A DNA stretch of 42,458 bases, taken from the NCBI GenBank assembly GCA_000155715.1, contig DS990612.1, positions 1,972 to 44,429 of the forward strand, in the 5' to 3' direction. How positions within the stretch are numbered: the first letter of the stretch is position 1; the number at the start of each line of letters is the position of its first letter. The translations under genes and the position numbers were made by a program. Below the pieces are notes generated by a model. It did not search any database. It was not told where the DNA came from and worked only from the letters and a program-made list of their open reading frames with translations. The stretch comes from a gamma proteobacterium HTCC5015 (lineage in GTDB: Bacteria; Pseudomonadota; Gammaproteobacteria; HTCC5015). Positions 1-42,458 of this stretch are shown here, in pieces.

Positions 1-30
1 TCGGTGGTTCAAATCCACCCAGACCCACCA
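1..30 (+). tRNA. tRNA-Ile, 3' end only (cut by window start)
   Basis: The first 30 bases hold the T-arm (GGTTCAAATCC), the acceptor 3' strand and an encoded CCA of a tRNA. The end matches the usual bacterial tRNA-Ile(GAU) 3' half, and tRNA-Ile followed by tRNA-Ala is the common 16S-23S spacer arrangement. The anticodon lies outside the window, so the isoacceptor is inferred from context. Confidence 0.85.
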
Positions 31-60
31 ACTTATGAGCAACCCTAGGTCTAAAGCTAT

Positions 61-136
61 GGGGCTATAGCTCAGCTGGGAGAGCGCCTGCTTTGCACGC
101 AGGAGGTCTGCGGTTCGATCCCGCATAGCTCCACCA
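61..136 (+). tRNA. tRNA-Ala(UGC)
   Basis: A complete 76-base tRNA. The 5' acceptor strand GGGGCTA pairs with TAGCTCC before an encoded CCA. The D-loop carries AGCTGGGAGAGC, the anticodon TGC is at 94-96, and the T-arm is GGTTCGATCC. It sits in the 16S-23S spacer, 30 bases after tRNA-Ile, and is co-transcribed with the rRNAs. Confidence 0.98.
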
Positions 137-207
137 TATTTCATAGTTAAATAAGCTTTCGAGCTTATTTAGCTCTGACTTATGGTCAGAAAGCTGGGAA
201 ACTGGCA

Positions 208-220
208 CGTTCTTTAACAA
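208..220 (+). promoter_or_regulatory. boxA antitermination site of the rRNA operon
   Basis: CGTTCTTTAACAA matches the rRNA boxA consensus TGCTCTTTAACAA, and it lies in the spacer ahead of 23S where a second boxA is normal. By homology it would load NusB/NusE and prevent Rho-dependent termination in the untranslated operon. Confidence 0.75.
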
Positions 221-241
221 ATTGGAAAGTAATCTAGGCAC

Positions 242-266
242 ACAATCATTGCAGTTTAATGATTGT
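242..266 (+). other. Perfect hairpin in the 16S-23S spacer
   Basis: ACAATCATT (242-250) and AATGATTGT (258-266) are exact reverse complements around a 7-base loop, just after boxA. No T-run follows, so it is not an intrinsic terminator. It is probably a spacer RNA structure. A second perfect 9-bp hairpin lies at 389-397/409-417. Confidence 0.6.
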
Positions 267-455
267 TTGAACATCTAGATGAAAGAATTGATATCAAGTC
301 AACAAATGTTGTTTTATAACGCGTTTGGGATATTTGATTCAATTTCACATTTAATGTTCTCTTGTGTTGTTATTCATGTGATCAGCTAGTGATTAAGTAG
401 CCAATTTTCTTAATCACAACAAAGGTTAATTCCAACTCATATGCCCGAATATTTC

Positions 456-464
456 GGGTTATAT

Positions 465-471
<7 letters not shown>
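456..471 (+). other. 5' strand of the 23S processing stem
   Basis: The 16 bases GGGTTATATGGTCAAG are an exact reverse complement of 3335-3350. They join the two ends of 23S into the long duplex that RNase III cuts in precursor rRNA. The stem includes the mature 5' end of 23S at about 465. Confidence 0.85.
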
Positions 472-3334
<2,863 letters not shown>

Positions 3335-3341
<7 letters not shown>

Positions 3342-3350
3342 ATATAACCC
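3335..3350 (+). other. 3' strand of the 23S processing stem
   Basis: CTTGACCATATAACCC is the exact reverse complement of 456-471 and closes the 23S precursor stem. A second, outer 16-base perfect complementarity, 222-237 with 3391-3406, encloses it. Confidence 0.85.
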
Positions 3351-3447
3351 AAAGTATTTGGGTTGCTGATCAAGTGAGCAACAACACAATCTAGATTACT
3401 TTCCAAATTTTGCAGTGCGATGTAAATGTCGAGCTGCGATACCAGCT

Positions 3448-3566
3448 TTCTTGGTGAAAATAGAGTCGTGGAACCACCTGAATCCATCTCGAACTCAGAA
3501 GTGAAACGCGATATCGCCGATGGTAGTGTGGGGTTGCCCCATGTGAGAGTAGGTCATCACCAAGAT
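3448..3566 (+). rRNA. rrf: 5S ribosomal RNA
   Basis: About 119 bases. The terminal stem is TCTTGGTG (3449-3456) with CACCAAGA (3558-3565). The core shows the conserved CGAACTCAGAAGTGAAAC and GCCGATGGTAGTGTGGGG segments seen in E. coli 5S. It lies about 105 bases after 23S. Ends are approximate. Confidence 0.96.
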
Positions 3567-3577
3567 TTAATACCGAG

Positions 3578-3611
3578 AACCCCGGCAGTGAAAACTGTCG
3601 GGGTTTTTTTT
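3578..3611 (+). terminator. Intrinsic terminator of the rRNA operon
   Basis: AACCCCGGCAGT (3578-3589), loop GAAA, then ACTGTCGGGGTT (3594-3605): a 12-bp stem with one G-T pair, running into eight consecutive Ts (3604-3611). It separates the rRNA operon from the polysaccharide genes starting at 3801. Confidence 0.95.
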
Positions 3612-3800
3612 GCTCAAATGTCAGGCCTCAGGGCGTAAGGCGCCATTTATGAACCCAATTGAATTAGGGTTGCCCCTGTCTCGGTGAGCGACATGAAAAA
3701 ATGACGATGGCGTCTCACAAAAAAAGCTGAAAACAGGTAAAATGATGCGGTTAAATATAGTTGAAAAGCTTTTCAAAACGCAGATAACAGGCCCTGAAGG
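3612..3800 (+). promoter_or_regulatory. Leader of the polysaccharide operon, with a 16-bp palindrome
   Basis: These 189 bases must carry the promoter for the long operon that follows. I find no convincing -35/-10 pair; TAAAAT at 3738-3743 and TAAATA at 3752-3757 are possible -10 elements. The perfect palindrome TTGAAAAGCTTTTCAA at 3761-3776, 25 bases before the first start codon, is a candidate operator. No ops/JUMPstart (GGCGGTAG) element is present here. Confidence 0.4.
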
Positions 3801-5102
3801 ATGACCCAAACTCTCTCTGACACCAAAATTGCCATTATCGGCTTGGGCTATGTGGGTCTGCCACTGGCTGCCGAATTTGGCAAGCAATACGACGTGGTTG
3901 GCTTTGATATCAACCAGGTGCGGATAGATGAATTGCTGAGCGGTCATGACACCACTCTGGAGCTTACGGATGCAGAGCTGGCAGAGGCCAAGGGCCTGAA
4001 TTTTACTACGGAGTTAGAGAGCATCCGCCAGTGCAACGTTTATATTGTAACCGTTCCCACCCCGGTGGATGGCGCCAACCGTCCGGATTTTACCCCGCTA
4101 AAGAAGGCCTCTCAGGCCATTGGCGGTGTGCTTGAAAACGGCGATACGGTGATTTACGAATCCACGGTCTTTCCCGGCTGCACTGAGGAGATCTGCGTGC
4201 CCGAGCTGGAGAAGTCCTCTGGCCTTGTTTTCAATCGGGACTTTTACTGTGGTTATAGCCCGGAGCGAATCAATCCCGGTGACAAGGTCAATCGTTTGCC
4301 TACCATCGTCAAGATCACCAGCGGCTCCACACCCCAGGTAGCCGACTATGTCGACAGCCTATACGCCAGCATTGTCACTGCCGGCACTCATCGCGCGCCC
4401 TCCATGAAAGTGGCCGAGGCGGCCAAGGTGATCGAGAACACACAGCGCGACATCAATATTGGCCTGATGAACGAACTGTCGGTGCTGTTTGACCGCATCG
4501 GCATCGACACGAATGCCGTTATCGATGCCGCCGCCACCAAATGGAACTTTTTGCGCTTTAATCCCGGTCTTGTGGGTGGGCACTGTATCGGCGTCGACCC
4601 CTACTACCTGACCTACAAGGCGGAGCAGGTGGGTTACTTGCCGCAAATGATCCTGGCCGGTCGCCGTCTCAACGACAATATGGGCCGTTACGTGGCCCGC
4701 AATACCATTCGAAAAATGTTGCAACTGGGCATGGACGTTCCCCGGTGCCGTATTGGCTTGCTGGGTGTGACCTTCAAGGAAAACTGCCCGGACATTCGTA
4801 ACAGCAAAGTCATAGATGTGGTCCGCGAGCTGGAAGCCTGGGGCGCCAATGTGGCGGCGGCCGATACATGGGCCAACCCCGAAGAAGTGCAAAAAGAATA
4901 TGGGTTCGAGCTGCAAAACATTAGTGCAGAGGAGCCAGTGGACGCACTGATTGTTGCGGTTGGGCACCATGAATACAGAGACCTTACTGCAGAAGAGCTT
5001 TGCGCAATGGTCAATAACGAAATGCCCCTCATCGTCGATGTTAAAGGGCTCTACTCTCAAACCGAACTGGAAGACAAAGGCTGTACCGTCTTCAGACTCT
5101 AG
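3801..5102 (+). CDS. wbpA: UDP-N-acetyl-D-glucosamine 6-dehydrogenase (WbpA/TviB family)
   Basis: Oxidises C6 of UDP-GlcNAc with two NAD+ to UDP-GlcNAcA in the cytoplasm. The 433 residues match the family length. The N-terminal Rossmann motif GLGYVGLPLA is at 14-23 and the catalytic cysteine motif GGHCIGVDPYYL is near 259-270 (Cys262); a C-terminal UDP-binding domain follows. The WbpA assignment, rather than UDP-glucose dehydrogenase, rests on the next three genes, which are homologues of wbpB, wbpD and wbpE, the enzymes that process this product. It is the first gene of a collinear plus-strand run to 21379, where many genes overlap. GAAGG directly abuts the ATG, so the ribosome-binding site is unusually close. 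TviB-type epimerising pathways are the main alternative but fit the neighbours less well. Confidence 0.93.
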   Translation: MTQTLSDTKIAIIGLGYVGLPLAAEFGKQYDVVGFDINQVRIDELLSGHDTTLELTDAELAEAKGLNFTTELESIRQCNVYIVTVPTPVDGANRPDFTPLKKASQAIGGVLENGDTVIYESTVFPGCTEEICVPELEKSSGLVFNRDFYCGYSPERINPGDKVNRLPTIVKITSGSTPQVADYVDSLYASIVTAGTHRAPSMKVAEAAKVIENTQRDINIGLMNELSVLFDRIGIDTNAVIDAAATKWNFLRFNPGLVGGHCIGVDPYYLTYKAEQVGYLPQMILAGRRLNDNMGRYVARNTIRKMLQLGMDVPRCRIGLLGVTFKENCPDIRNSKVIDVVRELEAWGANVAAADTWANPEEVQKEYGFELQNISAEEPVDALIVAVGHHEYRDLTAEELCAMVNNEMPLIVDVKGLYSQTELEDKGCTVFRL

Positions 5103-5109
5103 GTAAAGC

Positions 5110-6153
5110 ATGATTGAAAACAGAAAAGTGAAATTTGCATTGGTGGGGACCGGAAGAATTGCCAACAACCACATCGGTGCGATTGAAAAGCACGGCGATC
5201 GTTGTGAATTGGTGGATATCTGCGACACCAACCCGGAAGTGCTCAAGGCCGCTACTGAGCGTACAGGCGCCCGAGGCCACGACAATATTGAGGAGATGCT
5301 GGCCAATAGTGGTGCCGATATTGTCGTAGTGACAACGCCGAGTGGTATTCATCCGCGTCAAACGATTCAAATAGCCAGAGCTGGCAAACATGTAATGACA
5401 GAAAAACCCATGGCGACTCGGTGGCAGGACGCTGTGGATATGGTTAAGGCTTGCGATGATCACGGAGTACAGCTTTTTGTGGTCAAGCAAAACCGGCAAA
5501 ACGCCACTCTGCAATTGTTGAAAAAAGCCATGGAAGCGGGGCGCTTTGGCAAAATTTACAACGTTGCCGTTAATGTGTTCTGGACTCGTCCACAGGAGTA
5601 CTACGACCAGGGTGGCTGGCGTGGCACCTGGGAATTTGATGGGGGCGCCTTTATGAACCAGGCCAGTCACTATATTGATCTGCTGGACTGGCTGATCGGC
5701 CCAATGGAGAGCGTGATGGCCTACACGGCCACTCAGGAGCGCAATATTGAGGCCGAGGATTCCGGGGTGGCCGCCCTGCGCTGGCGCAGCGGCGCCATGG
5801 GAACCCTCAATGTCAGCATGCTCACCTATCCCAAAAACTACGAGGGCAGTATTACCATTATCGGAGAAAAAGGCACCGTCCGCGTGGGCGGCGTGGCCGT
5901 CAACGAGATCCAGCACTGGGAGTTCGAGGACGAGAGCCCCGAAGACGCCAACATCAAAGAGGCCAGCTACGAGACCACCAGTGTCTATGGCTTTGGCCAT
6001 CCGTTGTACTATGACAACGTGATCAATGTACTCACCCGGGGTGAAAAGCCGCTCACTGATGGACGCTCCGGTCTGAAGAGTATGGAGCTGCTAACCGCCC
6101 TGTACCGCTCCGCGCGCGACCAACAGCGTGTGGCCCTGCCACTGGAACTATAA
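5110..6153 (+). CDS. wbpB: UDP-GlcNAcA 3-dehydrogenase, Gfo/Idh/MocA family (WbpB)
   Basis: By homology it oxidises C3 of UDP-GlcNAcA to the 3-keto sugar, using NAD+ and coupled to the aminotransferase WbpE. The 347-residue protein has the Gfo/Idh/MocA layout: an N-terminal Rossmann fold with [14 protein letters not shown] at about 12-25, the family EKP motif at 98-100, and a C-terminal alpha/beta domain. It lies 7 bases after wbpA and shares a TAATG with the next gene. The family is broad, so the substrate is inferred from the wbpA-B-D-E cassette, which is known from P. aeruginosa and Bordetella. A soluble cytoplasmic enzyme; no signal peptide. Confidence 0.9.
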
Positions 6154-6743
6154 TGCAAACCATGGATTACTTCGTGCACGACAGCGCCATCGTCGACGAC
6201 GGCGCCCAAATCGGTGAAGACAGCCGAGTATGGCATTTTGTTCATGTCTGCGGTGGTGCACGTATCGGTCAGGGCGTATCGCTGGGACAAAATGTGTTTG
6301 TAGGTAACAAGGTCACGATTGGCGATCACTGCAAAGTTCAAAACAATGTTTCGGTTTACGACAATGTGCACCTGAAAGAAGGGGTCTTTTGTGGGCCCAG
6401 CATGGTGTTCACCAATGTCTACAACCCGCGATCATTGATCGAACGCAAAGACGAATACCGGGATACATTGGTGAAAAAGGGCGCCACCCTGGGCGCTAAC
6501 TGCACCATCGTTTGCGGCGTAACCATCGGCGCCTATTCCTTCGTTGGCGCCGGTGCGGTGGTCAACAAGGATGTGTCCGACTACGCCTTGGTGGTAGGTG
6601 TGCCGGGTAGGCAGATTGGCTGGATGAGTGAGTTCGGCGAGCAGCTGGACTTGCCGCTGAGCGGCGAGGGCCGCGCCACCTGCCAGCACACCGGCGCCGT
6701 TTACACACTAAACGGGCAAACCGTCACGAAAGAGGACGCCTGA
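6153..6743 (+). CDS. wbpD: UDP-2-acetamido-3-amino-glucuronate N-acetyltransferase (WbpD)
   Basis: A 196-residue left-handed beta-helix acetyltransferase. Hexapeptide repeats run through most of the chain, for example [27 protein letters not shown] and [15 protein letters not shown], with a loop insertion near 90-105. Such proteins act as trimers with acetyl-CoA. WbpD (about 190 residues) acetylates the 3-amino group of UDP-GlcNAc3NA to give UDP-GlcNAc3NAcA. The start ATG shares TAATG with wbpB; a second in-frame ATG lies three codons later. It is followed immediately by wbpE. Cytoplasmic. Substrate assigned from operon context. Confidence 0.9.
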
Positions 6744-7829
6744 ATGCAATTCATCGACCTGGGCGCGCAGCAGGCCCGCATAAAAGACCAAATCGACGCC
6801 AACATTCAGAAGGTGTTGGCCCACGGCCAGTACATCAAGGGCCCCGAAGTAGCCGAGCTCGAAACTGAACTGGCGGAATTCACCGGCGCCAAACACTGCA
6901 TCGGCGTGGCCAATGGCACGGATGCTCTTCAGATCGCGCTGATGGCCGCCGACATCGGGCCCGGTGACGAAGTCATCACCCCCGGTTTCACCTTCATCGC
7001 CACCGCAGAAGCCGTGGCCGTGGTGGGCGCCAAGCCTGTCTACATCGATGTGCAGGAAAATACCTACAACCTAGACCCGGAGCAAATTGAGTCACTGATT
7101 ACTCCAAACACTAAAGCCATCATTCCGGTTTCGCTTTACGGTCAGTGTGCCGACTTTGACGCCATTAACGGCATTGCCGAAAAGCACGGCCTGACCGTGA
7201 TTGAAGACGGTGCCCAGAGCCTGGGTGCCAGTTACAAGGGCCGACGCTCTTGTAACCTGAGTCACATGGGCACGGTCTCGTTTTTCCCCAGTAAGCCACT
7301 CGGCTGCTATGGAGACGGCGGCGCCATTCTTACCAGTGATGACGAACTGGCCGAACAGATTAAAATAATTGCCAACCACGGCCAGGACCGTCGTTACCAC
7401 CACGCCCGCATAGGGTTGAATAGCCGTCTGGATACACTGCAAGCCGCCATTCTTTTGCCCAAGCTGGAAATTTTTCAGGACGAGCTGGACAAGCGAGACC
7501 AAGTGGCCAAACTTTATACACAAAAGCTCAACGCGGCAGGGGTTTACACCACGCCCTTTATCGAAGAGCACAACATTAGCGCCTGGGCCCAATACACCGT
7601 ACGTGTTCCGAACCGGGAGCAAGTGCAGGAACAGCTCAAAGAAGCTGGCATTCCAACAGCGGTGCACTATCCCGTGCCGCTCAACCACCAACCGGCCGTT
7701 CAAGACTTGAGTGCAAAGCTACCTGTTGGCGATAAAGTGGCGCGAGAAGTCATGAGTTTGCCGATGCACCCCTACATGACCGAAGAACAGATCGATCGGA
7801 TCGCAGAAGCACTGGCAAAGGCGACGTAA
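6744..7829 (+). CDS. wbpE: UDP-2-acetamido-3-oxo-glucuronate aminotransferase, PLP-dependent (WbpE)
   Basis: A 361-residue DegT/DnrJ/EryC1/StrS aminotransferase. It transfers the amino group of glutamate to C3 of the keto sugar made by WbpB. The PLP lysine is in FFPSKPLGCYGDGG (Lys184, matching the position known for WbpE). The cofactor-binding segment VANGTDALQIAL is near 54-65, and VIEDGAQSLGASYKG provides the cofactor-binding aspartate. The ATG starts directly after the wbpD stop, with an AGAGGA site upstream. The 130 bases after it contain no clear terminator. Confidence 0.92.
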   Translation: MQFIDLGAQQARIKDQIDANIQKVLAHGQYIKGPEVAELETELAEFTGAKHCIGVANGTDALQIALMAADIGPGDEVITPGFTFIATAEAVAVVGAKPVYIDVQENTYNLDPEQIESLITPNTKAIIPVSLYGQCADFDAINGIAEKHGLTVIEDGAQSLGASYKGRRSCNLSHMGTVSFFPSKPLGCYGDGGAILTSDDELAEQIKIIANHGQDRRYHHARIGLNSRLDTLQAAILLPKLEIFQDELDKRDQVAKLYTQKLNAAGVYTTPFIEEHNISAWAQYTVRVPNREQVQEQLKEAGIPTAVHYPVPLNHQPAVQDLSAKLPVGDKVAREVMSLPMHPYMTEEQIDRIAEALAKAT

Positions 7830-7959
7830 GTCTCATCCTAGGCAGGGAGAACACGGATCCGCGTTTTTCGGAAACCTGACTGGCGACATTTCAGTATATT
7901 GCTGCGGCTATCGTTACTTGTTCAACAATGAGAGTGTTGTGACAACAGAATCACCCACC

Positions 7960-9879
7960 ATGGTAAAAGCGCCCAATCATTTTCGCCGGGATATCCAGGG
8001 CCTGAGGGCGATTGCCGTGTTGGCGGTGATTTTTTTTCATTACAAATCTGACTGGTTGCCTGGAGGATTTGTTGGTGTTGATGTGTTTCTGGTGATTTCC
8101 GGTTATTTGATGACTGGAATTCTGTTGCGCCAGAAGGAAAACCCGCGATCTGGCCTGGCTGATACGCTCAAGCATTTCTATATAAGTCGCTTTAAGCGTA
8201 TTGCCCCGGCATATTACTGTCTCCTGTTGATCGTGTCTGTTATTGCCGCCATATTTTTTACAGTGAATGACTATGAGTTCTACAGCGAAAGTCTAAAGTC
8301 GGCCCTCGTTTTTAACAGCAGTCAACACTTTGCCGAATTTGGTGATTATTTCGCCCCTGATGTTCATGAACAACCACTGTTGCATACATGGTCCTTGGCG
8401 GTGGAAATGCAGTTTTATGTTTACCTCCCGTTAATGATTCTTTTGTTAAAGAGCAACACACTAAAGTGGCTGATGCCAACAATACTGGTGAGTCTGTTGC
8501 TTGTGGCCGAATGGCATCTTCGTATTGATCAAGCTGGTCAAAGCACCTATTACGCGCTTTACGCAAGAATTCCGGAATTCATTTTCGGCGGACTGGTGGC
8601 ATTGTTCGCTCTGGGCGATCGCTGGTCAGCTCGGCTTTCAAATGGCCTTTGGCTGGTGGGTTTAACACTGGTTCTGGGCAGCACATTGTTAATTACCGGT
8701 GAAATGGCCTTCCCGGGGTTATTGTCGTTACCGCCAGTGATTGGAGCCGTTATTATGATTGCCGCCGGTCGAGCACAATGCGCAAGCTTGATTAGCGGGC
8801 GCATCGCTGTCTGGTTGGGCGCGCTATCTTATTCACTCTACCTTTGGCACTGGCCAGTACTGGCGCTTATACGCTATTTTACGGGCCGGCAGGAATTGAA
8901 CCCAAGTGAAACTGTGTTGTTTGTAGTTGCCACTCTGGTCAGTTCCTGTCTTTCGTACTATCTGGTGGAGCAGCACTTTCAACGCAAGGGAGAACAAAAA
9001 GGAATACCGGAGAATCGGCGAGCGGTTATGGCAGCGGTACTGGTGGCAGGTATTGCATGGCTTAGTGTTCAGAGCATGGTCTGGGCCAATCTGAAGCTGT
9101 CGCCACCCCCTCAGCCTGAGGAGGAGAAGCAATATGCCTCACAGGACGAAATCTGCCATGGGTCGTGGGTGGGCGAGTGTCTTAAAGGTGATGCGGCGTC
9201 ACCCAGAGAAATACTTGTTCTGGGAGATTCGCATGGCGCCATGCTCAACCATTTTTTCGACCAACTTGGCAAAGAGTTAGGCTTCTCAGCCCGAGTAATC
9301 ACTGCCAGTAGTTGCGTTACGATTCCAACCTACGAATGGTCTATGTTGGCAGAGTGGGCAGAAGAGCCTTGTCGTGCGCAAATTGAAAGAGCAAGAGAGT
9401 ATGTTGATAAAGCAGGGGTGATAGTAATAGCGGGAAAATGGAGCTCTGAAAAAAGAGGTGAGTCACTTATCGAAAATCTGAATAGCTTTATCTCGGATAG
9501 CAACGCAAATATTTACTTGATGTCTCAGGTCAAGCAGTGGGAAAGCAACCCGATGAGAGCAAGGCGGTGGCATCATCTATCTATACCAGTCAGTATCAGC
9601 GTTAACCAAAGCTACAAGGTGGCAAATGAGAGCGTACGTCAAATCTCCAGTCGGCATGAGAATGCTTACTACCTGGATATGGAGGATCTGCCTGTTTTTG
9701 GCAATAGACCATTATACAATGGTGAGTTGGTGTACATGGATGATCACCATCTAAACGAGTTGGGCGCAAAAATTTACGCCGAACAATCTCAGTCTGTTTT
9801 TAACGCAGTGATAGCCAGGGAATGGCCGGAAGCACAGATAGGCACTGTAAGTGATGTAGACAGAGAAGCGGTTCAATAG
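7960..9879 (+). CDS. Membrane O-acyltransferase, AT3-SGNH fusion (OafA/WbpC type)
   Basis: A polysaccharide O-acetyltransferase candidate. Roughly the first 360 residues form an acyltransferase-3 domain with about ten hydrophobic helices, opening with the family signature RRDIQGLRAIAVL, then FVGVDVFLVISGYLM and HTWSLAVEMQFY. The C-terminal third is an SGNH domain with LVLGDSHGAML (Ser424 from this start) and the closing D..H motif DDHHLNELGA. Known members acetylate sugars at the periplasmic face. Its place after the wbp genes recalls wbpC of P. aeruginosa O5. The start is uncertain: in-frame TTG 7918 and GTG 7939 also exist and none has a good ribosome-binding site; ATG 7960 fits the usual N-terminus. 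The stop is followed at once by the flippase ATG. Confidence 0.88.
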   Translation: MVKAPNHFRRDIQGLRAIAVLAVIFFHYKSDWLPGGFVGVDVFLVISGYLMTGILLRQKENPRSGLADTLKHFYISRFKRIAPAYYCLLLIVSVIAAIFFTVNDYEFYSESLKSALVFNSSQHFAEFGDYFAPDVHEQPLLHTWSLAVEMQFYVYLPLMILLLKSNTLKWLMPTILVSLLLVAEWHLRIDQAGQSTYYALYARIPEFIFGGLVALFALGDRWSARLSNGLWLVGLTLVLGSTLLITGEMAFPGLLSLPPVIGAVIMIAAGRAQCASLISGRIAVWLGALSYSLYLWHWPVLALIRYFTGRQELNPSETVLFVVATLVSSCLSYYLVEQHFQRKGEQKGIPENRRAVMAAVLVAGIAWLSVQSMVWANLKLSPPPQPEEEKQYASQDEICHGSWVGECLKGDAASPREILVLGDSHGAMLNHFFDQLGKELGFSARVITASSCVTIPTYEWSMLAEWAEEPCRAQIERAREYVDKAGVIVIAGKWSSEKRGESLIENLNSFISDSNANIYLMSQVKQWESNPMRARRWHHLSIPVSISVNQSYKVANESVRQISSRHENAYYLDMEDLPVFGNRPLYNGELVYMDDHHLNELGAKIYAEQSQSVFNAVIAREWPEAQIGTVSDVDREAVQ

Positions 9880-11142
9880 ATGAAAATTCAGGAACTCGTT
9901 AAAAATGCCGGCACACTGACGGTGGGAAATGGCATTTCCCAGGCAACTTCACTGATTGGCCTGGTTGTGCTGGCACGGTACTACAGCCCGGAGCAATTTG
10001 GTTTTTTGGCATTAGTGGTCGGTGTGTCGACCATCACTGGAATCGCTGCATCAGCTCGATACGAGCTGACGATCCTTTTGCCCAAAAGCAGCAAGCACGC
10101 AATGATTGCCAGGATGGCTTCGCTGGCCGTCTCTATATTTTCGCACGTAGTGTTGTTGCTAGTGCTTTCGGGTATGGCAAAATTTAACCTCTTGATCAAT
10201 GAATTCAGTACGGTACTTTTTATAGTGCTGATATCGGCTGGAAGCAGCTTGGTTAACATAAGCTCATTTGTGCAAAATCGGGAAAGCAGATACGCAACCA
10301 CTGCTATTGTGCAAATCATGAAGGCTTTGATGACATTTGGAGTGTCCTGGAGTGTTGCATATACCGAGTACAGTGAAAAGGGTCTTGTAATAGGCCTGAC
10401 CGTATCATCATCTGTCTTGTTAGTGTATTTATCCCTGACGGAATTCGGGCTTAAAAATCTGGCTGCCATTCAAAGAAATAGATTACCATGGCTGAGAGGG
10501 TGGCTAAAAAGGCACATAAAGTTTGTCAAATATTCTCTACCAGCCGTCTTTGTTAACAATCTTTCAACACAGGCTCCTGTGTTTTTATTGGCAGCCTTCT
10601 ATGGTCAGGGCTTGGCTGGCGTTTTCAGTGTTCTGATGCGAGTGATTATGGCACCCATGGTTTTGGTTGCCGGCGCATTCAATCGCATATACATGAGGAC
10701 AGTCAGTGAGAGGCGGGCGGTCGGCCAAAAAATATCAAAAGTAACTGCAGGTGTGTCGGGTGTTGCGCTAGTCCCCGCATTAGGTGCCGCGACAGTATTG
10801 TTATCACTGTCAAAGTTCTATGGATTCGAGCAATTGATGGGCAGTGAGTGGCAGGCCATCGATGTGTATCTTCTGGTTTTTCTTCCCATGATGTTAACCG
10901 GGTTTGTTAGTAAAAGTGTTGCCGGCTTTGCTGTACTTGGTAAAAATGAATTGGGCCTTTTTTACCAATTTATTGTGCTGGTCGCAGTCGTTTCATCAAT
11001 TTGCATCGCTGATTATTTCGGGTTGAGTGGAGACAGTGCAGTAAGAGCATTGGCTTTTACATTGGTGCTAACCAATTTGATTCAATACTCAATGATTATA
11101 TATGTGACTAAAACAGTAGACAGGGTGGCAGGCCATGGGTAA
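9880..11142 (+). CDS. wzx: Oligosaccharide-lipid flippase, Wzx type (first of two)
   Basis: A 420-residue integral membrane protein with about twelve hydrophobic segments and no large soluble domain. The N-terminus (ARYYSPEQFGFLALV, then RYELTILLPKSS) is typical of the polysaccharide transport/MOP family, whose Wzx members move undecaprenyl-linked repeat units to the periplasm. The ATG follows the previous stop directly, and the gene overlaps the next one by 8 bases. A second flippase at 26291 shares the general N-terminal pattern (RLYAPEEFGFFGVYM, GRYELAILIPK) but is clearly different. Specificity cannot be read from sequence. Confidence 0.88.
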   Translation: MKIQELVKNAGTLTVGNGISQATSLIGLVVLARYYSPEQFGFLALVVGVSTITGIAASARYELTILLPKSSKHAMIARMASLAVSIFSHVVLLLVLSGMAKFNLLINEFSTVLFIVLISAGSSLVNISSFVQNRESRYATTAIVQIMKALMTFGVSWSVAYTEYSEKGLVIGLTVSSSVLLVYLSLTEFGLKNLAAIQRNRLPWLRGWLKRHIKFVKYSLPAVFVNNLSTQAPVFLLAAFYGQGLAGVFSVLMRVIMAPMVLVAGAFNRIYMRTVSERRAVGQKISKVTAGVSGVALVPALGAATVLLSLSKFYGFEQLMGSEWQAIDVYLLVFLPMMLTGFVSKSVAGFAVLGKNELGLFYQFIVLVAVVSSICIADYFGLSGDSAVRALAFTLVLTNLIQYSMIIYVTKTVDRVAGHG

Positions 11143-12145
11143 AGAGAAGCAGCCCGTATTTATAGTTTCTTCAGAAAGAAGCGGTACCAATCTGCTAAGG
11201 AGAAGGCTCAGCGAATCACAGTCTGCCTATTATGGGCCGGCGCCACTTCATTTGCTAAAGCACTTTTTTTATAGGGAGCAAGCCTATGGTGATCTCGGAG
11301 ACGACCGAAATTTTGTAGCCCTCGTTCGCGACTGTCTTGGTTTGGCATACGCTCATTTTTCACCATGGGATGAAGATATCAGCGTGGATGAAGTGATCGC
11401 GGAATACGATCACCTGGCAACAAGCTGTGGAAGATCAGCCATTGGCTTGATGCATGTGATCAACACAATATATGCAAGACGAAAAGGTTACGATTCTTAC
11501 ATATGCAAAGACAATAATCTCTTTGATTATGTGTACCCGATCGCAATGGGCATACCGGGCGCAAAATTTATTTTTCTATACAGAGATGCCAGGGATGTGG
11601 TCGTTAGTCAGCTTAAGAGGCCAACGCAGATTAAAAGTGTTTTGTATCTATCAACACTCTGGAAGGATGAGCAGGAAAAAATTATTCAGGCAATGGGTTT
11701 TCCGCCCCTTGAGAAACGTTCTTTCTCAATCAGCTATGAAGACTACGTCACTGATGAAAAAAAACACCTGAAAAGTATGTGTGATTTTTTAAACGTTGAA
11801 ATGGTCTCGTCTAAAGAAGGTGCGCGCCATTCAAGCGAGAAGGCGGATATTCAGGAGTGGGAAAATCTAAATAAGCCCACTATGAAAAATAATTTTGGAA
11901 AGTACAGTGAGAGCCTTAGCCAAAAGCAAATTACGATGGTCGAGTCTATTGCAAAAAGGCAAATGCTTCGCCTTGGGTATCGGCCTGAGTACGCTGTAAG
12001 AAATAAAAGCCAATATCAGGTAAAAGCCATTATCTTCATGGCCAAAGTATGGCGGCTGATAAAAAACAAACTGGGCCTTTTGTCAAAGACAAAAGGGCAG
12101 AGTGACAGGGAGCGTTACATTGCATCGTTGGATAGAATGACATGA
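11135..12145 (+). CDS. Sulfotransferase family protein 1
   Basis: Likely transfers sulfate from PAPS to a sugar hydroxyl or amine. The 336 residues have no signal peptide or clear membrane segment. The PAPS 5'-phosphosulfate loop is VSSERSGTNLLRRRL (11-25), and the 3'-phosphate-binding segment is FLYRDARDVVVSQLKR (147-162, with Arg150 and Ser158), the expected pair for cytosolic-type sulfotransferases. It overlaps the flippase by 8 bases and the next sulfotransferase by ATGA, so the two are probably translated together. The acceptor is unknown; Stf0-like or LPS/EPS sulfotransferases are the nearest class. Expression with the Wzx and wbp genes points to a repeat-unit sugar acceptor. Confidence 0.8.
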   Translation: MGKEKQPVFIVSSERSGTNLLRRRLSESQSAYYGPAPLHLLKHFFYREQAYGDLGDDRNFVALVRDCLGLAYAHFSPWDEDISVDEVIAEYDHLATSCGRSAIGLMHVINTIYARRKGYDSYICKDNNLFDYVYPIAMGIPGAKFIFLYRDARDVVVSQLKRPTQIKSVLYLSTLWKDEQEKIIQAMGFPPLEKRSFSISYEDYVTDEKKHLKSMCDFLNVEMVSSKEGARHSSEKADIQEWENLNKPTMKNNFGKYSESLSQKQITMVESIAKRQMLRLGYRPEYAVRNKSQYQVKAIIFMAKVWRLIKNKLGLLSKTKGQSDRERYIASLDRMT

Positions 12146-13080
12146 TACGCCGGAAGTTCGAAAAATTGTTTTTTATGATGGCGGGTGCAGTGTTGGCTCC
12201 CCTTTATTGTTGTCGTAAAGGTCACCAGGAAGACAGCTTAAATCAGCCCGTTTTCATCATAGGCGCCCCAAGAACGGGGTCGACTGTGTTGTACCAAGCA
12301 CTGACTAATTGTTATGAAGTTGCATATATAGATAATCTGGCGGCTGTTTTTTATAAAAACCTTCCATTCGGCATATGGTTGTCAGAAAAAATATTTGGTA
12401 TGAAGCCTCACAACACGTTCAAATCAAAATTTGGCAACACTCGTGAATACGGTTGGCACGCGCCCAGTGAATGTGGTCAATTCTGGTACCGCTGGCTTCC
12501 CCTTGATGATCACTATGTAGACAGAGGTCAGTTTTCAGCTTCAGCAGTCACCGAGATTCATGATGAGATTGTGTCCTGCCAAAGGGTTTCGGGCTTGCCT
12601 ATGTTGTTCAAAAACCTGAATGCCGGGCAGCGACTTCGGCTGATTGCTGATGCTTTTCCTGAGGCCAAAATCATTTACCTCAAGCGAGATCCCCGTTTCA
12701 CGTCTGCTTCCATTCTGAAGGCCAGAAAGGAAAATCATATCAAGGAGGGGGAGTGGTGGAGTGTAAAGCCAAAAAACTTTCGCCAGCTTATGGCACTGAG
12801 CGAGGTCGAAATGGTAGTGGCTCAGGTTTACTATCTGGAGCATCAAATAGAGAAAGATCTGTCTCTTTTTTCTGAGAGAAACACGTTAAGGCTGCACTAT
12901 AATGAACTGAGTGAGGGCGTTGTAAGAAAAATTGGAAATTGGCTGAATATGGATGAAAAGAGCGGGGCCGAGGTGCCTGAATTCTATCGCGATAGCGACA
13001 AAAAAATGGATAAAGAGCTTATGGGTCAAATCAGCGGGATGGTTGAAGCGTATCCCTTCCCGGGAGATGTGCCCGAATGA
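12142..13080 (+). CDS. Sulfotransferase family protein 2
   Basis: A second, divergent sulfotransferase of 312 residues. A hydrophobic N-terminal stretch (about 9-23) may anchor it to the membrane. The PAPS loop FIIGAPRTGSTVLYQAL is at 38-54 and the 3'-phosphate segment IYLKRDPRFTSASILKARK at 178-196 (Arg182, Ser188/Ser190). It differs from its neighbour throughout, so the pair probably modifies different positions or sugars. It starts in an ATGA overlap with the previous gene and ends in another ATGA overlap with the next. The acceptor is not predictable. Confidence 0.8.
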   Translation: MIRRKFEKLFFMMAGAVLAPLYCCRKGHQEDSLNQPVFIIGAPRTGSTVLYQALTNCYEVAYIDNLAAVFYKNLPFGIWLSEKIFGMKPHNTFKSKFGNTREYGWHAPSECGQFWYRWLPLDDHYVDRGQFSASAVTEIHDEIVSCQRVSGLPMLFKNLNAGQRLRLIADAFPEAKIIYLKRDPRFTSASILKARKENHIKEGEWWSVKPKNFRQLMALSEVEMVVAQVYYLEHQIEKDLSLFSERNTLRLHYNELSEGVVRKIGNWLNMDEKSGAEVPEFYRDSDKKMDKELMGQISGMVEAYPFPGDVPE

Positions 13081-14012
13081 AGGACGTCTATCGAAAGCTT
13101 TGCAGTGACAATGATCACATCCCCCTGTTTCAACAGGCCTGGTGGCTTGATGCTACAGCTGGCGATCATTGGAGTGTTGCTCTGGTAGAAAAGGGCGGAA
13201 AGATTCAGGCAGCCATGCCATACATGATCAAAAAACGGTTTGGCCTGACTGTTATCACTCAACCGCCGCTAACCCAGTACTTGGGCCCGTGGATATTGCC
13301 TGCACAGTCTAAACGAGCAAAGCAATTATCCAGAGAGAAAGACCTGATGCAGGCTCTGGTCGATCAATTGCCTCAATATCATATATACCGCCAAACCTGG
13401 TCGCCGGATTATCAAAACTGGATGCCTTTTTACTGGCGGGGTTTTGCTCAAACAACTCGATACAGCTACCGCATTGAAAACCTCTCGAATCTTGATGAAG
13501 TGTGGGGTGGTTTTCAAGCCGGGATAAGGAGCGATATTCGCAAGGCACAGAAACAAGGGGTTGTGGTAGAGCGTAGTGCGGACCTCAGTACCTTTCTTTC
13601 TTTGAATGAGATGGTGTTTAAACGTCAGGGGCGTGCCGCGCCACACCCGGAAAGCTTGGTCAAAAATATTGATGAAGCCGCCGCATCCCGGAACCAGAGA
13701 GCCATTTTTATTGCCGCTGATGAAGAAGGCCGCAGCCATGCCGCCGTTTACCTCGTTTGGGATCAGCACAGCGCCTATTATCTTATGGGTGGCGGAGATC
13801 CGGAGCTAAGGAATAGCGGTGCCACCAGCCTCTGCCTGTGGGAGGCAATTCAGTTTGCTGCCACAGTTACCCGCTCTTTCGATTTTGAAGGATCCATGAT
13901 CGAGCCGGTTGAGCGTTTTTTTCGTGCGTTCGGTGGCGAGCCTGTGCCGTTTTATTCCCTTTCAAGGGCGCACAACCGTTGGCTAAATCTCGCTATGAGT
14001 ATCCGGAGCTAG
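13077..14012 (+). CDS. FemAB-like GNAT acyltransferase (Acetyltransf_6 type)
   Basis: A 311-residue soluble protein of the FemAB/BioF2-like GNAT superfamily. The C-terminal half is typical: AAVYLVWDQHSAYYLMGGG near 221-239, then the signature DFEGSMIEPVERFFRAFGG at 269-287. Relatives in exopolysaccharide loci are thought to transfer acyl or aminoacyl groups to amino sugars, and FemAB-like genes often neighbour polysaccharide deacetylases, as here. It overlaps the preceding sulfotransferase by ATGA, and the next ATG follows its stop after one base. The donor could be acetyl-CoA, another acyl-CoA or aminoacyl-tRNA; the sequence does not decide. Confidence 0.75.
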   Translation: MKDVYRKLCSDNDHIPLFQQAWWLDATAGDHWSVALVEKGGKIQAAMPYMIKKRFGLTVITQPPLTQYLGPWILPAQSKRAKQLSREKDLMQALVDQLPQYHIYRQTWSPDYQNWMPFYWRGFAQTTRYSYRIENLSNLDEVWGGFQAGIRSDIRKAQKQGVVVERSADLSTFLSLNEMVFKRQGRAAPHPESLVKNIDEAAASRNQRAIFIAADEEGRSHAAVYLVWDQHSAYYLMGGGDPELRNSGATSLCLWEAIQFAATVTRSFDFEGSMIEPVERFFRAFGGEPVPFYSLSRAHNRWLNLAMSIRS

Positions 14013-14013
14013 C

Positions 14014-15369
14014 ATGAAGATCCACCGTCAACGCCTGAAATGGATGGAGCAATTACTGGCTGACCGCTTTGGGAAAAGCTGGCTCATTACGGAAAAGAGC
14101 AGCAGCCTTGTCCTGGAGCTGCAAGGAGAGGCTGGGGGAGTTGTGTTCGACCAGCTTGAAAAAGCGTTCATGCAAACGGGCGTTCCTGTGCAGCTGGGGT
14201 GTGAGTGGTGGCTGATCGATAATAAATGGACATCGCCAGTAGATGAGTCGCGGCTCCCCGCCCCCTCCTCGGCGCCTCTTTCGCTCCCGCTGATACATTT
14301 GTCGCAAAATAGGGCAACGTGTCACTACGACATACTGGGTCTCGCTTTCTGGGCTATGAACCGCCTGGAGGAAATTGGGTCAGTCAATCTGGACAGTCAC
14401 GACAGATTTTGTGCTTCAGAATCCCATGCGGAAAAGTTTGAATATTTGAATCGTCCATTGGTCGATGAATGGCTCCATATTCTTGGCCAGGTCATAAGTA
14501 CGGTTTGGCCGCAAATTGAACTGAAGGAAAATACTTTTGACTTCCTTCTTTCTCATGATGTGGACAGACCGTCGAGGTACGGGTTTCAGTCCGCAAAGGG
14601 GCTTATTCGCTCAATGGCTGCCGACTTTTTAAAAAAGCGGGATTACAGGACGGTTTTTATCGGCCCACTGGTTCGCCTGAACACGAAACAGGCCCTTCAC
14701 CCTAAAGACCCCTTTAATGCTTTCGACTGGATGATGAGCCAGTCAGAAAGGGCAGGGGTACAGAGCACCTTTAATTTTATTAGCGATACCAACTTTGGCC
14801 AGCACGAGGCGGGTTACAAGTTGGAATACCCGGCAATAAGAAGCTTGATAAGAACCATCCATGAACGAGGTCACGAATTGGGCTTGCATCCGAGTTACCG
14901 CTGCTACCTTCAGCCAGAACGAATTCAGCATGAATTTATCCGTCTGAAGCAGATTTGTCAGGAAGAGGATGTGATGCAAGAGCGCTGGGGTGGCCGTATG
15001 CACTATCTCCGCTGGTCCCAGCCTGAAACCCTGCGTGCACTCGATGGTGTCGGCTTGTCCTTTGACAGCTCGCTAGGGTTTGTCGATAAAGCCGGATTCC
15101 GTTGTGGAACCTGTTTCAGTTTTACGCCGTTCGATGCATTGACCAACGAGAGCTTTACCCTTCGGGAGCAACCTCTTGTTGTCATGGAAGCCAGCATTCT
15201 TTCCGAGCGATACATGGGGATCAGGGATTCCGCTCAAGCGCTGACCATGATGGAAGACTTGAAAGGAAAATGTCGAAAGTTGGGGGGAGGGTTCAGCTTG
15301 CTTTGGCATAACTCGGAGTTGTGGCATAAAAGCCAGAGGGACCTGTACTGCGAGGTTCTCGACTTGTGA
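14014..15369 (+). CDS. Polysaccharide-deacetylase-fold protein, cytoplasmic
   Basis: 451 residues with no signal peptide. About 175 N-terminal residues of unrecognised type precede a NodB-like region. Visible metal/catalytic motifs are LLSHDVDRPSRYG (His181, Asp182, Asp184) and RGHELGLHPSYR (His287, His292), followed by SLGFVDKAGFRCGTC. This is the layout of the large polysaccharide deacetylase-like proteins of exopolysaccharide clusters. It may de-N-acetylate a lipid-linked sugar on the cytoplasmic side. The gene sits in a tight cassette with two sulfotransferases and a FemAB-like transferase, which suggests an exposed amine is modified next. Its stop overlaps the GTG of the next gene. Deacetylase activity is inferred. 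Confidence 0.75.
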   Translation: MKIHRQRLKWMEQLLADRFGKSWLITEKSSSLVLELQGEAGGVVFDQLEKAFMQTGVPVQLGCEWWLIDNKWTSPVDESRLPAPSSAPLSLPLIHLSQNRATCHYDILGLAFWAMNRLEEIGSVNLDSHDRFCASESHAEKFEYLNRPLVDEWLHILGQVISTVWPQIELKENTFDFLLSHDVDRPSRYGFQSAKGLIRSMAADFLKKRDYRTVFIGPLVRLNTKQALHPKDPFNAFDWMMSQSERAGVQSTFNFISDTNFGQHEAGYKLEYPAIRSLIRTIHERGHELGLHPSYRCYLQPERIQHEFIRLKQICQEEDVMQERWGGRMHYLRWSQPETLRALDGVGLSFDSSLGFVDKAGFRCGTCFSFTPFDALTNESFTLREQPLVVMEASILSERYMGIRDSAQALTMMEDLKGKCRKLGGGFSLLWHNSELWHKSQRDLYCEVLDL

Positions 15370-16586
15370 TCCCGTACGCCTTGAATAAAGAGAAAATGGT
15401 GCAGTGGCTGGCTGCCATCGCATTGCTGCTGCTTTTCCCCGGCTTTTACTTTTACCACCAGGCGGTCGCTGCGGGCCTGATTCCGAGTGTTCTTGGTGGC
15501 TTTTATTCGCCGGTTTCCCTTGTATTGCTCTTGGTATACTGCTTCACCATCGGCCAGGCTGCCAGGAAAGTGCCCTGCGCCACTGGCTACACCTTTGCTT
15601 TGGGCACCTTGCTCATTTGGATGGTTTTCTGGGCTTTCTACAGTGCAGGAGCCCAAGCGCCCCAGCATCACTCTGAGGCTTTGCTTCAGCTTGGCCGAGC
15701 ATTTTTGGCTTGGGGGGCGTTGTTCTTTACTGGCCTCTACCTCGAACCTCGACAGCGCACATTGAAAGGGTGGGCGCTGGCGGCCGGTCTGGTGATTTTT
15801 CTGAGCTTGCTGCTCTATGTTCTACAGACAGGGCGCATTATCTATTACGCCGCCCAACTTCATCAGACCGACAATGAAATTGTGGCCACCTACCAGGGTT
15901 TTGCGAGAAGTGCCTTGATTACCAGTTTCCTGTTGGTGGCAGTCAGCCGTCATCTATGGGCGCAATTATTGATTTCTTCTCTCGCTTTCTTTGTGCTTTT
16001 TGTACTTTCAGCAAGAAGCGAATTTGTGGCCTTGGCATTCAGTCTGGGTTTTTTCTTCTCCATCAGGTCATGGCAACAAACATCGAGGGTTGTAGTACCT
16101 ATTGTCGTTTTTCTCTTCTCTGTCCTTTTTGCCTACTATTTCTTTGATGTCATCACTGAGAGTCGGCACTTCCGGATGACCGATCTCGCTCACGACAGCG
16201 CCTGGCAGGCGAGAATCCTCTCCATACAGGAGGCATGGGGGCGAATAAAAGAGCAGCCTTTAACGGGACAGTTTGCTGGACACTTTACAGGCAGCGTACA
16301 CAATCTGTACGCACATAATGTGTTGAGTGTATGGGATGGTTACGGTTTTTGGGCATTTACTTTGTTTCTTTTTGTTACAGGGTTTCCGGCTGGTCATGCC
16401 GCCTATATCGCTTTCTTTAGCCCGCGGCTTACCCCCTTGGAAGTATTTTACTGCCTCGTGGCATGGACCTGTTTGCTACTGATGCTCGTGTCAAAATCGA
16501 TGTATTGGGTTTTGCCGGGCCTGTCGTGGGGTCTTTATGTGAATGTCAAACACAGGCGACGTGGGTTGAAAGGAGAGCCGAAATGA
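15366..16586 (+). CDS. wzy: O-antigen/EPS polymerase-like membrane protein, Wzy type (first of two)
   Basis: A 406-residue polytopic protein with about eleven hydrophobic helices and a periplasm-sized loop (about 270-320) containing SVHNLYAHNVLSVWDGYG. That loop resembles the HN-containing motif of the O-antigen ligase/polymerase superfamily. Wzy proteins polymerise flipped repeat units; WaaL ligases share the fold, but the position beside wzx and glycosyltransferases favours a polymerase. The start GTG overlaps the previous TGA, and the stop overlaps the next ATG (ATGA). A second such protein lies at 31029. Confidence 0.8.
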   Translation: MIPYALNKEKMVQWLAAIALLLLFPGFYFYHQAVAAGLIPSVLGGFYSPVSLVLLLVYCFTIGQAARKVPCATGYTFALGTLLIWMVFWAFYSAGAQAPQHHSEALLQLGRAFLAWGALFFTGLYLEPRQRTLKGWALAAGLVIFLSLLLYVLQTGRIIYYAAQLHQTDNEIVATYQGFARSALITSFLLVAVSRHLWAQLLISSLAFFVLFVLSARSEFVALAFSLGFFFSIRSWQQTSRVVVPIVVFLFSVLFAYYFFDVITESRHFRMTDLAHDSAWQARILSIQEAWGRIKEQPLTGQFAGHFTGSVHNLYAHNVLSVWDGYGFWAFTLFLFVTGFPAGHAAYIAFFSPRLTPLEVFYCLVAWTCLLLMLVSKSMYWVLPGLSWGLYVNVKHRRRGLKGEPK

Positions 16587-17722
16587 ATCAACAGGATGAA
16601 AATGCCACAAAAGTGGCTCATCTAACCAGCGCTCATGGAAGGTTCGATACAAGAATCTACCTGAAAGAGTGTAAGTCACTGGCAGCTAACGGGTTCGATG
16701 TTTCACTGGTGGTCGCTGACGGGCTGCCCGACGAATCTCGAGACGGTATTCAGTTTTACGGCGTTGAAAAAGGTCAAAGCCGGTATACTCGAATGAGAAG
16801 ATCATCACGTCTTGTTTATTTGAAAGCAAAAAGCCTTAAGGCAGACGTCTATCATTTACACGACCCTGAGTTATTGCCCTATGCTCTGAAGCTCCAAAAG
16901 CAGGGTGCCCGTGTCATTTTTGATGCACATGAGGATTTGCCCAAACAACTGTTGTCCAAGCCCTACATTAACCCGCTTGTAAGGCGTGCGATCGCTTGGT
17001 TATTAGGTGTTTACGAAGCCTATGTATGCCGTCGGCTCTCTGGCGTGATAACCGCAACGCCAACCATCAGGGACAAGTTCGCCAAAATCAACACCACCAC
17101 CACAGACATCAATAATTATCCATTGCTGGGTGAGCTATCGACAGAGAGCAGTGACTGGGTAAGGAAAAGCCCCAGTGTTTGCTACATTGGAGGCATCAGC
17201 ACAATCCGTGGTTGTGCCGAACTCGTTGAGGCCATGCAGTCAGTGGGAGGCCCTGTCAAGCTCCAAATGGCGGGTAACTTTACGGACAGCACGATTGAAT
17301 CCCGGTGCAAGCAGTCAGGCGGCTGGGAGCGAGTGAATTATCTGGGATATCTAAATCGCGAGGAAGTACGCGACCTTCTAGCTGTATCCATGGCCGGTCT
17401 GGTGACCTTTTATCCATCACCTAACCACGTTGATGCTCAGCCCAACAAGATGTTCGAATACATGAGTTCCGGAATCCCAGTCATTGGCTCACGTTTCCCG
17501 CTCTGGCAAGAGATCATTGAAGGCAATAACTGCGGTATTTGTGTTGATCCGCTCGACCCAGAAGAAGTGGCTAAGGCAATCAGCTTTATTGTCCAGAATC
17601 CCGACACGGCAGAAAGTATGGGTGAGAATGGGAAAAGAGCGGTAGAGGAGCGTTACAATTGGGGTGTTGAAGAAAAACGTCTGATTGATTACTACACTAA
17701 ATTGAATGAGCGTACATCATGA
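16583..17722 (+). CDS. Glycosyltransferase family 4 (GT-B fold)
   Basis: A 379-residue retaining glycosyltransferase. The N-terminal domain shows VAHLTSAHGRFDTRIYLKEC and DVYHLHDPELLPYAL. The C-terminal nucleotide-sugar domain has YLGYLNREEVRDLL and the GT4 motif MFEYMSSGIPVIGSRFP. The ATG at 16583 is chosen because AAGGAG lies 7 bases upstream and it forms an ATGA overlap with the wzy stop; an in-frame ATG at 16463 would overlap wzy by over 120 bases. The position just before the wbpI homologue matches that of wbpH in P. aeruginosa O5. Donor and acceptor are unknown, though a diacetamido-uronate donor is plausible from the operon. Confidence 0.85.
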   Translation: MNQQDENATKVAHLTSAHGRFDTRIYLKECKSLAANGFDVSLVVADGLPDESRDGIQFYGVEKGQSRYTRMRRSSRLVYLKAKSLKADVYHLHDPELLPYALKLQKQGARVIFDAHEDLPKQLLSKPYINPLVRRAIAWLLGVYEAYVCRRLSGVITATPTIRDKFAKINTTTTDINNYPLLGELSTESSDWVRKSPSVCYIGGISTIRGCAELVEAMQSVGGPVKLQMAGNFTDSTIESRCKQSGGWERVNYLGYLNREEVRDLLAVSMAGLVTFYPSPNHVDAQPNKMFEYMSSGIPVIGSRFPLWQEIIEGNNCGICVDPLDPEEVAKAISFIVQNPDTAESMGENGKRAVEERYNWGVEEKRLIDYYTKLNERTS

Positions 17723-18801
17723 AAATATTGACCATCATCGGTGCCAGACCGCAATTTATAAAGGCAAGTGTGGTGTCACGCGCCATCAAGAAATCCAGTG
17801 GTATTGAAGAGGTTGTGGTGCATACAGGGCAACACTTTGATCAAAACATGTCGGATGTTTTTTTTGACCAGCTGGACATATCTCCACCCGACTATCAGCT
17901 TGATATACACGGCGGTAGCCATGGCTCCATGACCGGGAAGATGCTGGAAAGCCTAGAAGCTGTCATGCTTGAAACTCGGCCAGATCGGGTTCTGGTGTAC
18001 GGCGATACTAACTCAACGCTCGCGGGTGCACTGGCAGCGGCCAAATTGCATATTCCGGTCGCTCATGTGGAGGCCGGTCTACGCAGTTTCAATATGAAAA
18101 TGCCCGAAGAGATTAATCGCATCGTGACAGACCAGGTGAGTGATTTGTTGTTTTGTCCCACTCAAGAGGCCGTAAAAAACTTATCTACAGAAGGTTTTGA
18201 TCATAAGCCGGTACACATTATGAATGTGGGCGATGTTATGCAGGATGCGGCGATATTATTTGCCAATCATGCGAGTGTCCCAAAAGGCCTTCAAGGGGAG
18301 GAAGGGTTTGTTTTGGCTACCTTGCATCGTGCCGAAAATACTGACAACTGCGACAGGCTGTCGAGTATTGTTGAGGCACTGAATCGTGTGCACGAAAAAG
18401 TGACGAAAGTGATTTTGCCGCTCCATCCCCGAACCCGCGCTTGCATAAAAAAACAGGGCCTGAGTCTTAACGTTGAAACTATAGATCCGGTTGGCTATTT
18501 TCAAATGGTTGGATTGCTCAGCGCGTGTGGCTTGGTGCTCACCGACAGTGGCGGCGTACAAAAAGAGGCTTATTTTTTTAACAAGCCCTGCGTGACGATG
18601 CGTGATCAAACAGAGTGGGTTGAGTTAATTGAAGTAGGGGCCAATGTATTGGCAGGGGCCGATAGCGGCAGAATTTTCGATGGAGTCGTAGAAAATTTGG
18701 GCCGTACGATCGAAGACACCAATGAGCTTTATGGCGGCGGGCGAGCTTCTGGCCGAATTGTGCAAGAGCTTCTGGACAAGGCCAATGCGCCCTCACAGTA
18801 A
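17719..18801 (+). CDS. wbpI: UDP-2,3-diacetamido-glucuronate 2-epimerase (WbpI), WecB-like
   Basis: A 360-residue non-hydrolysing UDP-sugar 2-epimerase. Motifs are IIGARPQFIKASVVSRAI at the N-terminus, VYGDTNSTLAGALAAAK, HVEAGLRSFNMKMPEEINR, and a C-terminal LTDSGGVQKEAYFFNKPCV. WbpI converts UDP-GlcNAc3NAcA to UDP-ManNAc3NAcA. The complete wbpA-B-D-E set upstream and the GARPQFIK N-terminus favour this over WecB (UDP-GlcNAc to UDP-ManNAc, usually GTRPE). It starts in an ATGA overlap and its end overlaps the next gene by 17 bases. A second epimerase of this superfamily at 34323 is the FnlC type and is distinct. Confidence 0.85.
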   Translation: MKILTIIGARPQFIKASVVSRAIKKSSGIEEVVVHTGQHFDQNMSDVFFDQLDISPPDYQLDIHGGSHGSMTGKMLESLEAVMLETRPDRVLVYGDTNSTLAGALAAAKLHIPVAHVEAGLRSFNMKMPEEINRIVTDQVSDLLFCPTQEAVKNLSTEGFDHKPVHIMNVGDVMQDAAILFANHASVPKGLQGEEGFVLATLHRAENTDNCDRLSSIVEALNRVHEKVTKVILPLHPRTRACIKKQGLSLNVETIDPVGYFQMVGLLSACGLVLTDSGGVQKEAYFFNKPCVTMRDQTEWVELIEVGANVLAGADSGRIFDGVVENLGRTIEDTNELYGGGRASGRIVQELLDKANAPSQ

Positions 18802-20020
18802 AGCAAAGACCATTTGGTTGATCAATCAGTTTGCCACTACGCCAGAAGTTGGCATGGGGGGCAGGCATTACTATCTGGCTCGGGAGATGGCCAAGCAGGG
18901 TTACCGAGTATATTTGATAGCCGGCGGTTACCACCACCAAATGCGTCACCCGCCCCATTTAAAAAAGGCCTGTAACTTTGAAGAGTCCCATGGCTTTACC
19001 ATGGTTTGGGTCAGGCTGAAGAAATACAAGAAATCCCAAAGTCCGGGACGGATATTCAATTGGTTCTTTTTTGCCTGGCGCGTTTCACGTCTGGCCCGGC
19101 ATATAACTGGGAAGCCTGATGCCATAGTCTATTCTTCACCTGAATTGCCGGGAGTATTAGGGGCGCTGAGCTTGTCCCGAGCGCTGAAAGTCCCCCTGGC
19201 TTTCGAGGTCAGGGATATCTGGCCCCTGACATTGCAAGCATTGGGTGGATATAAGGATACAAACCCTCTTATTCGCTTATTACAGTGGATAGAAGATACG
19301 GCCTATCAGAAATCTGACCTTGTCATCTCGAACCTGAAGCGGTCCGCAGATCATATGACTACCAGGGGTATGGACCCCGGAAAATTCCTCTGGCTGCCCA
19401 ACGGTATTTCTCTTGATGAAGTGTCGTCTCCAGAGCCTTTGTCGCCCGAACTTGAGGCGGCTATCCCGGAAGAGCCTTTCGTCATTGGCTACACCGGTGC
19501 CATGGGCCTCGCCAATGCAATGGATACATTCCTGGAAGCGGCTTTGCAGCTGAAGGCTGAAGCAGATATTGCCTTTGTTATGGTTGGCCGTGGGACAGAA
19601 GTTGAGCATTACAGGCAATTTGTTCATGAGCATGGATTGAGCAATGTGCGCATATTGGATGCAGTGGCTAAAACGCAGGTTCAAAGTGTTCTGGCCCGCT
19701 TTGATGCGACATACATTGGCTGGCATGACACGCCTCTTTACCGTTTTGGGATAGGCGCCAACAAGTTGCCGGAATACTTGTACGCAGGCAAACCGGTTAT
19801 TCATTCTTATTCGGGCACCAGCGATCCTGTCGCCAAGCATCAGGCGGGCATCAGTGTTCCAGCCAGAGACTCGCTGGCACTGTCGCAGGCGGTGATCCAG
19901 TTAAAAAATATGTCGAAGAAACAGAGACTGGAAATGGGCGGCAATGCTAGGAAAGCGGCGATAGAGTACTACGATTATGCTAAATTGGCCGACAAGTTGG
20001 CTGGAAAACTGATGGGCTAG
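18785..20020 (+). CDS. Glycosyltransferase family 4, WbpJ/WbuB-like
   Basis: A 411-residue GT4 enzyme. It opens with IWLINQFATTPEVGMGGRHY, the usual start for this WbuB-like subgroup. EVRDIWPLTLQALGG marks the N-domain, and PEYLYAGKPVIHSYSG is the C-terminal sugar-nucleotide motif. ATG 18785 is preferred because the family N-terminus begins there and GGACAAGG precedes it; the longer reading from 18722 would overlap wbpI by 80 bases. It follows wbpI exactly as wbpJ does in P. aeruginosa O5, so an N-acetylated mannosaminuronate or fucosamine derivative is a plausible donor. Membrane association at the cytoplasmic face is expected. Confidence 0.85.
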   Translation: MRPHSKAKTIWLINQFATTPEVGMGGRHYYLAREMAKQGYRVYLIAGGYHHQMRHPPHLKKACNFEESHGFTMVWVRLKKYKKSQSPGRIFNWFFFAWRVSRLARHITGKPDAIVYSSPELPGVLGALSLSRALKVPLAFEVRDIWPLTLQALGGYKDTNPLIRLLQWIEDTAYQKSDLVISNLKRSADHMTTRGMDPGKFLWLPNGISLDEVSSPEPLSPELEAAIPEEPFVIGYTGAMGLANAMDTFLEAALQLKAEADIAFVMVGRGTEVEHYRQFVHEHGLSNVRILDAVAKTQVQSVLARFDATYIGWHDTPLYRFGIGANKLPEYLYAGKPVIHSYSGTSDPVAKHQAGISVPARDSLALSQAVIQLKNMSKKQRLEMGGNARKAAIEYYDYAKLADKLAGKLMG

Positions 20021-20056
20021 AATGGCCTCTAGCGCAGACCAAAAGAGGAACAGGCG

Positions 20057-21379
20057 ATGAAAAAACTCATTTTCTGGGAAGTTAATGAAATCAACTTTGA
20101 CTATGTGCAAAGTTATATAGAGCAAGGTGAGCTGCCTCACTGGAAACAGGCTATTGAGAAGTTTGGCTTGAATACGACCCTCTCTGAGCAAGTCTATGAG
20201 CAGATTGAGCCCTGGATCCAGTGGCCGACCGTTCGCACCGGGATGGATTATTCCGAGCACCAAGTGTTTCGCCTGGGTGACATGGCGCTGTCGGAGGCGC
20301 CTCAGCACTGGGAGCAGCTCGAGCAAGCCGGGTTCAGTGTCGCAGCCGTGTCCCCCATTAATGGCGCCAACCGAACCCAAAAATCTCCTTTCTGGCTCCC
20401 CGATCCTTGGGTGGATACGCCCGTCAGTGGCGGCCCTTTTGCCCACCGCATCACTGCGGCTCTTCGTCAGGCGGTCAATGACAATTCGGAAGAAAAGTTG
20501 ACCATGGCAAGCATAGCGGCAGTGATGGAGGGCTTGATGACCCGAGCCAAAGCGTCCAGCTGGTTGCGCTACGTAAAAGGTGTTTTTGGTGCAGTGAAGC
20601 GCCAACATTGGTCCAAGGCCGTCGTGCTAGATCGTTTGCTGAGTGATGTTTTCATTGCGCTGTGGAAAAAACACCAGCCGGATTTTTCTGTACTTTTCCT
20701 CAATGGTGGCGCTCATGTTCAGCACCATTACATGTGCAGTGCGGCGCCCTATAAAGGCAAGGCCTCCAACCCGGAATGGTACGTTCCTGAGGGGGTCGAC
20801 CCGTTACTCGAAATGCTGCAGATGTACGATGAGGTCCTAGCCGACTTGCTCAAGCTGTCCAATACGCGCTTAATGATTGCAACCGGTATGCAGCAAGTGC
20901 CCTATGAGGATGTGGCCTACTATTGGCGATTGCGGGATCACGCTGCATTTCTCCAGAAAATCGGTATTGATCATGTCCGTGTTCAGCCACGTATGACGCG
21001 CGATTTTCTCGTCGAGTTTAAAACTGAACGGGAGACCAACGAGGCTGAGAGAAAGTTGCTTAATGTCGTGACGGATGACGGCAAGCCACTTTTTGAAGAG
21101 GTGGATAATCGGGGAAACAGCTTGTTTGTCACGTTGACCTGGGCACACGATATCGTCAAGGGCTTTGCCATCGTTTCTGAAGGTCAGCGTTACGAAAAAT
21201 TCGACGAGGATGTGGTCTTTGTAGCTATTAAAAATGCTCACCACCACACATTGGGTTATTATTTGGACACAGATCGCTGTCCCGGAGAAATAGAGAAAGA
21301 CATGCCTTTAAAAAGGTTGCACGGCGAAATTATGGAGCACTTTGGTGTGTGTGAGAGGTGTTCAGAAAACGCCGCTTAA
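20057..21379 (+). CDS. Alkaline-phosphatase-superfamily-like protein of unknown function
   Basis: A 440-residue protein I assign only at superfamily level. The N-terminus MKKLIFWEVNEINFDYVQSY, the segment WPTVRTG (56-62, Thr58 or Thr61 as possible nucleophile), VLFLNGGAHVQHHYM (about 211-225), and a C-terminal AIKNAHHHTLGYYLDTDR with a closing helix fit the phosphodiesterase/nucleotide-pyrophosphatase branch. The usual first metal Asp appears replaced by Glu/Asn and no DHG is obvious, so activity may be altered. No signal peptide: a cytoplasmic role is implied. It is the last gene of the plus-strand run; its stop TAA overlaps the stop of the convergent gene. Possible roles are phospho- or sulfo-ester removal, or transfer of a phospho-substituent. 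Confidence 0.55.
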   Translation: MKKLIFWEVNEINFDYVQSYIEQGELPHWKQAIEKFGLNTTLSEQVYEQIEPWIQWPTVRTGMDYSEHQVFRLGDMALSEAPQHWEQLEQAGFSVAAVSPINGANRTQKSPFWLPDPWVDTPVSGGPFAHRITAALRQAVNDNSEEKLTMASIAAVMEGLMTRAKASSWLRYVKGVFGAVKRQHWSKAVVLDRLLSDVFIALWKKHQPDFSVLFLNGGAHVQHHYMCSAAPYKGKASNPEWYVPEGVDPLLEMLQMYDEVLADLLKLSNTRLMIATGMQQVPYEDVAYYWRLRDHAAFLQKIGIDHVRVQPRMTRDFLVEFKTERETNEAERKLLNVVTDDGKPLFEEVDNRGNSLFVTLTWAHDIVKGFAIVSEGQRYEKFDEDVVFVAIKNAHHHTLGYYLDTDRCPGEIEKDMPLKRLHGEIMEHFGVCERCSENAA

Positions 21380-22431
21380 TGCGTGCTTCGGATAAATCGA
21401 CGTAACCATTTGCTGGTAAAAAAAGCGTGCTTAAGCAACTGAAAGTAGAAGAAAAATATTGCTAGGAACAGCGCAAAGGATAACCAGTGTGGCGCCTGAT
21501 TTTTTTCAAGAGCCAAGCCGACGCCACTCAAGATGAGCTGGGCCATCAGGATAAAAACTAGCGAACTGCGTTGGCTGAGGCCGGCCTTGAGTAGGATGTG
21601 GTGAATGTGGGTTCGGTCCGGTTTAAAAGGGTTTCTTCTGCGTACTAGCCGCCTTATAGTGGTAGCTACAATATCCATCAGTGGAATAGCTACAACCCAC
21701 AGAGCAGTTGTTGGAGCAAACAATTCTTTACGGCCTTGTGTGTAACGAATCAGGAATGCAGTGATAATAAAACCCAGCACCATAGAGCCGGCATCGCCCA
21801 TAAATATCTTGGGAGTGAGTTTGGGTATTAAATGAAGGTTCAGGATTAGGTAGGCCAGCAAGGCCCCCATGAGTAGCAACAGGATGCCGTTGGCCCCTTC
21901 AGATGTGGTGCTGTGGATCAGCAAGTACAGTGTCAGCGATGAGATGAGGCTCAAGCCGCCAGCCAGCCCGTCTATCCCGTCGATCATGTTGAAAGCATTA
22001 ATCAGGGCAATGACGGCAATAATGGTAACGGGAATGGAAAGCCAAAGTAGTGTAATGTCTCCTGTGCCAAACAGGTTGCCCAGCGAGGACAGTTCACTTT
22101 GACTGCCCCAGACCAGCAAACATCCGGCTAGCCCCTGTATTAATAAACGTACTCCATAGTGAAGGTGGTAGCGGTCATCAAGCGTGCCAGTCATGGTTAG
22201 CAGAGCGCAGCCTGTTAGCAGAAAACTCATTTCATTGGATGGCGGAACAAAAAAAAGTGCAGCTAGAGCGACTGACGCAAACATGGCAATACCGCCAATC
22301 AGGGGGACCGCTCCTTTGTGCTGTTTTCGTTCATTGTCGGGGTGATCTAGCAACCCCACCCGATAGCTTAGAGGAATAAGCATCGCCACTAGGACAAGAA
22401 CGCCAATAAACGCGATAAAAAATTCGAGCAT
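21376..22431 (-). CDS. Polyprenyl-phosphate GlcNAc/HexNAc-1-phosphate transferase, WecA/WbpL family
   Basis: A 351-residue polytopic enzyme (about eleven helices) that starts lipid-linked glycan assembly by moving a sugar-1-phosphate to undecaprenyl phosphate. All family motifs are present: DD at 85-86 (GTLDDRYHL), NAFNMIDGIDGLAGG (145-159), FMGDAGS (210-216) and the WecA-type loop DRTHIHH (272-278). AAAAGG stands 7 bases before the ATG. It is the only minus-strand gene and converges on the previous one, sharing TTAA as both stops. P. aeruginosa wbpL occupies the same relative place at the end of the wbp genes but is not inverted. The exact sugar (GlcNAc, FucNAc or QuiNAc) is unknown. Confidence 0.88.
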   Translation of the reverse strand: MLEFFIAFIGVLVLVAMLIPLSYRVGLLDHPDNERKQHKGAVPLIGGIAMFASVALAALFFVPPSNEMSFLLTGCALLTMTGTLDDRYHLHYGVRLLIQGLAGCLLVWGSQSELSSLGNLFGTGDITLLWLSIPVTIIAVIALINAFNMIDGIDGLAGGLSLISSLTLYLLIHSTTSEGANGILLLLMGALLAYLILNLHLIPKLTPKIFMGDAGSMVLGFIITAFLIRYTQGRKELFAPTTALWVVAIPLMDIVATTIRRLVRRRNPFKPDRTHIHHILLKAGLSQRSSLVFILMAQLILSGVGLALEKNQAPHWLSFALFLAIFFFYFQLLKHAFFTSKWLRRFIRSTH

Positions 22432-22600
22432 GGCATAGCCTTTTCTGAGAGTCGGTAATTATGCCGTAATCGCCAGTCTCTGTCATTGCAAGGGTGACTG
22501 TAGCTTATGGAAACGGTGTTTTTGGCCGTACTCTACGCCTCGCGATGATAGTTGTCTCCGGCATCTATGCTATTCTCGCATTTTTGCTACGGAACGAAGC
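22432..22600. promoter_or_regulatory. Divergent promoter region between the WecA-like and DHH genes
   Basis: A 169-base divergent intergenic stretch that must hold promoters in both directions. On the plus strand TGCTATTCT at 22568-22576 is an extended -10 candidate 25 bases before the DHH start. I see no good -35 element and no terminator. Confidence 0.35.
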
Positions 22601-23569
22601 ATGGTTCACTTTGATGTTTTCAATGGCGACGCTGACGGCATCGGTTCTTTGATTCAGTTGCGCTTGATCAATCCGCGACAGTCTTCCCTGATTACTGGGG
22701 TTAAGCGTGACATTGCTTTGCTTAAGCATGTGCCTATTAATGCGCCATTGAGCGTAACCGCGTTAGATATTAGTTTGGCAAAAAATCGAGAAGCGGTAGA
22801 TGCTTTGCTGAGTGCTGGCTCAAGCATTGATTACATTGACCATCACGCCTTTGGCGACTCACTGCCAGATCACCCCAGTTTTTCTGCTCAGATAGAAACA
22901 GCTCCGACGACCTGCACGGGGCTGTTAGTGAATCACCGATTAAATCGTCGCTTTGAAAATTGGGCGATTGTTTGCGCTTTCGGAGATAATTTAAACCAAG
23001 TCGCCACGGGCTTGGCGCAAGCGAAAGGGCTGAACGTACTGCAGACAGAAAACTTGCAAAAACTGGGTGTCGCCATGAACTATAACGCCTACGGCAGTAC
23101 GATCGAAGACTTACACTACCATCCGGCAGATCTTTATCGAAAGTTGGTGAATTATGCCGATCCACTCGATTGTATTGAAGATGGAAGCTCCGTTTGGAAG
23201 CCTTTGCACAGGGCCTATCTAGAGGATATGGAGAAGGGTTTGGGCGCCCCAGTGGTCAGTGAGAGCGAAACCGCATTTGCTGTCGAGTTGCCCGACGAGG
23301 CTTGGTCGCGTCGCGTGAGTGGGGTTCTCGGCAATGAGTTGGCCAATCAAAGTCCTGATAAAGCGGTGGCCATACTCAGTCACAATGCCCAAAGTGGTTA
23401 CACCATCAGCATACGCGCCCCCTTGAATAACCGTCATGGTGCTTCTGATTTGGCGGGCCAATTTCCCACCGGTGGCGGGCGCGCAGCTGCTGCGGGTATC
23501 AATCAGCTCGATTCCAGTGATGTGGAGCCCTTTTTTAAGGCTTTGCACCGTCACTGGTCGATGGTTTAG
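22601..23569 (+). CDS. DHH/DHHA1 family phosphoesterase
   Basis: A 322-residue cytoplasmic metal-dependent phosphoesterase. The N-terminal DHH domain has FDVFNGDADGIGS (4-16), the metal-ligand region TALDIS (53-58) and the name-giving YIDHHAFG (78-85). The C-terminal DHHA1 signature is PTGGGRAAAAG (289-299). Relatives include NrnA, which degrades nano-RNA and dephosphorylates 3'-phosphoadenosine 5'-phosphate (PAP), and also RecJ and PPX1-type enzymes. The neighbour is APS kinase and sulfotransferases flank it on both sides, so PAP hydrolysis is an attractive but unproven role. It starts after a divergent promoter region and ends 134 bases before cysC. Confidence 0.82.
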   Translation: MVHFDVFNGDADGIGSLIQLRLINPRQSSLITGVKRDIALLKHVPINAPLSVTALDISLAKNREAVDALLSAGSSIDYIDHHAFGDSLPDHPSFSAQIETAPTTCTGLLVNHRLNRRFENWAIVCAFGDNLNQVATGLAQAKGLNVLQTENLQKLGVAMNYNAYGSTIEDLHYHPADLYRKLVNYADPLDCIEDGSSVWKPLHRAYLEDMEKGLGAPVVSESETAFAVELPDEAWSRRVSGVLGNELANQSPDKAVAILSHNAQSGYTISIRAPLNNRHGASDLAGQFPTGGGRAAAAGINQLDSSDVEPFFKALHRHWSMV

Positions 23570-23703
23570 TCGTTTGAAGGTGATTCGCGTTCCCGTCCGC
23601 TGGAGAGGACTTTCACTCTGTCTTGCTCCCTAATGCACAAAGACCGTCTTAGATGGGGTAGAATCTCGCCTGCAAAATATGGCTGATAAAAGGAGTGCGC
23701 AGA

Positions 23704-24306
23704 GTGGGTACTAACATCGTATGGCACGATCATAAAATTTCTCGCGCTGACCGCGCGAAGGGTAAGGGGCAAAAGCCCTGTATTATTTGGTTTACTGGGC
23801 TGAGTGGTTCCGGTAAATCGACTGTGGCAAACGCCTTGGATGTCGCACTGCACCAAGCGGGCTTTCACACCTTTTTACTTGACGGCGATAACGTGCGCCA
23901 CGGCTTGAATAAGGATCTCGGCTTTTCCGACGAGGATCGTGTTGAAAACATTCGCCGAATTGGTGAAGTGGGCAAGCTCTTTACGGATGCTGGCTTGATT
24001 GTACTCACTGCGTTTATCTCCCCCTTTGCTAGCGATCGGCGCTTAGTTCGGAATATGTTCCCCGCTGGTGAGTTTGTTGAGGTTTTCTTGGACACTCCGC
24101 TAGAAACCTGTGAAGCGCGCGACCCCAAAGGCCTTTACAGGAAGGCCCGCGCCGGTGATATACCTCATTTCACGGGTATCGACTCCCCCTACGAGGCGCC
24201 CAAGCGCGCCGAACTGGTGCTCAATACCGCCGAGCTGGATATCGACCAGTGTGTCACCGAGCTGCGCAAGCACCTGGTCGACAATGACCTGATCGAGCAG
24301 CGCTGA
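23704..24306 (+). CDS. cysC: Adenylylsulfate (APS) kinase
   Basis: Phosphorylates APS with ATP to give PAPS, the sulfate donor for sulfotransferases. The protein has 200 residues: P-loop GLSGSGKST (32-40), APS-binding [10 protein letters not shown] (60-69), the FISPF segment with Ser106 at the phosphoserine position, and [21 protein letters not shown] 23704 is preferred since AGGAG (23691-23695) is 8 bases upstream; GTG 23695 would sit on that site. TAGAAT at 23659-23664 is a possible -10. A standalone CysC without CysN/CysD or CysH beside it suggests a dedicated PAPS supply rather than assimilation. The SLC13 gene begins 4 bases after the stop. The 3' third looks GC-richer than the 5' part. 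Confidence 0.96.
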
Positions 24307-24310
24307 CAGC

Positions 24311-26077
24311 ATGGCTTGGGAGGCGCTGCTCACTCTGACCACTCTGACCGGCGTACTCGGCCTGCTGGCCTTTACCCGTCTATCTCCCGATCTGGTACTG
24401 ATGACCGCAGTCATTCTTCTGATGATCAGCGGTGTTCTGGAACCGGCCTCAGCTCTGGCGGGTTTTGCTAACCCGGGCGTGATTGCCATTGCTGCCCTCT
24501 ACATTGTCGCTGCCGGTCTCAAAGACACCGGCGCCGTCAACTGGCTGGCGCGGGCGCTTCTGGGCCAACCTCGGGGCCCTCGACGGGCGAACCTACGCCT
24601 AGTGGCGCCCACGGGCATCATGAGCGCTTTTATGAACAACACAGCTGTGGTCGCTATGTTCATTCCCGCGGTCAAAGAGTGGGCCCGCTGGCTTAACATC
24701 GCCCCCTCCAAATTACTCATCCCTCTCAGCTACGCCGCCATTCTCGGTGGCACCTGCACCCTGATTGGCACCAGCACCAACCTAGTCGTAGATGGCCTGC
24801 TGCAGAGCGAGCTTGGCTTGCAGTTGTCCCTGTTCGAGATCGCCTGGGTGGGCGTTCCCCTGTTGATAGTCGGCGGCATTTATCTGGTGGTCGTCGGTCC
24901 CTGGCTGCTGCCCGATCACGGCGGCGTCAATGAAGAGCTGGAGGAAGTCCGCGAGTACGGCGTGGAAGTCGAGGTTGACGCCGACGGGCCGTTGGTGGGA
25001 AAGAGCATCATTGAGGCCGGCCTACGCCACCTCAACTACGGCTACCTCACCGAGATCGAACGCCAAGAGCGCCTGTTAGCGGCAGTAGAGCCCCACGAGG
25101 TACTGCAGGCCGGCGATATTCTATATTTCGTTGGCGCACCCGAGTGCGCCGCCGAGCTGCGCCGCGTCCAAGGGTTGCGCATGGCCGAGGGCCACGCCCA
25201 CACTCTGGAGATCGAGAACCACCAGCGCTGCTTGGTGGAAGTGGTGCTGGGCAGTGAATTCGCCGCTCTGGGCGAGACCGTCCGCGAGTCTCAGTTTCGC
25301 TCGCGCTTCGGTGCGGTGATCTTGTCGGTTTCGCGCAACGGCCAGCGGGTCGCTGGCAAGCTAGGTGACATCGAGTTCGCCCTAGGGGATACTCTGCTGC
25401 TGGAAGCCAGCGAACAGTTTGTCGATCAATACCGCTTCCGCCGTGACTTTCTGTTGGTCAGTGCCCTCAACGACTCGGCGCCACCCAACTACTCCAAGGC
25501 GCCCCGCGCTTTGGCTGTGCTAGCGGCGATGGTGGCGGCCAACGCAACCGGTCTACTAAACATTGTCGAGGCTGCCCTAGTGGCAGCCGGGACTATGATC
25601 GCCATTGGCTGTGTTACCGCCGGCCGCGCCCGGCGAAGTTTCGATTTGCCCGTGTTGGTGGTAATTGCCGCCTCATTTGCTTTGGGGCAGGCCATGAGCG
25701 AGACCGGTGTGGCGGAATTTCTCGCTGGGCAACTGTTGAGCACTTTGGAGCAAGACCCGATGGCAGTGCTGGTCGGTATTTACTTCACCACGGTGGTATT
25801 CACCGAAATGATGACCAATAACGCCGCCGCCGTGTTGATGTTTTCCATTGCCATGGCGGCGGCCCGACAACTGGGGGTGGCCATCGAGCCTTTTGCCATT
25901 GCCGTGATGGTGGCCGCCTCGGCCAGCTTTATCACGCCGCTGGGCTACCAAACGAACCTGATGGTCTACGGTCCCGGCCGCTACCGCTTTCTGGATTTCG
26001 CCAAAATTGGCCTGCCTCTCAGCGCACTGATCGCCATTACCGCCATCACCCTTATCCCTCAGATCTGGGCCTTTTGA
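24311..26077 (+). CDS. SLC13/DASS-family permease with two RCK_C domains, probable sulfate importer
   Basis: A 588-residue inner-membrane transporter. Hydrophobic helices flank a central soluble part (about 210-375) that holds two TrkA-C/RCK_C-like domains. The DASS substrate/cation motifs are visible in both halves: IGTSTNLVVDG and, near the C-terminus, LGYQTNLMVYGPG. SAC1/SLC13 members with this architecture are known or proposed sodium-coupled sulfate transporters. It lies 4 bases after cysC, so the two are probably one operon, supporting sulfate as substrate. The gene is strikingly GC-rich compared with the AT-rich block that follows, suggesting a different origin. No terminator is visible after it. 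Confidence 0.85.
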   Translation: MAWEALLTLTTLTGVLGLLAFTRLSPDLVLMTAVILLMISGVLEPASALAGFANPGVIAIAALYIVAAGLKDTGAVNWLARALLGQPRGPRRANLRLVAPTGIMSAFMNNTAVVAMFIPAVKEWARWLNIAPSKLLIPLSYAAILGGTCTLIGTSTNLVVDGLLQSELGLQLSLFEIAWVGVPLLIVGGIYLVVVGPWLLPDHGGVNEELEEVREYGVEVEVDADGPLVGKSIIEAGLRHLNYGYLTEIERQERLLAAVEPHEVLQAGDILYFVGAPECAAELRRVQGLRMAEGHAHTLEIENHQRCLVEVVLGSEFAALGETVRESQFRSRFGAVILSVSRNGQRVAGKLGDIEFALGDTLLLEASEQFVDQYRFRRDFLLVSALNDSAPPNYSKAPRALAVLAAMVAANATGLLNIVEAALVAAGTMIAIGCVTAGRARRSFDLPVLVVIAASFALGQAMSETGVAEFLAGQLLSTLEQDPMAVLVGIYFTTVVFTEMMTNNAAAVLMFSIAMAAARQLGVAIEPFAIAVMVAASASFITPLGYQTNLMVYGPGRYRFLDFAKIGLPLSALIAITAITLIPQIWAF

Positions 26078-26290
26078 TGGGGCGGAAGGCGACGTGCAAG
26101 GCTCAAGTTGTCTCTTCCCTCTAAAAATTGCTTTACTTAGGGTTTTGCAACAAAAAACTCGCTTCAGGTTACTCTGGCATCCTTGAAAGACTGGTAGAAT
26201 GCAGGCGGCCTGAAAAACCGACATAGGTATTATGAGTGGTAATGTAAAACGCTCCTCGGCGACAACATAGGGAAAAGCATAAGAAACCAG
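26078..26290 (+). promoter_or_regulatory. Probable promoter region of cluster B
   Basis: A 213-base gap in which composition changes from GC-rich to AT-rich. GGTAGAAT near 26195 could be a -10 and resembles the one upstream of cysC. I see no good -35, terminator or ops element. GGGAAAAGC precedes the next ATG by about 17 bases, too far to be an ideal ribosome-binding site. Confidence 0.3.
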
Positions 26291-27562
26291 ATGAAATCAG
26301 GTCGTTTTCAAAAGCTACTGCCGCAGTCGAAATTTGTGCGTGGAATCAGCGTGCTTGCCGGAGGAAGTGCCGGGGCACAGGTGCTCATGGTTCTGGCTTC
26401 GCCAGTGCTGACGCGTTTATATGCACCTGAAGAATTTGGTTTCTTTGGTGTCTATATGGGGTTGTCAATTGTTCTGTCTACAATTGGCTCAGGAAGGTAC
26501 GAGCTGGCGATTCTGATACCAAAGCTGAATTCTGAGGCATACCAACTTTATAAGTTGACACATGCTGTCGGTATACTCTCATTCTTGCTAGCCTCTACGG
26601 CGGCACTGGTTATTTCAGAAGTGGCTCCAGTAGTCGGGAAAGACGTTCCGAAAGAAATGTTTTTCTATTCGTCTGCAGGGATGTTGGTCATGCTGTCCTT
26701 TCAGACCAATATACATTGGCTGACAAGACAGGGGGCATACAAAAAAATTAGTCAGTTCAGAATGATTCAGTCTTTGCTCATAGTGTCTTTTTCATTAGTA
26801 ATGGCTTTTTGGGGTGAGGTCGAGGGCTTGGCTCTGGCTCATATTGTTGGAACTGCTGTGACTGTTGTAGCAATGGGGGTTTATGTCCAAAAAACGCTAA
26901 AAGACATAAAGGAAAATAGTACGCTGACTTCAATAGCAAAAGAATATATTAAATTTCCGAAGTACCTTGTTCCAGCGCATGGACTGAATCGAATAACTGC
27001 GCAAATGCCTGTTGTTTTATTGGGGGGGATTTTTGGCCCTGCTATTGCTGGTTATTATTCGTTGTCTCAGAGGGTAGTTGGGGCTCCAACAAATATTGTT
27101 TCAGGCTCTGTTGCAGGCGTTTTTAAAAACGAAGCATCAAAGGCGATATCGGAAGGAAAAGGCTGCAAAAGTGAATACATGAGATCTGCAAAGCTATTGT
27201 CAGCCGCGTTCTTTGTGCCTTTTTTTGTGCTTGTCCTTGGGGCTCCATTTTTGTTTGGCGTAATATTTGGTGCAGAGTGGCGCCAAGCAGGTGTCTATGC
27301 GCAAATCTTATCTCCTTTGTACTATTTTAGATTTGTGTTTAGTCCGCTTCATTCCGTGTACATGTTGACTGGCAATCAAGCGCAAGAGCTTGCTTGGCAA
27401 ATAGTATTATTTTTTGTGGCACTGGTTTCCCTTTGTGTCGGTTATTTTGAATTCTCGGTAGAGGAAACTCTCTTGGCATATTCATTGGCATTCTCGATGA
27501 TGTTTGCAGTTAGTGGGGTCAGTACTTACCGTTACTCTTTGAGGGCCTCTTATGCGCCGTGA
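26291..27562 (+). CDS. wzx: Oligosaccharide-lipid flippase, Wzx type (second)
   Basis: A 423-residue polytopic protein of the MOP/polysaccharide transport superfamily with about twelve hydrophobic segments. The N-terminal pattern SVLAGGSAGAQVLMVLASPV, RLYAPEEFGFFGVYM and GRYELAILIPK is typical. It would flip the lipid-linked unit made by cluster B. It is the first gene of the AT-rich block and overlaps the next gene by 11 bases. A run of seven Gs at 27022-27028 lies in the coding sequence. Having a second flippase so close to the first argues for two distinct repeat units. Confidence 0.88.
   Translation: MKSGRFQKLLPQSKFVRGISVLAGGSAGAQVLMVLASPVLTRLYAPEEFGFFGVYMGLSIVLSTIGSGRYELAILIPKLNSEAYQLYKLTHAVGILSFLLASTAALVISEVAPVVGKDVPKEMFFYSSAGMLVMLSFQTNIHWLTRQGAYKKISQFRMIQSLLIVSFSLVMAFWGEVEGLALAHIVGTAVTVVAMGVYVQKTLKDIKENSTLTSIAKEYIKFPKYLVPAHGLNRITAQMPVVLLGGIFGPAIAGYYSLSQRVVGAPTNIVSGSVAGVFKNEASKAISEGKGCKSEYMRSAKLLSAAFFVPFFVLVLGAPFLFGVIFGAEWRQAGVYAQILSPLYYFRFVFSPLHSVYMLTGNQAQELAWQIVLFFVALVSLCVGYFEFSVEETLLAYSLAFSMMFAVSGVSTYRYSLRASYAP
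27022..27028 (+). repeat. G7 homopolymer inside the second wzx
   Basis: Seven consecutive Gs within an AT-rich coding region, encoding part of Leu-Gly-Gly-Ile. In this assembly the frame is open. It could be a slippage site. Confidence 0.6.
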
Positions 27563-28544
27563 AGATAAAGTTTTATTAATTGGTGGAAGTGGCAGGTCTG
27601 GGACGACTGTTTTGTGCAGAGCTTTTGGCTGTCACCCGGATATATCTAATGTTCCAGAATGGCGATTTATGACTGATCCCGGGGGGGTGGTTGATTTTTA
27701 TTCCGGTCTTAAATACGGCCCTTGGACGCCATTCAAGTATCACGAAGAAGTAATTCGACTAGAAAAAAACCTTTCGAAAATCCAAAAAAGAGGCCTTCTC
27801 GGAAGCGTGCTTGGGGCGAGCCTTTTAAAGAGGTTGTTTTTTAAGTTCTTTGGGATCAACGTCTCGCCAAAGTACGCCCGAACAGATGCGAGTGCCTACT
27901 CCCCAAATTTTGGAAAAATCAAAAATCAATTCATAGAAAGCCTAGTGGACTTTAAAAGTCCAGGCTATTGGGTGGGGTCAAAATTCTTAAGTAAGGCTGA
28001 GTTGTCATTTGCGTTAAAGGGAACGAGGGAGAATTTAGGATTATTGTGCGCTCGGTTTTTGAGAGATGTAGCAGATGACGTTTGTGATTTTCAAAAGGCT
28101 AAGTTCCATTTAGAGAAAAACACATGGAATATTCTTTGCTTCAATAGAACTTTAGAGCTGCTGCCTGAGGCTAAACTAGTTCACATTGTTCGAGATCCTA
28201 GGGATGTTGTTGCGTCATATGGAGCCCAGTCTTGGGTTCCTTCAGACTATATTAGATCCGCTCAGGTATATCGCGATCTAATGGATGAATGGCTGAAGGT
28301 TAAAAATGTTATACCGAGTAACTCTTATATCGAAGTTCGCTTGGAAGATTTAACTCAAGATCCAATTCTTGAGTATAAGAGAATCTGTGAATTTTGGGGG
28401 GTCTCTTGGCATGAGGACTTGATGCAAATTAAGCTCTCAGGCTCGTCATTTGGCAGATGGAAAAAAGATATTCCAGAGGCGGTCGCCGATGAAGTTTGCG
28501 AAATAGTTAGGCCAGTTTGTGAGATGTATGGATATGAAGTCTGA
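27552..28544 (+). CDS. Sulfotransferase family protein 3
   Basis: A 330-residue PAPS-dependent sulfotransferase candidate. The 5'-phosphosulfate loop LLIGGSGRSGTTVLCRAF is at 8-25 and the 3'-phosphate segment VHIVRDPRDVVASYGAQ at 210-226 (Arg214, Ser222), both well conserved. The C-terminus SFGRWKKDIPEAVADEVCEI also resembles that family. No signal peptide. It overlaps wzx at its start. A G7 run occurs at 27681-27687 and a G6 run at 28396-28401. The substrate is unknown; its placement after the second flippase links it to the cluster B repeat unit. Confidence 0.83.
   Translation: MRREDKVLLIGGSGRSGTTVLCRAFGCHPDISNVPEWRFMTDPGGVVDFYSGLKYGPWTPFKYHEEVIRLEKNLSKIQKRGLLGSVLGASLLKRLFFKFFGINVSPKYARTDASAYSPNFGKIKNQFIESLVDFKSPGYWVGSKFLSKAELSFALKGTRENLGLLCARFLRDVADDVCDFQKAKFHLEKNTWNILCFNRTLELLPEAKLVHIVRDPRDVVASYGAQSWVPSDYIRSAQVYRDLMDEWLKVKNVIPSNSYIEVRLEDLTQDPILEYKRICEFWGVSWHEDLMQIKLSGSSFGRWKKDIPEAVADEVCEIVRPVCEMYGYEV
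27681..27687 (+). repeat. G7 homopolymer inside sulfotransferase 3
   Basis: CCC followed by seven Gs near codon 44 of the sulfotransferase. A one-base slip would truncate the protein early. Frame is open as read. Confidence 0.6.
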
Positions 28545-30111
28545 ATTAATGGTTGTCGATGGAGAGACGGCACAAATTCTTGATTATTTAGAGTGCAGAA
28601 AGTTTTTCGATTCTAGTAGAGGGCTAGGGCGGGCTGCCTCTTGGGAGAAAAGCGGTTCAAATATTCTAGTCAAATACCCGGGTTATTTGACGAAGAAATA
28701 TTCGTCTTCTTTACCTAGCGTGATACGGCTGCTTCGCGATGTCCCCTATTGCTACACAGAAAAGCCAAGTGCAGAGTCAGGTGATCGCGTGCAAGTTTTT
28801 TTTAGCTCAAGTAAGCCGTGCAAGCTTTCTTTGAAGCGTAATTATGGTGGCCGTGAAGAGGTCGATATAGTAGATGGTTTGCACGGCGTTGGCTCCGTTT
28901 GTGATAGCGATCCCGTGCTTGAGGGCGTGAAAGATTGGCCTAGTACAGAGTTCGTGCTTCCTGACCTTGATTCTGGGTTGTGGATTTGTCAGATAAGCGA
29001 TGAGAATGGAAAAACTGCCGAGGCCCCGCTGATTGTTAAATCGAAGAACAATGAAGAGCTTGTGGTTGTATTAAGCTTCTTGACATGGAATTTCTATAAC
29101 CACTGGGGAGGAAGAAGCCGATATAAAAATTTTTTGGACACAGGGCAGCCTCAACAGAGGGCAAGTGTTGGTAGGGGCAGGCAGATTATTAGTTTTATTA
29201 TACGTAAATTTTTAAGTGAGCCGAGACGAGAAAAGATTAAAAAGATGTTGGGTAAAAAAGCTGCAGAATGGGCTTATTGGCCAATTTCTTGGAAAAGGCC
29301 TTGGGTTAAAGACTTCGATCTTAATGCTGCCCCAGAGAGTAAAATTCTAAACCATTTGGCAGCTCTTGAAATTAAAGTTCTAGAATGGCTTGAAAGGGAA
29401 GGGGTTAATTATAGGTGCATAGCTGATGTCGACCTTGAGAATGGTCTCGCCGATGTTTCTTCGGCGAAGGGGGTGGCGTTGTTAGGGCATTCAGAGTATT
29501 GGAGTGAGAAAATGTTCAAGACTCTTGAGCGCATTAATGGTTTAGGTGCTTGGGTATTAAATATTTCGGGTAATAGTATTTATAGAGAAGTTTGCGTTGG
29601 CCAGTATGCAGCTTCACTTAATAATATGACGTTTTGCCTTTCAGGGCAGAATGAAGCCAACCTATTAGGTGTTCGTTTTAATGAAGCCTCTTACGGAACA
29701 GCTGCTCCCTATCAAGTAAAAAATGACCGACATTGGATTTTTAGTGGCCTGGAGCTTGAAAATGGAGACTGGTTTGGTACGGAGTGTTTGATTGGTGCGC
29801 CTCCTCAAACAGCTAATTTACAATTATATTCGCCTGCAAGGCCCTCTACTCTTGATGGGCGCCTACTTGGGAGCGGCGCATCAGGCTTTGAGGTCGATAC
29901 GCTTGTCGACAAGAAAAACTTCTCGTTGGTGGCTAAAGGGGTGCAAAAAAAAGGTGCGAGTATGGTTATTAGGGAGGCTTCGAAGGGGCGCGGAGGAGTT
30001 TTTTCAGCGTCTTCTATTAATTTCGGTGGCTCGTTATTAGTAGATCCCGCATGTTCAAAAATTTTGAAGAATGTCATTGATAAGTCGCTAGGGGGAGAGT
30101 TGCATGGCTGA
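28528..30111 (+). CDS. DMFA2-like (N,N-dimethylformamidase beta-subunit C-terminal domain) protein
   Basis: About 527 residues with no signal peptide. I recognise the pattern of the DMFA2_C domain family: FLTWNFYNHWGGRSRY (near 183-198), VALLGHSEYWSEKMF (near 315-329) and, later, DRHWIFSGLELENGDWFG. The first 150 or so residues look like a beta-sandwich (SGDRVQVFFSSSKPCKLSL, WICQISDENGKTAEAPLIV). The family is named for an iron-dependent amidase, but most members are uncharacterised. It sits between a sulfotransferase and a GT2 and overlaps both, so a role in hydrolysing or forming an amide on a sugar is conceivable. The start is uncertain: GTG 28519 and ATG 28528, 28534 and 28549 are all in frame. 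Confidence 0.65.
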   Translation: MDMKSELMVVDGETAQILDYLECRKFFDSSRGLGRAASWEKSGSNILVKYPGYLTKKYSSSLPSVIRLLRDVPYCYTEKPSAESGDRVQVFFSSSKPCKLSLKRNYGGREEVDIVDGLHGVGSVCDSDPVLEGVKDWPSTEFVLPDLDSGLWICQISDENGKTAEAPLIVKSKNNEELVVVLSFLTWNFYNHWGGRSRYKNFLDTGQPQQRASVGRGRQIISFIIRKFLSEPRREKIKKMLGKKAAEWAYWPISWKRPWVKDFDLNAAPESKILNHLAALEIKVLEWLEREGVNYRCIADVDLENGLADVSSAKGVALLGHSEYWSEKMFKTLERINGLGAWVLNISGNSIYREVCVGQYAASLNNMTFCLSGQNEANLLGVRFNEASYGTAAPYQVKNDRHWIFSGLELENGDWFGTECLIGAPPQTANLQLYSPARPSTLDGRLLGSGASGFEVDTLVDKKNFSLVAKGVQKKGASMVIREASKGRGGVFSASSINFGGSLLVDPACSKILKNVIDKSLGGELHG

Positions 30112-30991
30112 TAAGTTGCTAATCTCAATACTGATTCCCGTTAAAAATGAAGAGAAATATATTGCGACTTGTCTGCGAAGTGTGCTGGAGCAGAGTTATT
30201 CATGGTTTGAGGCTTTGGTGATTGATGATGGATCATCTGATCGTACAAGGGACATAGTTGAGTCATTTCAGGATTCCCGTGTGAAACTTTTGTTAAACCC
30301 GCGCGCCGGAAAGGTAAGTGCTTTTAATCATGGATACAGCCTTTCAAAGGGACAGGCCATCATTTTTCTAGGGGGGGATGACATTTTGCCAAAAATGTCA
30401 CTGGAGCTTAGAGCCCGAGCAATATCCATGGGCGGGCCTAAGAGCCAAAACATATGTGCTTACGGGCAGTTGGCCTTTTTGTCAGAAGACGAAAAATATA
30501 ATGGTATTAGGAAGCCAAAGGATAAGACGAAAGGTTTAAGGAGCGGGGGGACTCTTATACTAAATAGAAGCATGGCTGATTGTGCCTTCCCAATACCTGG
30601 AGAGCTTCCAAATGAAGATACATGGGTGAATATCTGCGTTAATTACTTATCATGCAGTGTGTTTGAGGTTCCAGACGTTGTTCTGAAATATAGGATCCAC
30701 GAAGGAAACTCTCACAATAGGTATCTAGGTTTTTCTCATATGAATAACTTTTTACACAAAAGATATCTTGCTTACGATATTTTTTATAAATCTCATCGAG
30801 ATTCCTTGTCTAGCTCTCAAAGAAAAGAGGTGCAGGCTATAGCTGCTGCAGAAATGCTTCGGTGGAACGGGAAAAGTATCAGTATATTATTTAACATGCC
30901 CGTCCCATTTAAATTGAAGTTTTCTTATTTTATGAATTCGTCCAGCTTTTTATACCGTTTAAAGCTCTCTTTCATGAGGTTTCTTTATTAA
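30104..30991 (+). CDS. Glycosyltransferase family 2 (GT-A fold)
   Basis: A 295-residue inverting glycosyltransferase. ISILIPVKNEEKYIATCLRS opens the nucleotide-binding domain; DDGSSD is at 41-46, and FLGGDDILP near 89-97 carries the metal-binding DXD-like pair. PNEDTWVNICVNYL supplies the likely catalytic Asp/Glu region. GGGGGAGAG gives a strong ribosome-binding site before ATG 30104, which overlaps the previous gene by 8 bases. G7 (30371-30377) and G6 (30545-30550) runs occur inside. Donor unknown. It is one of only two glycosyltransferases in cluster B besides the initiating enzyme, implying a short repeat unit. Confidence 0.88.
   Translation: MADKLLISILIPVKNEEKYIATCLRSVLEQSYSWFEALVIDDGSSDRTRDIVESFQDSRVKLLLNPRAGKVSAFNHGYSLSKGQAIIFLGGDDILPKMSLELRARAISMGGPKSQNICAYGQLAFLSEDEKYNGIRKPKDKTKGLRSGGTLILNRSMADCAFPIPGELPNEDTWVNICVNYLSCSVFEVPDVVLKYRIHEGNSHNRYLGFSHMNNFLHKRYLAYDIFYKSHRDSLSSSQRKEVQAIAAAEMLRWNGKSISILFNMPVPFKLKFSYFMNSSSFLYRLKLSFMRFLY
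30371..30377 (+). repeat. G7 homopolymer inside the GT2 gene
   Basis: Seven Gs encode the Gly-Gly before the DXD-like Asp pair of the glycosyltransferase. Slippage here would remove the catalytic region. Confidence 0.6.
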
Positions 30992-31032
30992 TGCGAGATA
31001 TAGTGACCTTTCTTAGTGGTGTTGGAAGATGA
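30991..31032 (+). other. 13-codon ORF bridging GT2 and wzy
   Basis: ATG 30991 overlaps the GT2 stop (TAATG), and its TGA (31030-31032) overlaps the next ATG (ATGA). The 13-residue product is MRDIVTFLSGVGR. No Shine-Dalgarno is obvious. It may only be a means of translational coupling, or chance. Confidence 0.3.
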
Positions 31033-32135
31033 GAGTTGTTGTCGATAAAAGGGTTGCAGTAGCTTGGTTCGCCATGACTGTCTTTGTTTTTATTCGCCCG
31101 CTTAGTTTGTGGGCTTCTGTTAGGGGGAACAATGTATTTGATCTGCCAGCAACGCTTCTTTTTTTGATTACGGGTTTGACTGGAGTTTGGTACTACCTAA
31201 AAAAGCCTGAATCAAAGGTTCAGTTATTGCACATATTTTTTTTGGCCTCCTTGGTTTTATCGGTTTCTTGGAATCGTTTTTTTAATCAGTTTGCAATAGA
31301 AGAAGGTGTTGATTTTTTTCCATATTATTATTCCATTCTTCTACATGTTGTTTATTTCGGTTGGGGGGGGCTTTTTGGCTTTTTGATGCAAGACAATAAA
31401 GTACGCCATCTAGCCCTGCCGTCACTTTTATACATTTCTTCCTGCTTGTTATATCTATTGTATTTAGGTGGGGGTGGGTACTCTGAAACGATAGTGGATT
31501 ACCGATACTCGGCCTCATATCACTTTTTAGGTCTTTCCTTCTCTCTCGTGACCATTTATGCGCTGGCTTCATCCAAGGCAGCTAAATATTTTATATTCGT
31601 TTTAGTGACTTCTTTTTGGATTTTGTTTCAAATAGGGAATAAGGGTGCTATTGCTTCTTTGTTGCTGGCGTTCTTCTTTTGTAGGTTTTCCAATAAGACA
31701 ATTGTTATGGCGCTAACTTCCATCGGCTTAGTTTATTTTCTTGCGCCCTCTTTTCTCTATGAGTTAACAGGATTCGAAACTATTTTAGGGCGTCAAAAAT
31801 TCGATGCCTCTGGATTTGATGATATTTATAAAAATGGTGGTGTTTTTGCTGGCCAAGTATATCGCCATGGCGTCTTTGGGGCCTACATGCATAACTTCTT
31901 TTCATATTTTAGACAGTTTGGCGTCGTTGTGTGGCTGCTCCTCGTTTTCGTGGTTTATGGGTTGCTTTCTAATGTCGAGTCTAGAGCTGACAAAATGGTT
32001 GTGATTTTTTTTGTTTCTCAGGTTCTTTTTTTTAGAACTTTTGCTAACTCATTGATCTTGTTTCCTGTTGGGTACATGTATGTCTCTAAGTTGTATAGTC
32101 ACTCGCTTAAGCAAGATAGTGAAGTAAATGCTTAG
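31029..32135 (+). CDS. wzy: O-antigen/EPS polymerase-like membrane protein, Wzy type (second)
   Basis: A 368-residue protein made almost wholly of hydrophobic helices (about ten). A loop near 255-300 contains QVYRHGVFGAYMHNFFSYF, comparable to the HN-containing loop of Wzy/WaaL-type polymerases. Context (wzx and GT2 upstream, nucleotide-sugar genes downstream) favours a polymerase for the cluster B unit. GGAAG lies immediately before ATG 31029, so expression may depend on coupling through the short ORF at 30991. A G8 run lies at 31363-31370. Very AT-rich. Sequence similarity to the first Wzy is not evident by eye. Confidence 0.75.
   Translation: MRVVVDKRVAVAWFAMTVFVFIRPLSLWASVRGNNVFDLPATLLFLITGLTGVWYYLKKPESKVQLLHIFFLASLVLSVSWNRFFNQFAIEEGVDFFPYYYSILLHVVYFGWGGLFGFLMQDNKVRHLALPSLLYISSCLLYLLYLGGGGYSETIVDYRYSASYHFLGLSFSLVTIYALASSKAAKYFIFVLVTSFWILFQIGNKGAIASLLLAFFFCRFSNKTIVMALTSIGLVYFLAPSFLYELTGFETILGRQKFDASGFDDIYKNGGVFAGQVYRHGVFGAYMHNFFSYFRQFGVVVWLLLVFVVYGLLSNVESRADKMVVIFFVSQVLFFRTFANSLILFPVGYMYVSKLYSHSLKQDSEVNA
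31363..31370 (+). repeat. G8 homopolymer inside the second wzy
   Basis: Eight consecutive Gs, the longest G run I found in the window, encoding Trp-Gly-Gly in a membrane helix around codon 113. A candidate slippage site. Confidence 0.65.
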
Positions 32136-32182
32136 AATTTATTTGGTGCTATTGACCATATAAAAATTATCAAAGGTTTTTT

Positions 32183-33187
32183 ATGATTTCTGTGTATTTA
32201 ATTACTGGTGGAACAGGCTCTTTTGGTAAGGCCATGGTGGATTACCTGTTGGCTCATGGCGCGCCTGAGATTCGCATCCTTAGCCGCGACGAGGCCAAGC
32301 AAGAGGAGATGCGTATTGCCTACGGGCGGTCTGAGCTCAAGTTTTTTATTGGTGATGTGCGCGATCGAGCCTCGGTGGACAAAGCGATGAAGGGCGTGAG
32401 CATGGTGTTCCATGCGGCGGCGCTCAAGCAGGTGCCCTCCTGTGAATTCTTCCCCATGGAGGCGGTGAAGACCAACATCCAGGGCAGCCAGAATGTGATC
32501 GACAGCGCCGTGGAAGCGGGCGTGGAAAGCGTGGTGTGCCTGAGTACCGACAAGGCGGTGATGCCTGTGAATGCCATGGGCATGTCCAAGGCCATGATGG
32601 AAAAGGTGGCCCAGGCCTCCAGCCGTCAGCTGGGTGAGGGTGATACGGTGATTTCCTGCGTGCGCTACGGCAATGTGATGTGCTCTCGCGGTTCGGTGAT
32701 TCCGCTGTTTATCAAGCAGATTCAGGAAGGCAAGCCACTGACCATTACCGAACCCACCATGACGCGCTTTATGCTGTCCCTTGAGGACGCCATCAAACTG
32801 GTGCACTTTGCCTTTGAAAATGCACGCCAGGGAGACATTTTTGTCCGCAAGGCACCGGCCTGTACGGTGCAGATGCTGGCGGAAGTGCTGGTAGACCTCT
32901 TTGAGGCAGATAACGAGGTGCAGGTTATTGGCTGGCGCCATGGCGAAAAGCTCTACGAAACGCTGGCCAGTGCTGAAGAGCTGCTGCGTTCCGAAGACAT
33001 GGGTGACTACTATCGAGTCAGCTACGATAGCCGCGATCTCAACTACGCCAAGTTTTTTACTGAGGGCAAGGTGGAAGAGACCAGTACTGAGGACTACCAT
33101 TCCCACAACACCTACCAGCTCACGCGCGAGGAGCTGAAATCATTGTTGCTGACACTGCCAGAAGTGCAGGCAGCGCTTGAGCACTGA
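32183..33187 (+). CDS. fnlA: UDP-GlcNAc 4,6-dehydratase/5-epimerase, FnlA/WbjB/CapE family
   Basis: The first step to UDP-L-FucNAc: inverting 4,6-dehydration of UDP-GlcNAc. The 334-residue extended-SDR protein has the Rossmann motif LITGGTGSFGKA (6-17), HAAALKQVPSCEFFPMEA (78-95), and the altered triad of this subfamily: Ser121 in STDKAV and Met132/Lys136 in AMGMSK, with Met in place of the usual Tyr. AAAGG stands 6 bases before the ATG. The genes for the next two steps follow immediately. Its first 40 or so bases are AT-rich like the upstream block, and the rest is GC-richer. Confidence 0.93.
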   Translation: MISVYLITGGTGSFGKAMVDYLLAHGAPEIRILSRDEAKQEEMRIAYGRSELKFFIGDVRDRASVDKAMKGVSMVFHAAALKQVPSCEFFPMEAVKTNIQGSQNVIDSAVEAGVESVVCLSTDKAVMPVNAMGMSKAMMEKVAQASSRQLGEGDTVISCVRYGNVMCSRGSVIPLFIKQIQEGKPLTITEPTMTRFMLSLEDAIKLVHFAFENARQGDIFVRKAPACTVQMLAEVLVDLFEADNEVQVIGWRHGEKLYETLASAEELLRSEDMGDYYRVSYDSRDLNYAKFFTEGKVEETSTEDYHSHNTYQLTREELKSLLLTLPEVQAALEH

Positions 33188-33197
33188 GGAGTTTGCG

Positions 33198-34310
33198 ATG
33201 AAAACGGTTATCACAGGTTCGGCAGGCTTGCTGGGATGGCACCTGCGTTGCTACCTGAGCGTGCTAGATGGTTGGAAAGATCAAGTGGTGGCGCTGGATC
33301 GCCAGAGCTTTAACGATGAGGCCACGCTGGTTTCCGCCCTAGAAGGTGCTGATGTGGTCGTGCACTGCGCGGGTGTCAATCGCGCCGATGACAGCGAGTT
33401 GGAACAAGGTAATATAGCCTTGGCCCAACGTTTGGTGGATGGGTTGGTCGCTGCAGGCAGCACTCCCCATGTGGTCTATGCCAATACCATTCACAAACAT
33501 AAGGGCACTCCCTACGGCCGCGGCAAGGCGGGTGCCGACAGAGTGTTTCGTGAGGGTGTTGAGAAAAGTGGCGCTCGCTATACCGAGCTGGTACTGCCCC
33601 ACGTGTTTGGTGAGGGTGGTCGACCTTTTTACAATTCCGCGACACTGACGTTCTGCCAGCAAATTGTGAATGGCGAACCGCTCAATATTCATCCAGGTGG
33701 TCAGCTGGAATTGCTCCATGCTCAAGATATTTGTGTCGAATTGGTGAGTGCGGTAGAGCGTGGGCACAGTGGTGAGTTGCGCTTGAAGGGGCGCACTGTT
33801 ACTCCGGCAGAAGTGGCGGGCAAGTTGGAGTCCATGCACGCAAGTTACACGAACCATGTGATGCCCGATTTGCGAGAGGGTTTTGACCTGCAATTGTTTA
33901 ATACTCTGCGTTCATTTCTTTACCCTGCTCACTACCCCGTGGCGTTAAAGCTCAATACAGACAATCGCGGCTCTTTGTTCGAAGCGGTCAAGGCCGACAA
34001 CGGTGGCCAGGCGTTTCTCTCCACCACCAAGCCTGGCATTACACGGGGCAATCATTTTCACTTTGGCAAAGTAGAGCGATTTTTGGTCATTCGAGGCGAG
34101 GCCGTGATTCGTTTACGCCGTTTGTTTGATGATGAAGTGACAGAGTTTCGAGTGTCGGGCAGTGAGCCGGTATATGTCGACATGCCCACTCTACACACCC
34201 ACAACATTACCAATGTGGGGGATGAAGAGCTGATGACGATGTTCTGGAGTCATGAGATTTTTGATCCAGAAAACCCCGATACATACTTTCTGCCCGTTGG
34301 GCAGGAATAG
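33198..34310 (+). CDS. fnlB: UDP-2-acetamido-2,6-dideoxy-hexulose 4-reductase, FnlB/WbjC/CapF family
   Basis: The second step to UDP-L-FucNAc: C3 epimerisation and NADPH reduction of the FnlA product. The 370-residue protein has an N-terminal short SDR domain (VITGSAGLLGWHL, 4-16) and a C-terminal cupin domain with GNHFHFGKVERFLVIRGEA, as in CapF, where the cupin does the epimerisation and the SDR the reduction. TGAGGAG 6 bases upstream supports ATG 33198; an in-frame ATG at 33177 would overlap fnlA. The product pairs with the epimerase 13 bases downstream. Confidence 0.92.
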   Translation: MKTVITGSAGLLGWHLRCYLSVLDGWKDQVVALDRQSFNDEATLVSALEGADVVVHCAGVNRADDSELEQGNIALAQRLVDGLVAAGSTPHVVYANTIHKHKGTPYGRGKAGADRVFREGVEKSGARYTELVLPHVFGEGGRPFYNSATLTFCQQIVNGEPLNIHPGGQLELLHAQDICVELVSAVERGHSGELRLKGRTVTPAEVAGKLESMHASYTNHVMPDLREGFDLQLFNTLRSFLYPAHYPVALKLNTDNRGSLFEAVKADNGGQAFLSTTKPGITRGNHFHFGKVERFLVIRGEAVIRLRRLFDDEVTEFRVSGSEPVYVDMPTLHTHNITNVGDEELMTMFWSHEIFDPENPDTYFLPVGQE

Positions 34311-34322
34311 CGAGAGCGAACT

Positions 34323-35468
34323 ATGAAAGTAATGACCATACTGGGCACGCGTCCCGAGATTATTCGCCTTTCACGCGTGATGGCCGCATTGGACGAGGTC
34401 GTTGAGCATAAAATTGTCCACACCGGGCAAAATTACGACTACGAACTCAATGATGTGTTTTTTGAAGAGTTGGGTGTGCGCCGCCCCGATCATTTTTTGA
34501 ATGCCGATACATCGTCTCTCGGGCGTTGCCTAGGTGACATTCTAATTAAAACAGAAGCGGTGTTGCTAGAGGAAAAGCCCGATGCGGTGTTGGTCTTAGG
34601 TGATACCAACAGTGCGATAGCGACCGTGATGGCAAAGCGGATGAAAGTACCCACCTATCATATGGAGGCAGGCAATCGTTGCTTCGATGCCAATGTGCCG
34701 GAGGAAATTAACCGAAAGTTGGTGGATCATACGGCAGATTTTAATTTGGTTTACACAGAACATGCCCGCCGCCACTTGATTAGCGAAGGCTTGTCTCACC
34801 GTTTTATTTATCTAACGGGGTCGCCTATGCGAGAGGTGCTAGAACACTCTTTAGACAAAATAAAACACTCGAATGTGCTTGAAGAGCTTGGCTTGCAGAC
34901 GGGGCAGTTTTTTATTGTCAGTGTGCACCGCGAAGAAAATGTCGATAGCAAGGCAAGCCTGGAAAAAGTAGTAGAGGCGTTGCAAGCGGTACATGAGGCT
35001 TTTGGTTTGCCCGTGGTGGTGTCGACGCACCCGAGAACGCGAAATCGTCTTGAAAAGCTCGGAGCTTTAGAGCAGTCGGGCGATATTCGCTTCCTTAAGC
35101 CCTTTGGGTTTTTTGATTACAACTGTTTGCAAATGGCATCTTTTTGCGCCATTTCTGATAGCGGCACTATTAGCGAAGAGTCTTCCATTCTGGATTTTCC
35201 TGCAGTCACCTTGCGCCGCTCCATTGAGCGCCCCGAAGCGCTGGATACGGGGGCGATCGCGTTAACCGGTTTAGACGCTGAAGCCTTGGTTGACGGTATT
35301 AAGGTTGCCACCGCGTCGAGGTCGGTCTTCTCTAATACGGAGCCAGAGGTGCCCGAAGATTACCAAGTGCGCAACACTTCTGAACGCGTGGTGCGCCTGA
35401 TTACAGGCACCGCCAAGTTGACGAGTCGCTGGCGCAATATGGATGAGTTCAGTCGCTATGACTGGTAG
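34323..35468 (+). CDS. fnlC: UDP-N-acetyl-L-fucosamine-forming 2-epimerase, FnlC/WbjD/CapG family
   Basis: The last step: C2 epimerisation of UDP-2-acetamido-2,6-dideoxy-L-talose to UDP-L-FucNAc. A 381-residue non-hydrolysing epimerase with ILGTRPEIIRLSRVM, HTGQNYDYELNDVFFEELG, VLGDTNSAIATVMAKRM, HMEAGNRCFDANVPEEINR and CAISDSGTISEESSI. GNRCFD, in place of GLRSFN in the wbpI homologue, is characteristic of the CapG/WbjD branch. The end overlaps the next gene by 11 bases. Adjacent fnlA-fnlB-fnlC is a conserved order, as in P. aeruginosa O11 (wbjBCD) and S. aureus cap5/8EFG. Confidence 0.94.
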   Translation: MKVMTILGTRPEIIRLSRVMAALDEVVEHKIVHTGQNYDYELNDVFFEELGVRRPDHFLNADTSSLGRCLGDILIKTEAVLLEEKPDAVLVLGDTNSAIATVMAKRMKVPTYHMEAGNRCFDANVPEEINRKLVDHTADFNLVYTEHARRHLISEGLSHRFIYLTGSPMREVLEHSLDKIKHSNVLEELGLQTGQFFIVSVHREENVDSKASLEKVVEALQAVHEAFGLPVVVSTHPRTRNRLEKLGALEQSGDIRFLKPFGFFDYNCLQMASFCAISDSGTISEESSILDFPAVTLRRSIERPEALDTGAIALTGLDAEALVDGIKVATASRSVFSNTEPEVPEDYQVRNTSERVVRLITGTAKLTSRWRNMDEFSRYDW

Positions 35469-36690
35469 GGGGCGCAGCGGCTCTAGGCCGTTGCGCATTT
35501 TGGCGATTCATCGTTACTACTGGCCTGATGCGCCGCCTTACGCCTCTATGTTGAGGCGTATTGTGTCTTCATGGCAGCAAGTTGGCCATCAGGTTGACGT
35601 GCTCTCGTCTCAGCCGTCTTATAAGGCGGCACTGGAGAATCAGAAGCGTCCAGCCAGTGAAAGATTAGATGGTGCCCGTGTGTCTCGCCTGTCGTTGCCC
35701 AGCGAGTCTGGGCGCCCCGTGGTACGTATTTTGAATGCGCTGAAATTGTGCGCCGCTATCTGGTGTAAGGCGCTGCTGGGTCGTCGTTACGATGTGATTA
35801 TGGTGTCGACGGCGCCGCCGGTTCTGGCAGGGTTTGCCTGTGCCTTAGTGGCTAGGCTAAGAGGCTCTCGATTTATCTATCACTGCATGGACATACACCC
35901 TGAAATTGGACGGATTTCTGGGGAGTTTCGCAACCCAGTAGTCTTTCGCACTTTGCAGGCGATGGACCGCTGGAGTTGCCGTCAGGCGCGTCCTGTTGTG
36001 GTGTTGTCAGACGATATGCAGCACGCCCTAGAAAACCGCAAAGCAGGCGATACGCTGGAGATAGCCGTCATCAATAATTTTAGCTTGCCCTCTGATGAAG
36101 AGGTCTGTGAGAAACTGCCGTTTACCATGGAAAGAAACGGTTTTAATTTGATTTTTGCAGGCAACATCGGCCGCTTTCAAGGATTGGAGGCGTTGATTAA
36201 GGCCATGGCATTATTGTCTGATCGCCCAGATATTCGGTTGATTCTGATGGGTGAGGGGGCGGCTAAAAGTGAGTTAGAATCGCTGGCTCGAGAGCTTGAA
36301 GCCAATGTTCATTTTGTGGGGCACCATCCAGTGTCCGTGGCTAAGCTCGCTATGCAAAAAGCCGATGCAGGTTTTGTTAGCCTTGCCTCCGATATTTATC
36401 GGTACGCGTACCCCAGCAAAACGATGACCTATCTTGAACAAGGGTGTCCGCTATTAGTGGCTGTCGAGCCGGAGAGTCGTTTGGCAAAAGAAGTGCTTGA
36501 AAATCAATTGGGTGCAGCGGTTTCGGCGGGTGATGGTGATTCCATTGCCCAGGGGATTCTGTCAATGGCTGATGATTCCAGTCAGCTGCAGCAAGCCAAA
36601 ATGAACGCCGAGAGTTGGGGGCGTAAAAACTACTCAGAAAGTGAAGTGTTGCCGTTGTGGCAGGCACTGCTGGAAAGTCCGAGCAAATAA
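35458..36690 (+). CDS. wbuB: Glycosyltransferase family 4, WbuB/WbjE-like (probable L-FucNAc transferase)
   Basis: A 410-residue GT4. The N-terminal domain opens RILAIHRYYWPDAPPYASML and includes YHCMDIHPEIGRIS; the C-terminal domain has FAGNIGRFQGLEALIKAM and YPSKTMTYLEQGCPLLVAV. WbuB/WbjE/CapL-type enzymes next to fnlABC transfer L-FucNAc to an undecaprenyl-PP-linked HexNAc, which fits the PglC-like initiating enzyme two genes on. ATG 35458 is chosen (11-base overlap, GGATGAG upstream); ATG 35443 is also possible. Donor assignment rests on gene order. Confidence 0.87.
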   Translation: MTGRGRSGSRPLRILAIHRYYWPDAPPYASMLRRIVSSWQQVGHQVDVLSSQPSYKAALENQKRPASERLDGARVSRLSLPSESGRPVVRILNALKLCAAIWCKALLGRRYDVIMVSTAPPVLAGFACALVARLRGSRFIYHCMDIHPEIGRISGEFRNPVVFRTLQAMDRWSCRQARPVVVLSDDMQHALENRKAGDTLEIAVINNFSLPSDEEVCEKLPFTMERNGFNLIFAGNIGRFQGLEALIKAMALLSDRPDIRLILMGEGAAKSELESLARELEANVHFVGHHPVSVAKLAMQKADAGFVSLASDIYRYAYPSKTMTYLEQGCPLLVAVEPESRLAKEVLENQLGAAVSAGDGDSIAQGILSMADDSSQLQQAKMNAESWGRKNYSESEVLPLWQALLESPSK

Positions 36691-36693
36691 ACT

Positions 36694-37545
36694 ATGAATC
36701 GTCTTATTATTATTGGCGCACCGCGCTCAGGCACGAATATGTTGAGAGATGTGCTGACTTCACTGCAGGGTATTGAGACTTGGCCCTGCGACGAGATTAA
36801 CTACATCTGGCGCCATGGTAATGTGCGCTACCCCTCCGATGAAATTCCCGCCGATCGCGCTACGCCCGCTGTGCAAAAGTACATTCGTGGGCGATTTGAT
36901 TCGATAGCCCACAAAACCGGCGCCGAAGTTGTGGTTGAAAAAACCTGCGCTAGCTCTCTGCGGGTGCCCTTTGTCGACAAGATTGTGCCAGAAGCCCGTT
37001 ATGTATTTATCTACCGCGACGGCATCGATGCTACGGGATCGGCCAAGCTACGCTGGACGGCCAGGTTAGATATTCCTTATATTCTGGAAAAAGTGCGCTT
37101 TGTGCCCAAGTTAGATTTGCCATACTACGCACTACGCTATTTTTGGTCGCGCTTCTATCGCCTGTTTTCCCGAGATAAGCGCCTGGCTTTTTGGGGGCCA
37201 GCGTTGGATAACATGCAAGATATCCTGCAAAAACACACACTCGATGAAGTGTGTGCTCTTCAGTGGCAGCGTTGCGTGGATCAGTCTGAAAAGGCATTTT
37301 CCAGTATGCCTGCAGACAAGGTGATTCGCGTGCGTTACGAGGATTTTGTGCAGTCTCCAAGGGATGAGCTCAAGCGCGTGCTGGACTTTATGGGGCGGGA
37401 GGTATCCGATGATAAGATTGCCGCTGCTGTCTCGTCGGTTTCTGCCAAAAGCCTAGGTAAGGGAAGGCAGTCGTTGGGTGAAGATCAAGTGCGCTCACTG
37501 GAAAAGCTAGTGGGGGAGACGCTAAAGCGTTATGACTACCTCTGA
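36694..37545 (+). CDS. Sulfotransferase family protein 4
   Basis: A 283-residue sulfotransferase. The PAPS 5' loop IIIGAPRSGTNMLRDVL is at 5-21, and the 3'-phosphate segment YVFIYRDGIDATGSAKLRW at 103-121 (Arg108, Ser116). No signal peptide. It starts 3 bases after the WbuB-like gene and overlaps the initiating transferase by 14 bases, so it lies inside what is elsewhere a contiguous fnlABC-GT-PGT core. It therefore probably sulfates the disaccharide made by those enzymes, for example the L-FucNAc, but this is inference. Composition matches its neighbours rather than the AT-rich block. Confidence 0.83.
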   Translation: MNRLIIIGAPRSGTNMLRDVLTSLQGIETWPCDEINYIWRHGNVRYPSDEIPADRATPAVQKYIRGRFDSIAHKTGAEVVVEKTCASSLRVPFVDKIVPEARYVFIYRDGIDATGSAKLRWTARLDIPYILEKVRFVPKLDLPYYALRYFWSRFYRLFSRDKRLAFWGPALDNMQDILQKHTLDEVCALQWQRCVDQSEKAFSSMPADKVIRVRYEDFVQSPRDELKRVLDFMGREVSDDKIAAAVSSVSAKSLGKGRQSLGEDQVRSLEKLVGETLKRYDYL

Positions 37546-38149
37546 GCTGGCATTGTCGCCCTTCCAGGCGTTTCTCAAGCGTTTCTTTGATTTCCTCGTG
37601 GCGTTGTTGGGGTTGTTGGCAGTTTGGTGGCTGATTGTATCGGCTTGGCTGGCGGCCAGTTGGGACACTCGTAGCAACGGTTTTTTTGTTCAGATGCGAG
37701 TGGGCAGAGGTGGAAAACCGTTTCGGGTGGTCAAAATCAAGACCATGCGTCCTTCGAGGGAGCTGACCTCCACGGTGACTGCCAGCGGCGACCCGCGTAT
37801 TACGCCTCTAGGCCGTTTTTTCCGAAAAACCAAAATTGATGAACTCCCTCAGCTGTGGAATGTGTTGTTAGGGCAGATGAGTTTTGTTGGGCCGCGCCCG
37901 GATGTCCCCGGCTACGCCGACAAACTAGAGGGGATTGAGCGTGCTGTACTCAATGTCCGCCCTGGCATTACGGGGCCGGCTACGCTCAAATATCGTGATG
38001 AAGAGGCGTTGTTGGCTTCGGTGGACGACCCTGAAGCCTATAACCGAGAGGTGATCTTCCCTGATAAAGTGCAGATCAACCTAGATTACATCCGCCACTG
38101 GTCTCTCGGGCGCGACTTGCGCTATATCTTGGCAACGGTGATTGGGTGA
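37532..38149 (+). CDS. Initiating phosphoglycosyl transferase, monotopic PglC-like
   Basis: A 205-residue minimal bacterial sugar transferase. One hydrophobic re-entrant helix (about 18-45) is followed by the catalytic domain: VVKIKTMRP, then TKIDELPQLWNVL with the Asp103-Glu104 dyad that forms the phosphosugar-enzyme intermediate, then MSFVGPRPDVPGYA. The family transfers a sugar-1-phosphate from UDP-sugar to undecaprenyl phosphate. The neighbouring WbpM/PglF and DegT genes suggest a 4-amino-4,6-dideoxy-HexNAc-1-phosphate, as in bacillosamine-type systems. It overlaps sulfotransferase 4 by 14 bases. A second initiating enzyme, of the unrelated WecA type, is encoded at 21376. Confidence 0.92.
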   Translation: MTTSELALSPFQAFLKRFFDFLVALLGLLAVWWLIVSAWLAASWDTRSNGFFVQMRVGRGGKPFRVVKIKTMRPSRELTSTVTASGDPRITPLGRFFRKTKIDELPQLWNVLLGQMSFVGPRPDVPGYADKLEGIERAVLNVRPGITGPATLKYRDEEALLASVDDPEAYNREVIFPDKVQINLDYIRHWSLGRDLRYILATVIG

Positions 38150-38222
38150 TTTTGGGGTGAGATGAGTTCGATAACAGTGTCGGAACTCAACAAGCTGTTT
38201 AGTTGACGTCGGATATATTGAA

Positions 38223-39386
38223 ATGAGTGAAAAAGCACTATCTCCATGGCCAAGTTTTACGCAAGAAGAAGCGGACGCTGTGCAACGCGTGCTGCTGTCG
38301 AATAAGGTTAACTACTGGACGGGTCAAGAGGGCCGCGAGTTTGAGCGCGAGTTTGCCGCTTTTGCGCAAACAGAACACGCCATCGCCGTGGCCAATGGCA
38401 CTGTGGCGCTCGACCTGGCCCTACAGGGTTTGGGAATTGGCCCCGGCGATGAAGTGATTGTCACGCCGCGCACATTTTTGGCCTCGGTGTCGTCTGTGGT
38501 CACGGCGGGGGCGACGCCTGTGTTTGCCGATGTGGATTTAGACAGCGGTAACATTACGCCCGATACGGTTGAGGCCGTGCTCAGTGAAAAAACGAAGGCG
38601 GTGATTGCCGTTCATCTGGCGGGTTGGCCCTGTGAAATGGACGGCTTAATGGCGCTGGCTGGCCAGCATGATTTTTATGTGATTGAAGACTGTGCTCAGG
38701 CGCATGGAGCGACTTATAAGGGCAAACCCGTGGGTGGATTGGGGCATGTCGGCTGTTGGAGTTTTTGCCAGGACAAAATCATGACGACGGGGGGCGAGGG
38801 TGGCATGGTCACCTGCAACGACCGCGAGTTGTGGTCGCGCATGTGGTCGTATAAAGATCACGGCAAAAGCTGGGAGGCGGTCTACGAGCGCGAGCACCCA
38901 CCGGGGTTTCGCTGGCTGCACGAAAGCTTTGGCACCAATTGGCGCCTCACCGAGATGCAATCGGCTATTGGGCGTATTCAGTTGAGTCGAATGCCCGATT
39001 GGACGGCGGCTCGCCGCAGACATGCGACAAAAATCTGGGAGGCCTGTCGCCGTGTTCCTTGGTTGCGTGTGCCCGACCAGCCCGACGATATCGGCCACGC
39101 CTGCTATAAGGTGTATGTCTATGTGCGGGCGGAACAGCTGCCAGAGGGGAAAAGCCGAAACGACGTAGCGACTCTTCTGCAAGAGCACGGCGTGCCTTGT
39201 ATGCAGGGCTCTTGCTCGGAGGTCTATCGCGAAAAGGCTTTTGACAATACGGATTATGTACCTGAGGTGGCTCTGCCGAATGCTAGGCAGCTGGGAGAGA
39301 CGAGTTTGATGTTTGTCTGCCATCCAACGTTGCGTGATGATGAAGTGGAGCGGTTTGTCATTGCGATACAAAAGCTTGCCGAATAA
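38223..39386 (+). CDS. DegT/DnrJ/EryC1/StrS aminotransferase (probable UDP-4-keto-6-deoxy-HexNAc aminotransferase)
   Basis: A 387-residue PLP enzyme. The cofactor lysine is in FCQDKIMTTGGEGGM (Lys185). VANGTVALDLALQGLG, VTPRTFLASVSSV and VIEDCAQAHGATYKG are standard motifs. Unlike WbpE, it lies next to the WbpM 4,6-dehydratase, so it probably aminates C4 of UDP-4-keto-6-deoxy-GlcNAc, as PglE does. The known alternative, GDP-perosamine synthase-like activity, lacks a GDP-mannose dehydratase here. I see no PglD-like acetyltransferase nearby, so the amine may stay free or be acylated by another enzyme. A 73-base gap precedes it without a clear promoter. Confidence 0.87.
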   Translation: MSEKALSPWPSFTQEEADAVQRVLLSNKVNYWTGQEGREFEREFAAFAQTEHAIAVANGTVALDLALQGLGIGPGDEVIVTPRTFLASVSSVVTAGATPVFADVDLDSGNITPDTVEAVLSEKTKAVIAVHLAGWPCEMDGLMALAGQHDFYVIEDCAQAHGATYKGKPVGGLGHVGCWSFCQDKIMTTGGEGGMVTCNDRELWSRMWSYKDHGKSWEAVYEREHPPGFRWLHESFGTNWRLTEMQSAIGRIQLSRMPDWTAARRRHATKIWEACRRVPWLRVPDQPDDIGHACYKVYVYVRAEQLPEGKSRNDVATLLQEHGVPCMQGSCSEVYREKAFDNTDYVPEVALPNARQLGETSLMFVCHPTLRDDEVERFVIAIQKLAE

Positions 39387-39457
39387 ATTATAGTATCTAG
39401 ACAATACCGTCGCCTTAGCGAATAGCGCGGTAAACTGACATGAAAAAGGGCTAAAAA

Positions 39458-41377
39458 ATGCGGGCGTTAATCGGCTATTTGACGCAGTTGTCGCGGTGGC
39501 AAAAATCCTTGGTGCTTTTAATATTCGACGCTAGCGCTTTGCTGGCGGCGGTTTTCTGCGCCTATTTGTTGCGTTTGGAGAAATTACCGCCCGAGGTGCT
39601 GAGTCACCAATCCCTGTTGATGGCTTTAGCGGGGGTGGTTGCTACTTTAATGTGTCTGCGTCAGTTGGGCTTGTATCGCGTCGTGGTGCGCTATGTCAGC
39701 CAGCGCTTAGTGAGTGTGTTGGTACCGTCGGCACTGCTGGGTGGCGTTGTTATGGCTGCAGTGTCCTATTTTGGTCAAGTTTGGATGCCCCGCTCCATAC
39801 CCTTTTTATACGCCCTGCTAGCGGTCTTGTTCTTGGGGAGCGGTCGCTTTGCTGCACGCACAGTGCTGATGCTAGCGCGTGAAAGTGCCTCCATTAGAGT
39901 TGTCGTTTATGGGGCGGGCGCCAGCGGTCAACAGTTGCTGGGTGGTCTGCGCCAAGGTGGTGGGTATCAAGTCGAAGCGTTTTTAGACGACGACCCCGAA
40001 TTATGGGGGCGCGAGGTGGCGGGCTTACGTGTTTACGAGCCTCGCCATGCAAATCTAGAACGCTTAGAGCGGCGCGGTGTGGAGGGAGTTTTGTTGGCTA
40101 TGCCCTCCGCCAAGCGCAGTCAGCGTCGGGCGGTGATTCAGCGTTTGGAGCCGTTTTCCTTCCATGTGCGCACGGTGCCTGGTATGCAAGACATGATCGA
40201 TGGCGAGTTCAGTATCGATCAGTTGCAGGAAGTCAGCATCGAAGATTTGCTGGGGCGCGACGCGGTAGAGCCGATTCCTCAGCTTCTCACCCAGTGTATT
40301 GCGGGTAAAGTCGTCATGGTGACGGGCGCCGGCGGGTCAATTGGCAGTGAGTTGTGCCGTCAGGCCCTAGCTCATGGTGCGAAGACGCTTTTACTGTTGG
40401 AGAGCAGTGAATACGCGCTATACAGCGTCGAGGCAGAGCTGCGATCTCGGTTGGGCGCTCAGCAGCGCTTGATTCCATTGCTGGGCAATGTCGGCAATGC
40501 TCAGCGGGTTCGGCAGATTTTTCAAGCCTACAACATCGACACTGTCTATCACGCAGCCGCGTATAAGCATGTGCCGCTGGTTGAGGGCAGTCCTGCTGAG
40601 GGAATCGTCAACAATGTCTTTGGGACAAAGGTATTGGCCGAGGCCGCAGAGGCCAATGATGTTGAGCGCTTTGTGTTGATTTCAACAGACAAGGCCGTCA
40701 GGCCAACCAATGTAATGGGGGCGAGTAAGCGTCTAGCCGAAATGGTATTGCAGGCGATGCAGCAAGGCGGTAGCAAAACGGTGTTTACCATGGTCCGCTT
40801 TGGCAATGTGCTGGGGTCGTCGGGTTCGGTTGTGCCGTTGTTTCGACGCCAGATTGCAGAGGGCGGCCCGGTCACCGTGACGCATCCCGACATCACGCGC
40901 TTTTTTATGACCATTCCCGAGGCGGTGGAGCTCGTGATTCAAGCTGGGTCCATGGGTGAGGGCGGCGAGGTTTTTGTCTTGGATATGGGGGAGTCGGTAA
41001 AAATTCACTCACTGGCTCGTCGCATGATTCAGCTCTCGGGCTTGGAAGTGAAGTCGGCGGAGCAGCCCGATGGTGATATTGAAATTGCTTTTACCGGCTT
41101 GCGCCCTGGGGAAAAGCTCTATGAGGAGCTGCTGATTGGAGACGCTGTCGATGGGACAAAGCACCCTAAAGTGATGCGAGGGCAGGAGGATTGCCTCTCT
41201 CCCCAAGCCATTGCAGACCTAGTGGAGCAATTGCAGGAGGCGGTTGCTAACGAAGATTCATGCGCGCTGCGGAAGCTACTAGAAGAGGCCGTTGCAGGCT
41301 ACCGAAGGCAGGGCGCAAGCGCTGATTGGCTCGAGAGGGTCGATGAAGAAGCGGACAATGTCACCTACTTGAAATGA
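39458..41377 (+). CDS. wbpM: Membrane-anchored UDP-GlcNAc 4,6-dehydratase, WbpM/PglF/CapD family
   Basis: A 639-residue protein. About four N-terminal membrane helices (to residue 130 or so) are followed by a first Rossmann-like domain (VVVYGAGASGQQLLGGL) and the catalytic SDR domain starting VVMVTGAGGSIGSELCRQAL. The triad is the altered one of this family: Ser409 in ISTDKAV and Met420/Lys424 in VMGASK. It makes UDP-4-keto-6-deoxy-GlcNAc at the membrane, feeding the adjacent aminotransferase and a QuiNAc/FucNAc-type or bacillosamine-like initiating sugar. In P. aeruginosa wbpM closes nearly every O-antigen locus, and here too it ends cluster B. AAGGG lies 8 bases before the ATG. A weak 5-bp hairpin (GGCCT...AGGCC) near 41430-41447 is not a convincing terminator. 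Confidence 0.95.
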   Translation: MRALIGYLTQLSRWQKSLVLLIFDASALLAAVFCAYLLRLEKLPPEVLSHQSLLMALAGVVATLMCLRQLGLYRVVVRYVSQRLVSVLVPSALLGGVVMAAVSYFGQVWMPRSIPFLYALLAVLFLGSGRFAARTVLMLARESASIRVVVYGAGASGQQLLGGLRQGGGYQVEAFLDDDPELWGREVAGLRVYEPRHANLERLERRGVEGVLLAMPSAKRSQRRAVIQRLEPFSFHVRTVPGMQDMIDGEFSIDQLQEVSIEDLLGRDAVEPIPQLLTQCIAGKVVMVTGAGGSIGSELCRQALAHGAKTLLLLESSEYALYSVEAELRSRLGAQQRLIPLLGNVGNAQRVRQIFQAYNIDTVYHAAAYKHVPLVEGSPAEGIVNNVFGTKVLAEAAEANDVERFVLISTDKAVRPTNVMGASKRLAEMVLQAMQQGGSKTVFTMVRFGNVLGSSGSVVPLFRRQIAEGGPVTVTHPDITRFFMTIPEAVELVIQAGSMGEGGEVFVLDMGESVKIHSLARRMIQLSGLEVKSAEQPDGDIEIAFTGLRPGEKLYEELLIGDAVDGTKHPKVMRGQEDCLSPQAIADLVEQLQEAVANEDSCALRKLLEEAVAGYRRQGASADWLERVDEEADNVTYLK

Positions 41378-41480
41378 AAATGTACTTGTAGATAAATAGA
41401 CAAATAGTATCATCAAGCGCATAATCAGCGGCCTTAGGTAGTTTAGGCCTAATTTATAACTTCTTGCACAGGGGAGTCTC

Positions 41481-42458
41481 GTGAAGAAAATAGCACCATT
41501 TGTATTGGGCGCTTTCGGCGCCACGCTAGTGACTGGCACGGCAGTTGCTGAAATTAAAGACCCAGGTTCTGTCGATGCGGGCGGTTTTAAATTAACCCCA
41601 ACCGTTGAAGTTGGCATGGGCTATGACGACAACATCAACACGTCTGACAGCAATGAGGTGGATGCGAATGTGTTTAGGGTTGCTCCTCGCCTGCTGGCCG
41701 AGACAGAACTGGGCGACCACACTGCTGTTATTCTAGGCACGGGCGCTGAGAAGGGCGCCTATGCAGGCGAAGCCAACAACAACTACTACGACTACGATTT
41801 TAATGCGGGCATTATGACCGATTTGAATCGCAGTAACTCACTGGGCGCTGACTACGCCTTTGTTCGCGGCCACGACCCTGTTGGTGGCGTGGGTAGCTCG
41901 GGTGCGGCGACCCCCGATGAGTATCGCACTAACCGTGGCGGAATCTATTACAATCTCGGCAACGAAGACACAGTCGGTCGTGTAGAGGTTAGCGTGACAG
42001 GCGAGGGCAAACGCTACACTACCAATCGCCCTGCGACTAGCTCGCGCGACATTGATAAAACCACAGCGTCTCTGACAGGCTATTTCGGTGTTGCGCCTCG
42101 CACGGAAGTATTGTTGCAGGGCATTGTGACCGAGAATGATTTTATCAACGAAGATCAGCTCGACGCAGAAGACACTACGGGCTACTTGGGTGTGAAGTGG
42201 GAAGCCACTGCTCAAACCACGGGTACGGCCAAAGTGGGTTCTCAGGTAAAAGAGTTTGACGCCGGTGGTGATACGGATAAAACGGCTTGGGATATTGGCG
42301 TTGAATGGAAGCCTTTGAGCTATTCGACTTTCACGGCCAATCTCAGCAGCGACATCGGTGACGGTAACGCGCTGTCACGCAATATCACGTGGGCTGCTGT
42401 TGAGCGCGATACGATTAACTTTGGCTGGATTCATGACTGGCGCGATAACGTGCAAAGC
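41481..42458 (+). CDS. Outer-membrane beta-barrel protein (BBP2_2-like), 5' part; runs off the window
   Basis: An open frame of 326 codons from GTG 41481 to the last base, with no stop. GGGGAG at 41471-41476 is the ribosome-binding site, 4 bases before the GTG. The N-terminus MKKIAPFVLGAFGATLVTGT with AVA before Glu24 is a clean signal peptide. The mature part is rich in alternating polar/hydrophobic strands with Gly, Asn and Asp turns, for example VEVGMGYDDNINTSDSNEVD, GYLGVKWEATAQTTGTAKVG and FTANLSSDIGDG. The early GYDDNI motif is typical of the putative beta-barrel porin 2 family seen beside exopolysaccharide genes (EpsL/VpsM-like). A role in polymer export across the outer membrane is inferred. 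Confidence 0.85.
   Translation, partial: MKKIAPFVLGAFGATLVTGTAVAEIKDPGSVDAGGFKLTPTVEVGMGYDDNINTSDSNEVDANVFRVAPRLLAETELGDHTAVILGTGAEKGAYAGEANNNYYDYDFNAGIMTDLNRSNSLGADYAFVRGHDPVGGVGSSGAATPDEYRTNRGGIYYNLGNEDTVGRVEVSVTGEGKRYTTNRPATSSRDIDKTTASLTGYFGVAPRTEVLLQGIVTENDFINEDQLDAEDTTGYLGVKWEATAQTTGTAKVGSQVKEFDAGGDTDKTAWDIGVEWKPLSYSTFTANLSSDIGDGNALSRNITWAAVERDTINFGWIHDWRDNVQS

Follow-up and report, generated by a model that had tools for sequence, protein, structure and literature searches.

In Cobetia marina KMM 1449, a published cluster for a sulfated capsule, the polymer structure of which has been determined, includes genes for PAPS synthesis; a sulfotransferase, cysN/C, cysD (ATP sulfurylase), a sulfate permease, the PAP phosphatase gene cysQ, and Kps ABC export genes are reported in it (PMC11766843). 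In Vibrio sp. KMM 8419, the polymer was shown to bear sulfated rhamnose, and three sulfotransferases and cysC with cysND are reported from one locus, with cysNDC described as second copies in that genome (PMC11641403). Two sulfotransferases are also found in the Wzx/Wzy-type exopolysaccharide cluster (xss) for synechan in the cyanobacterium Synechocystis 6803; the terms “PAPS,” “APS kinase,” and “permease” were absent in a term search of the main text of that report (PMC8205485). Finally, the archaeal PAP phosphatase MtPAPP (8a8k) of Methanothermococcus thermolithotrophicus has been assayed, and its gene is located near ATPS and APSK genes (PMC10322725).

We analyzed a stretch of 42,458 nucleotides from the gamma proteobacterium HTCC5015 (the window), in which four PF13469 ORFs, cysC, and an SLC13-type permease gene are situated within a surface-polysaccharide locus of the Wzx/Wzy type, in which two flippases and two candidate polymerases are also encoded. 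As in the Vibrio and Cobetia systems, sulfotransferases and a PAPS-synthesis gene share one polysaccharide locus. In contrast to the Cobetia cluster, the HTCC5015 locus has a DHH protein in the place of CysQ and Wzx/Wzy-type genes, and ATP sulfurylase was not found in it; the only PF01747 match (Sat) of the genome is on another contig, C14. Unlike the second copies of KMM 8419, the CysC of HTCC5015 is the only full-length copy, in a locus without cysND, and whereas the Cobetia polymer has been characterized structurally, the HTCC5015 polymer is predicted from genes. The features of the window are as follows.

3801..7829, + strand: NDP-sugar dehydrogenase, Gfo/Idh, hexapeptide acetyltransferase, DegT aminotransferase (nucleotide-sugar genes)
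7918..9879, + strand: acyltransferase-3/SGNH O-acyltransferase
9880..11142, + strand: module A flippase (Wzx-like; PF13440; 9 TM-like segments)
11135..12145, + strand: sulfotransferase 1, module A (PF13469, 74.3 bits; motifs SSERSGT and RDARDV)
12142..13080, + strand: sulfotransferase 2, module A (PF13469, 56.3 bits; motifs GAPRTGS and RDPRFT)
13077..14012, + strand: GNAT/FemAB-like protein
14014..15369, + strand: DUF7033 protein (homologue with 38% identity in the Methylophaga locus that has sulfotransferase, cysC, and DHH genes)
15366..16586, + strand: polymerase candidate (Wzy_C 28.3 bits, under the cut-off of 31.7; 6 TM-like segments)
16463..20020, + strand: two GT4-type glycosyltransferases and a WecB-type UDP-GlcNAc 2-epimerase
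21376..22431, - strand: WecA-like initiating transferase (PF00953; TIGR02380 304 bits, under the cut-off of 326)
22601..23569, + strand: first cassette gene, for a 322-aa DHH/DHHA1 phosphoesterase (proposed PAP phosphatase)
23695..24306, + strand: CysC, APS kinase (NF003013 315.9 bits, cut-off 163; TIGR00455 above cut-off)
24311..26077, + strand: DASS/SLC13-type permease with TrkA_C domains (PF03600 and PF00939 above cut-offs; PF02080, two stretches)
26291..27562, + strand: module B flippase, second Wzx-like (PF13440)
27552..28544, + strand: sulfotransferase 3, module B (PF13469, 80.6 bits; motifs GSGRSGT and RDPRDV)
30104..32135, + strand: GT2 glycosyltransferase and polymerase candidate (7 TM-like segments, no Pfam match)
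32183..35468, + strand: FnlA-like dehydratase/epimerase, WbcJ-like reductase, WecB-family 2-epimerase (FnlA and WbcJ models under cut-offs)
35443..36690, + strand: GT4-type glycosyltransferase
36694..37545, + strand: sulfotransferase 4, module B (PF13469, 82.8 bits; motifs GAPRSGT and RDGIDA)
37532..41377, + strand: initiating sugar transferase, DegT aminotransferase, CapD-type dehydratase

The original prediction described four divergent sulfotransferases carrying both PAPS-binding segments, with cysC and a DASS-type permease between them, and proposed an HMM search of the four proteins. All four matched PF13469 at 56.3–82.8 bits, above the curated Pfam gathering cut-off of 27 bits; each contains a pair of motifs, read by eye in the translations, which we take to be the 5'-PSB loop and the 3'-PB motif; and the models NF003013 and PF03600 identified cysC and the permease above their cut-offs. 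The 12142 protein is only 20–21% identical to the other three. In the whole assembly (2.63 Mb, 98.9% complete), PF13469 matched five places in four genes, i.e., these four only. The claim that such systems are rare was overstated, given that the arrangement has been published (PMC11641403; PMC11766843) and PF13469 was found in 205 of 369 genomes of the class. Sulfotransferases and CysC co-occur across these 369 genomes: CysC was present in 178 of the 205 genomes with PF13469 versus 43 of the 164 without it.

PF13469 is a broad family, and to our knowledge the acceptors of sulfotransferases are not predictable from sequence. The four enzymes might instead act on a lipid, a protein, or a small molecule. 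The 12142 protein was the one of the four that was modeled, and although its model was poor (pLDDT 54.8), so that the matches are weak evidence, all 45 PDB matches at E ≤ 0.001 were sulfotransferase structures, several of them PAP-bound, and the top matches were a mixture of bacterial, tyrosylprotein, schistosome, and heparan sulfotransferases, which is consistent with another kind of acceptor. However, all four genes overlap or nearly abut flippase, glycosyltransferase, or initiating-transferase genes in the same direction, and a sulfotransferase gene also precedes the initiating transferase gene in Methylophaga and Shewanella loci. We consider a non-polysaccharide acceptor very improbable.

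The 3801..7829 genes presumably direct the synthesis of a diacetamido-uronic acid, and UDP-L-FucNAc is the likely product of the 32183..35468 genes. The initiating transferase and the DegT protein at 37532..41377 have homologues in the Shewanella and Methylophaga loci (64–71% and 62–65% identity, respectively), and the CapD-type dehydratase has a 48% identical homologue in the Shewanella locus only. Scans for promoters (5 versus 4.1 by chance) and terminators (9 versus 6.8) gave numbers near chance.

The translation of cysC has a [10 protein letters not shown]-loop, and its start is perhaps at ∼23704, after AAGGAG (by eye). A PF01583 search of the genome indicated that it is the sole full-length APS kinase of the assembly. 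It is separated from the DHH gene by 125 bases. The permease scored 236 bits with PF03600 (cut-off 31.9) and 119 bits with TIGR00785, under the cut-off of 198.6, and is 68–69% identical to the permeases at four Marinobacter DHH loci. In two of these loci (L119 and L121), the gene order is DHH-cysD-cysN-cysC-SLC13, with cysN of L121 read as two ORFs, and the order in the window is the same minus cysDN. This permease type recurs in sulfate-activation operons, and we propose from this operon context that its substrate is sulfate.

The assimilation genes were examined in whole-genome searches. Sat, a NirA/Sir-type sulfite reductase, CysH, and what we take to be a DUF934-like protein are all encoded on C14, as is the sole PF01507 match in the genome, which is CysH-like (this family would include CysD). 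The lack of assimilation genes therefore holds only for the window, where CysDN and CysH were not found among the ORFs scanned; the genome encodes Sat, sulfite reductase, and CysH elsewhere. The local PAPS supply is incomplete, because ATP sulfurylase was not found in the window and APS would come from the single Sat on C14. The proposed route from imported sulfate via PAPS to sulfation agrees with the presence of the sulfotransferases in polysaccharide operons with cysC and the permease, but the lack of an assimilation operon at the locus does not make CysC dedicated to sulfation. The 206-aa CysH of this genome is without the Fe-S cysteine pairs typical of APS reductases and matches E. coli-type PAPS reductase structures; because of this, and because the assembly has no other full-length APS kinase, the dedication of CysC to sulfation is unproven, and assimilation may also need the 23695..24306 CysC.

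A quite possible, if less probable, explanation is that cysC and the permease gene are ordinary sulfate-assimilation genes situated in the locus by chance, with CysH converting PAPS to sulfite and the sulfotransferases sharing the pool. The single APS kinase and the type of CysH are consistent with this explanation, and so are two comparisons with other genomes: the CysH of three family mates has Fe-S cysteines, with no CysC in the two that were checked (G002 and G003), and CysC was present in 17 of the 21 genomes with the cluster-free CysH type. However, the latter enrichment is weak (p = 0.064), and a CysC match was absent in the other four of the 21, so the cluster-free type may act on APS. 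In one of the four CysC-less genomes (G225), CysH is beside DUF934-like and sulfite-reductase genes, and in none of the four was PF13469 found at E 1e-6. Cluster-free APS reductases have also been reported (PMC2275785).

The original prediction overlooked the DHH gene (22601–23569), which joins cysC and the permease gene as a third gene of the cassette. The protein has the DHH metal-site motifs I–IV and the DHHA1 GGG motif, and FNGDADG, D56, DHH (80–82), D129, and GGGR were invariant in all 46 of the sequences aligned. Family models recognized it poorly: PF02272 scored 23.1 bits, below the cut-off of 25.9; NCBIfam gave only a weak RecJ match; and a PF01368 search of the genome matched a single frame, on contig C30, and not the DHH gene. 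The AF2 model (pLDDT 95.4) has the DHH and DHHA1 folds, and its best Foldseek match was 8a8k. The HTCC5015 protein resembles MtPAPP in its DHH+DHHA1 architecture, its similar length, and the sulfate-activation genes nearby, but MtPAPP is archaeal with a measured activity, whereas the DHH protein, 11–13% identical to it in structural alignments of the model, has a predicted function. A sequence-profile search at E ≤ 1 did not list 8a8k, and the DHH profiles reached NrnA only at E 0.063–0.085. CysQ-fold entries were absent among the listed structural matches, which excludes nothing.

The DHH protein could also be a nanoRNA/pGpG or DNA hydrolase, linked to cysC through the control of biofilm polysaccharide by PAPS and c-di-GMP. 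By VIA-align, in which rows within Z 1 were counted as tied, the model fits RecJ (best Z 23.4) as well as the PAP phosphatase (22.1), with four RecJ-type entries between them; Z was 16.5 for PggH, a phosphodiesterase of Vibrio cholerae that is specific for pGpG. In Vibrio vulnificus, which has a cysDNTC operon, PAPS is reported to control c-di-GMP levels and exopolysaccharide genes (PMC6113621), and CysQ is already encoded in the HTCC5015 genome. Conversely, the top Foldseek match is a PAP phosphatase, PggH was absent among the matches listed in the PDB sequence searches, and the commonest neighbor of DHH genes is cysC. SLC13, cysN, and cysD are frequent neighbors as well, a pattern that points toward PAPS metabolism. 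We consider such a hydrolase unlikely.

The DHH family is present in 71 of the 369 class genomes, and CysC was found in 60 of these 71 versus 161 of the 298 genomes without it (class-sample CysC counts are from the ten best candidates per genome, scored at E 1e-20). CysC was near the DHH gene in 19 of the 71 class-sample loci, where ∼0.4 would be expected by chance, or 1.9 under the most generous assumption, and in 52 of the 80 closest named loci by tblastn; the ORF method gave 49 of 80, because spurious opposite-strand ORFs masked cysC. Within ≤ 8 kb of the DHH gene in the 80 named loci and the window (n = 81), the neighbors were CysC (51), SLC13 (28), GalE (24), CysN (23), and CysD (22). All 49 pairs linked by the ORF method in the 80 loci were on the same strand, as were 11 of the 19 pairs in the class sample, with eight on opposite strands. 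Eight of the 71 class loci had no called DHH ORF and were left out of the neighbor clustering and the tree, for which 63 and the window were kept. In the available DNA, some of it on short contigs, cysC was not found at 52 of the 71 class-sample loci, nor was it in the stretches examined around plasmid copies H1 and H4 (two of nine plasmid matches inspected), so universal DHH-cysC linkage was ruled out. Plasmid copies, where annotated, carry only the name “DHH family phosphoesterase” or “hypothetical protein.”

With a thin profile made from the four window proteins, a sulfotransferase was detected at only three of the 80 named DHH loci; at locus L122, the PF13469 match was sub-threshold (20.4 bits). 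The gene order is sulfotransferase-Bac_transf-DegT-cysC-DHH in Methylophaga (L131) and sulfotransferase-Bac_transf-DegT-cysD-cysN-SLC13-cysC-DHH-CapD in Shewanella (L178). No CysQ-like ORF was near the DHH gene at any of the 80 loci. HTCC5015 itself encodes a canonical CysQ (TIGR01331, 315 bits; cut-off 228.8), and no Inositol_P domain (PF00459) was found in the cassette, the three matches of the genome being on contigs C12, C18, and C24, and not on C16. The presence of CysQ ruled out the DHH protein as the only PAP phosphatase of the genome, and a second such enzyme is not strictly required, which counts against the reading that we prefer. The fit to RecJ, the sequence profiles that missed 8a8k and barely reached NrnA, the many class-sample DHH loci without cysC, the small number of DHH loci with a sulfotransferase, and a possible role of CysC in assimilation also count against it.

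That reading is that the locus probably directs the synthesis of one or two sulfated surface polysaccharides via Wzx/Wzy, with the central cassette handling the sulfate donor and the DHH protein clearing PAP. Sulfate, the presumed substrate of the SLC13 permease, would be imported by it and converted to APS by the single Sat encoded on the other contig, and CysC would then convert APS to PAPS. With this PAPS, the four PF13469 sulfotransferases, two per polymer module, would sulfate lipid-linked repeat units in the cytoplasm; we infer the sugar acceptors, the cytoplasmic site, and the existence of two separate polymers. The DHH/DHHA1 protein would convert the inhibitory by-product PAP, its predicted substrate, to AMP, the role that CysQ has in the Cobetia cluster. 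More broadly, there is about an even chance that, in the sulfate-activation operons of gammaproteobacteria, this widespread bacterial family provides the PAP phosphatases, as a non-FIG, non-NrnA counterpart of CysQ that arose independently of, or in parallel with, archaeal MtPAPP, and that a portable permease-CysC-DHH cassette, situated in HTCC5015 between the two polysaccharide modules, feeds PAPS to both of them.

The sulfated-polysaccharide part by itself is a further example of an arrangement already published. The DHH clean-up gene, in contrast, may encode a novel type of accessory enzyme in bacteria. If this is true, it would assign a function to the DHH family, which is present in 71 of the 369 class genomes, add PAP removal to the steps known from bacterial sulfation cassettes, and make the combination of sulfotransferase, cysC, and DHH a genomic marker for sulfated bacterial polysaccharides.

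The HMM check of the four sulfotransferases (genes starting at 11135, 12142, 27552 and 36694) gave PF13469 scores of 56–83 bits against a cut-off of 27, and both PAPS motifs were readable in each of them; no further PF13469 gene was found elsewhere in the assembly (2.63 Mb, 30 contigs, completeness 98.9%). The four genes are embedded in operons: 11135 overlaps a flippase gene (9880–11142) and is overlapped by 12142, 27552 overlaps the second flippase gene, and 36694 follows a glycosyltransferase gene, beginning 4 bases after its end, while its own 3′ end runs into the initiating transferase gene 37532. The cysC gene and the SLC13/DASS permease gene were also present as described in the original prediction. 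The observation was confirmed; its interpretation as a sulfated-polysaccharide locus with its own PAPS supply was only partly supported. Across the 369 genomes of the class sample, CysC occurred in 178 of the 205 genomes with PF13469 vs. 43 of the 164 without it. The order-level search covered four genomes, including that of HTCC5015.

The surface-polysaccharide locus begins at 3801 and does not end with the window: Poly_export, Wzz/AAA kinase, CpsB/CapC and Wzy_C genes follow outside it. Immediately 5′ of it are tRNA-Ala, 23S and 5S rRNA genes (61–3565). Its main features are as follows.

9880: flippase
15366: polymerase candidate, weak Wzy_C match
22601–23569: DHH/DHHA1 phosphoesterase, 322 aa, directly 5′ of cysC; overlooked in the original prediction
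26291: second flippase
31029: polymerase candidate, 7 TM-like segments

Each half of the window contains two sulfotransferases and one initiating transferase (21376, WecA-like; 37532, Bac_transf), and the cassette of DHH, cysC and permease genes lies between these two modules. We infer that the locus produces two separate polymers. The GC content of the genes ranges from 0.39 (31029) to 0.61 (permease), as expected for a mosaic locus. Module B also encodes a protein (28519–30111) matching PF20254, the N,N-dimethylformamidase beta-subunit-like C-terminal domain (147.5 bits). A 440-aa protein (20057–21379), encoded between a glycosyltransferase gene and the WecA-like gene, had no above-threshold match in Pfam, NCBIfam or the PDB.

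The window CysC is the sole full-length APS kinase of the genome; a second PF01583 match, on contig C15, covers profile positions 2–49 with 20.5 bits (21.3 with its neighbors in frame; cut-off 21.1). The genome's single Sat is encoded on contig C14, as are its 206-aa CysH, a DUF934-like protein and a sulfite reductase. This CysH lacks the Fe-S cysteine pairs that are present in the CysH of three family mates, which suggests from its sequence that it uses PAPS; the absence of the cluster is described as no proof of PAPS use (PMC2275785). Among the 21 genomes with the cluster-free CysH type, four had no CysC match. Given this ambiguity and these four genomes, the window CysC may be devoted to sulfation or may supply assimilation as well. 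The short cluster-free CysH homologues (40–51% identity) in genomes without a CysC match (G225, G231, G273 and G357; loci L220–L223) are candidate Fe-S-free bacterial APS reductases. Locus L010 encodes an unusual 431-aa fusion protein between the CysH and sulfite-reductase genes (L010:11608–12903, minus strand), with an N-terminal part resembling CMP-sugar cytidylyltransferases (PseF, KdsB-type) and a ribonuclease-regulator/aldolase-like (RraA-like) C-terminal part.

The DHH protein had only a sub-threshold Pfam DHHA1 match and a weak NCBIfam RecJ match. In the alignment (n = 46), the metal-site residues D10, D12, D56, D80-H81-H82 and D129 and the GGGR motif were invariant. When its AlphaFold2 model (mean pLDDT 95.4) was searched against the PDB with Foldseek, the two chains of 8a8k, the DHH-type PAP phosphatase of Methanothermococcus, led (E 4e-13, TM up to 0.67), above RecJ, NrnA and others. 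In VIA-align, RecJ-type entries scored above 8a8k (Z 22.6–23.4 vs. 22.1), so the DHH fold by itself is not decisive. The Methanothermococcus enzyme is described as releasing phosphate from PAP with high specificity, and as having been discovered because its gene lies near those for ATP sulfurylase and APS kinase (PMC10322725). Among the open-licence PMC papers listed by our searches (10 of 87 in one of them), none was seen from its title or abstract to link a DHH protein to cysC or sulfation in bacteria, besides this one and the pApase/NrnA papers, which deal with other DHH proteins.

DHH homologues were found in 71 of the 369 class genomes, including HTCC5015, and the named-genome scan gave at least 569 relatives. 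Within the stretch examined (up to ∼9.5 kb per side), cysC was present in 19 of the 71 class-sample loci, representing 14 families by our own tally, where ∼0.4 or at the most generous 1.9 were expected. It was also present in 52 of the 80 closest named loci, a set picked by similarity and not at random. The commonest neighbors within 8 kb in these 80 loci and the window (n = 81) were CysC (51), SLC13 (28), GalE (24), CysN (23) and CysD (22). At the genome level, CysC occurred in 60 of the 71 genomes with DHH vs. 161 of the 298 without (p = 1.5e-6, kinship ignored). In a FastTree phylogeny (141 sequences), cysC linkage was clustered, requiring 26 changes against a shuffled mean of ∼47, and none of 500 shuffles was as low. 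The window protein fell in a supported set of six, all cysC-linked; the five sequences closest to it were four from Marinobacter and one from Pseudomonas. Two Marinobacter loci (L119 and L121, the latter with cysN split into two ORFs) have the order DHH-cysD-cysN-cysC-SLC13, and the window has the same order minus cysDN. A tight DHH-cysC rule is argued against by the 52 class-sample loci in which no cysC was found within the same distance, and by two inspected plasmid copies with no cysC found nearby. GalE, together with GalU (∼13 loci) and UDP-glucose dehydrogenase (∼11), both named by eye, indicates that the family is found with nucleotide-sugar genes as well.

Some related loci join a sulfotransferase gene to the DHH-cysC pair. 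An uncultured Methylophaga (L131) has a row of sulfotransferase, initiating transferase, DegT, cysC and DHH genes; identity to the window proteins is 71% for the initiating transferase and 62% for DegT, and the locus also carries homologues of the window DUF7033 protein (38%) and glycosyltransferase 18722 (44%). Shewanella sp. KT0246 (L178) has sulfotransferase, initiating transferase, DegT, cysD, cysN, SLC13, cysC, DHH and CapD genes in a row. A sulfotransferase, detected with our own profile, was present in only 3 of the 80 named loci, so the DHH-cysC pair is not generally bound to sulfation. Sulfated-capsule clusters that include PAPS genes have been described for Vibrio sp. KMM 8419, where the combination is termed a hallmark (PMC11641403), and for Cobetia marina KMM 1449, whose cassette is given as cysN/C, cysD, cysQ and a sulfate permease (PMC11766843). 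The latter is the closest analogue that we found. As described there, Cobetia has CysQ where the window has the DHH protein, and its cassette includes cysN/C and cysD, whereas the ATP sulfurylase of HTCC5015 is encoded outside the locus. The CysQ of HTCC5015 is encoded on contig C18.

We propose, in a form that can be tested, that the members of this widespread DHH family act as bacterial PAP phosphatases within sulfate-activation operons, and we consider this proposal the most useful outcome of the analysis.
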